Position numbers and translations under genes: made by a program. From positions 55,611-119,610 of the forward strand of contig NZ_SIRT01000013.1 in the NCBI RefSeq assembly GCF_004310325.1: a stretch of DNA of 64,000 nucleotides, read 5' to 3'. Below the pieces are notes generated by a model. The model had not been told where the DNA came from, made no database searches, and was given only the letters and a program-made list of their open reading frames with translations. This document shows, in pieces, positions 1 to 64,000 of the stretch (its first letter is position 1; each line of letters opens with the position of its first letter). This DNA comes from Hyunsoonleella flava (lineage in GTDB: Bacteria > Bacteroidota > Bacteroidia > Flavobacteriales > Flavobacteriaceae).

Positions 1-672
1 AAATTCAAAACCAAAGCGGTTATATTTAGTATCTATAGCATCTCGTGTTGTACCTGCAATGTCGGTTACAATATATCTATCTTCTCCAATTAGAGCATTT
101 ATAAATGACGATTTCCCTGCATTTGGTCGACCAACCACAGCAAAACGTGGTAAGTCTTCTTCAATTACTTCTTCTTTTTCTGGTAGTGCTTCAACTAGCG
201 CATCTAGTAAGTCTCCTGTACCACTTCCGTTAATACTGGCTACGGTGTAGTAATCTCCTAATCCTAATGCATAAAACTCTACAGCATCTTCGGCACGTTT
301 TCCGTTATCAACCTTGTTCACCACCAAAAAAACTGGTTTTGTAACTTTACGAAGTAATCGCGCTACATCTTCGTCCATCCCTGTAACACCAGTTTCTACA
401 TCCACCATGAAAATTATGGCATCTGCTTCATCAATAGCAAGCTCCACTTGTTTATCAATTTCGGCTTCAAAAACATCATCACTTCCTTTAACATAACCAC
501 CGGTATCAATTAGGGAAAACTCTCTTCCATTCCAATCGGTTTTCCCATAATGCCTGTCCCTAGTCACACCACTAACTGCATCAACAATAGCTTCTCGTTT
601 TTGTATCAAACGATTAAAAAACGTTGACTTTCCAACATTTGGTCTTCCTACTATAGCAACTATATTTCCCAT
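1..672 (-). CDS. der: GTPase Der (EngA), N-terminal part, cut by window edge
   Basis: Der is an essential double-domain GTPase that acts in maturation of the 50S ribosomal subunit. The start codon is at 672 and the reading frame is open for 224 codons to the left window edge. The translation begins [20 protein letters not shown], giving the first P-loop (GRPNVGKST), then a DTGG switch II, NKVD (G4) and, near residue 180, a second P-loop GRPNAGKSS, the tandem arrangement unique to Der. The C-terminal half of the second G domain and the KH-like domain lie outside the window. It is divergent from the next gene (76 bp apart). Identification is secure. Confidence 0.97.
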
Positions 673-748
673 GCTTCTTTAATTGGGTGCAAAGGTACTA
701 TATAAAATTGAAGAAAAAACAGTAATTTAACGAAGCAAACTAAACATT

Positions 749-1252
749 ATGCCAACTACTAACGACATTGTTTTAAGGCCGCGCTTTAAAATTGAATTGA
801 ATGAAAACAACGAAACGGTTTTAAAGCGGTTTGAAGATTTAAAAGCATCTCAAACCGACTTTACCATCACTAGAATTGATAATCATGTTTTTATAAAATA
901 CCCGAAGAAAGACCAGCATTTTTGGTCGCCCCAACTACATTTGGAGATTGACGAGGTTGACCAAAGTTCTAGTTTATTACATGGTTTATATGGCCCAAAC
1001 CCGACAGTGTGGACCATGTTTATGTTTTTGCATTTTGTAGTAGCATCGCTTTTTATAGCTATTGGGATTTGGGCGTATACCAACTGGAGTTTAAAATCTG
1101 ACTTTATGATACAAGTAAGCCTTATGGTACTTATGGTGATTATTTGGTTTGTTCTATACTTCGCTGGCAGAATAGGTAGAGACTCTAGTAAAAAAGAAAT
1201 GATACAGCTTAGGGATGTAATGGACAATGTATTACAACAAAAAAAGCCTTAA
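749..1252 (+). CDS. conserved two-helix membrane protein of unknown function
   Basis: 167 residues. No function recognised. The first ~85 residues are soluble and charged. Two hydrophobic stretches follow (about residues 89-110 and 120-141) with a short loop, then a charged tail rich in K and Q. This suggests a cytoplasmic N-domain attached to the inner membrane by a hairpin. It sits between the two GTPase genes der and era, both on the opposite strand, so it has its own promoter in the 76-bp divergent gap. The position between two ribosome-assembly GTPases may be conserved in Flavobacteriaceae but says little about its job. Confidence 0.7.
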   Translation: MPTTNDIVLRPRFKIELNENNETVLKRFEDLKASQTDFTITRIDNHVFIKYPKKDQHFWSPQLHLEIDEVDQSSSLLHGLYGPNPTVWTMFMFLHFVVASLFIAIGIWAYTNWSLKSDFMIQVSLMVLMVIIWFVLYFAGRIGRDSSKKEMIQLRDVMDNVLQQKKP

Positions 1253-1398
1253 TTGAGGGGGATCAACCAAAGCTTTAAAAACTAACTAACCCAAACTAAC
1301 TTTTTGAGACTTACAAATATTAATTTTTTAGGTTAACTAAAGGTTACCTAATCAAAAAGTAATTATTATAGTTTAAATTTAAAGCGTTAGATGCACCA

Positions 1399-2286
1399 TT
1401 ACTTATTATTATTATAACCGAAACGCTTCAACTGGTTTTGATTACTACGCCAATTTTTATTCACTTTCACATACAATTCCAAGTGAATTTGCTTGCCAAA
1501 AAACACTTCTAAATCCTTTCTTGCCTCTACGCCTACACGCTTTAGCGCACTTCCTTTATGCCCTATAATGATACCTTTTTGGGTTTCACGTTCAACCATG
1601 ATAACAGATCGTATTCTAATTATAGTTTCTTCTTCAAAAAATTCTTCGGTTTCTATTTCAACAGCATAAGGAATTTCCTTTTTATAATGAAGCAGTATTT
1701 TTTCTCTAATTTTTTCATTAATAAAGAAACGTTCTGGCTTATCTGTGAGCTGGTCTTTTGGATAAAATGGAGGAGATTCCGGTAGTAAATCTAGAATACG
1801 GTTAAACACTTCTTTTACGTTGAAACCTTGCAATGCTGAAATAGGAAAAATTTCTGCATTTGGCACCTTTTCTGCCCAAAGCTGCACCTGATTTTCTAAT
1901 TGTTCTTGATTAGAAGTATCAATTTTATTTAGCAAAAGAAGTACTGGTATTTTTGCATTGGTTATTTTTTTAAAGAAGGCTTCATCCTTGAGATTTTGTT
2001 CTCCAATTTCGACCATATAAATTAAAACATCGGCATCTTCAAAGGCAGATTTCACAAAATCCATCATAGAGGCCTGTAACTCATAAGCTGGTTTAATTAT
2101 TCCTGGAGTATCACTTAACACTACTTGAAAATCATCACCATTAACTATCCCTAAAATTCTATGGCGTGTGGTTTGCGCTTTTGAAGTAATAATCGAAAGT
2201 TTTTCGCCAACAAACGCATTCATCAATGTGGATTTACCCACATTTGGGTTACCAATAATGTTTACAAAACCTGCTTTGTGCGTCAT
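1399..2286 (-). CDS. era: GTPase Era
   Basis: 295 residues, normal length for Era, which binds 16S rRNA near its 3' end and helps 30S maturation. Visible motifs: P-loop GNPNVGKST (residues 12-20), DTPG switch II, NKID (G4), a SALQ G5-like segment, then a KH domain in the last ~90 residues with the IGHKGS turn. The C-terminus ends in a lysine/asparagine-rich tail. Start ATG at 2286 gives the standard Era N-terminus (MTHKAGFVNIIG). It is transcribed in the same direction as the FKBP gene upstream of it but a strong hairpin lies between them. Identification is secure. Confidence 0.97.
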   Translation of the reverse strand: MTHKAGFVNIIGNPNVGKSTLMNAFVGEKLSIITSKAQTTRHRILGIVNGDDFQVVLSDTPGIIKPAYELQASMMDFVKSAFEDADVLIYMVEIGEQNLKDEAFFKKITNAKIPVLLLLNKIDTSNQEQLENQVQLWAEKVPNAEIFPISALQGFNVKEVFNRILDLLPESPPFYPKDQLTDKPERFFINEKIREKILLHYKKEIPYAVEIETEEFFEEETIIRIRSVIMVERETQKGIIIGHKGSALKRVGVEARKDLEVFFGKQIHLELYVKVNKNWRSNQNQLKRFGYNNNK

Positions 2287-2313
2287 ATTTTAAACGTATT
2301 TAATTCAATATAA

Positions 2314-2351
2314 ACAAAAAAAACAGGAAGCATATAGCCTCCTGTTTTTTA
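2314..2351. terminator. bidirectional Rho-independent terminator
   Basis: Inverted repeat AACAGGA / TCCTGTT around a 10-nt loop, flanked by runs of A on the left and T on the right, so both strands give a stem followed by a U-tract. It lies just downstream of the FKBP gene (stop at 2376, minus strand) and upstream of era. Confidence 0.8.
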
Positions 2352-2375
2352 TTTATTAAAAATTTAGAAAAAATT

Positions 2376-3131
2376 TTATTTGTTTAAGATCTCTAATAAT
2401 TCCACTTCAAAAATTAACATTGAAAAAGGCTTAATCTCCCCACCTGGTCTTGGGTTAGCACCATAAGCTAATTCCTGCGGAATAAAAAACTTATATTTTG
2501 CACCTTCACTCATTAACTGTAGCCCTTCTGTCCATCCAGGAATCACTTGTGTAATACCAAATTCTGTTGGCTCTCCTCTATCAACAGAACTATCGAACAC
2601 AGTACCGTCAATTAAAGTACCATGGTAATGTACTTTAACTCTGTCTGCAGTGGTTGGTTTATCTCCATCACCTTCTTTCAGTACAATATACTGTAATCCA
2701 CTATCGGTTGTCATTACACCTTCATTAGCAACGTTTTCTTTTAAGAATTTCTCACCTTCTTCCTTATTAGCAGCAAACTTTACTTCTAACTCTTTCTTTC
2801 TTTTTTCCTCTTTTTTTGCATTCATCGCCTGTTGCTTTGCCATTATTGCAGTCCTATTTTTCTGCATATAACTTTGTATAATCGATTGGCGAGTTTCATC
2901 ATCCAAATAAACCTCTGCAGAATCAAGAATTTGCATATATCCTGCTAAGAATTTATCGTTATCTATTTCGATAAAGTTAGCATTAACCATTTCTCCTATT
3001 TGAAGTCCAGCAGCATAACTTACTGAATCTTTCTCAGTTTTTAAATCGGCTTTAGTTATTTTACCTGGTTTACTCTGACACGAAGCAATACTTACAACAA
3101 TTGCTAAAATTGATAATTTAATTAATCTCAT
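2376..3131 (-). CDS. FKBP-type peptidyl-prolyl isomerase, lipoprotein
   Basis: 251 residues. Signal peptide with lipobox ending at Cys18 (SIASC), so a lipid-anchored envelope protein. Residues ~25-130 form a helical, lysine-rich region resembling the FkpA/Mip dimerisation domain. The last ~105 residues are an FKBP domain with the typical VKVHYHGTLIDGTVFDSS and IPGWTEGLQLM segments and a IPQELAYG loop. It should catalyse proline isomerisation and assist folding of secreted or outer-membrane proteins. Monocistronic: a terminator follows it. Confidence 0.93.
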   Translation of the reverse strand: MRLIKLSILAIVVSIASCQSKPGKITKADLKTEKDSVSYAAGLQIGEMVNANFIEIDNDKFLAGYMQILDSAEVYLDDETRQSIIQSYMQKNRTAIMAKQQAMNAKKEEKRKKELEVKFAANKEEGEKFLKENVANEGVMTTDSGLQYIVLKEGDGDKPTTADRVKVHYHGTLIDGTVFDSSVDRGEPTEFGITQVIPGWTEGLQLMSEGAKYKFFIPQELAYGANPRPGGEIKPFSMLIFEVELLEILNK

Positions 3132-3234
3132 AGTCTATTCTTGTTTTTAATTGTCGCCAAATGTAACGAAATTAAGAACAGAAAAAAAACGTATTAACGT
3201 TCTATTTTGAAGATATTTGTTAGTAGAAAAGCAT

Positions 3235-6084
3235 CTATTCAGGTTTATATTGGGCGTCTGTTGTTAAAAGGAATTTATCCAACTCAAAACCATCTTCGCG
3301 CATTGAAAACATTATAATATGCTCACCTGCTTCTTTGATGTCAAGATAATTGGTATTTGGTGTGCCACAGTGATTCTCTGGTACACGTTGAGCGGAGGAC
3401 CAAGTCCAATTATGCTTTCCCTTACATAATTGAATTCTTTGTCCGCTTTCTGGCCAGTGTCCATCTAATCCAACATGAATTCCGTTATCTTCTGCCCCAC
3501 TAGAAAACGCTTTTACCCAAACATAATATTTTCCAGGAGTTTTAATGCTGACTTTATAGGCTACAACTCCTCCGGCTCCAGGTATAGGATAAAAATTTTC
3601 GCCTCTAACCAGTTTATCTTTATGAACTACTCTTGTATCCGGCAAGGCTTCAATGTAAGCTTCCCCACTAGCATTTGCAGTATGGTCATCAATATTGAGC
3701 AATGGTGCATGTTCATTTGCTTTTCTAACGTACCATTTTCTTGGACTATTATTATTTGTGTTGAAATGAAAGTCTTCCGCTTCTACCTCAATATTGTTTT
3801 CATGTGCTTCAAATGCAGTAGCGTTTTGTAAATCCTCATGTTTCAGAATGTCAGATTCAAAAAATGATAGCGCATTCCATCTACCTCTAGACCATGCGGT
3901 TCCTCCTTTTTCTGGAAGTCTACCGTTTGAATGCGCATTGGATGTTATGGTAATTACATCTCCTGTTTTAAGATACAGTGTTCCAAAATTGAGTTCTACC
4001 CTTTTGAATGATTCACTAACCTGAGGATTTGTGACGGTTTTTGCCAATGTTTTATTGATACTAATGGTATAGCTTGATTCTCCATCTTGTTCTGCCATCG
4101 CATTTAGCAGTAACTTATACATGCCCGTTTCACCATTAAATGTGGTTTTTGCACTAGCAAATCCTTTTCTTTGTTCTTCTTTGGAAGCATTTATCGCTAA
4201 AGCTTTATTTCTTTTGTCCTTATAATAACTAACATCCCCTTCAATGATTTGAAAATCCGATAGAGCGTTTAAAACTACAGATGCTTCTGAGACCTCATTA
4301 ATTCTAGTTTCTTTTGATTTGTTTGTAACCAAGGCTACCCAATCCCCCGTTTTTTCTGGTGGCATACCTAATGAAACTAGCTTGCCAGCTGTAACAGATT
4401 TCACTTTACCTTTCTTTAAATCCCCTCCTAATCTTGGGTTGTACCATCGCACATTAAATTTACCCGAAACTCCTGTTAGATTCAATTTTAATGGTTCCGC
4501 ATTAGGTTGGTAAATGGCATAAACCTCTCCTTTTTTAGCGAGAATATAATCTGATTTGTTTTCTGTTAAATCATCTGCAGCCACCATATCCTCGTATGGC
4601 AAATAAGTTTTAAAAAAATCTAACGCATGTCTTGTTTGATTCCAGAGGATGTCTCTAGAACGCCAATCTTCACATTTTAAATCATTATGATCATATTTAT
4701 AACCAAAATACCACTCTACACCAGCGCCACCAGCCATTAGGTTACCCCAAAGCACATTAGACCTCATACTATCATGATTAGGGTCATCGGCATCAGGTTT
4801 TGATCCAGTATGTGCTGGCCCAATTTCATCTAAAAACGCCACCCATGGTTTATTAAAATCTTTGGACTTTTTAATCCATTTTTTGGTCGTATAATTTACA
4901 TCTTCGGGCTTTTGTATTTGCATCGAAATACCGTCTATGTATTGATCTCCCAACAACGGATTTAAAATATGATCTTGTGCATAAGCCACTGCATGCGTAT
5001 GTATTACTACCAAATTTTTATAAGGATCGTTAGTTTTAATGTAGCGCGCCATTGCCTTTCTATCAGCATCGTTTTGTGCTTTTGGCGACCAGGTTTGATA
5101 ACCATTTTCTTCACCTAAATTCCAAATCACGCCTAAGTGATGAGAAAACCTTGCAATCATTTCTCTATAATAAAGCTTACGTTGTGTTTTTAACTCACCA
5201 ATATCTAGCAGCAGTTCATTTTCTGTTTCTTGGGTAATAATGTGCAACACTATTCCCAAATCATCCATGTGATCAAAAACCTTTTCCCATTGATCCAATT
5301 TGCTGCAATCAAAACGATAGCGCTCATTCATATCCGTCCAAGGCCAAACGTCGTCACCATCACCTTGAACATTCATTGTTAAAAAATATACAGAATTCAT
5401 ACCCTTAGAAGCCAGATAATTTAGAGCCCCAATAATCGATTTTCCTTTACCGTTTTGCCATGTTGGGTCGCCAGTATTCCAATCCTTAGTATGCGCTTCA
5501 TATTTATGAGACGCTGGTGTTTGGTCAAACTCATGGTATGCTAAAAAATTCTCTGGACTACCAGCACCTCCCTTTAAAAAAGGGGCTTTGGTATCAGCAT
5601 GTGCAGCGTAAGTTGTGCCATCATAAATTAATCTACCTTTTTGCCTAAATATTGATGTCTCTCCTGTTGATTCTTCAATGCTAAAACTACCTTTCATACC
5701 ATGAAAACCAACAGCTTCACCTTCGTAAATATCGTCACTTAATGCTATATTTTTTCCGTATCTAAAAAACACTTCGTATTCCCATTCTCCAATAGCATCA
5801 GGCACAAATCTTACTTTCCAGATTTTTCCAGATGAAGCGCTGGTTTCAGCAGCATTACCATCGGCAGCAAAAAACCCTGGAACTGTAAATATTCTTCCGT
5901 TATTTTTAAAAATAACATTCAACCGATAATTCAAAAAGGGATTATCCGCATCATACTCATGCAGTTCTTCACCTTCAAAACTAAGCGTTACTTTATGCCA
6001 CTGCTTTAATTCGCCTTCAACGGTAACATTTTGGGCAAATACACTAAGACAGAATAGAAAGAAAAAAACGGAATAATACTTCAT
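3235..6084 (-). CDS. DUF5060-type glycoside hydrolase-like secreted protein
   Basis: About 949 residues from the chosen start. The frame is open to 6186, but ATG at 6084 gives a clean signal peptide (MKYYSVFFFLFCLSVFAQ), so I prefer it. The N-terminal ~120 residues look like the DUF5060 beta-sandwich (WHKVTLSFEG opening). A TIM-barrel-like region follows (about 190-560) with WNLGEENG and FLDEIGPAHTG segments that supply candidate catalytic acids. The C-terminal ~200 residues look like a carbohydrate-binding sandwich (ISIKTPGKYYVWVKAFSSG). Proteins of this type occur in polysaccharide loci of marine Bacteroidota. Substrate cannot be told. It is divergent from the kelch gene, and both may serve a substrate other than starch. 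Confidence 0.75.
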   Translation of the reverse strand: MKYYSVFFFLFCLSVFAQNVTVEGELKQWHKVTLSFEGEELHEYDADNPFLNYRLNVIFKNNGRIFTVPGFFAADGNAAETSASSGKIWKVRFVPDAIGEWEYEVFFRYGKNIALSDDIYEGEAVGFHGMKGSFSIEESTGETSIFRQKGRLIYDGTTYAAHADTKAPFLKGGAGSPENFLAYHEFDQTPASHKYEAHTKDWNTGDPTWQNGKGKSIIGALNYLASKGMNSVYFLTMNVQGDGDDVWPWTDMNERYRFDCSKLDQWEKVFDHMDDLGIVLHIITQETENELLLDIGELKTQRKLYYREMIARFSHHLGVIWNLGEENGYQTWSPKAQNDADRKAMARYIKTNDPYKNLVVIHTHAVAYAQDHILNPLLGDQYIDGISMQIQKPEDVNYTTKKWIKKSKDFNKPWVAFLDEIGPAHTGSKPDADDPNHDSMRSNVLWGNLMAGGAGVEWYFGYKYDHNDLKCEDWRSRDILWNQTRHALDFFKTYLPYEDMVAADDLTENKSDYILAKKGEVYAIYQPNAEPLKLNLTGVSGKFNVRWYNPRLGGDLKKGKVKSVTAGKLVSLGMPPEKTGDWVALVTNKSKETRINEVSEASVVLNALSDFQIIEGDVSYYKDKRNKALAINASKEEQRKGFASAKTTFNGETGMYKLLLNAMAEQDGESSYTISINKTLAKTVTNPQVSESFKRVELNFGTLYLKTGDVITITSNAHSNGRLPEKGGTAWSRGRWNALSFFESDILKHEDLQNATAFEAHENNIEVEAEDFHFNTNNNSPRKWYVRKANEHAPLLNIDDHTANASGEAYIEALPDTRVVHKDKLVRGENFYPIPGAGGVVAYKVSIKTPGKYYVWVKAFSSGAEDNGIHVGLDGHWPESGQRIQLCKGKHNWTWSSAQRVPENHCGTPNTNYLDIKEAGEHIIMFSMREDGFELDKFLLTTDAQYKPE

Positions 6085-6257
6085 TTTAAATAATTTTACT
6101 TTGAATGGTTTAAATAGTTGGTTTAGAATTTTGTCCAAATTAAAAAACAATTCATAAAAAAATGACATCAATATAGTTTTTATCATGAATAATCATTTTC
6201 TTAATTCTAGCTTTAAACAATTCACTACATTTAAGCTTGTATATTTTAGGTTTTACA

Positions 6258-7562
6258 ATGGAGCATTTTAAAACATCCTTTCTTTATTTTTTTACAACTT
6301 TACTAATTTGCTTAAGCCCGCATATCAATGCGCAAACCGACCAATGGATTGATAAAAATGAAAGTGAAAATTACGTAGCTAGACATGAATGCTCTTTTGT
6401 TCAGGCAGGTGACAGATTCATCATGTTTGGAGGACGAGAGCAAGCACAACGACTTGATGTTTATAATTTTGAAACAGACACATGGTCTCAAGGCGGCAAT
6501 GCACCAAAAGAATTTAATCATTTTCAAGCCACATTTTACGAGGGGTTTATTTGGGTAATTGGCAGTTTTAAAACCAATACATTTCCCAATGAGATTCCAG
6601 CAGACCACATTTGGCTTTATTTTCCACCTACAAAAATGTGGATTAAAGGTCCTGAAATACCAAAAGACAGACGTCGCGGTGGTGCTGGTTTAGCCTTATA
6701 TAATGATAAATTTTATTTGGTTGGAGGCAATACCAAAGGACATAATGGCGGTTATGTAAATTGGTTTGATGTATATAATCCTAAAACCAATAGTTGGACG
6801 GTTCTAGAAAATGCGCCACATGCCAGAGACCATTTTAGTTGTGTTGTGGCAGATAACAAAATTTATGCACTTGGTGGTCGACATTCAGGAGGAGAGGGTG
6901 GTGTATTTAAACCTTTAATTGCTCCTGTTGATGTTTATGATTTTAAAACAAATCGTTGGACTCATTTGAACTATCCCTTACCGACACCAAGGGCAGCACC
7001 AAGTGTGGCGCTCTTTAGTAATGAATTGTTTGTAATGGGTGGTGAAGGCGCTAAAAAAGGGCCAGCCTACAAATTAGTTGAAGCTTACAATCTTAAAACC
7101 GAAGCGTGGTCTAGAAAAGCTGATATGCATTATCCAAGACATGGCACGCAAGCTATTGTTTCGGGAAATGGCATATATATCGCAGGAGGCTCTCCCAAAA
7201 GAGGCGGTGGCCGTCAACACAACATGGAAGTTTATAATAGTGATGCGCCTAAGGGAAGTAGTATTATCCCTAGCGAACTAAAACATTCTGAAACCGAATG
7301 TGTCCCTGTTGGTAAAGAAGCATCTATAAAAATTAAAAACAAAGGAGGCAATTCAGGGTGCTTTATCAACTCAATAATCATTGAAGGTGAACACGCTGAT
7401 ACATTTCAACTTCTTGATGATTACAGTTTAAAACTGATTAAAAACAAACAAGACTTACAATTGAAAGTAAAGTATCTTGGCGATACAAAGAATGATACTG
7501 CCAAAATGGTAATAACTTATAATGGCAACTTAAAAACGAGTGTCTTATTAAAATCTAAATAA
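6258..7562 (+). CDS. secreted kelch-repeat beta-propeller protein
   Basis: About 434 residues from ATG 6258; an upstream in-frame ATG at 6237 would only add MYILGFT before the signal peptide (MEHFKTSFLYFFTTLLICL...AQ). Residues ~25-330 hold about six kelch-like blades, recognisable by repeated GG doublets followed by Y...N and W (for example FYLVGGNTKGHNGG, IYALGGRHSGG, LFVMGGEGAKKG, IYIAGGSPKRGGG). The last ~90 residues form a beta-sandwich-like region. Kelch propellers bind glycans or proteins; no oxidase active site can be asserted. Divergent from the DUF5060 gene and converging with the GH13 gene, 5 bp apart. Confidence 0.8.
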   Translation: MEHFKTSFLYFFTTLLICLSPHINAQTDQWIDKNESENYVARHECSFVQAGDRFIMFGGREQAQRLDVYNFETDTWSQGGNAPKEFNHFQATFYEGFIWVIGSFKTNTFPNEIPADHIWLYFPPTKMWIKGPEIPKDRRRGGAGLALYNDKFYLVGGNTKGHNGGYVNWFDVYNPKTNSWTVLENAPHARDHFSCVVADNKIYALGGRHSGGEGGVFKPLIAPVDVYDFKTNRWTHLNYPLPTPRAAPSVALFSNELFVMGGEGAKKGPAYKLVEAYNLKTEAWSRKADMHYPRHGTQAIVSGNGIYIAGGSPKRGGGRQHNMEVYNSDAPKGSSIIPSELKHSETECVPVGKEASIKIKNKGGNSGCFINSIIIEGEHADTFQLLDDYSLKLIKNKQDLQLKVKYLGDTKNDTAKMVITYNGNLKTSVLLKSK

Positions 7563-7567
7563 AAGTA

Positions 7568-9217
7568 CTAATTAATTTTTTCTAAGAGTATCACCTCATA
7601 AGGAGTATTCAGTGTAACCTTACCGTCGACAACGTTTACTATTCTATTAGAATACGCATCGAATAATTCATCTTCATCAGAAAAAACAGCTGTAACGTCA
7701 ATCGTTTTTTCGCCTTTAGGCAAAGCTAAAGCGATTAAAACTTCATCTTTAAAATCGTCTTTTACAAACGTCCTACCAAACACATAAGGCTCTTTAGATA
7801 TCATTTTATGGATACCAGCTCCAACTGCTGGGTGGCTTGCTCTGAATCGACCTAACTTCTGCCAATGTTGTAGGATAGCTTTATTTTTTTCTAATTCGGT
7901 CCAGTTCATAAAAGAACGTAAAGTTGCATCTCCTTGCGTACCTTCAATAACAAGCGAACGTGCAGATTCATCACCATAATACACCTGTGACGCTCCAGGG
8001 CATAATAACAACTTCGTTGCGGTTTCATAAGGTTTTTCTCGGGATGGATCAAAAGGCTGCCCATCGTCATGGGAACTTAAATAATTTAAAACACTATAGC
8101 TTTTTAAATCTGTATTTAGAATATCTGAGTATTTCTTGAAGAATTCATCAATTGGCATTTGCGCTGCGTTCCATTTCGCTTCAAAATTGATAAGCCCATC
8201 AAAAGCCTTATCAAAATAATTGACTTTTTTATCTCCAAAGTCAAACGCGGTTTTAGCAGAAATACCATAATTATACACTTCACCAACTAAATAGAAGTCA
8301 TTATCATCTAAAACTTTATCTGGATTATTCGTTTTAAATTCAGCAAAGGCTTTATCACAAACTTCCTTAAATTCTTGCCATACATAAGGCTCGGTATGTT
8401 TTACGGTATCTACGCGATAGCCATCAATTCCAAAATCGATAATGTAATCGCTAAGCCATTTCATAATGTAAAACCGTGGTGCTCTTGGATGTCCCGTTCT
8501 TTTAAAAAACGCATCTAATTCTGCAACCTCTTGTTCATATCTGCCTTCTGCTTTCCATTTTTCGGTAAGTTGTTGTGGCAACTCTACGGCATCATTGCTT
8601 TCAGTACGGATATCAGGAAGATTTTTAACCAAGGTACAAGTCACCATATTTTCATAGGATTGATAATCGCATTGGGGTTCAGTTCGCACCCAAGTTTCAG
8701 GCCATAATGGATCTTTTTCTGTAACTGGCCCTGTGTGGTTTATAACAGCATCTAATAAAATGCGGATACCATTTTTATGTGCCGTTTCAACTAAAGCTTT
8801 TAAATCCTCTCGTGTACCAAAATTAGGATCAATTGACGTCCAATCGCTTGTCCAATACCCATGAAAACCATAAGTCAATCCTGTGCCCTCATCAGTACCG
8901 CCGTGTATTTGCTCTACAATTGGGGTCATCCAAATGGCATTTATGCCTAAATTGGTAAAATAACCTTCCTTAATTTTTTGGGTAACACCTTTAATGTCTC
9001 CGCCTTCAAACCCTCGAAGCTTTCCAGTTTCTAAAGTCCTGTTGAAGTTTACATCATTTGATGGATCTCCATTGTTAAATCTATCCGTTAATAAAAAATA
9101 AATATTTGCACCTTCCCAAACAAACGGTGTTTCAGGTTTTTCTACCGGGACTTCTTTTTTGTTTTCACAACTAAAAAAAACTAAAACTAGTAATGAAATG
9201 ACTATGTATTTCTTCAT
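7568..9217 (-). CDS. GH13 alpha-amylase family lipoprotein
   Basis: 549 residues. Lipobox at Cys17 (VFFSC). It should cleave alpha-1,4-glucans or maltodextrins in the periplasm or on the surface. All four GH13 regions are present: DAVINH (156-161), GYRVD with nucleophile Asp270, acid/base Glu313 in GEVYN, and His383-Asp384 in SSHDD. An early YFLLTDRFNNGD strand starts the barrel, and a short C-terminal beta domain ends it. It is the last gene of a tightly packed leftward cluster (4-bp gap to the next GH13 gene), suggesting one transcript with the maltose genes upstream. Confidence 0.95.
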   Translation of the reverse strand: MKKYIVISLLVLVFFSCENKKEVPVEKPETPFVWEGANIYFLLTDRFNNGDPSNDVNFNRTLETGKLRGFEGGDIKGVTQKIKEGYFTNLGINAIWMTPIVEQIHGGTDEGTGLTYGFHGYWTSDWTSIDPNFGTREDLKALVETAHKNGIRILLDAVINHTGPVTEKDPLWPETWVRTEPQCDYQSYENMVTCTLVKNLPDIRTESNDAVELPQQLTEKWKAEGRYEQEVAELDAFFKRTGHPRAPRFYIMKWLSDYIIDFGIDGYRVDTVKHTEPYVWQEFKEVCDKAFAEFKTNNPDKVLDDNDFYLVGEVYNYGISAKTAFDFGDKKVNYFDKAFDGLINFEAKWNAAQMPIDEFFKKYSDILNTDLKSYSVLNYLSSHDDGQPFDPSREKPYETATKLLLCPGASQVYYGDESARSLVIEGTQGDATLRSFMNWTELEKNKAILQHWQKLGRFRASHPAVGAGIHKMISKEPYVFGRTFVKDDFKDEVLIALALPKGEKTIDVTAVFSDEDELFDAYSNRIVNVVDGKVTLNTPYEVILLEKIN

Positions 9218-9221
9218 GGTT

Positions 9222-11099
9222 TTATTTCAATTTTAAGATAAAAGACTCAAGCGGTTTAACTTTAATTTTAATACTACCCCATCCGTTTTCAACCTTTAAA
9301 GTAGACTTAAATGTATTGTACAATTGGTCTTCAACTTGATAATCACCGTTAGTCAATTCCCAGCTTTCAATAACAGCTTTCGGAAGTTTCAAATCAAACT
9401 TGTAACTATTATCATCATCAAAATTTGAAACAATAATTAATTTCTCATTATTGCTCCAACGTACAAATGACAATACTTTATCTGTATAATTCTCCGTATT
9501 TCCCCTGTTGAATTGATGGATATCTTGATATGCACCTACCAAGGCTTCACTATTAATTGTGAAGTTTAAAAGCCTTTTATAGAAATCCCTTAAATGCCTC
9601 TCATGCTCCGATAATTGTCCACCATCAAATTGCTTATTATTTACCCAACGTTGATGAGCAGGCACGCCCACATAATCGAAAATTGATGTTCTCGTTGGCG
9701 TACCAAAACCTGCATTTTCAGAACCATCTTCCCCTACTTCCTGACCAAAATAAATCATAGTAGGCGACGTTGTTGAAGTTGCCGAAACCACCATAGCAGG
9801 CTTACCTTTTTCAGCATTTCCTGCAAAATCAGCGCTTGAGATACGCTGCTCGTCATGATTTTCTAAAAAATGTAACATGTGATGTTCAATATCTTTTAAG
9901 TCATCAAGAATTGGGGGAATGTTATCAGTTTTTCCATGACCTTGCATTATGTGTTTAATAGTATCATACAGCTGAACTTTGTCATATAGATAATCCATTT
10001 TCCCTTTTTTGATATAGTCTCTATACAGCGATGGATTGTAAACCTCAGCCAGTAAAAAGGCTTCTGGATTTTTCATTTTTATAGATGAATTCATAAAACT
10101 CCAAAACTCAACAGGTACCATTTCCGCCATATCGTATCTGAATCCATCCACACCTTTTTCTAGCCAATACAATGCAATATCCTTGAACTTAATCCATGAA
10201 TCTGGCACATCCTTATCCTTCCAAAAATCAAAATGAAGTTTATAATCTTTATGTTCAAATCCCTCAGGCAATTCATCAAAATCTTTCCTGCCGTCAGGTG
10301 ATATTCCATAATTCACCTTTACGGTTTCATACCAATCGTTCATATCTGGTTGCGATAGGCGTGACCCATTACCTGTCCATTTTGCTGGTTGCTCTGGAAA
10401 TTCATTATCTTCAAGAGGATGTTTTTCCTCACCTAAAGGAGAATACCCGTTTTTCCATTCAGGCACTTGGAACGCTTCATCAGGATTGTAATAAAAATTG
10501 TTGTTTTTATGATACATGACAGAAACATCATCATCTTCCCCAAAATCCTTTACGCCTTCAGGTTTTGAAATACTTCTGTAATTTCTAGCCACATGATTTG
10601 GTACAATATCAATAATGACTTTCATTCCTACCTTATGTGTGCGTTTAATAAGAGCTTCAAACTCCTGTAATCTATTTTCAATGTTTACGGCCAAATCTGG
10701 ATTCACATTGTAATAATCCTTTACGGCATAAGGTGAACCTGCCCTACCTTTCACCACATCTGAGTCGTCGTTTGTAATACCGTATTTTGTGTAATCGTTA
10801 ATTAAAGCATGGTGTGGCACACCGGTATACCAAATATGGCTCACGCCTAAATCCTTAATTTCACTTAACGCCTTTTCAGTAAAGTCGTTAAATTTACCAA
10901 CGCCGTTTTCTTCAATAGTTCCCCAAGGTTTGTTGGTGGCATTGGTGTTGCCAAATAGACGTGTAAAGACTTGATATACTACATGTTTTTTTTTGGCTAT
11001 TTTAATGTCGCTTACTTTTGTTGTAACTTCCTTCTTTTCTTTTGTACAGCTTAATCCGACCATCATCAATGCTATTAAAATGTATATGTTTTTTTTCAT
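9222..11099 (-). CDS. GH13 alpha-amylase family lipoprotein
   Basis: 625 residues, lipobox at Cys18 (VGLSC). GH13 motifs: DIVPNH (164-169), GFRYD with Asp323, Glu352 in AEVYN, ENHDE with Asp416. A long insertion (about residues 180-300), rich in W, Y, D and E, lies between region I and region II; it may shape the substrate cleft. Together with its neighbours it provides several amylolytic specificities for starch or branched maltodextrin. Gaps of 4 bp and 1 bp to the flanking genes support co-transcription. Confidence 0.95.
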   Translation of the reverse strand: MKKNIYILIALMMVGLSCTKEKKEVTTKVSDIKIAKKKHVVYQVFTRLFGNTNATNKPWGTIEENGVGKFNDFTEKALSEIKDLGVSHIWYTGVPHHALINDYTKYGITNDDSDVVKGRAGSPYAVKDYYNVNPDLAVNIENRLQEFEALIKRTHKVGMKVIIDIVPNHVARNYRSISKPEGVKDFGEDDDVSVMYHKNNNFYYNPDEAFQVPEWKNGYSPLGEEKHPLEDNEFPEQPAKWTGNGSRLSQPDMNDWYETVKVNYGISPDGRKDFDELPEGFEHKDYKLHFDFWKDKDVPDSWIKFKDIALYWLEKGVDGFRYDMAEMVPVEFWSFMNSSIKMKNPEAFLLAEVYNPSLYRDYIKKGKMDYLYDKVQLYDTIKHIMQGHGKTDNIPPILDDLKDIEHHMLHFLENHDEQRISSADFAGNAEKGKPAMVVSATSTTSPTMIYFGQEVGEDGSENAGFGTPTRTSIFDYVGVPAHQRWVNNKQFDGGQLSEHERHLRDFYKRLLNFTINSEALVGAYQDIHQFNRGNTENYTDKVLSFVRWSNNEKLIIVSNFDDDNSYKFDLKLPKAVIESWELTNGDYQVEDQLYNTFKSTLKVENGWGSIKIKVKPLESFILKLK

Positions 11100-11100
11100 T

Positions 11101-12078
11101 TTAGTGTTGACCTAGTAAAAATGTTAAAGGCACATTTAATCTTTTGTTCCAAGAGTTTTCGGAATGATCTGCACCTTCAAATTTTTCATTTTTATAATTT
11201 TCTTCAGAATACCCATTCGATATTAAAATACGGTTAACCATTGGCGCATATTGTGGATAAAAAGCATCCAACGTTTCCGTACCGTAGTCAAAGTAAATTT
11301 TATGGTTTGAAGGATTGGGCAACTTATTTTCTAAATAGCTTAATATTGCCTTCGGTAATGAATTATCTTCAATAGGTTGCGCTCCTGGCCAGTGTGTAGA
11401 CATGCAGGATGCTCCACCAAACACATTAGGGTATTCGCAAATGGCATACATGCTCATTAAACCACCCATACTTGATCCCATTACAAAGGTGTTTTCTTTG
11501 TTTTTATAAACTGAAAATTCAGAATCAACTATTGGTTTTATTTCTTCAACCAGAAATTTTAAATAGTTATCACCATTAAGCTTACTGCCTTGTTTAATAT
11601 GATTTTTTTGCTGATTTATAAGCGTTTTATTCTCATCAGATAAATTGGCAAATGCCTTTTCTGGAAATAAATCTTGCCAACGCTCTTCCTTAATATTATG
11701 TATGGCCACAACAATAAAGTTCTTTGTTTTGCCTTCATTCATCAATTTTGAGGCCCATTCATCTACTTTCCATTCTTGTTTATTCCATGTAGACGTAGCA
11801 TCAAACAGCATTTGTCCATCATGCATATACAAGACTGCATACTTTTTATCTTCAGAATAGTTTTCTGGTAACCAAACATCTACAGGTCTTGGTGTAACAT
11901 ATTTTGAAGGAAAGCTATCCAACCGCATTAGTTTTCCACTTGATAGTTGAGCGTTACTATATGGTTGAAAGTTTTTATCAACCCTTCCTAAACTCTCTTT
12001 ATGTTCATTTTGTGATGTGTTTTTACACGACAAAAAAGAAGCGATCAACAATAAAAGACAATAGCGCTTAGCATCCAT
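11101..12078 (-). CDS. esterase-like alpha/beta hydrolase lipoprotein
   Basis: 325 residues with lipobox at Cys18 (ASFLSC). The fold is the putative esterase (enterochelin esterase/Fes or CE1-like) type: VDVWLPENY strand, YMHDGQ oxyanion region, nucleophile Ser203 in GSSMGG, and a C-terminal GADHSENSWNKR segment supplying the catalytic histidine. It sits between two GH13 genes in the maltodextrin cluster, so it may remove ester groups from glucan, or act on another substrate; the sequence does not decide. The ATG at 12078 is preferred because it starts the signal peptide directly. Confidence 0.85.
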   Translation of the reverse strand: MDAKRYCLLLLIASFLSCKNTSQNEHKESLGRVDKNFQPYSNAQLSSGKLMRLDSFPSKYVTPRPVDVWLPENYSEDKKYAVLYMHDGQMLFDATSTWNKQEWKVDEWASKLMNEGKTKNFIVVAIHNIKEERWQDLFPEKAFANLSDENKTLINQQKNHIKQGSKLNGDNYLKFLVEEIKPIVDSEFSVYKNKENTFVMGSSMGGLMSMYAICEYPNVFGGASCMSTHWPGAQPIEDNSLPKAILSYLENKLPNPSNHKIYFDYGTETLDAFYPQYAPMVNRILISNGYSEENYKNEKFEGADHSENSWNKRLNVPLTFLLGQH

Positions 12079-12084
12079 GAATGT

Positions 12085-14061
12085 CTATAATTTTGTTGTT
12101 AAAAGGGTTGTACCTTTTTCTTTTAAAACAAATTTATCTTTCCAAACCACCTCAGCATCAGTTGTAATATTTTTCAAGGTTTTTCCTTCTAATCCTACTT
12201 CTTCAAATCTGCTTAATTCTAACTCAACAGGAGCATCATTTTTATTCATGATGTGCACTACGGTTTCATCTCCTTCAATTCTGAAAAGTACGTATACTGC
12301 ATCCTCTGGTGCAAAATGAACTGTTTTCCCTTCATGAATTGCCTTACTTCCTTTTCTATAGTTCAATATTTTTCTAAGAAAGGACTGCATGTCTTTTTGC
12401 TCGTAACTTAATCCTTCGCCTGTAAATGCATTTATCGCATCACCTTGCCAACCTCCAGGAAAATCGCTTCTAATCAAACCATGGTCTCCAGGTTTATCAA
12501 AATCGTGCATTAAAATTTCAGTACCATAATATATTTGAGGTATTCTAGGTAATGTCAAAATATAACTTAATGCCATTTTCGTATGTGTTATATTACCATG
12601 CAATTGCGTAAAAATCCGACTCATATCATGGTTATCAGGAAACACCATAATATCCTTTGGACTCGCATAAATAAAATCGTTGGCTAATGCCCTATAAATT
12701 TCAATAAGCCCTGTACTCCATGCTTCATCTTCATTTATACCTTTTACAATTTTTTCCTGCATCGCAAAATCCATTGGGGATTTCAAATTGGAATTATAGC
12801 CATCTTTATTAGCATTTCCCTCTTGCCAATAGGCAATCAGTAGTGGATTGCTCGTCCACTCCTCACCAACAATATTAAAATTTGGATACTCATTCATGAT
12901 TTCTCCCGCCCAACGACTCATAAAATCTTTATCAGGATAAGGATAAGTATCTTGACGAATACCACCAAGATTTGCAGTTTCAATCCACCAAATACTATTT
13001 TGGATGGTATAGTTTGCCATAAATGGATTGCGCTGGTTTAAATCTGGCATAGCAGAAACAAACCAGCCTTCATTCATGTTTCTTTTATCACTTTTGGAAG
13101 CATAGATATCTTGATTAGTTGTTCTCCTATGATTAGTTTTAATCGCCTTGCTCCCCTCCCAATTCTCATAATTATTCTCATAATGTTCCTGGTGGTTTAT
13201 CCAATCTTTAAATGGAAAATCTTTCATCCACCAATGTTCTACGCCACAATGGTTAGCCACCTGATCCATAATTAACTTCATGCCTTTTTCTGATAGTTCG
13301 GATGATAATTCCAAATAATCCTCCATGGTTCCAAAACGAGGATCAATTTCATAATAATCTGTAATCGCATAACCATGATAAGACCCTTGTGGCATATCGT
13401 TAGTTAGCAACGGACATGGCCAAATTGCAGTAAATCCTAAGTCTTGAATATAATCCAAATTATTTGTAATGCCCTTAATATCTCCACCGTGTCTTGCGTA
13501 GCCATCAGTTCTATCTAAACTAGTATCCTTCATGGATTTCATAATATCATTTTCTGGATTTGAATTTGCAAACCTATCGGGAGTGATTAAATAAATAGCG
13601 TCTGAGCTATCAAAACCAATAAAATCATCGGCAGGCTTCTGTCTTGGTTTTAATTCATAAGTATGAATTAAATCCTCACTATTCTCTTTTTTGAAAACAA
13701 TGTTAAATTGACCTGGTTTTGTGGTTTCTGCAATGTTTAAATCTATAAACAGATAATTTGGACTATCGGCTTTGTGCACCTTTTCAATGGAAACACCTTG
13801 GTATGAAATGTTGGGAGTCCATTCTGAAATATTTGGTTGGTGTACCAATAACTGTAACGATGGGTTTTTAAATCCTACCCACCAGTTTAATGGCTCAATG
13901 CGTTGAATATCATTTTTCTCAACTATTGCATTTGTTGCACCATCTTCATCTGTTGCCATACTGGTTTGCTTTTTACATGATAAAGTTATAGTAAATACGC
14001 ACAGTAACCCAACAAAAATTAGCTGTTTTGTCGTTGTTTGATGTTTTGTGTAAGCTTTCAT
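12085..14061 (-). CDS. GH13 neopullulanase/cyclomaltodextrinase-like lipoprotein (SusA-like)
   Basis: 658 residues, lipobox at Cys29 (TITLSC). Residues ~50-140 resemble the cyclomaltodextrinase N-terminal beta domain (RIEPLNWWVGFKNPSLQLL). The GH13 barrel follows with DQVANH (266-271), GIRQD with Asp371, Glu400 in GEEW and NHD with Asp479. The Q in GIRQD is seen in SusA/neopullulanase relatives. The expected role is periplasmic breakdown of imported maltooligosaccharides. Gaps of 6 and 12 bp to neighbours fit an operon. Confidence 0.93.
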   Translation of the reverse strand: MKAYTKHQTTTKQLIFVGLLCVFTITLSCKKQTSMATDEDGATNAIVEKNDIQRIEPLNWWVGFKNPSLQLLVHQPNISEWTPNISYQGVSIEKVHKADSPNYLFIDLNIAETTKPGQFNIVFKKENSEDLIHTYELKPRQKPADDFIGFDSSDAIYLITPDRFANSNPENDIMKSMKDTSLDRTDGYARHGGDIKGITNNLDYIQDLGFTAIWPCPLLTNDMPQGSYHGYAITDYYEIDPRFGTMEDYLELSSELSEKGMKLIMDQVANHCGVEHWWMKDFPFKDWINHQEHYENNYENWEGSKAIKTNHRRTTNQDIYASKSDKRNMNEGWFVSAMPDLNQRNPFMANYTIQNSIWWIETANLGGIRQDTYPYPDKDFMSRWAGEIMNEYPNFNIVGEEWTSNPLLIAYWQEGNANKDGYNSNLKSPMDFAMQEKIVKGINEDEAWSTGLIEIYRALANDFIYASPKDIMVFPDNHDMSRIFTQLHGNITHTKMALSYILTLPRIPQIYYGTEILMHDFDKPGDHGLIRSDFPGGWQGDAINAFTGEGLSYEQKDMQSFLRKILNYRKGSKAIHEGKTVHFAPEDAVYVLFRIEGDETVVHIMNKNDAPVELELSRFEEVGLEGKTLKNITTDAEVVWKDKFVLKEKGTTLLTTKL

Positions 14062-14073
14062 ATTAATGGCTTT

Positions 14074-16221
<2,148 letters not shown>

Positions 16222-18531
16222 TTAACTCACTGCTTTTAATACATTACTTTCCAGAACCAAAGGTTTATCATTACATAAAATCTCTAATTCTTCACCACAT
16301 AACATTTCAAAATAAGTCTGTTCTTGGGTAACATTTACTTTTAGTACATGATCTCTAAAATTCACTTTAAAAGAATAGCCTTTCCATTGCTTTGGGATTT
16401 TTGTAGAAAAAGAGAGCTTGCCATCCTTAACCCGCATCCCACCAAAGCCTTCTACAATACTCATCCATGTGCCAGCCATAGATGTAATATGTAATCCTTC
16501 ATGCACCTCGTGGTTATAATCATCTAAATCTAATCTTGAGGTTCTTAAGTAGAAGGTATAGGCTTGCTCCATTCTACCCAATTTTGCAGCTTGAATACTG
16601 TGTACACAGGGTGACAGTGAGCTTTCATGAACTGTAAATGGTTCATAAAAATCAAAATGACGTTCCAATGATTCTTCTGTAAATTGATCCTCAAAAAAGT
16701 AGAACCCTTGCAATACATCAGCCTGTTTTATATATGGTGACCGTAATATTCTGTCCCAACTCCATTTTTGGTTTATTGGTCTTTCCGATTTTGGTAAATC
16801 TTCAACTGAGATTAATTCTTTATCCAAAAATCCATCTTGCTGTAAGTACACTTGATGCTTTTCAGAATATGGAAAATACATATTATCTGAAACCGCTTTC
16901 CAAAGTGCCAGTTCCTTTTTGGTAAGCTTTACTTTTTTTGCAATTCTTGCAAAATCAGAAGCATATGCTTCTTCAACATTTTCAATTTGCTCAAGTGTAT
17001 AATCAATACACCATTTTGCTAAATAGTTAGTATACCAATTGTTATTCACGTTGTTTTCATACTCATTTGGACCTGTTACCCCAAGGATAACATACTTGCT
17101 TTTGTCTTTGGAGTATGTGGCACGTTGCTGCCAAAAGCGAGCGATACCTATTAATACTTCCAGTCCTTTTTCTGGAATGTAACTGTAGTCTCCTGTAAAA
17201 CGATGATAGTTATAAATAGCAAATGCAATTGCCCCATTTCTATGAATTTCCTCAAATGTAATTTCCCATTCATTATGGCACTCCTCCCCATTCATCGTTA
17301 CCATTGGATACAAAGCCGCACCATTTTTAAAACCTAATTTTTCGGCATTTTCAATGGCTTTTTCTAAATGATTGTAACGATATTCTAAAAGCGTTCGTGC
17401 AACATTTTGATTTTTAGTGGCCATATAAAAAGGAATACAATAGGCTTCGGTATCCCAATAGGTACTGCCACCATACTTTTCGCCAGTAAACCCTTTTGGA
17501 CCAATGTTTAACCTAGAGTCTTTACCTAGATAAGTTTGATTAAGTTGAAAAATATTAAAGCGAATACCTTGTTGTGCTTTTACATCACCATCAATGGTAA
17601 TATCTGCCATTTCCCAAATATTAGCCCAAGCTTTCTTTTGCCCTTCCAATAATTGATGAAACCCTTTTTTAGTAGCTGTCTTCAACGCTTGTTTTGCGGC
17701 TTTGACTAATTTAGATTTGTCGTGATACCTATCTACAGTATAACCACCAAATTTTTGAATACTATATATTTCCCCTTTCTTTACAGGGTAAGCATAACTA
17801 AACGATACATGATTTGAGTCTGCGGTAACATTATGTTCAACTATAATTGGCTTATTGGAAATATAAACTTTCGATTCCATAAACGTACAGGTATGGAAAT
17901 CCGTTTTCATAGTTTTTGCCTCAATAAACGCCTGATTGTTTAAATGACTGACATGGGTGGTGTCCCAAAATTTATCATCCCAGTTGGTATCTTCATTAGT
18001 AATACCAGAATCTAAATACGGTTGAAAAACAATTTCAGCATCAGCATTTAAAGGTGTTACTTCATAATTTATGATGCCAACCTCATCTAAATCCAAACTC
18101 AAAAATCGCTTTGTGAATACTTCAACCTGAATACCATTTGGTAAGGTGGCGCTAAAACTTCTCGAGAGCCAACCTTCTTTCATGTTTAGTTCCCTTTTAA
18201 AATTCTCAACTGATTTGCAAGTGTTTAAATCAAGTGATTCACCGTTTACCAAAACGTTAATGCCTATCCAATTTGGCGCATTTAGCACTTTCGCAAAATA
18301 CTCAGGATATCCGTTTTTCCACCAGCCCACACGCGTTTTATCGGGATAGTAAACACCAGCGATATAACTACCTTGAAATGTAGCACCAGAGTACTGTTCT
18401 TCAAAATTGGCACGTTGCCCCATAGCACCATTACCAATGCTAAATAAGCTCTCGGAAGATTTAATGCGATTTGCATCAAACCCTTCTTCTATGATGGACC
18501 AACTATCTGGTTTTATATAATCTTGGTTCAT
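16222..18531 (-). CDS. GH65 maltose (or related disaccharide) phosphorylase
   Basis: 769 residues, cytoplasmic (no signal). GH65 architecture: N-terminal beta-sandwich, alpha/alpha barrel, C-terminal strand domain. The general acid is Glu490 in TGPNEYENN; the phosphate-contact region WDRILRSPYIKQADVLQGFY is shortened here as KQADVLQGF and is typical of phosphorylases. Reaction: maltose plus phosphate to glucose and beta-D-glucose-1-phosphate. The pgmB gene immediately upstream, overlapping by 29 bp, supplies the mutase for that product, which strongly supports maltose phosphorylase over a hydrolase. Kojibiose or trehalose specificity is not excluded by sequence alone. Confidence 0.94.
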   Translation of the reverse strand: MNQDYIKPDSWSIIEEGFDANRIKSSESLFSIGNGAMGQRANFEEQYSGATFQGSYIAGVYYPDKTRVGWWKNGYPEYFAKVLNAPNWIGINVLVNGESLDLNTCKSVENFKRELNMKEGWLSRSFSATLPNGIQVEVFTKRFLSLDLDEVGIINYEVTPLNADAEIVFQPYLDSGITNEDTNWDDKFWDTTHVSHLNNQAFIEAKTMKTDFHTCTFMESKVYISNKPIIVEHNVTADSNHVSFSYAYPVKKGEIYSIQKFGGYTVDRYHDKSKLVKAAKQALKTATKKGFHQLLEGQKKAWANIWEMADITIDGDVKAQQGIRFNIFQLNQTYLGKDSRLNIGPKGFTGEKYGGSTYWDTEAYCIPFYMATKNQNVARTLLEYRYNHLEKAIENAEKLGFKNGAALYPMVTMNGEECHNEWEITFEEIHRNGAIAFAIYNYHRFTGDYSYIPEKGLEVLIGIARFWQQRATYSKDKSKYVILGVTGPNEYENNVNNNWYTNYLAKWCIDYTLEQIENVEEAYASDFARIAKKVKLTKKELALWKAVSDNMYFPYSEKHQVYLQQDGFLDKELISVEDLPKSERPINQKWSWDRILRSPYIKQADVLQGFYFFEDQFTEESLERHFDFYEPFTVHESSLSPCVHSIQAAKLGRMEQAYTFYLRTSRLDLDDYNHEVHEGLHITSMAGTWMSIVEGFGGMRVKDGKLSFSTKIPKQWKGYSFKVNFRDHVLKVNVTQEQTYFEMLCGEELEILCNDKPLVLESNVLKAVS

Positions 18532-19201
18532 TGTTATTTGATATTTTTTCTGAAATTACCTTAGTGAAGAAATCCTGGGGTAATTCAGTTAAATTATTAA
18601 AATTAAAATCGGCTTCATGGAGTGTTTTTGCGTCTCCAATACCTACCGATATCATATGTGCTCTATTTGCAGCTTCAACACCTGCAATAGCATCTTCAAA
18701 AACCACACATTGTTCTGGCTTTAGATTTAGCTTTTGAGCACCTATTAGAAAAACTTCTGGATCTGGTTTTGCTTTTGAAACGCTATTGCCATCCACTATT
18801 CCGGCAAATCGATTAAATAGATTTACCTGCTTTAGAATTAAAGGTGCATTTTTACTTGCAGAACCTAGAACGTAGTGTATCCCTAAAGCATCCAAGGCAT
18901 CTAAAAGTTGACTTGCCCCGGGAAGAATTTCTTCAGGTCCCATTTTATAAATATATTCTAGATAATGTTCGTTTTTACTTACTAGATAGTCTTGCTTTTT
19001 TTCTTCAGAAAGTTCAACTTTACCTATGTCTAGCAAGATTTCCAAAGATCGTACGCGACTTACTCCTTTTAGTAATTCGTTGTGTGATTCGGTAAACTCA
19101 AAACCCAATTCATCAGCAAGGTCTTTCCAAGCTAAAAAATGATATTTAGCAGTGTCTACAATAACACCGTCTAAATCGAATATTACTCCTACTTTGTTCA
19201 T
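18503..19201 (-). CDS. pgmB: beta-phosphoglucomutase
   Basis: 232 residues, HAD superfamily. The nucleophile and acid/base aspartates are Asp9 and Asp11 in FDLDGVIVDT. Cap domain follows with KGVSRVRSLE, then SASKNA (motif II), KPDPEVFL (motif III Lys) and FEDAIAGVEAA (motif IV). Converts beta-glucose-1-phosphate to glucose-6-phosphate. The 3' end overlaps the GH65 start by 29 bp, suggesting translational coupling. It is 2 bp downstream of the MFS gene, so the order is transporter, mutase, phosphorylase. Confidence 0.95.
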   Translation of the reverse strand: MNKVGVIFDLDGVIVDTAKYHFLAWKDLADELGFEFTESHNELLKGVSRVRSLEILLDIGKVELSEEKKQDYLVSKNEHYLEYIYKMGPEEILPGASQLLDALDALGIHYVLGSASKNAPLILKQVNLFNRFAGIVDGNSVSKAKPDPEVFLIGAQKLNLKPEQCVVFEDAIAGVEAANRAHMISVGIGDAKTLHEADFNFNNLTELPQDFFTKVISEKISNNNEPRLYKTR

Positions 19202-19203
19202 TA

Positions 19204-20565
19204 TTATGATTGAATTACATCGTCAACATCTTTAACCTTATATACTAAAGACGCTGCAATTAAAAAACTTACTCCACTCATTACTAAAGCAAAAATGGCA
19301 TGATTACCATAAGCATATTTAACAAGCGGACCGCCAATTAAGGCATTAATAATTTGAGGAATTACGATGAAGAAATTAAAAATCCCCATATAAACTCCCA
19401 TTTTCTTAGGCGAGATTGAACCTGCCAAAATAGCATAAGGCATCGCCAGAATGCTTGCCCAAGCTATTCCCACGGCTACCATAGAAAGAATAAGCCAATT
19501 TTTATCTGGCATAATGTAGATAGACAATAAGCCAATACCACCAATAATTAAAGAAACAGAATGTGTTTTCTTTCTCCCTATTTGTTTAGCTATGTATGGT
19601 AAAGCGAAAGCATAAAATGCCGAAACAAAATTGTATACACCAAATAAAATACCCACCCAATCGCCAGCATCTTGATATAAAGCACTGCTACTATCAGTAT
19701 GAGATAAACCGTAAGTATGTTGTGCTATAGCTGGAGTAGCAAATACCCACATTCCAAAAAGACCAAACCAAGAAAAGAATTGCACCCAACTTAATTGGCG
19801 CATGGTTGTTGGCATTTTTTTGAAATCTTCAAAGATATCTAGCAAACTTGATTTCTCTATTTCAGCTTCCTTTTCAATAGAATCGTTTTTATCTTCCTCG
19901 TTTTCAAAGCTTGCTAATTCCTCTGGGCTATATTCTTTGGTAGTAGTTACTGTAATTAAAATAGAAACTATTAAAATGATAGCTCCAATAGCAAATGAAA
20001 GAATCAAGTTTAGAGGAACCTTACCTGCTTCGGCTTCATTTGAAACCCCAAACCAGTTCGCCAAAGCATATGGCAACCATGATCCTATTACAGCGCCAAA
20101 ACCAATTAATGCCGTTTGCACACTAAAACCTAACGTACGTTGATCTGTTCTTAGATTATCACCAACCAAAGCACGAAATGGTTCCATAGCAATATTAAAC
20201 GAGGCATCCATAATCATCAACATACCTGCACCTACCCAAAGAGCGGGCAAAAATGCGATAAAAATATCTGCACGAGGCATTAATATCAAACCTATAGAAG
20301 CTAGAATTGCTCCAACTAGAAAATACGGTTTCCGCCTACCGAATCGTCCCCAAGTTTTATCGCTATAATGTCCTATGATTGGTTGAACAATTAACCCCAT
20401 CAAAGGCGCAATTATCCAGAACCAGGAAAGTTCGTGAACATCAGCTCCAAAAATTTGAAGAATTCTACTGGCATTGGCATTTTGAAGGGCAAAACCCATC
20501 TGTATTCCCAAAAACCCAAAACTCATGTTCCAGATTTGCCAGAAACTTAATCTACGCTTTTCCAT
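19204..20565 (-). CDS. MFS sugar transporter, maltose permease-like
   Basis: 453 residues with about 12 hydrophobic segments and a charged central loop near residues 215-255 (EDKNDSIEKEAEIEKSS), as in the glycoside-pentoside-hexuronide/SLC45-like MFS group. The WGRFGRRKPY signature follows TM2 and IGRKKTH lies between TM8 and TM9. It presumably carries maltose or glucose across the inner membrane by cation symport. First gene of the leftward maltose cluster; an inverted repeat sits right upstream of its start. Confidence 0.9.
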   Translation of the reverse strand: MEKRRLSFWQIWNMSFGFLGIQMGFALQNANASRILQIFGADVHELSWFWIIAPLMGLIVQPIIGHYSDKTWGRFGRRKPYFLVGAILASIGLILMPRADIFIAFLPALWVGAGMLMIMDASFNIAMEPFRALVGDNLRTDQRTLGFSVQTALIGFGAVIGSWLPYALANWFGVSNEAEAGKVPLNLILSFAIGAIILIVSILITVTTTKEYSPEELASFENEEDKNDSIEKEAEIEKSSLLDIFEDFKKMPTTMRQLSWVQFFSWFGLFGMWVFATPAIAQHTYGLSHTDSSSALYQDAGDWVGILFGVYNFVSAFYAFALPYIAKQIGRKKTHSVSLIIGGIGLLSIYIMPDKNWLILSMVAVGIAWASILAMPYAILAGSISPKKMGVYMGIFNFFIVIPQIINALIGGPLVKYAYGNHAIFALVMSGVSFLIAASLVYKVKDVDDVIQS

Positions 20566-20566
20566 T

Positions 20567-20593
20567 AAATAGTATATTAAATTAATACTATTT
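20567..20593. promoter_or_regulatory. inverted repeat directly upstream of the maltose cluster
   Basis: AAATAGTAT and ATACTATTT, 9-bp perfect arms with a 9-nt A/T spacer, starting 2 bases before the MFS start codon. It could be a 5' leader hairpin that tunes translation or an operator. No similarity to the CGAAAACGTTTTCG site, so probably not a LacI site. Function is inferred from position only. Confidence 0.4.
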
Positions 20594-20716
20594 GATAAGC
20601 GATACTTGTGTATATCTTACCAAAACTTATGTGAGAAGTGAAAATATAAGTCTTGATTTCTATTCAAAGATATAAAAGAATTTTGTTTTTCCTAATACAC
20701 GATTTTAGCTACGAAA

Positions 20717-21790
20717 CTATTTAGTAGATTCTCTTTCTATGATTTCGGTTTCAATCACCATCTTTATAAAATCGCGCTTTTTCTCATTATTTGTAAAGTA
20801 TTGCTCAGTTTCAGACTCTTCGGCTTCCAACCTGTCAATCAGTAAATTAGCCGACTGCTCTCCCATTTTTTGACCGTGCTGACTTACAGTTGTTAAACTT
20901 GGTGTGGCATGTTTTGAAAGCACACCATCGGTAAAGCCAATAACCTGCATATCATCTGGAATACTTAGCCCTAATTTTCTGGCCACTTTCATAGCGGTAA
21001 CCGCGTAAAGTTCGTTTACGGCAAAAACCCCGTCTATGCTAGGGTTCGATTTAAAAAAATGTGCAATTTCGGTTTCTAAAACTTCAATATGATTTTCCAC
21101 ATCTAAGCTATCGTCAATCTTTAAAATAAGATTTGAGTCTGCCTCAATACCACCCGCTTGTAGGGCATCTAGATAGCCTTGTGTCCTTAGTCTACCAACA
21201 CTTACATAGTCCATCGTGGTTATCAAAGCTATATTTTTACATTCATTTTCTATCAGCTTTTTTACAGCCTTTACAGCGCCGTTAAAATCATCAACAATAA
21301 CCTTATCACATTCCACTTCGTTAACCACGCGGTCAAACATTACAATGGGCATCCCTTGGTTGATTGTAGCATTAAAATGATGGTAATCTTGCTTAAGGAG
21401 CGTCTCCTTTGAAATAGATAGAATAAACCCGTCGATACTCCCATTGGCAAGCATTTCCATGTTTATAATCTCTTTGGTAAATGATTCGTTCGAAAGCCCC
21501 ACGATAACATTATAACCTCTTCGGTTTGCAACACGCTCGATCCCTCTAATTACAGTAGAAAAGAAATGATGTACAATTTCAGGAATTAAAATCCCAATGG
21601 TCTTAGTTTTTCTGTTTTTTAAACTAAGCGCAATGTTATTGGGTTTGTAATTATAGAGTTTTGCAAAAGCTTGTATCTTTTTTGTAGTATCCTCACTAAT
21701 CTCCTTACTATTGCTTAATGCTTTTGAAACCGTTGACACAGAGACATCTAACTCTCTTGCTATTTGCTTTAATGTTATCTTTTTCTTCAT
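20717..21790 (-). CDS. LacI-family transcriptional regulator
   Basis: 357 residues. N-terminal helix-turn-helix (ITLKQIARELDVSVSTVSK, about residues 5-23) and hinge helix NNIALSLKNRKT, then a periplasmic-binding-protein-like effector domain (TIGILIPEIVHHFF... and IGFTDGVLSKHATPSLTTV). It is placed between the maltose cluster and the sus cluster, so it likely senses maltose, a maltodextrin or a phosphorylated intermediate and controls both. A perfect palindromic operator lies 120 bp upstream of its own start, in the divergent region. No SusR-type membrane regulator is present in the window. Confidence 0.93.
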   Translation of the reverse strand: MKKKITLKQIARELDVSVSTVSKALSNSKEISEDTTKKIQAFAKLYNYKPNNIALSLKNRKTKTIGILIPEIVHHFFSTVIRGIERVANRRGYNVIVGLSNESFTKEIINMEMLANGSIDGFILSISKETLLKQDYHHFNATINQGMPIVMFDRVVNEVECDKVIVDDFNGAVKAVKKLIENECKNIALITTMDYVSVGRLRTQGYLDALQAGGIEADSNLILKIDDSLDVENHIEVLETEIAHFFKSNPSIDGVFAVNELYAVTAMKVARKLGLSIPDDMQVIGFTDGVLSKHATPSLTTVSQHGQKMGEQSANLLIDRLEAEESETEQYFTNNEKKRDFIKMVIETEIIERESTK

Positions 21791-21904
21791 AACGTTTTAC
21801 AAGCTCTAAAATAAGAATTATTGCATCATTTTTTAAAGAAAAAGATTTTTTTATTGCACTCAAAATATACGGTTTTCTCATTTTTGGGTAAAAAAAATAA
21901 AAAG

Positions 21905-21937
21905 TTGTCAACACGAAAACGTTTTCGTTAAATATTT
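21905..21937 (+). promoter_or_regulatory. susC promoter with LacI-family operator
   Basis: The 14-bp perfect palindrome CGAAAACGTTTTCG (21914-21927) has the central CG typical of LacI-family operators. It lies between TTG at 21905 and TAAATATT at 21929, 21 nt apart, close to the Bacteroidota promoter pattern TTG-N19-21-TAnnTTTG. A bound repressor would occlude the promoter. About 100 nt of leader follow before susC. Confidence 0.65.
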
Positions 21938-22040
21938 CGTAATCTAAAATTATCCCTTAACAATTTCTTTACATAATTTTGAGGAAGAGGAGTGAAAATA
22001 TAAACTGACTAATTAAAACATTTTAAATTAACAAAACTGT

Positions 22041-24986
22041 ATGAAAACAAATACTAAAACATTACTGTTTTTTATGATGCTTTTGCCCGTATTTATATTT
22101 GGGCAAAATGTTGTTACAGGAACAGTAACGGAACAATCCACTTCCATCCCGCTTCCAGGGGTTAATGTTATTATAAAAGGCACAACTACTGGAACCACCA
22201 CAGACTTTGATGGAAATTATCAGATTGAGGCAAATAATGGAGACATTATCGTGTTCTCCTATGTTGGGTATGCTTCCCAAGAAATCACTTATTCTGGTCA
22301 ATCAACTTTAGACATCCAATTAGCCGAAGACGCTGCTCAACTAGACGAAGTAGTTGTAATTGGTTATGGTACTACTACCAGAAAAGATGCAACCGGTTCA
22401 GTTGAGGCTATTACTTCAGAGGGCTTTACAAAAGGTAACATTGTAACTCCTGAGAACTTAATTAATGGTCGTATTGCTGGTGTTAGTGTTAACACGAGTG
22501 GTGCTCCAGGTTCTGGATCGCAGATTAGAATTCGTGGTGGCGCATCAATCAATGGCGCCAACGATCCATTGATAATTATAGACGGTTTACCAATTTCAAA
22601 TGATGGTGTAACAGGTTCTAGAGGTGTTTTAGCTTCTATTAACCCTAATGATATTGATTCGTTTTCTGTTTTAAAAGATGCTTCGGCTACCGCTATTTAT
22701 GGTTCACGAGCTTCAAATGGTGTAATCATTATTGTAACCAAAAAAGGTAAGTCTAAATTCAGTGCGACTTATGATACACAATTTATGTTTGGAGAAGTGA
22801 TGAATACTATTGATGTGTTTTCAGCTGATGCATACAGACAACTTGTAGCATCACAACCCATAAACGGTGCAACGATAGATACAAGCCTCTTAGGAGATGC
22901 TAGTACAAATTGGCAAAATGAAATTTTTAGAAATACTGTATCATCTCAGCACAATATAACGATGCAGGGTGCTTTATTTAAAGTGTTGCCGGCGAGGTTT
23001 ACGTTTGGTGTTGTTGACCAAGAAGGTGCATTAAAAACATCTAAATTTGAGAGACGTAACTTAAGCTTAGCACTAAATCCAACGTTTTTTGACAATCACT
23101 TAAAAGTGAGTTTAAATGCTAATTTTGCATTTGAGGATAACCGTTTTGCTGATGCAGGACAAATTGGTGCTGCAATGCGCTATGATCCTACACAGCCAGT
23201 ATTCGACCCAAGTTCTCCATTTGGCGGCTTCTATCAACACAGAAATGGCAACCAAGTAGCTAACGGAACTAACAATCCAGTAGCACAACTTTTACAAAGA
23301 ACCAATTTAGGTGATGCCAATAGATTGTTTGGGAATTTAAATTTTGATTATAAATTCCATTTTCTACCTGAACTAAAAGCGGTAATTAATTTGGGTTATG
23401 ATAGAACTGAGGCAAAAGGTCTTGATACAAGAGACAGATTACAAGCCACTACTGATCAAGATATTCTTTTTAAAGGAGAATTTAGAGAAAACACTCAAGA
23501 AAGAACCAATGAGTTATTTGATGGTTATTTAAATTATAAGAAAGATTTAGACAATATTGGTCTAGATTTAACTGCAGGTTACTCTTACCAAAGATTTACA
23601 AATAGTGGTAAAAATGGCAGAAACATTACCGACCCATTAAGTGTTGACGATTTTTACGCAGATCCTGATGTTGTTTTGATAGGTTTCTTTGGTAGAGCAA
23701 ATTTCTCACTAAATGACAAATACGCTTTAACACTTACTTACAGACGAGACGGTACTTCGCGTTTTAGTAAAGAAAATCAATGGGGAGATTTCCCTGCAGC
23801 TGCTTTTGCATGGACCATTAGTGACGAGGATTTCATGAAAGATTCTAATACGATTTCAAACTTAAAATTACGTTTGGGATATGGTATCACGGGTCAGCAA
23901 TCTGTTACTGAAAGAGATATTTTCTTAAATCGCTACCGAGGTGGTAGAGGAGATTCTCAATTTCAGTTTGGAAATGAAGTGATTGAATCTTTAATTGCTT
24001 CGGAAATCAATCCAGATTTAAAATGGGAAGAAACCACTACCATGGAAGTAGGCATCGACTATGGCTTATTTGGCAACAAAGTATCTGGTTCGTTAAACTT
24101 CTTCCAAAAGAACTCAACAGACCTGTTATTTACAGCTGCAGTTCCTGATGGTGCTAACTTCTCTAATAGTATTATTCAAAACATCGGAGAATTACAAATT
24201 CAAGGTTTAGAATTTTCTGTAAATACTGATGTGGTTAAAAATGATGATTGGAAAGTAGATTTTAACCTCAATGCCACCTTGTTAGACAGGGAAATAAAAG
24301 AATTAGCACTTGGGCAAGACGTTAGAACAGGAGGCATTAGCGGTGGAACTGGTAACAACATACAAATCCACAGAGAAGGTGAAGCACCAAACTCGTTCTA
24401 CGTTTTTAAACAACTTTATGATACTAACGGCACACCAGTTGAAGGTGCTTATGCTGATTTAAATGGTGACAACGTTATAAACGATAACGACCGTTATGTA
24501 AAAGAAAACCCAGGCGCAAATGCTATTTTTGGTTTCCAATCAAATGTTTTCTATAAGAATTTTGATTTTGCGTTCAACCTAAGGGCTAATCTTGGAAATT
24601 ATGTTTATAATAACGTACAGTCCTCAAGAGCGCAGTACGAATTATTATTAGATAATGCTGTATTAGGAAATATTCCAACAACCGTATTGGATACTGGTTT
24701 CCAAAGAACTGCAGATGTTATCATTTCAGATATTTTTGTTGAAAATGCTTCTTTTTTAAGGATGGATAACATAACTTTAGGATACACTTTTAATGATATA
24801 TCTAAAATGCTTAAAAGTGTTAGAATCTGGGGTGGTGTACAAAATGTATTTGTGCTTACAAACTATAGCGGATTAGATCCTGAAGTTACAGATAACGACT
24901 CAGACCTTACACTTACTTTAGGTATAGATAATGTAGTATACCCAAGACCAAGAACCGTATTGGTGGGGGCTAACATTAAATTTTAA
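22041..24986 (+). CDS. susC: SusC-like TonB-dependent outer membrane transporter
   Basis: 981 residues. Signal peptide (MKTNTKTLLFFMMLLPVFIFGQ), carboxypeptidase-D-like beta domain (about 24-105), plug domain with the SusC hallmark DASATAIYGSRASNGVIII (about 215-235), and a 22-strand barrel ending in the usual aromatic/hydrophobic C-terminus (GANIKF). It imports maltooligosaccharides with the SusD lid, powered by TonB-ExbBD. First gene of the rightward cluster, 11 bp before susD. Confidence 0.97.
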   Translation: MKTNTKTLLFFMMLLPVFIFGQNVVTGTVTEQSTSIPLPGVNVIIKGTTTGTTTDFDGNYQIEANNGDIIVFSYVGYASQEITYSGQSTLDIQLAEDAAQLDEVVVIGYGTTTRKDATGSVEAITSEGFTKGNIVTPENLINGRIAGVSVNTSGAPGSGSQIRIRGGASINGANDPLIIIDGLPISNDGVTGSRGVLASINPNDIDSFSVLKDASATAIYGSRASNGVIIIVTKKGKSKFSATYDTQFMFGEVMNTIDVFSADAYRQLVASQPINGATIDTSLLGDASTNWQNEIFRNTVSSQHNITMQGALFKVLPARFTFGVVDQEGALKTSKFERRNLSLALNPTFFDNHLKVSLNANFAFEDNRFADAGQIGAAMRYDPTQPVFDPSSPFGGFYQHRNGNQVANGTNNPVAQLLQRTNLGDANRLFGNLNFDYKFHFLPELKAVINLGYDRTEAKGLDTRDRLQATTDQDILFKGEFRENTQERTNELFDGYLNYKKDLDNIGLDLTAGYSYQRFTNSGKNGRNITDPLSVDDFYADPDVVLIGFFGRANFSLNDKYALTLTYRRDGTSRFSKENQWGDFPAAAFAWTISDEDFMKDSNTISNLKLRLGYGITGQQSVTERDIFLNRYRGGRGDSQFQFGNEVIESLIASEINPDLKWEETTTMEVGIDYGLFGNKVSGSLNFFQKNSTDLLFTAAVPDGANFSNSIIQNIGELQIQGLEFSVNTDVVKNDDWKVDFNLNATLLDREIKELALGQDVRTGGISGGTGNNIQIHREGEAPNSFYVFKQLYDTNGTPVEGAYADLNGDNVINDNDRYVKENPGANAIFGFQSNVFYKNFDFAFNLRANLGNYVYNNVQSSRAQYELLLDNAVLGNIPTTVLDTGFQRTADVIISDIFVENASFLRMDNITLGYTFNDISKMLKSVRIWGGVQNVFVLTNYSGLDPEVTDNDSDLTLTLGIDNVVYPRPRTVLVGANIKF

Positions 24987-24997
24987 AAAAAACAACT

Positions 24998-26599
24998 ATG
25001 AAGACAAAATTTAAAATGCACAAAACAATTGGAGTGATATGTCTTTTTATCGTGACACTAGTATCTTGTACCGATGATTTGAATATTACACCTAATGATG
25101 ATCAAACTGTTTTAAGCGAAGATCTTTTTAAAGATGAAACAGCTTATAAGCAAGTATTAGCCGGTATTTACGCAAACCTAGCACTAACAGGAACTGATGG
25201 CGCTGGTAGTTCTAACTTAAAAAACATTGATGCGGGTACCAGCCAATTCGGTCGTGTTTTATTATATACACAAACATTAGCAGCAGACCAGATGATTTGG
25301 TCTTATGAGAACGACCCAGGAACAAGAGAAATTCAACGTAATATTTGGACTGCTCAAAATCCATTACTATTAGGTATGTTTAGTAGGGCTCATCTATCCG
25401 TAGCGTTAGCAAATAACTTTTTACGTGAAACTACAGACGAGAAATTAGATTCAAGAAATGTATCTGAAGCCACAAGAAGTGATATTGCTGAATATAGAGC
25501 TGAAGCAAGATTAATGAGAGCCATGGCGTATTACTATATGATGGATTTGTTTGGAAAGGCAAATTTCGCAGACGAAACAACACCAATTAATGCACAACCT
25601 GAGGTTTATAATAGAGCGCAATTATTTGCTTTTGTTGAAAGTGAACTATTGGATATTGAAGATGACTTGGTAGCAGCCAGACAAAATGAGTATGGTAGAG
25701 CTGATAGAGCTGTAGCACAAATGATATTGGCAAAAATTTACTTAAATGCCGAAGTTTACATCAACGAACCTCATTATACCGAGTGTATTACGTTCTGCGA
25801 AAAAATTATTGCTGGCGGTTACGATTTAGCTGATAATTATCTGCACAATTTCATGGCGGATAACAACACAAACTCTGCAACAAAGGAAATTATCTTCCCA
25901 ATTGTGTCAGACGGTGTAACTACGCAAAATTTTGGTCCGACAACTGTAATGATTAATGGTTCTGTTGGCAGCCTAGAAAAGAATGGAGATGAAGTAGGTG
26001 TTGGTACAGAAGGCTGGGGAGGCGCCCTAAGAGTAAGAAAACAGTTTGCTGATCTTTGGGATGGTTCTTTCGCTGATGATGATAGAAACACTCTGATTAC
26101 AGCAGATAGGCCAATTGATATTCCAGATATCTCTGATAAAGATACAGGCTACGTTATCCAAAAGTATTCAAACGCAACTTCAACAGGAGGTTTCGGTGTA
26201 GATAAAACTTTTGTTGATACTGATTTCCCATTGTTTAGACTTGCCGATGTATACTTAATGTATGCTGAAGCTCACCTAAGAGGTGGTGGAGGTAATTTGG
26301 CGACAGCTGTTGGATATATCAACGATTTAAGAACCAGAGCAAACAACCCTAACGCAATTTCTTCTGGAGACTTAACATTAGATTTCATCCTAGATGAAAG
26401 ATCTCGTGAGCTACACTGGGAAGCACATAGAAGACAAGACCTAATTAGATACGGCAGATTTACAGGTGGAAATTACAATTGGGCTTGGAAAGGAAATGGA
26501 AGTAACGGTATTGCAATACCTTCACATTTCGACTTATATCCTATCCCTGTAGGAAGTATGGCCGCAAATCCTAATTTAAAGCAAAACCCAGGATACTAA
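24998..26599 (+). CDS. susD: SusD-like surface glycan-binding lipoprotein
   Basis: 533 residues, lipobox at Cys24 (LVSC). TPR-like helical fold with RAEARLMRAMAYYYMMDLFG (the classical SusD helix) and the C-terminal RSRELHWEAHRRQDLIRYGRF region, both family hallmarks. It forms the lid over SusC and hands over malto-oligosaccharides. Pairing and spacing with susC are canonical. Confidence 0.97.
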   Translation: MKTKFKMHKTIGVICLFIVTLVSCTDDLNITPNDDQTVLSEDLFKDETAYKQVLAGIYANLALTGTDGAGSSNLKNIDAGTSQFGRVLLYTQTLAADQMIWSYENDPGTREIQRNIWTAQNPLLLGMFSRAHLSVALANNFLRETTDEKLDSRNVSEATRSDIAEYRAEARLMRAMAYYYMMDLFGKANFADETTPINAQPEVYNRAQLFAFVESELLDIEDDLVAARQNEYGRADRAVAQMILAKIYLNAEVYINEPHYTECITFCEKIIAGGYDLADNYLHNFMADNNTNSATKEIIFPIVSDGVTTQNFGPTTVMINGSVGSLEKNGDEVGVGTEGWGGALRVRKQFADLWDGSFADDDRNTLITADRPIDIPDISDKDTGYVIQKYSNATSTGGFGVDKTFVDTDFPLFRLADVYLMYAEAHLRGGGGNLATAVGYINDLRTRANNPNAISSGDLTLDFILDERSRELHWEAHRRQDLIRYGRFTGGNYNWAWKGNGSNGIAIPSHFDLYPIPVGSMAANPNLKQNPGY

Positions 26600-26617
26600 A
26601 ACTAAATAACTACAAAA

Positions 26618-27751
26618 ATGATGAAAACAATAAAACGAATTTCAGCTTTTAGCATAATTGGGTTAGTTCTACTATTCCTTAGTTCTTGCGATGATGATTC
26701 TGAATTATTCACAGTATCAGCACCAAACGCTCCAGTTTTAGCCGATTTACAAATAACACAAATTGAATTAGATGCCGCAAATACAGGAAACCCTGCAATT
26801 GCACTAAATTGGTCTGAATCCGATTACGGACAACCAGCGGCAGTAAATTATTCGGTACAATTTTCAATGGATGAAGCTTTTACTTCTCCTGTAACTGCAA
26901 CAAGTGTAACAGGTAGAAATGATATTACACTATCAGTAGGAGAAATAAACTCCGCTGCAGGTAATGCGGGCTTAAACCCATTTGAATGGGCAACATTATA
27001 TACCAGAGTTGTAGCATCTTTAGGAACACAGCAAAGTAAAGCTATCAATTCTAATACACTGCAGTTTGAGGTGTATCCTTATTTCAACTATGTATTCAAT
27101 GATTACTACTTGGTTGGAAATGGTACCGCTCCAGGTTGGAATAATAATGATAACAACCCTCCATTATTTAGAGATGCAGATAATCCTAATCTTTATTACT
27201 ACACTGGTTTTTTCACTAAAGGAGGTGGTGATTTTAACGATGGAAGATTTAAAGTTCTTGAAACTAGAGGGCTTTGGCAACCACAATGGGGTGTTACAGA
27301 TAATGAAGGTGAAGATGAAATAAAAACCGGTGGAGAAATTGCTGGGAACCCGGGTACTCAATCAAATGACCCTGGTCGTTTTGGCGTACCTTCTGAAGGG
27401 TATTATGAATTTACAATAAACTTCTCCACAAAAACTTATACAATGACGCCGTTTAATGCTTCGGGAGCAACTATGTTTTCTGGAATGAGTATTCAAGGAT
27501 CTAGTGTTTCAACGACTGCAATGACACCATTGAGTTTTGATGGGCATATTTGGTATGCAGCAGGAATTCGCTTAACACCAGGTGAAGTTTCTTTCTTAAC
27601 AGATACAGGTGCTACTTGGGGAGCTGCAATAAGTTTCTCTGGGGTAGCTACAGCTGGGGGAAGTGCAATTCCCGTTATCGTGGAAGACGATTATGATGTT
27701 TGGTTTAACACCTTAACTGGTCGTTATATCCTTATACCATTAAACTTATAA
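26618..27751 (+). CDS. SusE-like starch-binding outer membrane lipoprotein
   Basis: 377 residues, lipobox at Cys24 (LSSC) followed by DDDS, an acidic stretch that may act as a surface-export signal. Residues ~35-150 are an FnIII/SusE-type domain (APVLADLQIT...NWSESDYGQ). Two C-terminal SusE/F-type starch-binding modules follow, marked by YLVGNGTAPGWNNND and repeated W/N-rich strands. It captures starch on the cell surface. ATG at 26621 (second Met) is an equal start candidate. Confidence 0.88.
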   Translation: MMKTIKRISAFSIIGLVLLFLSSCDDDSELFTVSAPNAPVLADLQITQIELDAANTGNPAIALNWSESDYGQPAAVNYSVQFSMDEAFTSPVTATSVTGRNDITLSVGEINSAAGNAGLNPFEWATLYTRVVASLGTQQSKAINSNTLQFEVYPYFNYVFNDYYLVGNGTAPGWNNNDNNPPLFRDADNPNLYYYTGFFTKGGGDFNDGRFKVLETRGLWQPQWGVTDNEGEDEIKTGGEIAGNPGTQSNDPGRFGVPSEGYYEFTINFSTKTYTMTPFNASGATMFSGMSIQGSSVSTTAMTPLSFDGHIWYAAGIRLTPGEVSFLTDTGATWGAAISFSGVATAGGSAIPVIVEDDYDVWFNTLTGRYILIPLNL

Positions 27752-27775
27752 GACTAACGAAATAATTAAAGACAA

Positions 27776-29452
27776 ATGAAATCAATTTTAAATAAAATAG
27801 GTGTTCTGTTACTAGCGGTAACATTCGTGTTTACCTCATGTGAAACAGAAGAAACCTTAGAAATTACAACTCCAGATGCAGAGTTTGTATTAAACACTCC
27901 TGGTATTAGCACTGTATTTTTAAACTTTGCTTTACCTGACAATCCTGCATTTACTATTTCATGGAATGACCCAGTTACAGGAAGTTCGTCTTATACAATT
28001 GAAATGGCTACTGATGCTGATTTTACGTCTCCTATGACATTAGGAACATCAGATTCAAACAACTTTTCAATGTCTGTATCAGAATTCAACAATGCACTTA
28101 CATCCTCTGGGAACACGCAATTTAAAGACATCCCTGTTTACATGAGGGTTCTTGCAGGTAGCGCAGTAAGTAATAGTATTTTAATGCTTGCTACTACGTA
28201 TCCAGTAAATGCACCAGAAATAACAAGCCCAAGCAGCGGTGATAGTTTTACGCTTTCTATCGATAATAACGATATGACAGCTACTACTTTAGAATGGAGT
28301 GATTCTATTTTAGAGTCTTCGTTAAACATGGACATCACTTACAAAGTTGAAACTGCACTTGCAGGTACAGACTTTGCAATGCCTGTTGAAGCTGGCGAAG
28401 TGATGAACATGAACTCTGTTTCGTGGACTAATGCACAATTAAATGCTGCGGCTATTCAAAGCGGTATAGAAGCAGACACTGCGGGCGATCTTGATATTCG
28501 TGTGGTGGCAACTATTACAGATAGTGCTTCTGGCACAGTATTAGAAAGAATTTCAGACCCAATAACAATCTCAGTAACAACTTATGCTACTGCATTAGAT
28601 TTATCTACCAATTGGGGGGTTGTAGGTTCTGCAGCAAATGATTGGGGTGCTACTCCAGATTTACCATTCTTCCAAACAGATACCGATGGTGTATTGGCCG
28701 CGTATGTAAATTTAATTGATGGTGAAATTAAGTTTAGAGAAAACATGGCTTGGGATAACAACTACGGTGATAATGGTGCAGATGGCACTCTAGAACAAGG
28801 AGGTGCTAATATTGCAGTTACTGCAGGTTCTTACAAAATTACCATGAATTTAAATGATCTTACTTACACCATTGAGCCATTCTCTTTAGGAATTGTTGGT
28901 GGTGCTTACAATGAATGGGGAGCTACTCCTGATTTCATGTTAGAATACGATCAATATTCTGATGTATTTAGAGGTATCGTTACACTTATTGATGGTGAAA
29001 TGAAATTCAGAATGAATAACGATTGGGGTACTAATTGGGGTGATGATGGTGCAAATGGCACTCTTGAAGCTGGTGGTGCAAATATTGTTGTAACTGCTGG
29101 AATTTATATAGCCACGGTAAGCCTAAATGATTTAACATACACCTTAGAACCAATAGATTATGTTTGGGGACTTGTAGGTGGTGCTTATAATGAATGGGGA
29201 GCAACTCCTGATGCTCAATTCTCCAGAGACTGGTCTCGTCCATTTGATGATATTTGGATTTTAAACGATGTTACACTCTTAGATGGTGAATATAAGTTTA
29301 GAGCTAATAACGATTGGGGAACTAACTACGGTGATGATGGTGGCGATGGCGTCTTAGAACTCAATGGTGCTAACTTAGTTACCACGGCAGGAACATACTC
29401 GTTTGTATTGGATTTCTCAGATCCTGCAAACCCGACGTATACCAAAAATTAA
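27776..29452 (+). CDS. SusF/SusE-like lipoprotein with three tandem starch-binding modules
   Basis: 558 residues, lipobox at Cys22 (FTSC). Residues ~35-270 form two SusE-type beta domains. Three repeats of about 90 residues follow, each beginning with a variant of WGLVGGAYNEWGATPD, then GE.KFR.NNDWG.N.GD(D/N)G and a C-terminal TYTLEP strand. The aromatic residues and the N-G-D loop resemble starch-binding CBM modules of SusE/F. Repeat number exceeds that of SusE upstream, giving multivalent binding. The transcript should end at the strong terminator at 29470. Confidence 0.88.
   Translation: MKSILNKIGVLLLAVTFVFTSCETEETLEITTPDAEFVLNTPGISTVFLNFALPDNPAFTISWNDPVTGSSSYTIEMATDADFTSPMTLGTSDSNNFSMSVSEFNNALTSSGNTQFKDIPVYMRVLAGSAVSNSILMLATTYPVNAPEITSPSSGDSFTLSIDNNDMTATTLEWSDSILESSLNMDITYKVETALAGTDFAMPVEAGEVMNMNSVSWTNAQLNAAAIQSGIEADTAGDLDIRVVATITDSASGTVLERISDPITISVTTYATALDLSTNWGVVGSAANDWGATPDLPFFQTDTDGVLAAYVNLIDGEIKFRENMAWDNNYGDNGADGTLEQGGANIAVTAGSYKITMNLNDLTYTIEPFSLGIVGGAYNEWGATPDFMLEYDQYSDVFRGIVTLIDGEMKFRMNNDWGTNWGDDGANGTLEAGGANIVVTAGIYIATVSLNDLTYTLEPIDYVWGLVGGAYNEWGATPDAQFSRDWSRPFDDIWILNDVTLLDGEYKFRANNDWGTNYGDDGGDGVLELNGANLVTTAGTYSFVLDFSDPANPTYTKN
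28613..29449 (+). repeat. three tandem ~275-bp repeats coding starch-binding modules
   Basis: Units start near 28613, 28888 and 29164. The second and third share long nearly identical stretches (GGTGGTGCTTA.AATGAATGGGGAGC and AACGATTGGGG at matched positions), more alike than the first, suggesting a recent duplication inside the gene. Confidence 0.75.
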
Positions 29453-29469
29453 GTTTAATTAAAAGTGTT

Positions 29470-29506
29470 AAAAAAGGCTGTGCCAATAATTGTACAGCCT
29501 TTTTTG
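29470..29506 (+). terminator. Rho-independent terminator after the sus cluster
   Basis: AAAAAGGCTGT and ACAGCCTTTTT arms around a 12-nt loop, followed by T-rich sequence. It separates the susF-like gene from the secreted amylase gene, allowing differential expression. Confidence 0.85.
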
Positions 29507-29522
29507 ATTAAACTAAAAAGGT

Positions 29523-32500
29523 ATGAAAAAGAAACTATTATTATTCTCAATATTATTTGCTTCCCTGGCATATGGACAGTCGGTATCTACCATTCCCGCT
29601 ATTCCTACGGCTGCAAATCCTATTACCATAACATTTGATGCTACAGGCTCAGAATTAGAAGGCTATACTGGAGATGTTTATGCCCATACAGGCGTATTAA
29701 CGTCAGAGTCTACCAGTAATACAGATTGGAAACATGTTATCGGTTCTTGGGGAAACAATACAACACAACCACAATTAACCAGATTAACAGCAAATACTTA
29801 CGAGCTTGTAATAACTCCAAATATCACTTCGTTTTACAATGTTGATGCTGGAGCAACAGTTACTAATATTGCTATTGTTTTTAGAAGTGAAGATGGAAGT
29901 CAACAGTCTAGACCAGACCTTTTTATTCAAATTTTTGAAGATGGTTTAAATGTTACAATTACAAACCCTTCAAATGATGATGTTTTTGATTTAAACGATA
30001 ACATTACCATAACCGCTGAGTCCAGCACTTCGGCAGATTTAGAACTAAAAGTAAACAATAGTTCTATAGCTACTGAAACAGGAAACACAAGTATATCTTC
30101 AGCTTATACATTTACTACAACAGGCGCATTCACAATAAATGCTTCTGCAGTTCAAGGCACAGAAACAAAAGAAGAAACTATTTCAGTTTACGTAAAAACA
30201 CCCACGCAAACAGAAACTGTTCCTACTGGATTAGAATATGGCCTAAATAAAAATAATGATGGATCGGTAACTTTTGTATTGCAAGCACCATTAAAAAATG
30301 ATGTTTTTCTGTTAGGAACTTTTAACGGTTGGGAGCTAAACCCAATGTATCAAATGAAAAAAGATGGGGACACGTTTTGGTTAACTTTAAGCGGATTAGA
30401 CCCAGACACAGAATATGCTTATCAATACTACGTAGATTACAGTTTGCGTGTTGCAGACCCTTATTCAAAAAAAGTATTAGATCCCAGTAACGATCAATTC
30501 ATTTCAGATACAACCTATCCAAACTTGATGGATTATCCTGAGGGTACAACAGGAATTGTATCTACATTCCAAATCAATGAAATATCATATAATTGGCAAG
30601 TCAATTCATTTTCCAAACCAGATCAAGAAAATCTTGTAGTGTATGAAATGTTGATTCGGGATTTTACAGAAGAGGATTCCTTTTTATCAGCCATGACACA
30701 TTTAGATTACCTTGAAAACTTAGGTATAAACGCTATAGAGTTAATGCCTGTGAGCGAATTTGAAGGCAATGATAGCTGGGGCTACAATCCATCATTTCAT
30801 GGTGCGCTTGACAAATATTACGGTACTCAAAATCATTTTAAAATGTTCGTGGATGCTTGCCACGAAAGAGGTATTGCTGTAATACTTGATGTAGTTTACA
30901 ACCATGCGTTTAGTCAAAGTCCGTTAGCCCAGATGTATTGGGATAGTGCAAACTTTAAACCTTCAGCAGATAACCCTTGGCTAAATCCAGATGCTAAACA
31001 TCCATTTAATGTGGGTTACGATTTTAATCATGAGAGTGAGTATACCAAAACCTATGTAAAACAAACTTTAAAGTATTGGATAGAAGAATTTAAAGTAGAT
31101 GGATTTAGATTTGATTTATCAAAAGGCTTTACACAAACCAACAATCCTGACAATGTAGGTGCTTGGGGTAATTTTGACGCTTCAAGAATAGCAATACTGG
31201 AAGACTACGCCGATTATATTTGGAACAACGTGTCGTCTGATGCTTATTTAATTTTAGAGCATTTTGCGACTAATTCAGAAGAAACTGCTCTAGCTAACTA
31301 CGGATTTATGCTATGGGGTAACTTAAACCATGATTTTAACCAAAATACTATGGGATTTGCTTCAAATGCTGATGTATCTTGGTTAGCGTATACTGAGCGT
31401 AACTGGAATAATCCACATATAGTTGGTTATATGGAGAGTCATGACGAAGAACGATTAATGGTAAGAAACATCAACAACGGTAATTCCAATGCAGAGCATG
31501 ACACTAAAGATTTTCAAACGGCTTTAGATAGAATTGAAGCTGCAACAGCAATTTTTTATAGCGTTCCAGGTCCTAAAATGCTGTGGCAGTTTGGTGAATT
31601 GGGCTATGATAAAAGTATTAATTGCGAAAATGATATTACCAATGGTAATTGTAGATTGGATAGAAAACCTGTAGCATGGACTTTAAATTATGATGACGAT
31701 GAAGATCGTCTAGATTTATACGACGTAACAGCAAAAATGATCAAATTGAAAACCGATTATCCGTCTACTTTCAACACCGATGATTTTTCTTTTAGTCTTG
31801 ATGGCTTGATAAAACGCATCACTTTGAATGATAAGGTTGGAGACTTTGACGTTGTTGTGATTGCTAATTTTGATTTGGTTGAAAAATCTGTTAACCCAAA
31901 TTTTTCTAAAACCGGTACTTGGTATCGTATACTAAATAACAATGCACCTCATGAAGTCAACAATGTGTCAACATCTATATCGCTCTCTCCAGGAGAATAT
32001 CGTGTTTACGGGACACAACCTGTTATTGACCCCAATGATTTAGATAGTGACGGTGTTATAAACGCTGAAGACTCCTGTCCCAATACACCTTTGGGAGCAA
32101 CGGTTGATGCGAATGGTTGCGAAATTTTTGTATTACCAGTGGATAATTTTAGATTACAGGTATCAAATGAAACCTGTAGAAACAGTAATAATGGTGTAAT
32201 AGACATTACAGCTCAAAAGAATTTAAACTACACTGCTACAATTACAGGAAATAGTTTAAATAACTCTGACGACTTCACGACTACCTATATCAAATCAGAT
32301 TTGGAAGCTGGAGACTATCGTGTTTGTATTACTGTTGAAGGTCAGGTCGATTTCGAACAGTGCTTTAATGTTACCATTACAGAGCCAAAAGATTTATCTG
32401 TAACCTCAAAAATTCTAGAGTCTAAAAAAGCTATCGCGTTAAATCTTAACGGTAGTGACTCATATTATATTACCATAAATGATATAGAAACAGAAACTTT

Positions 32501-32840
32501 CTCTTCCAGCATTGAGCTTCCCTTACAATTTGGAGAAAACAAAATAATCGTGAAAACCAATAAAGATTGTCAAGGAAAATACGAAAAAACAATTTTTTAT
32601 GGTGATGGCCTCATGGCCTTTCCAAACCCATTTACCAATCAACTTGATGTTTATTTTGGTAATAATAAAAATGCGAATACATCAGTAGAGATTTATTCGA
32701 TTTTAGGACATAGAGTTTTCTATGCAAATAGTAACACACCTAGTCTAAATATAGATACCTCTAGTTTTTCAAAAGGCATATACGTTTTGAGAATGGCTAC
32801 GGAATCGACCAGTAAAAGCTTTAAAATTATAAAGAATTAA
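29523..32840 (+). CDS. large secreted GH13 amylase with T9SS C-terminal signal
   Basis: 1105 residues with signal peptide (MKKKLLLFSILFASLAYGQ). Order: N-terminal beta domains (20-225), CBM48-like E-set domain (235-330, VFLLGTFNGWELNPM), GH13 barrel with DVVYNH (456-461), Asp531 in GFRFD, Glu579 in LILEH and His640-Asp641 in ESHDEE, a calcium-type TSP3 segment (DLDSDGVINAEDSCPNTP, about 840-860), a beta domain and a type IX secretion tail (FPNPFTNQLDV... ending KSFKIIKN). Expected role: surface or released attack on starch, glycogen or pullulan; the E-set plus barrel resembles branching/debranching enzymes. Confidence 0.93.
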   Translation: MKKKLLLFSILFASLAYGQSVSTIPAIPTAANPITITFDATGSELEGYTGDVYAHTGVLTSESTSNTDWKHVIGSWGNNTTQPQLTRLTANTYELVITPNITSFYNVDAGATVTNIAIVFRSEDGSQQSRPDLFIQIFEDGLNVTITNPSNDDVFDLNDNITITAESSTSADLELKVNNSSIATETGNTSISSAYTFTTTGAFTINASAVQGTETKEETISVYVKTPTQTETVPTGLEYGLNKNNDGSVTFVLQAPLKNDVFLLGTFNGWELNPMYQMKKDGDTFWLTLSGLDPDTEYAYQYYVDYSLRVADPYSKKVLDPSNDQFISDTTYPNLMDYPEGTTGIVSTFQINEISYNWQVNSFSKPDQENLVVYEMLIRDFTEEDSFLSAMTHLDYLENLGINAIELMPVSEFEGNDSWGYNPSFHGALDKYYGTQNHFKMFVDACHERGIAVILDVVYNHAFSQSPLAQMYWDSANFKPSADNPWLNPDAKHPFNVGYDFNHESEYTKTYVKQTLKYWIEEFKVDGFRFDLSKGFTQTNNPDNVGAWGNFDASRIAILEDYADYIWNNVSSDAYLILEHFATNSEETALANYGFMLWGNLNHDFNQNTMGFASNADVSWLAYTERNWNNPHIVGYMESHDEERLMVRNINNGNSNAEHDTKDFQTALDRIEAATAIFYSVPGPKMLWQFGELGYDKSINCENDITNGNCRLDRKPVAWTLNYDDDEDRLDLYDVTAKMIKLKTDYPSTFNTDDFSFSLDGLIKRITLNDKVGDFDVVVIANFDLVEKSVNPNFSKTGTWYRILNNNAPHEVNNVSTSISLSPGEYRVYGTQPVIDPNDLDSDGVINAEDSCPNTPLGATVDANGCEIFVLPVDNFRLQVSNETCRNSNNGVIDITAQKNLNYTATITGNSLNNSDDFTTTYIKSDLEAGDYRVCITVEGQVDFEQCFNVTITEPKDLSVTSKILESKKAIALNLNGSDSYYITINDIETETFSSSIELPLQFGENKIIVKTNKDCQGKYEKTIFYGDGLMAFPNPFTNQLDVYFGNNKNANTSVEIYSILGHRVFYANSNTPSLNIDTSSFSKGIYVLRMATESTSKSFKIIKN

Positions 32841-32841
32841 A

Positions 32842-33567
32842 ATGAAAAAGTCAATATTATATATTCTCGGAAGTTTAGCATTTTGCTTTTTTATTCTAGG
32901 TTGTAGTAGTGGCGGTGGAGGCGATGATACGCCAGATCCCGATCCAGACCCAGATAAAGTGAGTCCTCCAAGTGCAGCAACTTTAGTTTTTCCTGAGCAA
33001 AATTCTGAATGTACAACAGGTTCTAATCTAACCAGTACCGAAAGTACTATTGTTTTCAATTGGAATGATGCAACCGATGCAACATCGTATCAACTGTTTG
33101 TAAAAAACTTGAATACGCAAAATACACAGAATTACACATCCAACGTATCAGAAAGGAGTGTAACTATTCTAAGAGGTACGCCCTATTCATGGTACGTGGT
33201 TTCTAAAAATTCTGGCAGTGAAACAGCACAGAGTCCTACTTGGAAATTTTACAATGCAGGCGAAGCTACATCATCGTATGCACCATTTCCTGCAGAACTC
33301 GTAGCTCCTAATCTGTCACAAGTTTTGGGCGCATCAACTACATCTGTATCACTAGAATGGAATGGCAGTGATGTAGATAATGATATCAATGAGTACGATA
33401 TATTATTTGGTACAGTAAGTCCGCCAGTTAACAAAGTTACAACAACTAGCAATACTAATTTTAGTGTGAATGTAACTTCTGGTAGCACTTATTATTGGCG
33501 TGTTATAACTTATGATGATCAAAATAACAACTCAGAATCGCAAATCTTCGGTTTCTCAGTTGAATAA
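32842..33567 (+). CDS. surface lipoprotein with two FnIII-like domains
   Basis: 241 residues, one base after the amylase stop. Lipobox at Cys21 followed by SSGGGGDDTPDPDPDPD, a Gly/Asp-rich tether typical of surface-exposed lipoproteins. Two beta-sandwich domains (about 45-140 and 145-241) each end with a YSWYV or YYWRV strand, the FnIII G-strand pattern seen in SusE-like proteins. No catalytic motif. Likely a glycan-binding or scaffold partner of the amylase. Confidence 0.75.
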   Translation: MKKSILYILGSLAFCFFILGCSSGGGGDDTPDPDPDPDKVSPPSAATLVFPEQNSECTTGSNLTSTESTIVFNWNDATDATSYQLFVKNLNTQNTQNYTSNVSERSVTILRGTPYSWYVVSKNSGSETAQSPTWKFYNAGEATSSYAPFPAELVAPNLSQVLGASTTSVSLEWNGSDVDNDINEYDILFGTVSPPVNKVTTTSNTNFSVNVTSGSTYYWRVITYDDQNNNSESQIFGFSVE

Positions 33568-33650
33568 TGATATTTATGCCTATTTATTTTAGGCATGAAG
33601 TTTAGTTTGTTTAGTTTAGTTGGGTTATTAGTTTTAAATAAACTGGTACC

Positions 33651-33683
33651 AAAAAAAGGCTTCAATATGTTGAAGCCTTTTTT
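33651..33683. terminator. bidirectional terminator between converging genes
   Basis: AAAAAAAGGCTTCAA / TTGAAGCCTTTTTT with a 4-nt loop; A-tract on the left, T-tract on the right, so it serves the lipoprotein gene on plus and the gluconate cluster on minus. Confidence 0.9.
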
Positions 33684-33716
33684 ATTATGATAAAATAATT
33701 TTACTATTCAAAATTA

Positions 33717-35075
33717 CTAAACTAGTATTGACAAAGTAACGACACTCGCAAAACCAATTAAAGCTAACAGTGTTGTCATTACCGTCCAACTTTTAAAAGT
33801 CTGTTGTTCAGACAATCCAAGATATTTACCAACGAGCCAAAATCCGCTATCATTAACATGTGATAGAATACTTGCGCCTGATGCTATAGCAATAACCAGT
33901 AACGCTTTTTGAGGCTCTGAAATAGATGCTGCTGTTAAAAGCGGTGCTGTAAGTCCTGCAGCTGTAATCATAGCAACGGTGGAAGAACCTTGTAAGATAC
34001 GAACTAAAGCTGCTGCCAAAAACGCAAATAATAAAATACTAACACCTTTGTCTGCAAAATAATTAGCCAACATTTCACCTGTACCAGTATTTACCAACAT
34101 TTGTTTAAAAACGCCACCAGCTCCGGTTAATAAGATAATGATTCCAGCTGGCCCCATAGATTGTGTACTAATATTTAAAAGCTGTTGTTTTGTAAATCCT
34201 CTTCTTACTCCTAACGCATACCATGCAATAAGATTTGCTATTATTAAAGCCGAAAACGGATGTCCTAACATTCCTAACCATTCTAACATGATTTTTGGGA
34301 GGTTATAACTTTCAAAAAATGGACTTCGAATTACTGTATTTATAACAATTAAAAAAATTGGTATGGCTATGATGGTAATTATAGTACTTACCGGCGGTGT
34401 ACTTTTTTCTATTTCTACAGCTTCATTTAACTGTGGTGCTTCTACCTGTATTTTATTTGCAATATATTTTCCAAAAATGGGACCACAAACTACAGCAGTA
34501 GGAATTCCTGCTATACATCCAAAAAGAATTACCCACCCTAAATCTGCTTTTAAAATATCTGCCACTGCAACTGGTCCGGGTGTTGGAGGGATAAATGCAT
34601 GTGTTATTGCCAAACCTGCCAATAACGGGATACCGTAGAGCAATAATGATTTACCTGTTTTTCTTTGTAAGGCATATATCATGGGTACTAAAATGATGAA
34701 GGCTACATCAAAAAACACAGGGATAGCAACAACAAAACCTGTTAACATTAGTGCCCAAGACGATCGTTTTTCTCCAAACTTTTCTAACAAATAAGTTGCC
34801 AATGATTCTGCGCCTCCAGAGTGTTCTAAAATAGCACCAAAAATAGCCCCTAATCCAACCACAACTGCTACAAAACCTAAGGTATTACCCATACCCTCCT
34901 GCATAGTTTTAACAATTGTTAAGGGTGGCATACCTGCTAATACACCAACAACGATACTTGCTATAAGCAATGCAATAAACGCTTGTATTTTAAATCGTAA
35001 AATAAGTACTAGTAATAATGCTACGCCTGCTAATACAGAGGTTAAAAGAGAAAAATCTATCATAACTAATACCAT
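33717..35075 (-). CDS. GntP-family gluconate/H+ symporter
   Basis: 452 residues, about 12-14 hydrophobic segments, cytoplasmic membrane. Family features: the repeated glycine-rich helices (VGLGAIFGAILEHSGGAESLA, AGLAITHAFIPPTPGPVAVA shortened here as HAFIPPTPGP) and the C-terminal GASILSHVNDSGFWLV segment, diagnostic of GntP. It imports gluconate or a related aldonate. ATG at 35063 (MIDFSLLTS) is an alternative start that avoids the 10-bp overlap with gnd. Next genes encode the kinase and dehydrogenase for the same substrate. Confidence 0.93.
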   Translation of the reverse strand: MVLVMIDFSLLTSVLAGVALLLVLILRFKIQAFIALLIASIVVGVLAGMPPLTIVKTMQEGMGNTLGFVAVVVGLGAIFGAILEHSGGAESLATYLLEKFGEKRSSWALMLTGFVVAIPVFFDVAFIILVPMIYALQRKTGKSLLLYGIPLLAGLAITHAFIPPTPGPVAVADILKADLGWVILFGCIAGIPTAVVCGPIFGKYIANKIQVEAPQLNEAVEIEKSTPPVSTIITIIAIPIFLIVINTVIRSPFFESYNLPKIMLEWLGMLGHPFSALIIANLIAWYALGVRRGFTKQQLLNISTQSMGPAGIIILLTGAGGVFKQMLVNTGTGEMLANYFADKGVSILLFAFLAAALVRILQGSSTVAMITAAGLTAPLLTAASISEPQKALLVIAIASGASILSHVNDSGFWLVGKYLGLSEQQTFKSWTVMTTLLALIGFASVVTLSILV

Positions 35076-36463
35076 TTTGTATGAAAAAATTGTCCTTCTG
35101 GTGCCCCAACACGCTCATAAGTATGTGCTCCAAAATAATCACGCTGCGCCTGTATTAAATTTGCAGGTAGGTTTTTGGTTGTTAGTGCAATCCAATGGTT
35201 ATAAGCCGCCCAAAAGGTATCAAAAGCTATTCGGTGTGATACACCATAGATAATACAATCCTTAATATTTTTTTCATCAGAAATTAAAATCTCCAAAATA
35301 CTTTTATCGTCTAAATAACTTTTGTTGTTTTTAAAAATATCTACGGTTCTTTCCATAAACTTTGACCTAATAATACAGCCATTAGTCCATATTCTTGCAA
35401 TTTCAGATAGGTTTAACTCCCAATCAAATTCTTCTGATGCCAATTTCATCAATTCAAAACCTTGAAAATGATTCATGATTCTAGCAAATCGGTATCCTTT
35501 CTCTAAAGCCATTAAATCAATTGATTCTGCTTTATTTGCAGACTTTTCTATGGACTTAGATAATTGCTCACGTTTCGACTTAAAAGATGATATATAACGT
35601 GCAAAAACCGCAGCGGACATCATGGTGTTTACGCCTCCTAAATCAAATGCAGCCTTTGTAGACCACGATCCCGTTCCTTTATTCCCAGCTTTATCTAAAA
35701 TGGCATCTAATATATAGCTATCACCTTCTTTTGCTTTGAGTATATTGATGGTAATTTCAAGCAAGTAGCTCGATAAATCGGTAGAATTCCATGTTTCTAA
35801 TAACGCTGCAATTTCTGCGTTAGTTTTTGTTGTTGAGAGTACTGAATAAACTTCTGCCAACAATTGCATTTCGGCATATTCAATACCATTGTGTACCATT
35901 TTAACAAAATGTCCTGCACCATCTTTCCCTACATAAGTACTACAGGGTTTGTTGTTCTTGTCTTTTGCAGCAATTGCCTCTAAAACTGGTGCTATAATAG
36001 TATAACTTTCTTTATTACCCCCTGGCATTATTGAAGGCCCTTTTCTTGCTCCTTCTTCACCACCAGACACCCCACAGCCTACAAAATGCAAGTTTTTTGT
36101 ATTTAAATACTTGCTCCTTCTATTGGTGTCTAAATAGTGGGAATTGCCGCCATCAATGATAACATCGCCTTCTGATAAAAGTGGTAGTAATGCCTCAATA
36201 AGATTATCAATAGCTGACCCTGCTTTTATCATGACAAGAATTTTTCTTGGCCTTTGCAATGACGCAACAAATGCTTCAAGCTCATCAAACCCCTTAACAT
36301 TCATATCTGCATTTACGCTTTCCATAAAATTAGAAAGTATGTGTTCTTCTCCCGGACTTATTCTATTGTAAACAGATAAAGTGTATCCTTTTTCTGCTAT
36401 GTTTAGGGCTAAACTACTTCCCATAACGCCTAAACCTATAACACCAAAAAGTGAGGTATTCAT
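35066..36463 (-). CDS. gnd: 6-phosphogluconate dehydrogenase, decarboxylating
   Basis: 465 residues, normal length. N-terminal Rossmann domain GLGVMGSSLALNIAEKG, then IDGGNSHY, the catalytic segment GCGVSGGEEGARKGPS and KMVHNGIEYAEMQ with the active-site Lys and His. The all-helical C-terminal domain ends with the substrate-contacting region (FGAHTYER). Reaction: 6-phosphogluconate to ribulose-5-phosphate plus CO2 and NAD(P)H. It is paired with gluconokinase 5 bp upstream, so gluconate enters the pentose phosphate route. Confidence 0.96.
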   Translation of the reverse strand: MNTSLFGVIGLGVMGSSLALNIAEKGYTLSVYNRISPGEEHILSNFMESVNADMNVKGFDELEAFVASLQRPRKILVMIKAGSAIDNLIEALLPLLSEGDVIIDGGNSHYLDTNRRSKYLNTKNLHFVGCGVSGGEEGARKGPSIMPGGNKESYTIIAPVLEAIAAKDKNNKPCSTYVGKDGAGHFVKMVHNGIEYAEMQLLAEVYSVLSTTKTNAEIAALLETWNSTDLSSYLLEITINILKAKEGDSYILDAILDKAGNKGTGSWSTKAAFDLGGVNTMMSAAVFARYISSFKSKREQLSKSIEKSANKAESIDLMALEKGYRFARIMNHFQGFELMKLASEEFDWELNLSEIARIWTNGCIIRSKFMERTVDIFKNNKSYLDDKSILEILISDEKNIKDCIIYGVSHRIAFDTFWAAYNHWIALTTKNLPANLIQAQRDYFGAHTYERVGAPEGQFFHTKWY

Positions 36464-36468
36464 ATCTT

Positions 36469-36948
36469 TTATTTTAATTTTGAAACAATTGTGTTGATGA
36501 TTTTTTCTGGGGTCTCAGAAATATCTATGTGAATACCATAATTGGGAACTTCCAAATCATGAAATTGTGAGTTTAATAAATCAGAATTCATATAGTGTCC
36601 ACTTCTTGCTTCAATTCTTTGCTTAATTAAATCTTTACTACCAGACAAATACACCCAAATAATATCCTTGTATTTAGAAGATAGAATAGCTCTGTATTTT
36701 TCTTTAAGAGCAGAACACGCTAATACACCTCCTTTTTTAGATGACCATTCTAAAATAGTATCAGCTAGTAACTTTAGCCATGGCAATCGATCATCATCAT
36801 TTAAAGCACTTCCTCTAGCCATTTTATCAATGTTAGATTTTGGATGAAAATCATCAGCATCATAATAAGGAATGCCTGTTTTTTGAGATAATTGACTACT
36901 AATTGTAGTTTTACCACATCCACTAACACCCATGACTATAATAATCAT
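36469..36948 (-). CDS. gntK: gluconokinase
   Basis: 159 residues, GntK family of small P-loop kinases. Walker A GVSGCGKTT (residues 7-15), then YYDADDFHPKSNIDKM (gluconate and lid region), LPWLK and CSALKEKYR, all GntK hallmarks. Phosphorylates D-gluconate at C6. Located between gnd (5 bp) and the GH3 gene (4 bp); one transcript is likely. Confidence 0.95.
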   Translation of the reverse strand: MIIIVMGVSGCGKTTISSQLSQKTGIPYYDADDFHPKSNIDKMARGSALNDDDRLPWLKLLADTILEWSSKKGGVLACSALKEKYRAILSSKYKDIIWVYLSGSKDLIKQRIEARSGHYMNSDLLNSQFHDLEVPNYGIHIDISETPEKIINTIVSKLK

Positions 36949-36952
36949 ACAA

Positions 36953-39196
36953 CTACTTTTTTAAATAAAATCTTTCTTTTAAACCTGAAGATGAGTTAGG
37001 TCCAACCCACACGTTAAAGTTACCCTCCTCAGCAGCATCAACTCCTTTATGATTCGAAAACTTTAATTGCTCTGGTGAGATTTTAAATGATATCTCTTTA
37101 GTTTCTCCTGCTTTTAAACTTACATGCTGAAAGCCTTTTAACTCTCTTACAGGCCTAGTAATGCTTCCAACAACATCTTGAGTGTACAATTGTACAATTT
37201 CTTTTCCATCACTTTTGCCAATATTGGATATAGTTGCCTTTACAATTACATCTTCATTAAAGTTAATGGTATCTTTAGAAATTTTTATAGTATCATACTT
37301 AAACGCTGTATAGCTTAAACCATAACCAAAAGGAAAATGAGGTGTAAACCCTATGTCTAGGTAATGAGAATCGTTTCCTAAAGAACTTTGCCATGCTTCT
37401 ATTGGAATATCATACATGGATACATAATCTTCATTATTTGCAGGTCGCCCCGTATTCTTATGATTATAGAAATAAGGTAGTTGTCCTGCTGTTTTTGGCC
37501 ATGATACGGGTAATCTTCCTTCTGGTTCTCTCGATCCAAAAAGTATTTCTTGCAAAGCTTCGCCTCCCATTGTACCAGGGTGCCAAGTCATTAAAACTGC
37601 ATCAACATCATCAATAATTTTTGTTATGGTAATGGGCCTACCTGCCATTATAACTAAAACAATAGGCTTTCCAATTTTAGACAGTTCTTTTATTAAGTCT
37701 TCTTGCACTCCTGGTAGATCTATGTTAGCTCTACTATGTGCTTCTCCAGAAAGAATAGCTTCTTCTCCTGATACAAATACTATTACATCAGATAGTTTTG
37801 CTGCAGTCAGCGCTTTTTTAAATTGAGTTTTCGTTAAATCACGACTATGGGTTAATCCAGGCACAAAAACATGATTCACATTTGCACTTTTAAAGGCATC
37901 TAGTGGCGTTACAGTTCGTGTTCTATCACCATCAAACGTCCAAGTTCCCATTTGCTCTAAAGGCGCATTTGCCAAAGGACCTATTAAGGCTACTTTTTTG
38001 TTTTTAGATAATGGTAAAACAGCCCTATTTTTAAGCAAAACAGTATTTTTTATAGCAGCTTCTTTTGCAAGTTCTAAATGTGCTTTTGAATAAAAATTAG
38101 CTTCATTAGTTTTATCTCTATAAGGTTTGTCAAACAACCCCAATCTTATCTTTATTCTTAATATGTTTTTTACGAACTCATCTAACTGTTTTTCTGAGAC
38201 TTTACCCTCTTCAATAAGTTGTTTTAGATTATTTTCATAGGCTTTACTTGTCATTTCCATATCCATTCCTGCATTTGCTGCTAGTTCGCCTGCATGTTTT
38301 TCATCTCTAGCATAACCATGTGCTATCATTTCAATTGTTGAATCCCAATCACTAACTACAAATCCATCAAATTTCAATTCATCTCTTAAGACATCTTTTA
38401 ACAGGAACTCATTTCCTGTTGCAGGCACACCATTTATTTCATTAAAGGATGTCATTACGGTTGCTGCTCCAGCATCAAGGGCTGCTTCAAAAGGCGGTAA
38501 ATACACATTACGCAATAGAGGTTTTGGTATTAAAGCTGTGTTATAATCTCTTCCTCCCATAGCCGCACCATAACCAATAAAATGTTTAGCACATGCCGCA
38601 ATACTAGTTGGATTGCTTAATGAATCGCCTTGAAAACCTTCCACATAGGCAGTACCTAAAACAGAGGCTAAATAAGGATCTTCTCCAGGTGATTCGGCTA
38701 TTCTACCCCATCGGCTGTCTCTGGCTATGTCTAGCATAGGTGCAAACGTCCAGCGAATTCCAACAGAACTCGATTCTATTGCAGCAACTCTAGAGGACGT
38801 TCTAGCTACATTGGCGTCCCAAGAAGCCGCTAAGCCCAGTGGTATAGGGAATATGGTTTTAAAACCGTGTATAACATCTCTTCCAAAAATTAAAGGAATT
38901 TTATGTGGGCTTTCTTCTACTGCTATTTTTTGAAGCTCGTCTACAAATTCAACGTTCATTACATTGAGCAATGCGCCAACCTTTCCCTGTCTCACATCTT
39001 CTTTTAACGCTTCGGATAATGTTTTAGCCCTACTTGAAGTTCCTCTAAGATTGGTTTGCCCTATTTTATCATCGATAGACATTTGAGCCAATATACTATC
39101 AATGCGTTTTTCCTCTAAACCATTCTCAGTGTTAGCAACTTTAGTTTGAGAACAACTCATTAAAACTAAGGCTATACTTACTAAATAATATTTCAT
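36953..39196 (-). CDS. bglX: GH3 beta-glucosidase, lipoprotein (BglX-like)
   Basis: 747 residues, lipobox at Cys15 (VLMSC). GH3 N-domain with nucleophile Asp283 in GFVVSDWD; C-domain with KNTVLLKN and GEAHSRANIDLPG; final FnIII-like domain (VKATISNIGKSDGKEIVQLY). Likely releases glucose from beta-1,3- or beta-1,4-gluco-oligosaccharides in the periplasm. Next to a GH5 gene on the same strand, so this pair seems directed at a beta-glucan, unlike the starch genes to the left. Confidence 0.94.
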   Translation of the reverse strand: MKYYLVSIALVLMSCSQTKVANTENGLEEKRIDSILAQMSIDDKIGQTNLRGTSSRAKTLSEALKEDVRQGKVGALLNVMNVEFVDELQKIAVEESPHKIPLIFGRDVIHGFKTIFPIPLGLAASWDANVARTSSRVAAIESSSVGIRWTFAPMLDIARDSRWGRIAESPGEDPYLASVLGTAYVEGFQGDSLSNPTSIAACAKHFIGYGAAMGGRDYNTALIPKPLLRNVYLPPFEAALDAGAATVMTSFNEINGVPATGNEFLLKDVLRDELKFDGFVVSDWDSTIEMIAHGYARDEKHAGELAANAGMDMEMTSKAYENNLKQLIEEGKVSEKQLDEFVKNILRIKIRLGLFDKPYRDKTNEANFYSKAHLELAKEAAIKNTVLLKNRAVLPLSKNKKVALIGPLANAPLEQMGTWTFDGDRTRTVTPLDAFKSANVNHVFVPGLTHSRDLTKTQFKKALTAAKLSDVIVFVSGEEAILSGEAHSRANIDLPGVQEDLIKELSKIGKPIVLVIMAGRPITITKIIDDVDAVLMTWHPGTMGGEALQEILFGSREPEGRLPVSWPKTAGQLPYFYNHKNTGRPANNEDYVSMYDIPIEAWQSSLGNDSHYLDIGFTPHFPFGYGLSYTAFKYDTIKISKDTINFNEDVIVKATISNIGKSDGKEIVQLYTQDVVGSITRPVRELKGFQHVSLKAGETKEISFKISPEQLKFSNHKGVDAAEEGNFNVWVGPNSSSGLKERFYLKK

Positions 39197-39236
39197 TTAA
39201 ATGGATGTTTGAGGATTAAAAAAACTATATAACATA

Positions 39237-40355
39237 TTAATTAGAAACTATCTTTATTAGGTCTTCATTTTCTTTACCTTCAGAAGATATCAATCCAAAA
39301 TTATCGCTTTTATAATTCCAATTTGCATATCCAATACCAGTTTCATTAAAAAGTTGAACTATATCTTGATACCAAATAAGACTTTCTTTGTTTGGCGCAT
39401 GTGATATAATACCAAATTCACCACAATACAATGGTAAACCTAATGCTTTAGCCTTACGTATAGGCTTTTGCAACATTTCAAGTAATACATCTTTATCAAA
39501 CTCTTTATCAACCCATTTCTCAACTTCAATCTTCATATCGTCTGGAAGGGTTTCAAACTCGTCTTTAGTTAAAATTGTTCCAGGGTAGTTTACAGGTCCT
39601 TTATAATTTCTCAAAGGCAACCATTTGGCTCCATAATGACTTAACAAAAAAGGCTCGTAAAAATGAAAGCTTAATAAAATGTTTTTATCATTTTCGGGTA
39701 CTTTTAAAGCATCAAAAGTTTCTACTGCCTGCCACCGGTTGGAGCCTATTACGATTGTGCGATCACTTTCTAATTCTCGAATGGCTGCGACAGCTTTTGC
39801 TACTAAAGTATTCCAAGATTCATGATCATCTGCTACAGCTTCATTCATAAGTTCGTATGCCACTAAACTATTTGGAAATTTACTCAAGGTTTTTGATAAA
39901 TCTCTCCATAAATCAAAAAACTTATTTTGTTCATTTACATCTGTCCACAGTGGTTTTTCTTTTGCATTAAAATGATGCGATCTTAAAATGTGTAAATCAA
40001 CAATTACTCTAAGATTATGTTTTTGACACCATTCAATACAATTTTCCATTAAACTAAATGCATCATTATGTCTATTTCCGTTTTCGTCCCACATTTGCTC
40101 TTCATCAATAGGCAATCGGATATGATCAAAGCCCATATTAGCAATTTGTTTTACGTCTTTTTCAGTAAAAAAGGATGCTCTCTCAATGCCTCTTCTATCA
40201 CTTTGCGACAACCAATGCGCTACATTAGTTCCCTTAACTACTTCAAAATTTTCTTTTTTATCTCCTTTTGAATTCGAAATAGACATAATTAACGTAGTAA
40301 ATATTAGTGTTGCGGCAACTACTATAAATATTTTTATTTTACTTTTTGTTCGCAT
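39237..40355 (-). CDS. GH5 endoglucanase-like enzyme
   Basis: 372 residues with an N-terminal membrane/signal segment (FIVVAATLIFTTLIMSIS). The GH5 barrel shows RGIERASFF, HIRLPIDEEQMWD, DLH, acid/base Glu172 in ELMNEA, HFYEP and nucleophile Glu313 in YCGEFG. Cleaves beta-glucans; cellulase, mannanase or beta-1,3-glucanase specificity is open. First gene of the leftward block GH5-GH3-gntK-gnd-gntP. The export segment has no lipobox, so the enzyme is either membrane-tethered or soluble periplasmic. Confidence 0.9.
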   Translation of the reverse strand: MRTKSKIKIFIVVAATLIFTTLIMSISNSKGDKKENFEVVKGTNVAHWLSQSDRRGIERASFFTEKDVKQIANMGFDHIRLPIDEEQMWDENGNRHNDAFSLMENCIEWCQKHNLRVIVDLHILRSHHFNAKEKPLWTDVNEQNKFFDLWRDLSKTLSKFPNSLVAYELMNEAVADDHESWNTLVAKAVAAIRELESDRTIVIGSNRWQAVETFDALKVPENDKNILLSFHFYEPFLLSHYGAKWLPLRNYKGPVNYPGTILTKDEFETLPDDMKIEVEKWVDKEFDKDVLLEMLQKPIRKAKALGLPLYCGEFGIISHAPNKESLIWYQDIVQLFNETGIGYANWNYKSDNFGLISSEGKENEDLIKIVSN

Positions 40356-40820
40356 CTGTTAATTTCTTTAATTATTCGTTTATACTTCTTGGTTAAGAAT
40401 AAGTTCAAGCACTTACAAAACCTATAATTAGTAAAACATTAAAAACCCAATTAATAATATTTTAGGTACTGGTTTTGTATTTATTTTTTTATCCACCTTA
40501 CTTAATATTCAAACTTAATACTTTATTAATGTTATAATTATCACTCTCGATTCAAAATATGAAACAATTGTAGCATTTTTGTAGCATTTAGCATAAATTA
40601 AAAACTCACATAAACTTATAAAGGAGATTCTGAATTAAAAGAAGTATCACGAATTGGAAATAAAAAACTTCTAACTCGGGATTAATAGGCTTTAAAAGCA
40701 ATATGGTAATATATAGATTATATATATACCACTATTTTGAAACATATAATGAGGTTTTGAGAAAGATGATGTAAAGTTGAAAAAAATTATAGATTAAGTC
40801 TTCAAAAACATCGAACCTTA

Positions 40821-40858
40821 AAAAAGAAAAGACTCAAATGCAAAAAGCATATGAGTCT
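40821..40858 (-). terminator. terminator downstream of the tRNA-Met fragment
   Basis: AGACTCA-A-ATGC / GCAT-A-TGAGTCT with loop AAAAA at 40830-40858; on the minus strand it is followed by TTTTCTTTTTT. It lies 7 bp past the tRNA 3' end, so it is the original tRNA terminator and shows the left flank is the native chromosomal side. Confidence 0.8.
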
Positions 40859-40865
40859 AATATAG

Positions 40866-40909
40866 TAGCGGGAACTGGACTCGAACCAGTGACCTTCGGG
40901 TTATGAGCT
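40866..40909 (-). pseudogene. 3' half of an initiator-type tRNA-Met (CAU) gene
   Basis: Reading the minus strand: anticodon loop CTCATAA, 3' anticodon stem CCCGA, variable AGGTC, a perfect T-arm ACTGG-TTCGAGT-CCAGT, acceptor strand TCCCGCT and discriminator A. The three Cs of the anticodon stem suggest initiator tRNA. Upstream of the loop the sequence (GCGCAGAG) cannot pair with CCCGA and no D-arm or 5' acceptor follows, so the gene is broken at the anticodon loop. This is expected where an element has integrated into a tRNA gene and displaced its 3' end. Confidence 0.8.
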
Positions 40910-40969
40910 CTGCGCCATAAATTTTTTAAACGCATTTACTGGGCTTGCCCGATATTATTTTTGAAAATC

Positions 40970-41011
40970 GTGTTCCAAAACGTGTTCAGTTTTGTGTTCA
41001 CTTTTGTGATT
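40970..41011 (+). repeat. four 12-bp-phased GTGTTC iterons
   Basis: GTGTTC starts at 40970, 40982 and 40994, and GTGATT at 41006, an exact 12-bp period with A/T-rich spacers (consensus GTGTTCA.TTTT). Position beside the tRNA fragment suggests arm-type binding sites for a recombinase or directionality factor. Confidence 0.6.
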
Positions 41012-41054
41012 AATATTTAGTGTTAAAATTAAGTAATTTTTAGAAAATAAATTA

Positions 41055-41438
41055 CTATTTATCCATATAATCCTGCCATTGTACAAGAACGTACTTGTCT
41101 CTACCCTTTTCTGCCTTTTTTAAGAATCCATATTCATAGACAAAAAAGTAAATGTCGCCTTTGGTATTCTTCCAATAATGTGTGAAATATTTTGGGTTGA
41201 AGCCCTGCTCCAATAATACATTTGCCCTAACCGTAGTTTTTCCAGCTTTATTAAAGGATTTTAGAATACGCCTATTTAGTTTTAACTGGTTGTCCACCCT
41301 ATTATAAAATCGTGGTGTTTCTTCTATTGAACGCTTATAATGGTAAGAGCTTTTACAGTGAGCATCACAATAAACTTTATCTGATCTACCTTCCAGTTCT
41401 TTACCACAAAATTTACATGTTTTTAGTTTTACTTCCAT
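41055..41438 (-). CDS. small zinc-finger protein next to the recombinase
   Basis: 127 residues. N-terminal zinc-binding motif CKFCGKELEGRSDKVYCDAHC: two C-x2-C / C-x3-C cysteine pairs, the CXXC at residues 8-11. The rest is basic (KRSIEE, RILKSFNKAGK) with a predicted alpha/beta C-domain. Proteins of this look occur next to integrases in Bacteroidota; a DNA-binding role (directionality factor or regulator) is an inference. It is divergent from the recombinase, sharing an 87-bp region with three 11-bp iterons. Confidence 0.7.
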   Translation of the reverse strand: MEVKLKTCKFCGKELEGRSDKVYCDAHCKSSYHYKRSIEETPRFYNRVDNQLKLNRRILKSFNKAGKTTVRANVLLEQGFNPKYFTHYWKNTKGDIYFFVYEYGFLKKAEKGRDKYVLVQWQDYMDK

Positions 41439-41460
41439 TTTAACACTTAACTGTACATTA

Positions 41461-41493
41461 TACGATTAATATACGTTTAATGTACGATTATTA
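41461..41493 (+). promoter_or_regulatory. three 11-bp-phased repeats in the divergent promoter
   Basis: TACGATTAATA, TACGTTTAATG, TACGATTATTA in exact tandem (41461, 41472, 41483), one helical turn each, between the zinc-finger gene and the recombinase. Likely an operator for cooperative binding that controls recombinase expression. Confidence 0.6.
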
Positions 41494-41525
41494 TCTCTGT
41501 TTATATTAAATTTAAGAAATATCAT

Positions 41526-42656
41526 ATGAAAACAGCACGAAATATTACTTTAAAACACCTTTTGATAAACCAAAAAAAGTACATTGGTCTACAATTTCAA
41601 TCGGATAAAATCTTAAACAGCCTTATTAAAGAACTTCAAGATGTGTCATGGAACGCTGAGTTTGGAATGTACTGTACACCAAACAATAAAGTAAACCTAA
41701 GTGCCATTTTCAATCTTTTCCGAGGGGTTGCCTGGGTAAACACCAATTATTTTTTTGATAAATCTAACTCCAAAGCATTGAATGAGGTTTTTGATGTACA
41801 ATGGTTTAGAAACAGGAAAAAACCAGATAATTATAGGTGCTGCCCAGATTCTTATCTTGACAAACTCGAACTAAAGCAATATGCCAATAATACGGTTAAA
41901 ACTTATATCTCCTGCTTTGAACGGTTTATTAATTATTATGCACATAAAGACATTGATCTTCTGGATGAATTGGATGTTAGAAACTACCTAAAGCACTTAG
42001 GACATAACAAATGGTCCAACTCATATATTAACCAAAGTATCAATAGCATCAAGTTTTACTATGAAGTAGTTTTAGGGCTTCCTAATAGGTTTTACCAAAT
42101 AGAGCGTCCTAGAAAACAAAAGAAGCTTCCTGTGGTACTATCCAAATCAGAGGTTCGTCAACTAATTGATGCTACAGGTAACATAAAACATAAATGTATT
42201 TTGTCCCTGTTATACTCCGCAGGTTTACGACGAAATGAGCTTATTAACCTAAAGATTGAGGATATAGACAGTAGCCGGATGCTGATTAAAGTCAATGACG
42301 CTAAAGGGAACAAAGATAGATATACCTTACTGGCAAAATCTGTGTTAACCGATTTAAGACGGTACTACCTTATGTTCAAGCCTAACAAATATCTATTTGA
42401 AGGTCAGAAAAAAGAAAAATATAGTGCTACTAGTATATCCAACATACTTTCTGCAGCTGCTATTAAGGTGAAATTAAAAAAGCACGTTACACCACATACC
42501 TTACGGCATAGCTTTGCTACACATTTATTAGAAGATGGAACAGATTTAAGATATATTCAACTACTATTGGGGCATAACTCTACCAAAACTACCGAAATAT
42601 ACACTCATGTGGCAAAATCTAGTTTTAAATCTATAAAAAACCCTCTCGATATGTAA
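41526..42656 (+). CDS. tyrosine recombinase at the head of the cassette array
   Basis: 376 residues. An N-terminal extension of about 110 residues precedes the core-binding SAM-like domain (about 112-195). The catalytic domain carries the full active site: Arg235 (GLRRNEL), Lys260 (KGNKDR), His324 and Arg327 (HTLRH), His350 (LLGH) and Tyr359 (EIYTHV). Between Lys260 and His324 the chain is as short as in XerC/D; the extra segment that IntI integrases carry before the HTLRH box is absent. It reads in the same direction as the cassettes, and its stop is 65 bp before the first cassette end. It is the obvious candidate for cassette recombination, but it could alternatively serve only the integration of the whole island into tRNA-Met. 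Confidence 0.92.
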   Translation: MKTARNITLKHLLINQKKYIGLQFQSDKILNSLIKELQDVSWNAEFGMYCTPNNKVNLSAIFNLFRGVAWVNTNYFFDKSNSKALNEVFDVQWFRNRKKPDNYRCCPDSYLDKLELKQYANNTVKTYISCFERFINYYAHKDIDLLDELDVRNYLKHLGHNKWSNSYINQSINSIKFYYEVVLGLPNRFYQIERPRKQKKLPVVLSKSEVRQLIDATGNIKHKCILSLLYSAGLRRNELINLKIEDIDSSRMLIKVNDAKGNKDRYTLLAKSVLTDLRRYYLMFKPNKYLFEGQKKEKYSATSISNILSAAAIKVKLKKHVTPHTLRHSFATHLLEDGTDLRYIQLLLGHNSTKTTEIYTHVAKSSFKSIKNPLDM

Positions 42657-42693
42657 GAATAATCATTATATTTAGGGAAATAAATATAATGTA

Positions 42694-42721
42694 GATAAAC
42701 ACAATTGTGTTTATCCATACG
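42694..42721 (+). other. putative attI-like primary site with 22-bp palindrome
   Basis: GATAAACACAATTGTGTTTATC is a perfect 22-bp palindrome (42694-42715), followed by CATACG and the first cassette end TTGTGTGTAATGC. It lies between the recombinase and cassette 1, where integrons have attI. It lacks the inner-helix mismatch pattern of the 16 other sites. An operator or hairpin role is possible. Confidence 0.5.
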
Positions 42722-42770
42722 TTGTGTGTAATGCAAAAACACCTATAACATTTAAAATAACATTTACGTT

Positions 42771-43943
42771 ATGACTAAAATTTATTTATTAATCCTCACT
42801 TTCATTTCATTTTTAAACATCGAAAATGACAAAGAAATTTTAAACAAAACAATTGTTAAACTCAATTCTTTAAAAACTATAGAATACGAATTAGTTACTC
42901 ACGATTATGTCAAGGATTATAATATAAATAAGATTGATAGCGCCTATTGTTATTTTGATTTCACAAGTAAAGACAAAATAATAGGAGCCAAATATCAGAT
43001 TATTTCAAAATTGGGAGAACAAGTTTTTAACGGAAAACAAAAATTTACAAGTATACCTAAAAAGGAATTAGTATTGTATAGTGAGAATGCAACTAAAAGC
43101 GAAATCATTAGCTCAAAATTCTTAAGTCCTTCAATATTTGAAATTCGAAAAATACTTCCAGAATTAGTGATTGATTCTTCAGCATTTATCACAAAGATAA
43201 AAGATAGTACCATAAACAATATTGAATGCTATCAATTCAAAATTTTAATGACACAAAAGTCAATTGGTATGGGCGGAGAATTAAAAAAGTTTGACACGAA
43301 TAAAATTGATTCATTAAATTATCATCTTTTTATTTCTAAAAAAACTTATTTACCAATTCAATTTGGAACAATCTTACATAATAATGGTGGTTATCAAATG
43401 TCTACATTCAATAATTTGAAAGAGGTAACAACTAAGAACATTTCTGTATGGGATTATAATAATATGCCAAAAGAGTATATGAAAATTAGTTATTCAGATT
43501 ATTTTATGGGAATGAGAACTAAAAATAAAGATAAGATTGGTTTAAATGCTTCTGACTGGAAATTACCAATGGTGCAAGGAGATTCAATCAAATTATCTGA
43601 GCTTAAAAACAACCTTGTTTTACTTGAATTTTGGTTTCCATATTGTAAAGGTTGTATTCAAGCAGTTCCCGAACTAAATGAAATTCAAGATAAGTATAAA
43701 ACTAAAGGACTTTTAACATTTGGAATTGAGTTCACAAAAAAATCAGAAAACATATTAATTGATTACATTGAAAAACAAAAAATTAAATTTCCAACTCTCT
43801 ATATGGGGAATGATGTTGCTAAAGAATATGGAATTTATGCAGCTCCTACATTTGTCTTAATTGATAAAAATGGAAAAATAATTTATAATAGTGCAAGTCT
43901 AAATAAAGAACAATTAATCAAGAAAATCGAAAATAATTTATAA
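42771..43943 (+). CDS. secreted TlpA-like thiol-disulfide oxidoreductase (cassette 1)
   Basis: 390 residues. N-terminal hydrophobic signal (MTKIYLLILTFISFLNI). Residues ~25-245 form an N-domain of unknown role, rich in beta structure. Residues ~260-390 are a thioredoxin fold with LLEFWFPYCKGC (redox CxxC), a cis-Pro AAPTFVLIDK and the TlpA-like PELNEIQDKY helix. It probably acts in the periplasm on disulfides. It begins 50 nt after the array start, the first gene behind the recombinase. Confidence 0.85.
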   Translation: MTKIYLLILTFISFLNIENDKEILNKTIVKLNSLKTIEYELVTHDYVKDYNINKIDSAYCYFDFTSKDKIIGAKYQIISKLGEQVFNGKQKFTSIPKKELVLYSENATKSEIISSKFLSPSIFEIRKILPELVIDSSAFITKIKDSTINNIECYQFKILMTQKSIGMGGELKKFDTNKIDSLNYHLFISKKTYLPIQFGTILHNNGGYQMSTFNNLKEVTTKNISVWDYNNMPKEYMKISYSDYFMGMRTKNKDKIGLNASDWKLPMVQGDSIKLSELKNNLVLLEFWFPYCKGCIQAVPELNEIQDKYKTKGLLTFGIEFTKKSENILIDYIEKQKIKFPTLYMGNDVAKEYGIYAAPTFVLIDKNGKIIYNSASLNKEQLIKKIENNL

Positions 43944-43958
43944 GAAAGCACTACACAC

Positions 43959-44080
43959 AACAAAGGCTATAAGTAATTGCTTGTTCTCGCCTACTTCTGA
44001 AAATCCTCACGGATTTTCAGTTTGGTGTGTACTTGCAAAGTTAAGTGCTAAACCACGCAACTACTCATAGCCCAACCGTT
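43959..44080 (+). repeat. attC-like site 1, short class
   Basis: 122 bp from AAC to GTT. Inner arms GGCTATAAGTAATTGC / GCAACTACTCATAGCC; tip CTGAAAATCC-TCAC-GGATTTTCAG. Terminal arm GCACTACACACAAC matches cassette 1 start GTTGTGTGTAATGC except the A.C at base 11. Covers most of the gene-free stretch 43944-44246; the remaining 166 bp are an A/T-rich leader. Confidence 0.85.
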
Positions 44081-44246
44081 GGCAACAATTTGAACTGACA
44101 ATATTCATAAACAAATTTTTAAACTACTTGTTTTAGTTATTAAATGCTTTTGTTAAAATTGGTTAAAAAAGTTAAAACTATTTTAAAATAATTTCTTACA
44201 CATAAAAAAGCTTTTGATTTGCTCTAATTAACCAAAATTTTAAATT

Positions 44247-44711
44247 ATGAAAAAGTCAGTCTTACTAAAATTATTAATTAATGTTTTAATTTTATTTTCC
44301 ATAATTGGACTACTAGGGCTCGCAATTAATATTCCTTTAAAAAAATGCATCATGAGTCCGATAAAGATTTGTATTGCAGATTGGAATTTATTTTATTGGT
44401 TTATTGCTATTATTGGTCTAACTGCTTGTTCATTCTTTTTGAAATCATTATATCATTTACGAAGGACGGCTATATTATTAGACAATGAATCTTTCTCCGA
44501 CATTATTAACCACTTGAAGAAATCTGGAACATGTTTTTTTGTTACAGGAATCATCTATTCTTTTGTAATAATTCTTCTTTGGGCTTACCTAGCAATTGAA
44601 ACAGGAGTAGTAGAAATAGGATACGATATGGATTTAATACCTCCTTTGTTTCTAATTATTATTGGTATTATTTTTAGAAAAATATCTAGTCTAAGTTTTA
44701 AATCTCAATAA
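44247..44711 (+). CDS. four-helix membrane protein, DUF2975-like (cassette 2)
   Basis: 154 residues with four hydrophobic helices (about 8-30, 48-70, 92-115, 127-145) and short polar loops; basic N-terminus. The layout, with LKSLYHLRRTAILLDNESF between helices 2 and 3, resembles DUF2975 membrane proteins, which often sit beside a small XRE regulator; no such regulator is adjacent here. Function unknown. It shares cassette 2 with the next gene (15 bp apart). Confidence 0.7.
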   Translation: MKKSVLLKLLINVLILFSIIGLLGLAINIPLKKCIMSPIKICIADWNLFYWFIAIIGLTACSFFLKSLYHLRRTAILLDNESFSDIINHLKKSGTCFFVTGIIYSFVIILLWAYLAIETGVVEIGYDMDLIPPLFLIIIGIIFRKISSLSFKSQ

Positions 44712-44726
44712 TTCTATAAATTTAAA

Positions 44727-46106
44727 ATGCACAAAAAACACATATGTATTAGCTTAATAACTTTGATCCTTGTTTTCAATTATTCTTGTCATCAACAAAA
44801 ATCTGATTACGTTATTCTAAGTGGAACAATTAAAAATGGAAATAAAACAATTGAATTAAGGTCTCATTATGACACTACCGATAAAACTAAGAGAAAAATC
44901 ATTCATTTAGATAAAAATGGTGATTTTCAAGATACTATCTATATTCAAAAAGAAGAATTATATGTGGTTTCAGACAAAACTAATATGTTTGAATTTCATT
45001 TAACCCCATCTAAGAAATACATTATCGAGTATGATACAAAAAAATTTAAGAACGAAGGCATTACTTTAAAAGGAGATGATATTGATATTAATGAATATTA
45101 TATAGATAAAACAAGAGGTATGGTATTCTACGATTTTAATGAATCGGGCAAGCCTGAGAAAGAAATTAGGAGTTTCCTTAATAATGTTAAAGAAAAACAA
45201 CTTAATAGACTAAATATTTCAAAATTGCCAAGTTCATTAAAAGAACATGAAGAAGCTTCTATTAAATTTGAATATCTGAGATATCTTTCATTATACCTTA
45301 GAGTAAACGAAATTAACACCCCATCTATTGAGTCTAAAAACGAGTTAGATATTGATTACTTGAACGAAGAAGAATATAAAAAATATCAATCATATAAATA
45401 TTTGTTACATGATTACTACCATGACCAATTAAACCAAAAAGCAAAAGTAAACCAAAAATTAAATTCGTCATATTCACTTTATCAAAATGGAATAAAAGAG
45501 TTAGCATTAATTATACCGAATGATTATATAAAAAACGATTTAATTGCTCATAATGCTTCATTTTTTCTTTTAAATTCAGAAGACATTGAATCTTGCTATA
45601 GCGACTTTAAAAAATATTACACTGGAAATGACACAATTATCAAATCTAAAATATTGGATTCATATTATCGATATGCTAAACTAAAAAAAGGAACCCCTTC
45701 TCCAAAATTCACTAATTTTAAAAATAATAATGGAGGGGAAAATTCACTAAACGATTATAAAGGAGCTTATGTGTTTATTGATATTTGGGCAACTTGGTGT
45801 GGCAATTGTTATGGAGAAATGCCTTATTTAAAAAAGTTAGAACAAGAATATAAAGATGTTGTTTTTTTAAGTATTGCTTGGAAAGATGATGAAAGCAAAT
45901 GGAGGAAAATAATAAAAAAAGAATCATTAACGGGGGTACAACTTTTTGCAACAAAAGAAGATAATTCCTTTTTTGAAGAGTATGCTGTAAATGGTATACC
46001 AAGATATATCTTAATCGACCCAGAAGGTAATATTGTAGACCATAATACACCTAGACCCTCAGATGACAAATTAAAAACTCTGTTTAAAGATGTTGGTATT
46101 GATTAA
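44727..46106 (+). CDS. thioredoxin-like lipoprotein (cassette 2)
   Basis: 459 residues, lipobox at Cys21 (FNYSC). Residues ~30-130 are a beta domain of the DUF4369 kind seen in Bacteroidota thioredoxin lipoproteins (SGTIKNGNKTIELRS). A helical middle follows. The last ~140 residues are a TlpA/ResA-type thioredoxin with FIDIWATWCGNC (CxxC) and cis-Pro NGIPRYILIDPEG. Envelope disulfide reductase is the likely role. Second thioredoxin protein in two consecutive cassettes. Confidence 0.88.
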   Translation: MHKKHICISLITLILVFNYSCHQQKSDYVILSGTIKNGNKTIELRSHYDTTDKTKRKIIHLDKNGDFQDTIYIQKEELYVVSDKTNMFEFHLTPSKKYIIEYDTKKFKNEGITLKGDDIDINEYYIDKTRGMVFYDFNESGKPEKEIRSFLNNVKEKQLNRLNISKLPSSLKEHEEASIKFEYLRYLSLYLRVNEINTPSIESKNELDIDYLNEEEYKKYQSYKYLLHDYYHDQLNQKAKVNQKLNSSYSLYQNGIKELALIIPNDYIKNDLIAHNASFFLLNSEDIESCYSDFKKYYTGNDTIIKSKILDSYYRYAKLKKGTPSPKFTNFKNNNGGENSLNDYKGAYVFIDIWATWCGNCYGEMPYLKKLEQEYKDVVFLSIAWKDDESKWRKIIKKESLTGVQLFATKEDNSFFEEYAVNGIPRYILIDPEGNIVDHNTPRPSDDKLKTLFKDVGID

Positions 46107-46223
46107 ATTGTATAAAATCGTTAGATAAAAAACGATGTAATTAACACTCGAAAATTTAATAGTAAAGAGCTAATTCCGATTTCTGACCATTTAACTTGTT
46201 AATAAAAACAAAAAACTGTTGCC

Positions 46224-46347
46224 AACACTGTATAAAAATAATAGCGGTTTAATCGCCAAAACGAAAGTAAGTAAATATAAATAAAGGTCTTTGTTTAACC
46301 GAAAAATTAGTGCTTTAAAACCGCTACTATTCTTATACTAAACCGTT
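46224..46347 (+). repeat. attC-like site 2, short class
   Basis: 124 bp. Inner arms GTATAAAAATAATAGCGG / CCGCTACTATTCTTATAC with A.C at 7 and 12. Terminal arm AACTGTTGCCAAC pairs with cassette 2 start GTTGGCAACAATT, A.C at base 11. Lies in the 436-bp gap 46107-46542; 46348-46542 is the leader of the RM cassette. Confidence 0.87.
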
Positions 46348-46425
46348 ACCTGTAATGCGGAAATAGTGCTAAAATTCAACATTTGAACTAAAAAGTCCAC
46401 CGCGTAAACAGCACATTTATTTTTT

Positions 46426-46480
46426 CCCAACGCGAAAATCCAAAGCTAAAAAAAATAAAAGAGCTATTTTTTTCCAACGC
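46426..46480 (+). repeat. pair of CCAACGC motifs left of the RM genes
   Basis: TTTTTCCCAACGCG at 46421-46434 and TTTTTTTCCAACGCTCG at 46467-46483 flank a weak AGCT...AGCT hairpin. A second pair lies right of the RM genes. Possibly remnants of another repeat family. Confidence 0.35.
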
Positions 46481-46518
46481 TCGAACAAATTCAAACCGAA
46501 TTTCTTGCTATCTTAAAT

Positions 46519-46549
46519 TTGACAAACTATATTTGACACTTATTGTCAA
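46519..46549 (+). promoter_or_regulatory. C-box-like operator upstream of the RM controller gene
   Basis: Three half-sites: TTGACA (46519), TTGACA (46533) and TGTCAA (46544); the last two form a perfect inverted repeat with a 5-nt spacer, ending 14 nt before the controller ATG. Such paired boxes are typical for C-protein autoregulation. Confidence 0.6.
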
Positions 46550-46563
46550 GTAATAATTTTCAA

Positions 46564-46878
46564 ATGGAAACAATCGGACAAATTTTACGGAATAAAAGAC
46601 TAAATCTAGGACTTCTTTTGAGACAAGTTTCAGCTTATGTTGATATTGACCAAGCAATATTGAGCAAAATCGAAAGAAACGAGCGAAAACCGACAAAAGA
46701 AATGTTGGAAAAATTAGCTGAAATTCTGAAACTCGATAAAGATGAACTTCTAATTCAGTTCATTAGCGACAAAATTGCTTATGAAATTGTAGATGAAGAT
46801 TGTGCTAGTAAAGTGCTAAAAGTTGCCGAAAAAAAAATAAAATATCTAAAATCAAATCCAATACCAAAACTAACATAG
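46564..46878 (+). CDS. XRE-family controller of the RM system (cassette 3)
   Basis: 104 residues from ATG 46564; an in-frame TTG at 46543 would place the start inside the operator, so I reject it. Helix-turn-helix in IGQILRNKRLNLGLLLRQVS and DQAILSKIERNERKPT. A C-terminal lysine-rich helix extends the usual C-protein length (about 75-80 residues). It ends right before the methyltransferase ATG (no gap). Expected role: delays endonuclease expression when the cassette enters a new host, by binding the TTGACA/TGTCAA boxes. Confidence 0.85.
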   Translation: METIGQILRNKRLNLGLLLRQVSAYVDIDQAILSKIERNERKPTKEMLEKLAEILKLDKDELLIQFISDKIAYEIVDEDCASKVLKVAEKKIKYLKSNPIPKLT

Positions 46879-47973
46879 ATGAGTACAGAATTAGAAAATA
46901 TGAGCATTGCCAAAGAACCACAATTAAGGATGTATTCACCACCTATTGATATCTCAAAAAAGCAATCAAAAGAAAAAGAGAAAATTGATGTTATTTCACT
47001 TTTTTCTGGTTGTGGTGGAATGGATTTAGGATTTGATAAAGCTGGTTTTAATATAAAATGGGCTAATGATATTGAAAAAAGAGCTTGTGAAACATACGCA
47101 AAAAATATTGGGGACCACATTGTTTGTGGAGACATAACTGAATTAGATTATTCAAAAATACCAGATGCAGATTTAATACTTGGTGGATTTCCTTGTCAAG
47201 ATTTTTCTATGATTTGGAAAAGAGGAGGAATAACGACAGACAGAGGTAATTTATATCAAAACTTTGTTGAAATTGTTTCTCAAAAGCAGCCCTTAATGTT
47301 TGTTGCAGAAAATGTAAAAGGAATTTTAACTGCTAATAAGAAAAAAGCAATAAAGACTATAATTAAAGATTTTTCAGAGACTGGAGATTACGGTTATAAT
47401 ACAACTGCACATTTAGTGAATTTTGCAGAATATGGAGTAGCTCAGCTTCGTCAAAGGGTTTTAATTATTGGAGTAAGAAAAGATTTAGATACATTTTTTG
47501 ACATACCAGCACCAACAAATGACGCGGACAACTATTTAACTGCTAAAGAAGCTTTGAAAGGAGTGAAAAAAGTAAAACATAACAACGAGCATCAAAACAT
47601 CCAAGCTGGTACTATTGAAAAATTAAAGCTAATTCCACCAGGAGGTAATTTTACTGACATTCCAAAAGATTCACCACACTATGTAAAAGGAATGATTTCT
47701 CACGTTTACCGCAGACTTCATCCTAACAAACCGTCAACTACTATCATTGCTGCTGGTGGTGGTGGAACTTGGGGATATCATTATGATGAACCAAGACCGT
47801 TAACCAACAGAGAAAGAGCAAGATTATTTGGTTATCCAGACGATTTTGTATTTGAGGGCACTATTACAGAAGTGAGAAAACAAATTGGTAATTCTGTTCC
47901 ACCATCAGGTATTTATCCTTTTGCAAAACAGATAAAAACATTTTTAGAAAATATCAAGGTTAATGCACACTAA
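46879..47973 (+). CDS. DNA (cytosine-5) methyltransferase (cassette 3)
   Basis: 364 residues. C5 motifs in order: I DVISLFSGCGGMDLG, IV GGFPCQDFS with catalytic Cys106, VI AENVKG, VIII QLRQRVLIIG, then the target recognition region (about 210-290), IX RPLTNRERARLFGYP and X IGNSVPP. A 36-residue N-terminal tail precedes motif I. It protects DNA from the endonuclease encoded by the next gene, whose start overlaps by 11 bp. Target sequence cannot be read from the protein. Confidence 0.95.
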   Translation: MSTELENMSIAKEPQLRMYSPPIDISKKQSKEKEKIDVISLFSGCGGMDLGFDKAGFNIKWANDIEKRACETYAKNIGDHIVCGDITELDYSKIPDADLILGGFPCQDFSMIWKRGGITTDRGNLYQNFVEIVSQKQPLMFVAENVKGILTANKKKAIKTIIKDFSETGDYGYNTTAHLVNFAEYGVAQLRQRVLIIGVRKDLDTFFDIPAPTNDADNYLTAKEALKGVKKVKHNNEHQNIQAGTIEKLKLIPPGGNFTDIPKDSPHYVKGMISHVYRRLHPNKPSTTIIAAGGGGTWGYHYDEPRPLTNRERARLFGYPDDFVFEGTITEVRKQIGNSVPPSGIYPFAKQIKTFLENIKVNAH

Positions 47974-48979
47974 TATTCAAAAATACGGAGGCGACTTTAG
48001 GAATGTTTTAGATAAAGAGTTTAAGACGTCTAATAATATTACAGTTGCATCAGGTTACGCTTCACTTGACGTAATTAATGCTTTTGAAAAACCGTTTATT
48101 GAAATTGCAAAAAAAGGTGGTACATCAAGACTGCTTTTAGGAATGGCATTTTATGAGGGATTAGGTCAAAAAAAGTTGAAAGCAGTAACAAAATTGAATG
48201 ATTCTTTAAAAGCTTACAACAAAAACTCAGGTGTGTTTGTAACTAATGGCAGAAGATATCACGGTAAAGTATATCAATTTGATAAAGATGTAACGTCAAA
48301 TATCTATGTTGGTTCATCAAATTTTTCTGCAAGTGGAACTAAAGGGAATATCGAATGTACAATACCTATATTAGATGACAATCAAAAAGTAAATCTGATA
48401 GCATTTTTAAATGACCTTTATTCGCCTTCCTACTCGATATCAATAGACCAAGCTGATATAACTGTTCCAGGTAAAAAGAAAATTGTTCTTGACAAAGTAG
48501 AAAGACTTTGGACAAGTTTAAAAACTTATGATTCATCTTCAATTTCTTTAGAAAAACTACCCAAATTTGTTTTCCCATTAGACCGAGTTGCCGAAAAAGA
48601 AAAATCAAACCTCAATGTTTATTTTGGAAAAGGTAGATGGAGTCGGTCAACTGGCAAAGTTAAACCAAGACCTTGGTACGAAATAGAACTTATTGCTAGT
48701 AATGATTTGAACTCTCAAACATTCTATCCTAAAGGCGACTTTCTTGCCTATACTGACGATGGTTTGATAATCCCAATGAGAACTCAAGGAGATTACTATA
48801 AAAACATCCGTTCAAAAAATAGTTTACAGATTTTTGGAATATGGTTAAAAGGAAAACTAGAAAGAAGCGGAGTATTAAAAAAATATGAACCTGTTACATT
48901 GGAAACTTTAGAAGAATATGGGAATGACAAACTTACTTTTTACAAGTTTGAAGAAGGGAAATATTATATGACTTTTTAA
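47963..48979 (+). CDS. NgoFVII-type (PLD-fold) restriction endonuclease (cassette 3)
   Basis: 338 residues. A PLD-type active site: His100 and Lys102 in YHGKVYQF, followed by VGSSNFSASG, the pattern of NgoFVII/BfiI-like metal-independent nucleases. The N-terminal third (SRLLLGMAFYEGLGQ) fits the same fold; the C-terminal half (about 185-338) is probably the DNA-binding domain. Overlap with the methyltransferase gene and position behind a controller gene give a complete type II RM system inside one cassette. Confidence 0.88.
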   Translation: MHTNIQKYGGDFRNVLDKEFKTSNNITVASGYASLDVINAFEKPFIEIAKKGGTSRLLLGMAFYEGLGQKKLKAVTKLNDSLKAYNKNSGVFVTNGRRYHGKVYQFDKDVTSNIYVGSSNFSASGTKGNIECTIPILDDNQKVNLIAFLNDLYSPSYSISIDQADITVPGKKKIVLDKVERLWTSLKTYDSSSISLEKLPKFVFPLDRVAEKEKSNLNVYFGKGRWSRSTGKVKPRPWYEIELIASNDLNSQTFYPKGDFLAYTDDGLIIPMRTQGDYYKNIRSKNSLQIFGIWLKGKLERSGVLKKYEPVTLETLEEYGNDKLTFYKFEEGKYYMTF

Positions 48980-49062
48980 GCCAACGCGCAAGCCATACAC
49001 ATTTACAGTTGCACCATCCAAGCTTCACCAAAACTGTAAAAGAGTATGTCTTCTGCCAACGC
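48980..49062 (+). repeat. hairpin bounded by CCAACGC motifs right of the RM genes
   Basis: GCCAACGC at 48980 and 49055 enclose TTTACAGTT / AACTGTAAA plus ATACAC / AGTAT outer pairs. Similar in plan to a recombination site but without the AACA...CGTT ends; a decayed or foreign site is possible. It fills most of 48980-49091. Confidence 0.4.
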
Positions 49063-49091
49063 TAGCAAGTTTGCGGAAAAGCACTACAGGT

Positions 49092-49283
49092 AACAATGTA
49101 TAAAAAAAATAGGGCAAAAAGTGCTTAATCGAAAGGTCTGTGCGTGTTTGCCAAGTCACCAAATTTTTAAATTTGGTATAATTAAAAAGAAAAAAGATAA
49201 TTAACAAAATTTAAAAATTCGGCTTTAGCTTAATCCGAAAAGTATCGCTTACAACTGCCCTACTTTTCTTATACTAGACCGTT
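49092..49283 (+). repeat. attC-like site 3, long class
   Basis: 192 bp. Inner arms GTATAAAAAAAATAGGGC / GCCCTACTTTTCTTATAC; extra internal hairpin ACCAAATTTTTAAATTTGGT. Terminal arm GCACTACAGGTAAC pairs with cassette 3 start GTTACCTGTAATGC 2.7 kb upstream, bracketing the whole RM system. Confidence 0.87.
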
Positions 49284-49310
49284 GTGCGTCATTTTGAAAA
49301 AAGTAACTAA

Positions 49311-49871
49311 TTGAGAAAAATTGTAAGTCTTAACGAACCAAAAGATGGAATTATTCGCTTGATGATTTACAATGACGAATTTGGAACTTATCTCTTTGGG
49401 TTTAAAAAATTGGAAGATTGCAATTCTGAATGGGACGAGTGGTATGAATCCGAAAAAGATGCAATCGAAAGTTGCGAAATAGAATACGGAATCGGAGCGG
49501 ATAAATGGACTGATATACCAAATCCAGAACAAGATTGCAAGCACGACAGAATAAAACCTCAAGGACTTCCCATTTTGGACTATTCAACTTTAAACATCAC
49601 TAGACAAAAGCTCGCGGATTTTGGCAAAGTTGAACTTCTAAAAAAAATTGAGCGGATTTTAAATGGCATTCCTATTGAAAAACCCAAATTGCATAACAAG
49701 AAAAATGAACTCGAAACAAACCAATATCGGATTGACTTGGATAGTGAGAGTATCGAAAAAATAATTGATTTCTTTTCAGATTTAGAGGTTAGTGCTTTAG
49801 ACGAAAATTATGAGCCGAAATCAAGCCGCTACTCAGATTTAGTTGACAAATGGACCAATATTTCGGAGTAG
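49311..49871 (+). CDS. unknown acidic cytoplasmic protein (cassette 4)
   Basis: 186 residues from a TTG start at 49311, 28 nt after the cassette boundary; no ATG fits. No signal peptide or membrane segment. The N-half is rich in D, E, W and Y (LEDCNSEWDEWYESEKDA), the C-half alternates helices and ends in a region rich in D and E. The overall look resembles small immunity or cargo proteins, but no family is recognised. Sole gene of its cassette. Confidence 0.65.
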   Translation: MRKIVSLNEPKDGIIRLMIYNDEFGTYLFGFKKLEDCNSEWDEWYESEKDAIESCEIEYGIGADKWTDIPNPEQDCKHDRIKPQGLPILDYSTLNITRQKLADFGKVELLKKIERILNGIPIEKPKLHNKKNELETNQYRIDLDSESIEKIIDFFSDLEVSALDENYEPKSSRYSDLVDKWTNISE

Positions 49872-49892
49872 TACGCAAAAAAACGAACGCAC

Positions 49893-50080
49893 AACAATGC
49901 CTAAACGTAATGCGGACTTTAGGGCAAAACCGAAAGGTCTGTGTATATTTATGAAGTCGCTAAATCTTATGGATTTAGCTTTGGACAAAAAAAGAAAAAG
50001 CAAAACAATAAGCTTTAGCTTCGTGCGCAGACGGAAACGAAAAGTTTCCTTGCCTCCGCACTACGCTTAGCCGAGACGTT
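49893..50080 (+). repeat. attC-like site 4, long class
   Basis: 188 bp. Inner arms GCCTAAACGTAATGCGG / CCGCACTACGCTTAGCC; extra hairpins GCTAAATC-TTATG-GATTTAGC and GGAAAC-GAAAA-GTTTCC. Terminal arm AACGAACGCACAAC pairs with cassette start GTTGTGCGTCATT with one bulged A. Confidence 0.83.
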
Positions 50081-50102
50081 GTGTGTCATTAAAACAAAAA
50101 TT

Positions 50103-50495
50103 ATGGGAAGATGGATGAGAGCTTTAAATAAAAAAGAAGAAGTTATTTCTGAGATGGCTCCTAATTTTCTAATTTATTGTTCTAGACATTTACCTAAACA
50201 CATAATAGATGAGTTCCCAATACTCTTGAGTTTAGATCTCAATTCGGACAAATGGATAGACGAATTACAAACGTATGAACACGACAAAATATCTGAACTA
50301 AGAAACGAAATTGAAAGAGTCCGCAGAATACTGAATAAAGAAGAGTTTGTTACTAAAGTCGACTCGGAAAAGATTTTAAAGTTTTGGACGACGGATGATT
50401 ATGATTTGAAGGACATAAACAATGATATAGATAATTTAATATCTTTCTTTAAAGAGTCGATAGAGCAAGGTTTAGAAGTGAAAATTTATTTATAA
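50103..50495 (+). CDS. unknown helical protein (cassette 5)
   Basis: 130 residues from ATG 50103; an upstream in-frame TTG at 50079 lies inside the recombination site and is rejected. Mostly alpha-helical, with a charged coiled-coil-like stretch (ISELRNEIERVRRILNKEEF, about residues 68-87) and no signal. No family recognised. It is followed after 4 bp by a second ORF in the same cassette, so the two may be functionally paired. Confidence 0.6.
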   Translation: MGRWMRALNKKEEVISEMAPNFLIYCSRHLPKHIIDEFPILLSLDLNSDKWIDELQTYEHDKISELRNEIERVRRILNKEEFVTKVDSEKILKFWTTDDYDLKDINNDIDNLISFFKESIEQGLEVKIYL

Positions 50496-50499
50496 ATCA

Positions 50500-50898
50500 A
50501 TGGAATCAGGTTTCATAAAAATCATTGAGTGTTTTAATATTTCAAGAGTAGGTCTAATGACGGAACTACAACATTTTGAAAATGGTATTCCGCCAGGAAC
50601 CCAAATTATTGATTTGAATACGGAGGAATCTTGGATTGTTAAAAAAAGAGTCCTTTCAGGAACGTTATTAGTCGCAAATGATTCTGAGATATACTTTGAC
50701 TGTGAAACTGAATATACGCACGTCAGCAGTGTATTTAAGACATTAGAAGATAGAGAAGTTGCGGTTCAAAAAGAATTGGAAAAACGAAAAAATGGAATTT
50801 ATTGGTATTTACTTAAACCTGAAAACAAAAAACAGAAAGTAAAACCTGAAATTGGAATTGAATTAAAAATAAAAACGACAACACAACAAGGTTTATAG
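50500..50898 (+). CDS. unknown small protein ending inside site 5 (cassette 5)
   Basis: 132 residues. Beta-rich centre (GTQIIDLNTEESWIVKKRVL) and a lysine-rich C-terminus. The stop codon TAG (50896-50898) lies inside attC-like site 5, so the last few residues (TTTQQGL) come from the recombination site. No family recognised. Follows the previous gene by 4 bp, suggesting co-translation. Confidence 0.6.
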   Translation: MESGFIKIIECFNISRVGLMTELQHFENGIPPGTQIIDLNTEESWIVKKRVLSGTLLVANDSEIYFDCETEYTHVSSVFKTLEDREVAVQKELEKRKNGIYWYLLKPENKKQKVKPEIGIELKIKTTTQQGL

Positions 50899-50931
50899 TG
50901 CATGCAAAGCACGCACCATACACACAACGTT
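50885..50931 (+). repeat. attC-like site 5, minimal 47-bp form
   Basis: AAC-AAG, inner arm GTTTATAGTGCATGC, loop AAA, arm GCACGCACCATACAC, ACAAC-GTT. A 15-bp helix with A.C at 7 and 12 and no extra tip. Terminal arm ACGACAACACAAC pairs with cassette start GTTGTGTGTCATT with one bulge. Confidence 0.82.
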
Positions 50932-50950
50932 ACCTGCCATATAACCACAA

Positions 50951-51700
50951 ATGAAAATTACTGCTTTAACATTAGGCTTTTTACTTTTTACTAACTTCTC
51001 TTTCTCTCAAATTAAGAAAAAGGAATTGAATGGAATTTGGAAAACAAATAGCGAACTATATTCCAAAACCGACACGATTAAATTTTATCCAAATATTAAA
51101 GATTGTTATCAAATTAAATGGACTATCGAAAAAAGAAAATTCAAGACTAATGAATTAAACATTTGCACAGAACCACCTAGAATAAGCGGAATTGTCGGAA
51201 AAGAAAAAATCAAATTGAGAAAAAGAGATTTCGGACAAATAATTGAATACTATCAAAACGGAATTATTAGTGATAAATTCAGAATAATAGAACTGAAAAA
51301 AACTGATTCTCAAGAATTAAAATTAATGCGTTTTGACAAACTGTCTGAACAAAAAGTATATAAATATGTTGACTCTTTAGTTTTCAAAGTTCTGAAATAC
51401 AATCCAGATAAAACAGAAAATACTTATGGAGTAAAAATTTCGGATTCAAATCCAAATGTGAAAATAAAAATACGAGATGGCGGAATTGGAAATCCAGAAC
51501 CGCTTATTGTTGTGAATGGAAGACCTTTACAAAACAGAGAACCTTTAAAAGAATTATTATTGGCTGAAACTAATGCAATTAAATATTTGACCAAAGAAGA
51601 ATCTGCAAGTATTTATGGTTCGAGAGCGATAAATGGAGTTATACTTCTATTGACATCTGAAAAACGATTTAAGAAAATATGGAAAAAATACGGCAGGTAA
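50951..51700 (+). CDS. secreted protein with C-terminal TonB-receptor plug-like segment (cassette 6)
   Basis: 249 residues. Signal peptide (MKITALTLGFLLFTNFSFSQ). The middle (about 25-150) resembles a lipocalin-like/META beta domain (LNGIWKTNSELYSK). Residues ~185-240 copy the core of a SusC plug: PLIVVNGRPL, then ESASIYGSRAINGVILLLT, but there is no barrel. Such stand-alone plug fragments occur in Bacteroidota with unknown role, perhaps interacting with TonB machinery. The stop codon TAA at 51698-51700 overlaps the site 6 AAC. Confidence 0.75.
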   Translation: MKITALTLGFLLFTNFSFSQIKKKELNGIWKTNSELYSKTDTIKFYPNIKDCYQIKWTIEKRKFKTNELNICTEPPRISGIVGKEKIKLRKRDFGQIIEYYQNGIISDKFRIIELKKTDSQELKLMRFDKLSEQKVYKYVDSLVFKVLKYNPDKTENTYGVKISDSNPNVKIKIRDGGIGNPEPLIVVNGRPLQNREPLKELLLAETNAIKYLTKEESASIYGSRAINGVILLLTSEKRFKKIWKKYGR

Positions 51701-51822
51701 CACCGTATAAAATTAATTGCTGGTTTTAGCCAGTTTACGAAAGTCCTCGCGGACTTTCTATCTGTGATTTATTTGCTAACTTTAGTGCTTAAATCACGCA
51801 ACTAATCTTATACAACAACGTT
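51699..51822 (+). repeat. attC-like site 6, short class
   Basis: 124 bp. Inner arms GTATAAAATTAATTGC / GCAACTAATCTTATAC; tip GAAAGTCC-TCGC-GGACTTTC. Terminal arm ATACGGCAGGTAAC pairs with cassette start GTTACCTGCCATAT, A.C at base 11 and TAT/ATA beyond. Confidence 0.87.
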
Positions 51823-51850
51823 GTGCGCAAGCTGAAAAAAACAGAATCAT

Positions 51851-53164
51851 TTGAAGAAAGAGATTGAGAAAAAAGTATATGACTTCTTTGTAAAGTCAAA
51901 TGATTTTAACGGTATTCCATTAAGGCAAATCTCAGATGATTTAAATATTGAATACGAGAAATCAATTGATTTGATTAAAAACTTAGTCCAAAATGATAGG
52001 ATTACCATTCAATCAAGTTCTAATCCCCACATTATTTATTCACGTCTTTATCCAATAGACATTCAATTAAAAATCCTTGAAGATGCCAAAAGTTGGACAG
52101 TTACCACCAAAAAGTTTGGAGAAATATCGTATTCAATTGAAAGCTCGGATTTTCCAATCTGCCTATACCCTTCTCCTAAAATGCTTACGTCAGATAGAAA
52201 TTTGGACGAATTTGGAGAAGCAATATATAGTAAAGCTTTAGCACTTGCCGAGCCACAACTATCACCTAGATTTTTTGAAATTGAAGTCTTAGAAAGATAT
52301 GTAAATGACCCAAGATTTAACTTCAAATTTCAAGATTACTCTGGACGAATTTCGGCGAAATATGATGAAAATGAAAAACCACTTGTTCGAGATGAAGATG
52401 ATGTTTTTTTAAAAACTTTTGGATTAGGTTTTGACGAAAATGAGAATAGATTAGCCGTAGTTTACCTAAGATATTTAAGCGACCTCACTCCTGAACATCA
52501 AATTTATTGGAAAAACAAAGAGCGATTTGGCGAATGTAAGGTTCTTGAGGAATATTACGAGAATACTATTAAAGGTAATTGGACTTCATCTTATTCCATT
52601 TTTAGTGCTTTTATCGGAGAATTAACTTGTTTAAATAATTTAGCCCAAACAATATTTTCTAAGCAACTTTTTAGAAAAGACTATGATGAACATAATCGCC
52701 CAAAAGAATTTACATTTTTCTTTACTCCAACTTTGAAAAACTATGAAGACTTTGTACTCCTTTTGGACAAAATGATATCTGATAATATTAATAAAGATTT
52801 TTTTAAAGATAAAGTTGAGTTTTATGATATTGTCGAATTAAAGAATGGTATGGTAGAACGCAAATCGAAAGGGACATTACGACTGATGGAAGATTGGCTT
52901 GGAGGCATTTTCAAAGCAGAGCAAAATAATGAATTAAAGAAGTTATTTAAACAACTCAAAGAGATTAGAAGAGAACGACAAAATCCTGCTCATAAGATTA
53001 GTGAAAATGAATATGATAAAAAATATATTGAACTTCAAAAACAGTTAATTAACAAAGCCTACCATTCAATTAAAGGATTAAGACATATATTCCAACAACA
53101 TCCATTGGCAAAGGATATTGAAATTCCAGACTGGATTGAAAATGGAAATGTAAAAACGTTCTGA
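51851..53164 (+). CDS. putative HEPN-motif protein with N-terminal winged helix (cassette 7)
   Basis: 437 residues from TTG 51851 (31 nt after the boundary). Residues 1-55 look like a winged helix (FNGIPLRQISDDLNIEYEKS). The long middle is unrecognised. Near the C-terminus lies RQNPAH (Arg376-x4-His381) within a helical bundle (EIRRERQNPAHKI...AYHSIKGLRHIF), which matches the Rx4-6H motif of HEPN ribonucleases found in toxin and anti-phage systems. A defence role fits the neighbouring restriction genes but is an inference. Confidence 0.65.
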   Translation: MKKEIEKKVYDFFVKSNDFNGIPLRQISDDLNIEYEKSIDLIKNLVQNDRITIQSSSNPHIIYSRLYPIDIQLKILEDAKSWTVTTKKFGEISYSIESSDFPICLYPSPKMLTSDRNLDEFGEAIYSKALALAEPQLSPRFFEIEVLERYVNDPRFNFKFQDYSGRISAKYDENEKPLVRDEDDVFLKTFGLGFDENENRLAVVYLRYLSDLTPEHQIYWKNKERFGECKVLEEYYENTIKGNWTSSYSIFSAFIGELTCLNNLAQTIFSKQLFRKDYDEHNRPKEFTFFFTPTLKNYEDFVLLLDKMISDNINKDFFKDKVEFYDIVELKNGMVERKSKGTLRLMEDWLGGIFKAEQNNELKKLFKQLKEIRRERQNPAHKISENEYDKKYIELQKQLINKAYHSIKGLRHIFQQHPLAKDIEIPDWIENGNVKTF

Positions 53165-53179
53165 AATAAGCCTGCGCAC

Positions 53180-53370
53180 AACAATGGCTATAGCAAATAG
53201 GGCGAAAAGTACTATATTTAAAGGCTTGGGCGTATTTGCTAAGTCCGCCAAATCTTTTGGATTTGGCAATTAAAAAAGAAAAATAATTACAAAACAAAAA
53301 GCTCTGGCTAGCAGACCAGACGGAAACGAAAAGTTTCCTTGCCTGCCCTACTTGCCATAGCCGAGACGTT
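53180..53370 (+). repeat. attC-like site 7, long class
   Basis: 191 bp. Inner arms GGCTATAGCAAATAGGGC / GCCCTACTTGCCATAGCC; extra hairpins GCCAAATC-TTTTG-GATTTGGC and GGAAAC-GAAAA-GTTTCC. Terminal arm GCCTGCGCACAAC pairs with cassette start GTTGTGCGCAAGC. Confidence 0.87.
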
Positions 53371-53400
53371 GTAAGTAATGCAAAAAAACCAACAAACCGA

Positions 53401-54195
53401 GTGAAAAAGACAATATTTGAAATTACCAAAATGGATTGTCCTTCAGAGGAAAATCTAATCCGAATGAAATTGGACGGAATTTCAAGTATTGCGAATTTGG
53501 ACTTTGATATTCCGAACCGAAAACTGACCGTTTTTCACAGCGGAGAAATTGACCAAATCGAAAAGTCAGTTATCGAACTGAATTTAGGCGGAAAAAAAAT
53601 CTCAACGGAACAAACCGACCAAACGGAATTTAAAGAAAACACAAACCAAAAAAAGCTACTTTGGTCTGTACTTGCAATCAATTTTGCTTTTTTCATTATC
53701 GAAATGACAACAGGAATTGTCTCAAAATCAATGGGACTTGTTGCAGACAGTTTGGATATGCTTGCCGACAGTTTCGTGTACGGAATTAGTTTGTTTGCGG
53801 TTGGAGGAACTATAGTTAAGAAAAAGCGGATTGCAAAACTTGCTGGATATTTTCAAATAACACTTGCGATTATTGGATTTGTGGAAGTTTTAAGAAGATT
53901 TTTTGGAGACGAGAAACTTCCCGATTTTTCGACAATGATTATCGTTTCGATTTTTGCACTTATCGCAAACGGAATTTGTCTTTATATTTTGCAAAAGTCA
54001 AAAAGCAAAGAAGAGGCTCATATGAAAGCGAGTATGATTTTCACCTCGAATGACGTGATTATAAATTTAGGGGTAATTATCGCAGGAATTTTGGTAAATT
54101 GGTTGAGTTCGAGTAAACCTGATTTGATTATCGGAACAATCGTTTTTGCGTTGGTAATTCAAGGTGCATTTCGGATATTAAAATTAAGTAAGTGA
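53401..54195 (+). CDS. cation diffusion facilitator with HMA-like N-domain (cassette 8)
   Basis: 264 residues from GTG 53401. Residues 1-65 resemble a heavy-metal-associated fold, with MDCPSEEN where ATPases have MxCxxC, so one cysteine is replaced by glutamate. Five to six membrane helices follow (80-262) with DSLDMLADS on TM2 and TSNDVIINLG on TM5, the CDF metal-site positions (D...D and N/D). The cytoplasmic C-terminal domain usual for CDF proteins is missing. Probable export of a divalent cation such as Zn, Co or Fe. Confidence 0.82.
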   Translation: MKKTIFEITKMDCPSEENLIRMKLDGISSIANLDFDIPNRKLTVFHSGEIDQIEKSVIELNLGGKKISTEQTDQTEFKENTNQKKLLWSVLAINFAFFIIEMTTGIVSKSMGLVADSLDMLADSFVYGISLFAVGGTIVKKKRIAKLAGYFQITLAIIGFVEVLRRFFGDEKLPDFSTMIIVSIFALIANGICLYILQKSKSKEEAHMKASMIFTSNDVIINLGVIIAGILVNWLSSSKPDLIIGTIVFALVIQGAFRILKLSK

Positions 54196-54216
54196 ATGTG
54201 AAAAAGCACTACTTAC

Positions 54217-54402
54217 AACAACGTATATAGCTCATAGCTAGTTAGTTGCTTAATTCAAAGTTATGGCATATTTGCAAGTCCGCCAAATTTTTTAATTTGG
54301 CTTATTGAGAAAAAAAGTAATAAGAAAATTAAAAAATTCGGCTCGTGCTTAACCGAAAAGTTATCGCTAATTTGCACGCTACGAGCCATATACAAGACCG
54401 TT
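54217..54402 (+). repeat. attC-like site 8, long class
   Basis: 186 bp. Inner arms GTATATAGCTCATAGC / GCTACGAGCCATATAC; extra hairpin GCCAAATTTTTTAATTTGGC. Terminal arm GCACTACTTACAAC pairs with cassette start GTTGTAAGTAATGC. Confidence 0.87.
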
Positions 54403-54415
54403 AGCAAACAGTTCG

Positions 54416-54865
54416 ATGACGCAGCAAAAAGTTATAATCGGAATTGGAATCTTGGCTGGACTTTTGCTTTATGCTAAAACCAAACCGACTTTTCTAAAAG
54501 TAATCTTAATTGGACTTTCCATCAGTTTTGGGCTGACTTTTTTTAAGAACCAATTATTGACAGACTTGTCATTTTTCAGCTTCGGAATTCTAACCATAGG
54601 GTTTTCCGTTCACCAAGCCGCAAACCGAAAATGGACAAATTTTGCGATTGGACTTTTTGCATTTCTATCATTTATTTGGGGACTGTTTCAATATCCCTTT
54701 ATCGGGGAATTGAGATTTTTGATGCTTCTTCCGATAGGACTTTATATCTGGACACTAATAACAAAATGGAATACGGAAAATGGACTTTCTATTTTGACAG
54801 TTCTAACGTTTTATGAGCTATCTGAATTTCTAATTTTTATTGGGCAGTGGACCCAAATAAAATAA
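54416..54865 (+). CDS. small polytopic membrane protein (cassette 9)
   Basis: 149 residues, starting only 16 nt after GTT. Four to five hydrophobic helices separated by short basic turns (QAANRKWTN, TKWNTENGL). No motif recognised; rich in F, L, I. Likely inner membrane. Sole gene of its cassette. Confidence 0.65.
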   Translation: MTQQKVIIGIGILAGLLLYAKTKPTFLKVILIGLSISFGLTFFKNQLLTDLSFFSFGILTIGFSVHQAANRKWTNFAIGLFAFLSFIWGLFQYPFIGELRFLMLLPIGLYIWTLITKWNTENGLSILTVLTFYELSEFLIFIGQWTQIK

Positions 54866-54877
54866 AAACCGTTTGCT

Positions 54878-55064
54878 AACAACGGCTATAATTAATAAGG
54901 GATTTTGGCTTTTAGCAAAGGTCTGTGTAATTTTAGAATGTCCGCCAAATCTTTTGGATTTGGCTTTTAAATAGAAAAATAAAACAAAATAAAAAGTTTT
55001 GGCTTAGTGCAAGTTGGAAAGTTAGCGCTCTTCTACTCCCTTACTAATCATAGCCCGGACCGTT
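54878..55064 (+). repeat. attC-like site 9, long class
   Basis: 187 bp. Inner arms GGCTATAATTAATAAGGG / CCCTTACTAATCATAGCC; extra hairpin GCCAAATC-TTTTG-GATTTGGC. Terminal arm AACCGTTTGCTAAC pairs with cassette start GTTAGCAAACAGTT. Confidence 0.87.
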
Positions 55065-55088
55065 GTAATGCATTTAAGACCAAACTAA

Positions 55089-56018
55089 ATGGCGATACCA
55101 AAACACGATAAAATAAGAGTTCCAGTAATGGAATTGTTGAATAAAAACGGAACAATGAAACTTCGAGATTTCATTGAACCTTTATCTGAACATTTCGGAC
55201 TGACAGATGAAGAAGTTAACGAAATGTATCCTTCTGGAAATGGACACATTTTTTATGACCGAGTTTCTTGGGCATTGAGTTATTTGAATATGGCAGGACT
55301 TTTGGACAAGCCAAAGCGAGGAATGTATAAAATCAATGATTCAGGAATTCAATTATTAAAAACACCTGAAAAGGTTGATAAATACATTGAGGAACAACTT
55401 GAAAAAAGAGAGCCAACACGACAAAAGAAAAAAACAACAGAAGAACAATTAACAATTGACGAATCTTCTTCAGAACTTACGCCTCAAGAAAAACTTTACT
55501 CTTCATTTTCGAACATAAGAAAATCTGTTTATACAGAAATTCTAAATACAATTTTGACCAAAACACCAACTGCTTTTGAGAAATTAGTGGTTTTACTTCT
55601 TCAAAAAATGGGTTATGGTGGAGAAATTGAAAATTCTGGACTTGTGACAAAAGTTTCGAATGATGGCGGAATTGATGGAATAATTAAAGAGGACGTTCTT
55701 GGACTTGGACGAATTCATATTCAAGCAAAACGCTATAAAATAGACAGTTCAATCGGACGTGAAGAAATACAAAAATTTGTTGGAGCTTTAGCTGTTGCTC
55801 AATCGAATAAAGGAGTATTTATTACGACTTCTTATTATTCAAAAGGAGCAATTGAATATGCGAACAATTTAAATGGCTCGACAACTTTAGTGCTGATAGA
55901 CGGAAAACAACTTGCGGAATATATTTATGACTATGGACTTGGAATGCAAGTTGAGCAAACAATAGAAATTAAAAAATTGGATGCCGATTTTTGGGATTCA
56001 ATGAAAGATGATGAATAA
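55089..56018 (+). CDS. Mrr-family restriction endonuclease (cassette 10)
   Basis: 309 residues. N-terminal winged-helix Mrr_N domain (1-90, HDKIRVPVMELLNKNGTM). Charged linker (about 105-135). C-terminal Mrr catalytic domain of the PD-(D/E)xK fold: GYGGEI, Asp196 in GGIDGII and Gln212-Ala213-Lys214 in IHIQAKRY, followed by GREEIQKFVGAL. Mrr enzymes cut DNA carrying foreign methylation, so this protects against modified phage or plasmid DNA. Its coexistence with a C5-methyltransferase cassette in the same array implies its target differs from that methylation. Confidence 0.92.
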   Translation: MAIPKHDKIRVPVMELLNKNGTMKLRDFIEPLSEHFGLTDEEVNEMYPSGNGHIFYDRVSWALSYLNMAGLLDKPKRGMYKINDSGIQLLKTPEKVDKYIEEQLEKREPTRQKKKTTEEQLTIDESSSELTPQEKLYSSFSNIRKSVYTEILNTILTKTPTAFEKLVVLLLQKMGYGGEIENSGLVTKVSNDGGIDGIIKEDVLGLGRIHIQAKRYKIDSSIGREEIQKFVGALAVAQSNKGVFITTSYYSKGAIEYANNLNGSTTLVLIDGKQLAEYIYDYGLGMQVEQTIEIKKLDADFWDSMKDDE

Positions 56019-56032
56019 TAAAAACGCATTAC

Positions 56033-56155
56033 AACAATGGCTATAAGTAATTGCTTGTTCTCGCCTACTTCTGAAAATCCTAGCGGATTTTCAGCTTGGT
56101 GTGTACTTGCAAAGTTTAGTGCTAAACCACGCAACTACTCATAGCCTCGACCGTT
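56033..56155 (+). repeat. attC-like site 10, short class
   Basis: 123 bp. Inner arms GGCTATAAGTAATTGC / GCAACTACTCATAGCC; tip CTGAAAATCC-TAGC-GGATTTTCAG. Nearly identical to sites 1 and 16. Terminal arm AACGCATTACAAC pairs with cassette start GTTGTAATGCATT. Confidence 0.87.
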
Positions 56156-56196
56156 GTGCGTAAGCTGAAAAAAAACTCTGAATAACGAGAAATTTA

Positions 56197-56772
56197 ATGA
56201 ATCAAACCCAAATTTATACAACACGCAAACTTGAAAAAACGATAAAAAAATCAATCGTTGATAAAAGTGAATCCGAAAATAAAATCTTAGGCGAATGGGT
56301 TGCGACTATTTTTTATGTTGACAGAAAAAAATGCTGGTTAATAGTAAATAAACTGACTAAATATTTACTCATTCTTTCAGACATAAAAACATCTGATTTA
56401 AAAAATATAACGGAGATTTTCACAAAAAACCTTCATTCTCAACTCAACAACGACGGAATTTTAATTGATTACCAAAAATTGAGTGAATTAATTGGAGAAA
56501 TAAAGCTCTGCGAAACGAATAATGACAGAAGTGCAAATGGTTCATTAAATAATTGTATGTTTAATATTGACCACTGGAAAATGGAATACGGAAGCTTTGA
56601 AAACTTACCTTTCAGAAAAATAAATAGTGGACTGAACAGCTCACCAAACCAAATATTGAAATGGAAATATCCGAAAGAAGTAATGAATGAAACAATAAAA
56701 GCCTACGCACAACAATGTATAACCGCAATTACGGCGGATTCGACTACGTCCGAATCCACTCGGAATTGCTAA
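56197..56772 (+). CDS. unknown protein reading into site 11 (cassette 11)
   Basis: 191 residues. The last 21 codons (about IKAYAQQCITAITADSTTSE and beyond) are encoded by attC-like site 11; the natural domain probably ends near the ETIKAYA segment. The body is mixed alpha/beta with a lysine-rich N-terminus and no signal. Features such as KCWLIVNKLTKYLLILSD and NCMFNIDHWKMEYGSFENLP are not recognised but look like a compact cytoplasmic domain. Resembles small DUF6933-like proteins only loosely. Sole gene of its cassette. Confidence 0.6.
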   Translation: MNQTQIYTTRKLEKTIKKSIVDKSESENKILGEWVATIFYVDRKKCWLIVNKLTKYLLILSDIKTSDLKNITEIFTKNLHSQLNNDGILIDYQKLSELIGEIKLCETNNDRSANGSLNNCMFNIDHWKMEYGSFENLPFRKINSGLNSSPNQILKWKYPKEVMNETIKAYAQQCITAITADSTTSESTRNC

Positions 56773-56835
56773 CGCCAGTTCTTAACCGAAAATTATTAAC
56801 TTTAATCCCGTAACTGACGGTTATACGAGACCGTT
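56711..56835 (+). repeat. attC-like site 11, short class, divergent inner helix
   Basis: 125 bp. Inner arms GTATAACCGCAATTACGG / CCGTAACTGACGGTTATAC; position 12 A.C is kept, position 7 is a normal pair and one T is bulged. Tip GGATTCG-ACTACGT-CGAATCC. Terminal arm GCCTACGCACAAC pairs with cassette start GTTGTGCGTAAGC. Confidence 0.82.
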
Positions 56836-56859
56836 AGCAATAATTAAAACAAAATACCA

Positions 56860-58311
56860 TTGAGAACAGAAACCAAATTATCTAAAATAATATCAATTTT
56901 CATTATTCTTTTATCATATTTAAACGTGCAAGGACAAAAGTCAATTGGCGAAATTAAAATAGAAGAAAAACAAAAAAATGTATCTAACCTTTCTGGTGCG
57001 CTAAACGATTCTATATCTTTTCATATTATTATTAATAAGGTAAAAAAAGAATATAAATCTGAAATTTATTTTTACAATAAGAGCGAACAAACCAAATTAA
57101 TAAAACTCTATAAAGGACCTGAAAAACCTATTTATGTAACATTTCATGTAAATGATAATAACTTAACATTAATTAAGGAGTCTCAAAATTTATCTATAAT
57201 ACAAGATGTTAACTATCTAACTGAAGTTACAAGTTCAAAGCCTATCTATTTAAAACCAGAAAATATTTTTTCTCATAAAAACAGGACGTTCTTAATTGAT
57301 GAGATTAAGGATCGTACTCGTAAGATTATACAGATTAAATCTGTTGAGGACATTAAAATCACTTCATATAAAGCTAAAAATTTTTTTCAGTTAAATCTAC
57401 TTAATGCTATTAGCACTGATAAAACGGAATTTGTAAATGATTTACAATTTGTTGAGAAAGGTTCTATTAAGACCTATAAAGCATTTTATAGTAACGGAAA
57501 TTTAGTTTTTGTGATAGATAACAAGAAAGTAGGTGAAATAAATTTGGTTTATTTCAATGAATCTGGTGATATAAGAAATCAAAAAATAGCAATAGAAGAA
57601 AGTAAAAAAATAAAAAAAATGAATTCTTTTATTAAGGACAACTTTTTATTTACTTTTTACATGAATAAAGAACTTGCTTATCTTTTAATACATGATGTTA
57701 AAACAGAAAAATTAGTTTCGGAATTTAAGTATGACATTAACTCTTTTGGATTATATAATAAAGTTATAATAAATGGTAAAGTATCTAATAATTCTTTTAA
57801 CACTAAAAAATTTTTTAAGAGTTTTTTCCCTCAAGCCATTGGTTCTACTTATAACGCAGAACTTTATTTAGGTGTTAACAAATCAACTAACGGTGATTAC
57901 ATAGTTCAAATTGGCCATGTAGACAAGAATACTTATCATAACAGATCTGGGAATAATTATTGGTGGAATTATCCAGCTTTTGGGTTTAATTATAATTTAT
58001 CTAATGGCAACACCTCTGTAGGTTTCAATCCTGGCGCAATGTCTATGGTCATTTTTGAAGCCTTATCGGATAATAAGAGAAAAGGGAATTATTTTGAATT
58101 GAATTTAGATTCTAATTTTAATCATGTTGGCGACACTATAAATCCAGAATATACTTCTCTTTTGAAATCAGAAGAATACATTAAAAGAATTAACATTACA
58201 ATGAAGCTTAAAAAACATTTTTTTATTCCATTAAAATATTCTGTTAGAATGATCAACTTTAATAATAAAAAAGAATCTTATGAAATATTCGATTACCCTA
58301 TAATTAAATAA
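56860..58311 (+). CDS. unknown exported protein (cassette 12)
   Basis: 483 residues from TTG 56860. Signal peptide (LSKIISIFIILLSYLNVQGQ). The mature part is beta-rich with many short KxxNxF strands, possibly a propeller (residues ~40-400); YWWNYPAFGFNYN near residue 370 and a basic C-terminal tail. No catalytic motif seen. The protein should be periplasmic or on the surface. Sole gene of its cassette. Confidence 0.65.
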   Translation: MRTETKLSKIISIFIILLSYLNVQGQKSIGEIKIEEKQKNVSNLSGALNDSISFHIIINKVKKEYKSEIYFYNKSEQTKLIKLYKGPEKPIYVTFHVNDNNLTLIKESQNLSIIQDVNYLTEVTSSKPIYLKPENIFSHKNRTFLIDEIKDRTRKIIQIKSVEDIKITSYKAKNFFQLNLLNAISTDKTEFVNDLQFVEKGSIKTYKAFYSNGNLVFVIDNKKVGEINLVYFNESGDIRNQKIAIEESKKIKKMNSFIKDNFLFTFYMNKELAYLLIHDVKTEKLVSEFKYDINSFGLYNKVIINGKVSNNSFNTKKFFKSFFPQAIGSTYNAELYLGVNKSTNGDYIVQIGHVDKNTYHNRSGNNYWWNYPAFGFNYNLSNGNTSVGFNPGAMSMVIFEALSDNKRKGNYFELNLDSNFNHVGDTINPEYTSLLKSEEYIKRINITMKLKKHFFIPLKYSVRMINFNNKKESYEIFDYPIIK

Positions 58312-58319
58312 CTATTGCT

Positions 58320-58443
58320 AACACCGTATATAATTTATTGCTTGTTCTAGCCTACTTACGAAAATCCTCGCGGATTTTCTATTTGGTTTTTATTTGCTAA
58401 ATTATGTACTTAAACCACGCAACAAACCATATACAATACCGTT
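58320..58443 (+). repeat. attC-like site 12, short class
   Basis: 124 bp. Inner arms GTATATAATTTATTGC / GCAACAAACCATATAC, A.C at 7, 8 and 12; tip GAAAATCC-TCGC-GGATTTTC. Terminal arm ACTATTGCTAAC pairs with cassette start GTTAGCAATAAT. Confidence 0.87.
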
Positions 58444-58453
58444 ACCTACAATT

Positions 58454-59119
58454 ATGAAAAACATTCCGCTACTGATTTTAACATTGATTTTAATTGCAAG
58501 TTGTAGTTCAAAACAAACTTCATCGGAATTGGAAAAGCTGACTGAAAAACTGACCGAAAAAGAAAAGCAGATTTCGGATTTACAGACACAAATTGAGAAT
58601 TTAGAAAACAAACAAACTTCGGATTATTATCGCTTCGTGGAAACTTCGGACTCTGAAATAAATGTTGCGGAAAAATTAAAAAGCGGAGAACGGAAATTAA
58701 TTGACAAAAAGGATTTTATAGACACTTTAGATATATCAGACAATTTTTTCGTTTACAAACATACTTCTGAAATCACTCAAACGTCTGAATCGGAATTTGA
58801 ATCAATCCTTCGTGATTTTGACCAAGTTAAATCGGAATATGGAAATGACTTTTTTGTGAGAGTAATGACATTTTATAATGGACAAAGTTTACCTCTGGAA
58901 ATCGAAAATTCTAAAACTGATATTCATATTTTGATTCAACCGACTGAATTGGGTTATGAAAATAAAACGTTCGTGATTTCGGACTTTTATGATGTTGACA
59001 TAAAAACGCTTGAAAAGAAAGAAAATAGTGTCGAACTGACTTTTGAACACGGAAAATTTCCGAAAAAAAGAGAATTAATAATAATAAAACCTGAATTAGT
59101 AAAATTTGGAAAAAAATAA
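58454..59119 (+). CDS. lipoprotein with coiled coil, unknown function (cassette 13)
   Basis: 221 residues from ATG 58454, 13 nt after GTT; an upstream in-frame ATG at 58394 lies inside the recombination site and would destroy the signal. Lipobox at Cys17 (LIASC). A coiled coil follows (ELEKLTEKLTEKEKQISDLQ, about 23-50), then a mixed domain rich in D, E and F. It may be a periplasmic or surface protein. No family recognised. Confidence 0.7.
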   Translation: MKNIPLLILTLILIASCSSKQTSSELEKLTEKLTEKEKQISDLQTQIENLENKQTSDYYRFVETSDSEINVAEKLKSGERKLIDKKDFIDTLDISDNFFVYKHTSEITQTSESEFESILRDFDQVKSEYGNDFFVRVMTFYNGQSLPLEIENSKTDIHILIQPTELGYENKTFVISDFYDVDIKTLEKKENSVELTFEHGKFPKKRELIIIKPELVKFGKK

Positions 59120-59127
59120 CTGTAGGT

Positions 59128-59251
59128 AACAACGTGTATAGCTCATTGCTTCTGAATTTCCTACTCGGAAATTCTTGCGCAATTTGCTATCTTGTTTCCT
59201 TAATCGGAAAATCATACTGATTTTCCGCAACGAGCCATACACAAACACGTT
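59128..59251 (+). repeat. attC-like site 13, short class
   Basis: 124 bp. Inner arms GTGTATAGCTCATTGC / GCAACGAGCCATACAC; tip GGAAAATC-ATACT-GATTTTCC. Terminal arm AACTGTAGGTAAC pairs with cassette start GTTACCTACAATT. Confidence 0.87.
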
Positions 59252-59285
59252 GTAATGCATTTGAAAACAAATAAAAATATATAGT

Positions 59286-59696
59286 ATGCCATCATTTCAC
59301 TATGCGTTTAAAGTAAAAGATATAGAATCAACAAGAAAATTCTACGTAGATATTTTGGGGTGTAAAGAAGGCAGGTCTGCAGAAACTTGGATCGATTTTG
59401 ATTTTTTTGACAATCAACTTTCTGCAAACATCAGTGAAAATTTTCCCGAATTAGACTACTGTGGAAAAGTGGATGGAATTAGCGTTCCAATTCCTCATTT
59501 TGGATGTTTATTAAACACAGAAACATTCAAAAGATTACAAAAGAAATTAGAATCCGAAAAAATTGAATTTGTTGTTAAACCACAAAAGCGATACGAAGGA
59601 AAAGTTGGTGAACAGCTTACAATGTTTGTATTTGATTTTAGTGGTAACCCTCTGGAATTTAAATCATTTTCTAATCCTAGCGAAACTTTTAAATAA
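59286..59696 (+). CDS. VOC (glyoxalase/bleomycin-resistance fold) protein (cassette 14)
   Basis: 136 residues. Two beta-alpha-beta-beta-beta modules: HYAFKVKDIESTRKFYVDIL opens the first, with the metal-type His at position 5, and VFDFSGNPLEFKSF closes the second with a Glu in the metal position. Catalyses or binds an unknown small substrate; dioxygenase-like and resistance roles are both possible. Its TAA is directly followed by the ATG of the next gene, so the pair is translationally coupled. Confidence 0.85.
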   Translation: MPSFHYAFKVKDIESTRKFYVDILGCKEGRSAETWIDFDFFDNQLSANISENFPELDYCGKVDGISVPIPHFGCLLNTETFKRLQKKLESEKIEFVVKPQKRYEGKVGEQLTMFVFDFSGNPLEFKSFSNPSETFK

Positions 59697-61970
59697 ATGA
59701 ACACATTTTTAGAAAAAGAATTTAGTATCAAAATTCTGAATAACAAGATACTTGATGGTTACGATAATAAGAATTATCATATCATAACAGAAGAAAATGA
59801 TTTTATCTATAAGACTTATAAATTTTCAGAATCGCTAAAAGATACCGTTGAAGCAGAGAATGATACACTTCTCTACTTACAAGAAGAGTTTGACACCTAT
59901 ATTCCAAAGCCTTTTGCTTTTAAAGACAGGTCCTTTGTAAAAGTTATAGAGTCAGATAATGGCAGACAAATTTCGCGTATGCTTTCATTTTTAAAGGGAA
60001 AGTTTCTTGGTAACGCAAAGCACACACCTTCCTTATTTGAATCTTTGGGGACATTCTTGGCACAGCTAGACATCAAATTAAAAGACTATAAAAACTATAC
60101 CATTCAAGCTAGAAAATGGGAATGGGATATTCAATACTTTGAATTAAACAAAAAGTACATTAATCACATTCCAAATCCGAAAGATAGAAATGTAGTTGCA
60201 TATTTTTTCAATCAGTTTGAAGAGATTGTAAGACCTGTTATTCCTGAACTTAGAAAACAGGTCATTCATAATGATGCTAATGAATGGAACATACTCGTTC
60301 AAGATGGTAAAATTTCAGGAATCATTGATTTCGGAGATGTTGCACATACCTTTTTAATTAACGAATTGGCGATTGCTATTACATACGGATTCTATGACAA
60401 AGAAAATCCATTAGAATGGGCTGTTATTCTTATTAAAGCGTATCATCAAGAACTTCCTTTAGAAGAGAAAGAGCTAAAAATACTGTATTACCTTATAGCT
60501 GCAAGACTATGTACTAGCGTATGTAATTCAGCACACGCACGTAAAGCAAATCCTAATAACACCTATGCATCTGTTAGCGAGAAGTCTGCTTGGAAAATGC
60601 TTTACCGTTGGCTTGCAATAAATCCAATCAAAGCTGAAAATGAATTCAGAAAAGCCGCAGGTTTTTCAAAGCTTGAAAAGATTGATATAAATGAAGTTCT
60701 AAAAAGAAGACTTCAGTACATCAGTCCTATATTATCATTGAGCTATAAAGAACCCATTCATATGGTTCGTTCAGCGTTTCAATATATGTATGATGCTGAT
60801 GGAAATACGTTTTTAGACGCGTACAACAATATTCCACACGTAGGACATTCGCACCCAAAAGTAATAGAAGCTGGTAAAACACAAATGGCAAAACTGAATA
60901 CCAATACAAGGTATCTTTTTGACGAACTAGCCATATATGCTGAAAAGCTACTGGGTCATTTTCCCCCTAATTTAAACAAAGTGTTTTTTGTCAACTCTGG
61001 AAGTGCAGCAAGTGATTTAGCTATTAGAATGGCTAATAACCATACAGATTCAAAACATATGATGGTAATGGAGCTTGGTTATCACGGTAACACACAAACG
61101 TCCATAGAGATAAGTGATTATAAATTCAACAATCCTAAAGGCAATGGACAAAAAAAACACATCATTAAAACCACTATACCAGATACCTACAAAGGAGTTT
61201 ATCAAAAAGACAATCCCAATGCTGGGCAATTATATGGATTAGATGCGGTAGCACAAATTAAAAATAGTTCTGTGCCAATTTCTGCTTTTATTAGCGAACC
61301 TATTGTAGGTTGTGCAGGTCAAGTACCACTACCCAAAGGATATTTAAATGAAGTGTATCCAGCTATAAGGGCTCAAGGAGGAATTTGTATCAGTGATGAA
61401 GTACAAACAGGATTCGGACGATTGGGAGAACACTTCTGGGGATTTGAAGCTTCTGAAGTTATCCCTGATATGGTAATACTTGGTAAGCCCATTGCAAATG
61501 GACATCCAATGGGAGCTGTGGTCTGCACTGAGGAAATTGCTGCTTCTTTTGAGAAAGGTGTAGAATTCTTTAGTTCGTTTGGAGGTAACCCAGTTTCTTG
61601 TGCCATAGCTACTGCAGTTTTAGATGTTATTGAAGAGGAAAAATTACAAGAGAATGCCAATGCAGTAGGTGAATATTACACTTCACGTTTAAGAGAATTA
61701 ATGCACAAATATCCTTGCATTGGAGATGTTAGAGGTAACGGATTATTTATAGGTTGCGAAATAGTAAGAGATAATTCCAAAAACCCAAATACAGAACTAG
61801 CTTGTCACATCAAGAATGAATTACGAAGGAAACATATACTAATAAGTACAGATGGACCTTTTGACAACATTATTAAAACTAAACCAGCTTTGTGTTTTAG
61901 CAAAGAAAATGTAGATATCGTGGTAAATGCCATTGACGAAGTATTAAAAACGCATTACAACAATGTATAA
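59697..61970 (+). CDS. APH-like kinase fused to class III aminotransferase (cassette 14)
   Basis: 757 residues. Residues ~20-320 are an aminoglycoside-phosphotransferase/choline-kinase fold with His191-Asn192-Asp193 ([10 protein letters not shown]) and IIDFGDV. Residues ~345-757 are a fold-type I PLP enzyme: [33 protein letters not shown] and PLP Lys597 in LGKPIANG. This pairing is known in bacterial relatives of ethanolamine-phosphate phospho-lyase, so it may phosphorylate an amino alcohol and then eliminate or transaminate it. The substrate is open. The stop codon TAA (61968-61970) lies inside site 14. Unusually large cargo for the array. Confidence 0.88.
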
Positions 61971-62082
61971 AAATAATAGCGGTTCAATCGCTAAAACGAA
62001 GTTAGGTAAATATGAAAAAGGTCTGTGTTTAACTGAAAAGTTAGTGCGTGAAAATCCGCTACTATTCTTATACTAGACCGTT
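61959..62082 (+). repeat. attC-like site 14, short class
   Basis: 124 bp. Inner arms GTATAAAAATAATAGCGG / CCGCTACTATTCTTATAC, the same as in site 2. Terminal arm AACGCATTACAAC pairs with cassette start GTTGTAATGCATT (same ends as cassette 10). Confidence 0.87.
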
Positions 62083-62098
62083 GGCAACAATTACAGAA

Positions 62099-62884
62099 AT
62101 GACGAAAAACATAATACTATTAACACTAATATTATTGACAATTTCTTGTAAGAAGAATAAAAAAGTTAATAATGTAAAATCTGAAAGTCAAGTTGAAATT
62201 TCAGAAAAGGAACCGATTAAAACAGTAATTAAAAATGAATCAAAACCACATTCCTTAATTAAAGAAACAAAGGGCGAAAAAACCCAAAAAGAATACTCAA
62301 TTGGAAATATTAAAATCCAACTGAATCAATATAAAAGTGACGGAACTGAATTCTATTGTAAGTCTGAAATCATTACTTATAAGAATGACAAACAGATAGA
62401 TTATATTTCATTTACGCCAGAACCAGTTGGTGGAAATTACGGAATCTCAGTCGCAACAAAATTTAACAACCATTTGATTTTTACAAAACACGGTGATTAT
62501 GATGGTAGAACGCTAATAATTAATGACAAAGGAAAAATTTTCAATGTAGTTGGTGGAGATAATTACCTTGATGAAGAATCAGAACTGCTTTTTGCAATTT
62601 ACGAATCTGATTTAAGTGGTTTCTCTGTATTTGATTTAAAAACTGATTCTACATTATTGACAATGGAAGATATAGATGAAAGACCTATTAGATTTCTTAA
62701 GAATTTCGGGAACAGATATTTTATTTCGTGCATCAATGACGAAACTGACAATAAAAGTGTTTGGGAAATCGAAATTGACCTCGAAAGAATAATGCAAGTT
62801 GAATTAAATGATACCGACATTAATTCGGAAAATCAATTAAAAAACATCTCTGATAGCGATGTCAACTGTGTTTGCGAAAAGTAA
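62099..62884 (+). CDS. lipoprotein of unknown function (cassette 15)
   Basis: 261 residues from ATG 62099, 19 nt after GTT; a longer frame from 62048 would start inside the recombination site. Lipobox at Cys17 (LTISC) followed by a lysine-rich linker (KKNKKVNNVKSE...KEKGEK), then a beta-rich domain (about 75-250) with GGNYGISVATKFNNH and GDYDGRTLIIND. No family recognised. Envelope location likely. Confidence 0.68.
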   Translation: MTKNIILLTLILLTISCKKNKKVNNVKSESQVEISEKEPIKTVIKNESKPHSLIKETKGEKTQKEYSIGNIKIQLNQYKSDGTEFYCKSEIITYKNDKQIDYISFTPEPVGGNYGISVATKFNNHLIFTKHGDYDGRTLIINDKGKIFNVVGGDNYLDEESELLFAIYESDLSGFSVFDLKTDSTLLTMEDIDERPIRFLKNFGNRYFISCINDETDNKSVWEIEIDLERIMQVELNDTDINSENQLKNISDSDVNCVCEK

Positions 62885-62895
62885 AAACTGTTGCC

Positions 62896-63084
62896 AACAC
62901 GGTGTATAAAACATAGCTAATAAGTGCTTAACCGAAAGGTTTGTACTTATTAGCAAAGACCGCCAAATTTTTAATTTGGCTTTTAAAAAGAGAAAAATTA
63001 AAAACAAAATATAAAAATTCGGCTCAGTGTTAACCCGAAAAGTTAGCGTTTATTTATACGCTACGTTTCATACACAAGACCGTT
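62896..63084 (+). repeat. attC-like site 15, long class
   Basis: 189 bp. Inner arms GTGTATAAAACATAGC / GCTACGTTTCATACAC; extra hairpin GCCAAATT-TTT-AATTTGGC. Terminal arm AACTGTTGCCAAC pairs with cassette start GTTGGCAACAATT (same ends as cassette 2). Confidence 0.87.
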
Positions 63085-63108
63085 GTGCATAATTAAAAAA
63101 ATCGCGAA

Positions 63109-63753
63109 TTGAAAAAAATATTACTGTTTGGATTTATAATAGTATCTATCAATCTACACTCTCAAATAATGACTAGATACTTTATTGAAGGAGTTGAAAT
63201 TGTAGATTACGTGACTCTCGAAATTTGTGCTGATAGTATAAATGGAATAAACAATGTTGAATTGATTGCGGAAAAAACAACCCATAAAAATCAAGCTAAT
63301 ATTGACCAACTTGTAAATTACATTAAGAGTTTTGACTATCCTAAAGATGGTCCTTTAATTGGGAGATGCGGAAATCTAGCCTTTTCATTTATGAATCCTG
63401 AATTTGAAAACTTGAAATTAAATGAAAATGAAATAGAAGAATGCTCAAAATTTAGATTAGGGAATTATAGCTATCATCATATAAATCATCAAGACACAAA
63501 AATTAAGCGGAGAAAAAAAATGCAAAAAGAAAAAAGCTATAAAAGTAGACAGATTTATAGTATTAACTGGACATCGAATTCTACATATACTTTGACTTAC
63601 AAAAGAATGTCTGATGACAACCTAAAAAATTTAATTGGAGAAAAAATCGAGGTTGAAATTCTAAAACTTTTAGATAACGACGGATACGTTTACAGGTCGA
63701 CAAGTCCGAAAGGAATTGTTTACTATGGAGCGATATACAAATCAAAAAAATAA
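63109..63753 (+). CDS. unknown exported protein (cassette 16)
   Basis: 214 residues from TTG 63109. Signal peptide (KKILLFGFIIVSINLHSQ). Mature part alpha/beta, with a very basic middle (KIKRRKKMQKEKSYKSR, about 134-151) and a beta-rich C-terminus (LTYKRMSDDNLKNLIGEKIE). No family recognised. Sole gene of its cassette. Confidence 0.65.
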   Translation: MKKILLFGFIIVSINLHSQIMTRYFIEGVEIVDYVTLEICADSINGINNVELIAEKTTHKNQANIDQLVNYIKSFDYPKDGPLIGRCGNLAFSFMNPEFENLKLNENEIEECSKFRLGNYSYHHINHQDTKIKRRKKMQKEKSYKSRQIYSINWTSNSTYTLTYKRMSDDNLKNLIGEKIEVEILKLLDNDGYVYRSTSPKGIVYYGAIYKSKK

Positions 63754-63761
63754 CTATGCAC

Positions 63762-63884
63762 AACAATGGCTATAAGTAATTGCTTGTTCTCGCCTACTTC
63801 TGAAAATCCTAGCGGATTTTCAGTTTGGTGTGTACTTGCAAAGTTTAGTGCTAAACCACGCAACTACTCATAGCCGAGACCGTT
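63762..63884 (+). repeat. attC-like site 16, short class
   Basis: 123 bp, almost identical to site 10 along its full length. Inner arms GGCTATAAGTAATTGC / GCAACTACTCATAGCC; tip CTGAAAATCC-TAGC-GGATTTTCAG. Terminal arm AACTATGCACAAC pairs with cassette start GTTGTGCATAATT. Confidence 0.87.
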
Positions 63885-63895
63885 GGCTACAATTT

Positions 63896-64000
63896 TGACC
63901 CGTCCTGAATAAAGGCTACATAATTTTAAACATTATGTATAAAAATGACAAAGTAATCAGACGGTATTCAGAACCTTTTAAACTGAAAATTTTAGACGAA
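63896..64000 (+). mobile_element. left end of an IS3-family-like insertion sequence
   Basis: TGACCCGTCCTGAATAAAGG begins 14 nt after the cassette 17 start (GTTGGCTACAATT). A TG start, a short non-coding tip ending GGCTACA, then a transposase ORF A after 39 nt fit IS3-family elements. The right end is outside the window. Confidence 0.65.
63935..64000 (+). CDS. IS3-type transposase OrfA, N-terminal 22 codons
   Basis: Translation starts MYKNDKVIRRYSEPFKLKI, the RRYSEPFKLKIL pattern that opens the helix-turn-helix of many Bacteroidota IS3-family OrfA proteins. Cut by the right window edge; the OrfB DDE domain would lie beyond. Confidence 0.7.
   Translation, partial: MYKNDKVIRRYSEPFKLKILDE

What the first reader, a model, noticed from the sequence alone, without database searches (positions are those of the whole stretch)
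42721..64000. Integron-like gene cassette array behind a non-IntI tyrosine recombinase in a flavobacterium
Seen: 16 folded sites with invariant AACA at the left edge and CGTT at the right edge split 21 kb into cassettes of 0.7-2.9 kb, each with one to three genes, all in one direction, directly downstream of a tyrosine recombinase and a palindromic site. Known: classical integrons have attC sites RYYYAAC...GTTRRRY, an attI site and an IntI integrase with an extra segment near the catalytic box. Here the AAC/GTT core and G^TT-type ends are kept, but the consensus RRRY is not, and the recombinase lacks the IntI segment. Inference: a related but separate cassette-capture system.
Basis: partly seen in the sequence, partly recalled or inferred. 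Interest (0 to 1): 0.96.

Follow-up and report, generated by a model that had tools for sequence, protein, structure and literature searches.

The report
Integron-like gene-capture system in flavobacteria
A flavobacterial genome carries a row of 16 gene cassettes, each ending in a hairpin site that matches the start of its own cassette, beside a recombinase that lacks the hallmark segment of integron integrases; the recombinase likely captures and shuffles genes the way integrons do, and the same kind of site was found in 170 of 199 sampled genomes of this bacterial family.

Summary
Sixteen AACA...CGTT hairpin sites cut 42721-63881 into 16 cassettes of 662-2936 bp behind a tyrosine recombinase (41526-42656) and a palindromic attI-like site. 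The decisive evidence is that the outer arm of each site pairs with the start of its own cassette (perfect 7 bp in 14 of 16), not with the neighbour across the site. This is the memory of a circular cassette. The rule recurs in related genomes, with an A eight bases after GTT in 213 of 213 matched cassettes, facing a C in 187. Two Psychroserpens are 90% identical through recombinase and attI; identity stops at G|TT and the arrays differ. Identical cassettes occur as A-B and B-A in one array. The recombinase lacks the IntI additional domain (91-92 versus 133 residues between catalytic motifs), scores below the IntI cut-off and branches apart from IntI, yet on IntI's side of XerC/XerD. The sites occur in 170 of 199 sampled genomes of the family. 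I read this as a widespread integron-like system with an I2-less recombinase, different arm rules and a palindromic attI: a new variant of a known kind. Recombination itself was not tested.

The parts
41526..42656 (+). tyrosine recombinase, 376 aa, I2-less; N-terminal extension 1-105, core-binding and catalytic domains
   Evidence: Pfam PF00589/PF13495; NF040815 228.7 bits over cut-off 220, TIGR02249 207.4 under 265; 91 aa between ArgI and HxxR motifs
42667..42674 (+). predicted -7 element (TATATTTA) of a cassette promoter; motif recalled, not tested
   Evidence: read; TATATTTG-like words at the same place in several relatives
42694..42715 (.). attI-like perfect palindrome GATAAACACAA/TTGTGTTTATC
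   Evidence: 0 of 100 shuffles reach it; 22 of 27 class A loci with an assigned attI have one
42721..42723 (+). attI-like crossover point G|TT, start of cassette 1
   Evidence: own arm of cassette 1 starts here; sister Psychroserpens diverge at the same point
43959..44080 (.). attC-like site 1
46224..46347 (.). attC-like site 2
49092..49283 (.). attC-like site 3
49893..50080 (.). attC-like site 4
50885..50931 (.). attC-like site 5 (short)
51699..51822 (.). attC-like site 6
53180..53370 (.). attC-like site 7
54217..54402 (.). attC-like site 8
54878..55064 (.). attC-like site 9
56033..56155 (.). attC-like site 10
56711..56835 (.). attC-like site 11
58320..58443 (.). attC-like site 12
59128..59251 (.). 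attC-like site 13
61959..62082 (.). attC-like site 14
62896..63084 (.). attC-like site 15
63762..63884 (.). attC-like site 16
42721..44077 (+). cassette 1: thioredoxin-like (AhpC/TSA) protein
44078..46344 (+). cassette 2: 154-aa protein and redoxin-domain protein
46345..49280 (+). cassette 3: HTH regulator, C5 DNA methyltransferase, NgoFVII-type restriction enzyme
49281..50077 (+). cassette 4: 186-aa protein without Pfam match
50078..50928 (+). cassette 5: two small proteins, Pfam not run
50929..51819 (+). cassette 6: 249-aa protein, TonB-plug match under cut-off
51820..53367 (+). cassette 7: 437-aa protein without Pfam match
53368..54399 (+). cassette 8: cation-efflux protein; 90% identical cassette gene in another genus (L070)
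54400..55061 (+). cassette 9: 149-aa protein without Pfam match
55062..56152 (+). cassette 10: Mrr-type (type IV) restriction enzyme
56153..56832 (+). cassette 11: DUF6933 protein (PADLOC candidate PDC-S63)
56833..58440 (+). cassette 12: 483-aa protein without Pfam match
58441..59248 (+). cassette 13: about 220-aa protein without Pfam match
59249..62079 (+). cassette 14: glyoxalase-fold protein and phosphotransferase-aminotransferase fusion
62080..63081 (+). cassette 15: 261-aa protein without Pfam match
63082..63881 (+). cassette 16: 214-aa protein without Pfam match
63882..64000 (+). start of a 17th cassette, interrupted by an IS end; contig ends here

Best explanation
The window holds 16 cassettes, each bounded by a GTT and by a hairpin site whose outer arm pairs with the start of its own cassette, next to an I2-less tyrosine recombinase and a palindromic attI-like site; [quoted passage not shown] Shown: the own-cassette arms, their A against C at position 8, compensatory base changes in the inner helix, shuffled identical cassettes, and divergence of two sister arrays exactly at G|TT. 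Inferred: that this recombinase does the work, that the bottom strand is the substrate, that cassettes circulate as circles, and that a promoter at the end of the recombinase gene reads into the array. Only one strand can turn the recurrent A.C mismatches of outer arm and inner helix into G.T pairs; that would tell the enzyme which strand, and so which orientation, to use. Cassettes likely also reach other places: in this genome single cassettes sit inside a dispersed short attC-like hairpin.
For: Window: arm of each site matches its own cassette start (7-bp run in 14 of 16, 6 and 4 with a one-base bulge in the others), 0 of 20000 permutations; match across the site is no better than chance. 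41 loci: run 7 in 172 and 6 in 41 of 287 consecutive pairs, versus 72 of 3731 non-neighbour pairs at 6 or more. Position 8 is A in 213 of 213 cassettes with a run of 6 or more and faces C in 187. Inner helix: 12 of 14 pairs with compensatory changes in 77 sites; its first interruption is A.C on the top strand in 138 of 147. Bottom strand folds more stably in 209 of 213 composites, control 63 of 157. Psychroserpens pair: 89.6% identity ends at GTTGT. L064: two cassettes at 100% identity as A-B and as B-A. Named genomes: 27 of 27 model hits lie downstream of the recombinase on its strand, in 6 of 11 loci. Best fold match of the recombinase model is the integron integrase of PDB 2a3v. Recombinase presence and site presence go together across 199 genomes (98 of 102 against 72 of 97; genomes are not independent).
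Against: No recombination was observed. AACA and CGTT were search words, so their invariance in the wider set is by construction (the window's were found by eye). 74 of 287 consecutive pairs show runs under 6; I put this mainly to missed or false sites of a crude detector but did not check each. Of 41 loci, 8 show no site downstream: 6 end within 1 kb of the recombinase, but L063 (about 6 kb) and L069 (truncated recombinase, about 18 kb) do not. About 18 sites are scattered in this genome, and 6 of 14 checked have no clear own start. 72 of 170 site-bearing genomes have no recombinase match at E <= 1e-60. Outside the family the site is not tied to I2-less enzymes alone: 11 of the 32 site-bearing genomes of other families also have an IntI over cut-off, and in G203 four sites lie 4-6 kb before an IntI with no I2-less recombinase in the 20 kb read. 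In all 5 homologous cassette pairs between genomes the gene is 76-91% identical but the hairpin only 46-62%, so gene and hairpin do not simply travel as one frozen unit.
Confidence: 0.85

Rival explanations
1. It is an ordinary integron whose integrase has merely lost the additional domain and whose attC sites drifted: a derived branch inside the IntI family.
For: Recombinases and IntI fall on one side of XerC/XerD with 100/100 support; AAC/GTT core, own-cassette arms and bottom-strand bias are integron traits; divergent recombinase-array layout in two genomes of another class, as in classical integrons; similar sites occur in genomes that have IntI.
Against: IntI is one clade (100/100) on a long stem, without any of these recombinases inside it (13 IntI sampled); the I2-less proteins form deep lineages; RRRY absent; arm is longer with a fixed position 8.
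Confidence: 0.22
2. The hairpins are dispersed REP/terminator-like repeats at gene ends, and the recombinase is an unrelated neighbour.
For: Sites are hairpins behind genes; scattered singles exist.
Against: Pairing is between the two ends of a cassette 0.4-7 kb long rather than within the site; 27 of 27 hits in named genomes lie downstream of the recombinase on one strand; identity between sisters stops at G|TT.
Confidence: 0.02
3. The arrays are fossils: cassettes were laid down by an ancestral enzyme and the present recombinase serves another purpose, such as inverting or resolving its own locus.
For: No activity shown; the second locus in this genome has a broken recombinase; 72 site-bearing genomes have no close recombinase.
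Against: Catalytic residues are conserved; recent events: 100% identical reordered cassettes, unlike arrays behind 90% identical recombinases.
Confidence: 0.08

Closest known systems
Classical integron (IntI, attI, attC)
   Same: Array of cassettes read in one direction behind a tyrosine recombinase; AAC...GTT sites conserved in structure more than sequence; crossover G|TT; arms pair within the cassette; bottom-strand bias of folding; cargo of defence and unknown genes.
   Different: Recombinase lacks the additional domain and misses the IntI profile cut-off; no RYYYAAC/GTTRRRY; outer arm GTT+7+A+about 3 with an A.C/G.T position; G.T wobbles in the helix; attI with a palindrome 3-6 bp before the crossover; recombinase co-directional with the array in the Flavobacteriaceae loci read.
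XerC/XerD chromosome-dimer recombinases
   Same: Same fold and catalytic residues.
   Different: Separate clade (100/100); below both family cut-offs.
NF040815 recomb_XerA_Arch ('site-specific tyrosine recombinase/integron integrase', NCBIfam)
   Same: The window protein passes its cut-off (228.7 over 220); RefSeq already names many relatives so.
   Different: A broad label; it says nothing of arrays, sites or the missing additional domain.
CALIN and single-attC loci
   Same: Site clusters without a close recombinase and scattered sites are seen here too.
   Different: In this genome they accompany a recombinase-borne array with the same kind of site.

Membership tests
Classical integron | IntI integrase with the additional domain around patch III (as stated in passages of PMC9668308 and PMC2426708) | tested here: not met
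   91-92 residues between motifs in 43 of 43 scored, 133 in 18 of 18 IntI scored; TIGR02249 207.4 under cut-off 265
Classical integron | attC sites: AAC...GTT ends, structure conserved, sequence variable | tested here: met
Classical integron | RYYYAAC / GTTRRRY consensus (recalled) | tested here: not met
   RRRY in 8 of 213 own starts, chance 13
Classical integron | outer arms pair within one cassette (circular-cassette logic) | tested here: met
Classical integron | recombination of the folded bottom strand | tested here: inconclusive
   bottom strand folds better in 209 of 213; no biochemistry
Classical integron | attI site beside the integrase as insertion point for the first cassette | tested here: met
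   position and divergence point; its palindrome is unlike attI as described in a figure legend of PMC8946536
Classical integron | Pc promoter reading into the array | not tested
   TATATTTG-like word only; motif recalled
Classical integron | integrase-dependent excision of circles | not testable with these tools
   needs an experiment
XerC/XerD | score over TIGR02224/TIGR02225 cut-offs | tested here: not met
   187.1 under 335.15 and 194.9 under 329.6
NF040815 family | score over curated cut-off | tested here: met
   228.7 over 220
XPB/HARP-like DNA-structure domain (N-terminal extension) | shared fold | tested here: inconclusive

The most novel reading that the evidence does not exclude
A second kind of integron, run by a recombinase lineage as deep as IntI itself, dominates Flavobacteriaceae. 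It reads hairpins without the IntI helix, perhaps through its own N-terminal DNA-structure domain, chooses the strand by G.T wobble pairs, uses a palindromic attI, has its own site-specific IS parasite and has stayed invisible to integron searches; a truncated copy with its attI stands directly in front of tet(X3) in Acinetobacter plasmids.
Probability: 0.53. Interest if true: 0.97.

Novelty: new variant of a known kind. Interest (0 to 1): 0.92.

Why it matters
Integrons are defined by IntI, and the IntegronFinder 2.0 passage I read names a single complete integron in Bacteroidetes proper, in Salinibacter ruber (PMC9024848). Here 170 of 199 sampled genomes of one large family carry cassette-type sites, and in the loci read they stand next to a different recombinase. 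If it works as argued, gene capture by hairpin cassettes arose or persisted without the IntI helix, the cassette pool of these bacteria has been overlooked, and the question of how a recombinase reads folded single strands gains a second solution to compare.

Tried and rejected
Sites as terminators or REP repeats: rejected, because pairing is with the far end of the own cassette. Rfam: no family reaches its gathering score in the window, and none matches the stretch behind one single site. Identical genes with different arms in L050 looked like hairpin swapping; the identical 1.3 kb proved to be an IS inside different cassettes, so I dropped it. Classical IntI arrays as a control for arm length: 12 IntI loci fetched on their 5' side gave almost no arrays with my detector, so the classical comparison rests on published description and recall. 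N-terminal domain: only weak fold matches, under the level the tool calls meaningful; listed as a lead. An attC-like site behind tet(X3): the model found none there and the best arm matches in 4 of 7 bases; not claimed. Literature: in the listings of 10 searches (not all aimed at Flavobacteriaceae) I saw no description of such arrays; the library holds only open-licence papers and no preprints.
Full report
OBSERVATION. The array is real. In the window 16 of 16 sites begin with AACA and end with CGTT. They cut 42721-63881 into 16 cassettes of 662-2936 bp. The recombinase (376 aa) ends 64 bp before the first crossover G. A 17th cassette start follows the last site, is interrupted by an IS end, and the contig stops with the window. 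The same genome holds a second, broken copy of such a recombinase followed by one cassette and the same IS end, a 15.5-kb contig that carries sites along its length and three more sites at the end of contig C1.

THE KEY TEST. A repeat that folds where it stands would pair its left arm with its right arm. A cassette that was once a circle pairs its end with its own start. I compared the bases before AAC at the end of each cassette with the bases after GTT at the start of the same cassette and of all others. Own-cassette runs: exactly 7 bp in 14 of 16, 6 and 4 (each then shifted by one bulged base) in the other two. Sum 108 against at most 65 in 20000 permutations. Across the site the mean run is 0.75, against 1.32 for unrelated pairs. 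This is integron logic, seen directly in the letters.

HOW GENERAL. In 199 genomes of the family, 102 have a protein match at E <= 1e-60. I took 40 regions: 34 with hits at 54-78% identity (class A, one of them truncated) and 6 at 37-45% (class B). Of 41 loci with the window, 28 have two or more detected sites downstream, 5 have one, 8 have none; of those 8, six end within 1 kb of the recombinase, L063 and L069 do not. Of 287 consecutive site pairs, 172 show a 7-bp own run and 41 a 6-bp run, against 72 of 3731 non-neighbour pairs. The remaining 74 have shorter runs; my detector misses and invents sites, and I did not inspect each. In the 213 cassettes with a run of 6 or more, position 8 after GTT is A in 213 and faces C in 187, G in 21, A in 5. 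The seven bases between are free: 110 different words. RRRY fits 8 of 213.

THE SITE. Main length class 122-127 nt, a second near 188, a few of 44-47. On 77 bottom-strand sites 12 of 14 helix pairs show compensatory changes, and one position is a G.U-type pair in 59 of 77. The first interruption of the inner helix is A on the left and C on the right in 138 of 147. A.C on the top strand is G.T on the bottom strand, so the bottom strand forms the longer helix: it folds more stably in 209 of 213 joined sites, mean 4.1 kcal/mol, against 63 of 157 random pieces. The A/C at position 4 is fixed by my search words and is no evidence. Published attC strand choice rests on extrahelical bases, spacer and terminal structure (passages in PMC8946536); wobble pairs as strand mark are my inference.

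MOVEMENT. (a) Two Psychroserpens genomes share 89.6% identity through recombinase and attI; the alignment ends at GTTGT and the next bases differ. Beyond it, same-strand blastn at E <= 1e-10 pairs only stretches at the sites. (b) In L064 two cassettes at 100% identity stand as A-B at one place and B-A at another, with breaks within a few bases of the GTT. (c) Window cassette 8 (cation efflux) has a gene 90% identical to one in a genus whose recombinase is 40% identical; its arms differ at three positions and match within each genome. (d) 30 of 73 shared stretches start, and 16 of 73 end, within 25 nt of a crossover G in one of the two; 3.9% of positions lie so near. (e) In the 11 named loci, 27 of 27 model hits lie downstream of the recombinase on its strand, in 6 loci; four of the other five have under 0.9 kb downstream.

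RECOMBINASE. Nearest solved relatives are archaeal Xer proteins and the integron integrase of PDB 2a3v, to which it aligns with a gap where IntI has its extra segment. Spacing between the first Arg motif and HxxR: 91-92 residues in 43 of 43 relatives scored (44 given), 133 in 18 of 18 IntI scored (20 given, all from other Bacteroidota families), 96-98 in this genome's two Xer proteins. Tree of 49 rows (14 of 34 class A and 13 of 18 IntI, chosen by hand; one XerD dropped for lack of an ORF): XerC/D apart with 100/100; IntI one clade 100/100; class A one clade 100/99; whether A, B and other-class form one group is neither shown nor rejected (p-AU 0.47). Phage and archaeal recombinases were not sampled, so 'sister of IntI' is conditional. 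The predicted structure (pLDDT 79.5, pTM 0.47) matches 2a3v best. The first 105 residues form a separate small domain with only weak resemblance to XPB and HARP domains.

ATTI. Of 34 class A loci, 27 have an assigned first crossover, and 22 of these carry a palindrome that at most 1 of 100 shuffles reaches, 3-6 bp before the G. The palindromes differ in sequence but keep their symmetry. None of 3 class B loci with an assigned crossover has one; there a word like TATATAAACAA precedes GTT. The spacing resembles the 5-6 bases between inner helix and GTT in the sites, so the attI may present the same half-structure; this is a guess.

DISTRIBUTION. The site model hits 170 of 199 genomes of the family at E <= 1e-9 and 49 of 296 in a phylum sample, 17 of them in this family. 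Genomes with the recombinase more often have sites (98 of 102 against 72 of 97; p 1e-5, not corrected for kinship). IntI over its cut-off occurs in 105 of 395 genomes of the phylum sample, none of the matching ones in this family. Of the 32 site-bearing genomes outside the family, 11 also have such an IntI, so there the sites could be IntI's. In G234 and G242, genomes of another class, the site arrays stand next to I2-less recombinases 43-46% identical to the window's, in divergent layout; G234's IntI is on another contig. In G203 four sites lie before an IntI without an I2-less enzyme in the stretch read. A class B-like recombinase with four model hits downstream also occurs on a plasmid of Chryseobacterium sp. 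SNU WT5.

SCATTERED SITES. This genome gave 52 model hits, about 18 of them scattered. Of 14 checked, 8 have an own start with at least 6 of 7 bases and the A. Several lie inside a dispersed short hairpin whose left arm (TTCGTTTAAC or TTCGTTTACC) and right arm (GTTAAACGAA or GGTAAACGAA) still match each other across the inserted cassette; the bases right after the G belong to the target, which again puts the crossover after G. Seven left halves were found: six are directly followed by GTT+7+A, the seventh by ATT+7+A.

LITERATURE. Read as passages only: IntegronFinder 2.0 (PMC9024848), archaeal integrons (PMC9668308), integron evolution (PMC2426708), natural history (PMC8618304), host factors (PMC8946536), expression review (PMC8876359), attC taxonomy (PMC8352920, whose list of 11 taxa names no Bacteroidota), Tenacibaculum larymnensis (PMC10013915, where IntegronFinder found no integron), tet(X) origin (PMC7494873). 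The listings of the 10 searches showed no account of this system.

Noticed in passing
window 63882-63910; L204-L210, L050, L046, L069: An IS with two overlapping ORFs (130 and 293 codons in L050) sits at one fixed place, its CCGTCC end 18 nt after the G of GTT: 14 of 14 occurrences in fetched loci and, without selection, 7 of 7 in the whole own genome. It looks like an IS that targets these sites. Of 60 genomes, 9 have the end sequence; the contexts in the other eight were not read.
   Followed up: partly
L200, L201, L203 (Acinetobacter and uncultured plasmids): The 221-aa 'XerD/TnpF' gene before tet(X3) is a truncated relative (55% over residues 143-376), followed by a class A type palindrome and GTT+7+A directly before tet(X3) (read in L200). 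PMC7494873 (title, passage) gives the arrangement xerD-tet(X3) and proposes Flavobacteriaceae as source of tet(X). No model hit behind tet(X3).
   Followed up: partly
homologous cassettes L046/L047, L070/window, L038/L056, L036/L045, L038/L047: Between genomes the gene is 76-91% identical, arms are equal in 3 of 5 pairs and changed but matched in 2, while the hairpin is only 46-62% identical. Why hairpins turn over faster than genes is unexplained; the identity of unrelated hairpins was not measured.
   Followed up: partly
L092, L095, L096, L098, L099, L100, L105, L106: A repeat with CCCGCGTTAGGGATTG or a close variant lies about 60 bp behind these single-cassette docking hairpins; no Rfam match for the one tested, L096.
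   Followed up: no
L191 4397-9547 and L192 6278-9544: The stretch upstream of the recombinase also differs between the two Psychroserpens, between blocks of 94% and 90% identity, and holds no model hit.
   Followed up: no
window 46345-49280 and 55062-56152: Cargo includes a type II restriction-modification pair and an Mrr-type enzyme; the first cassette of L055 also reads like a methyltransferase locus (by eye).
   Followed up: partly
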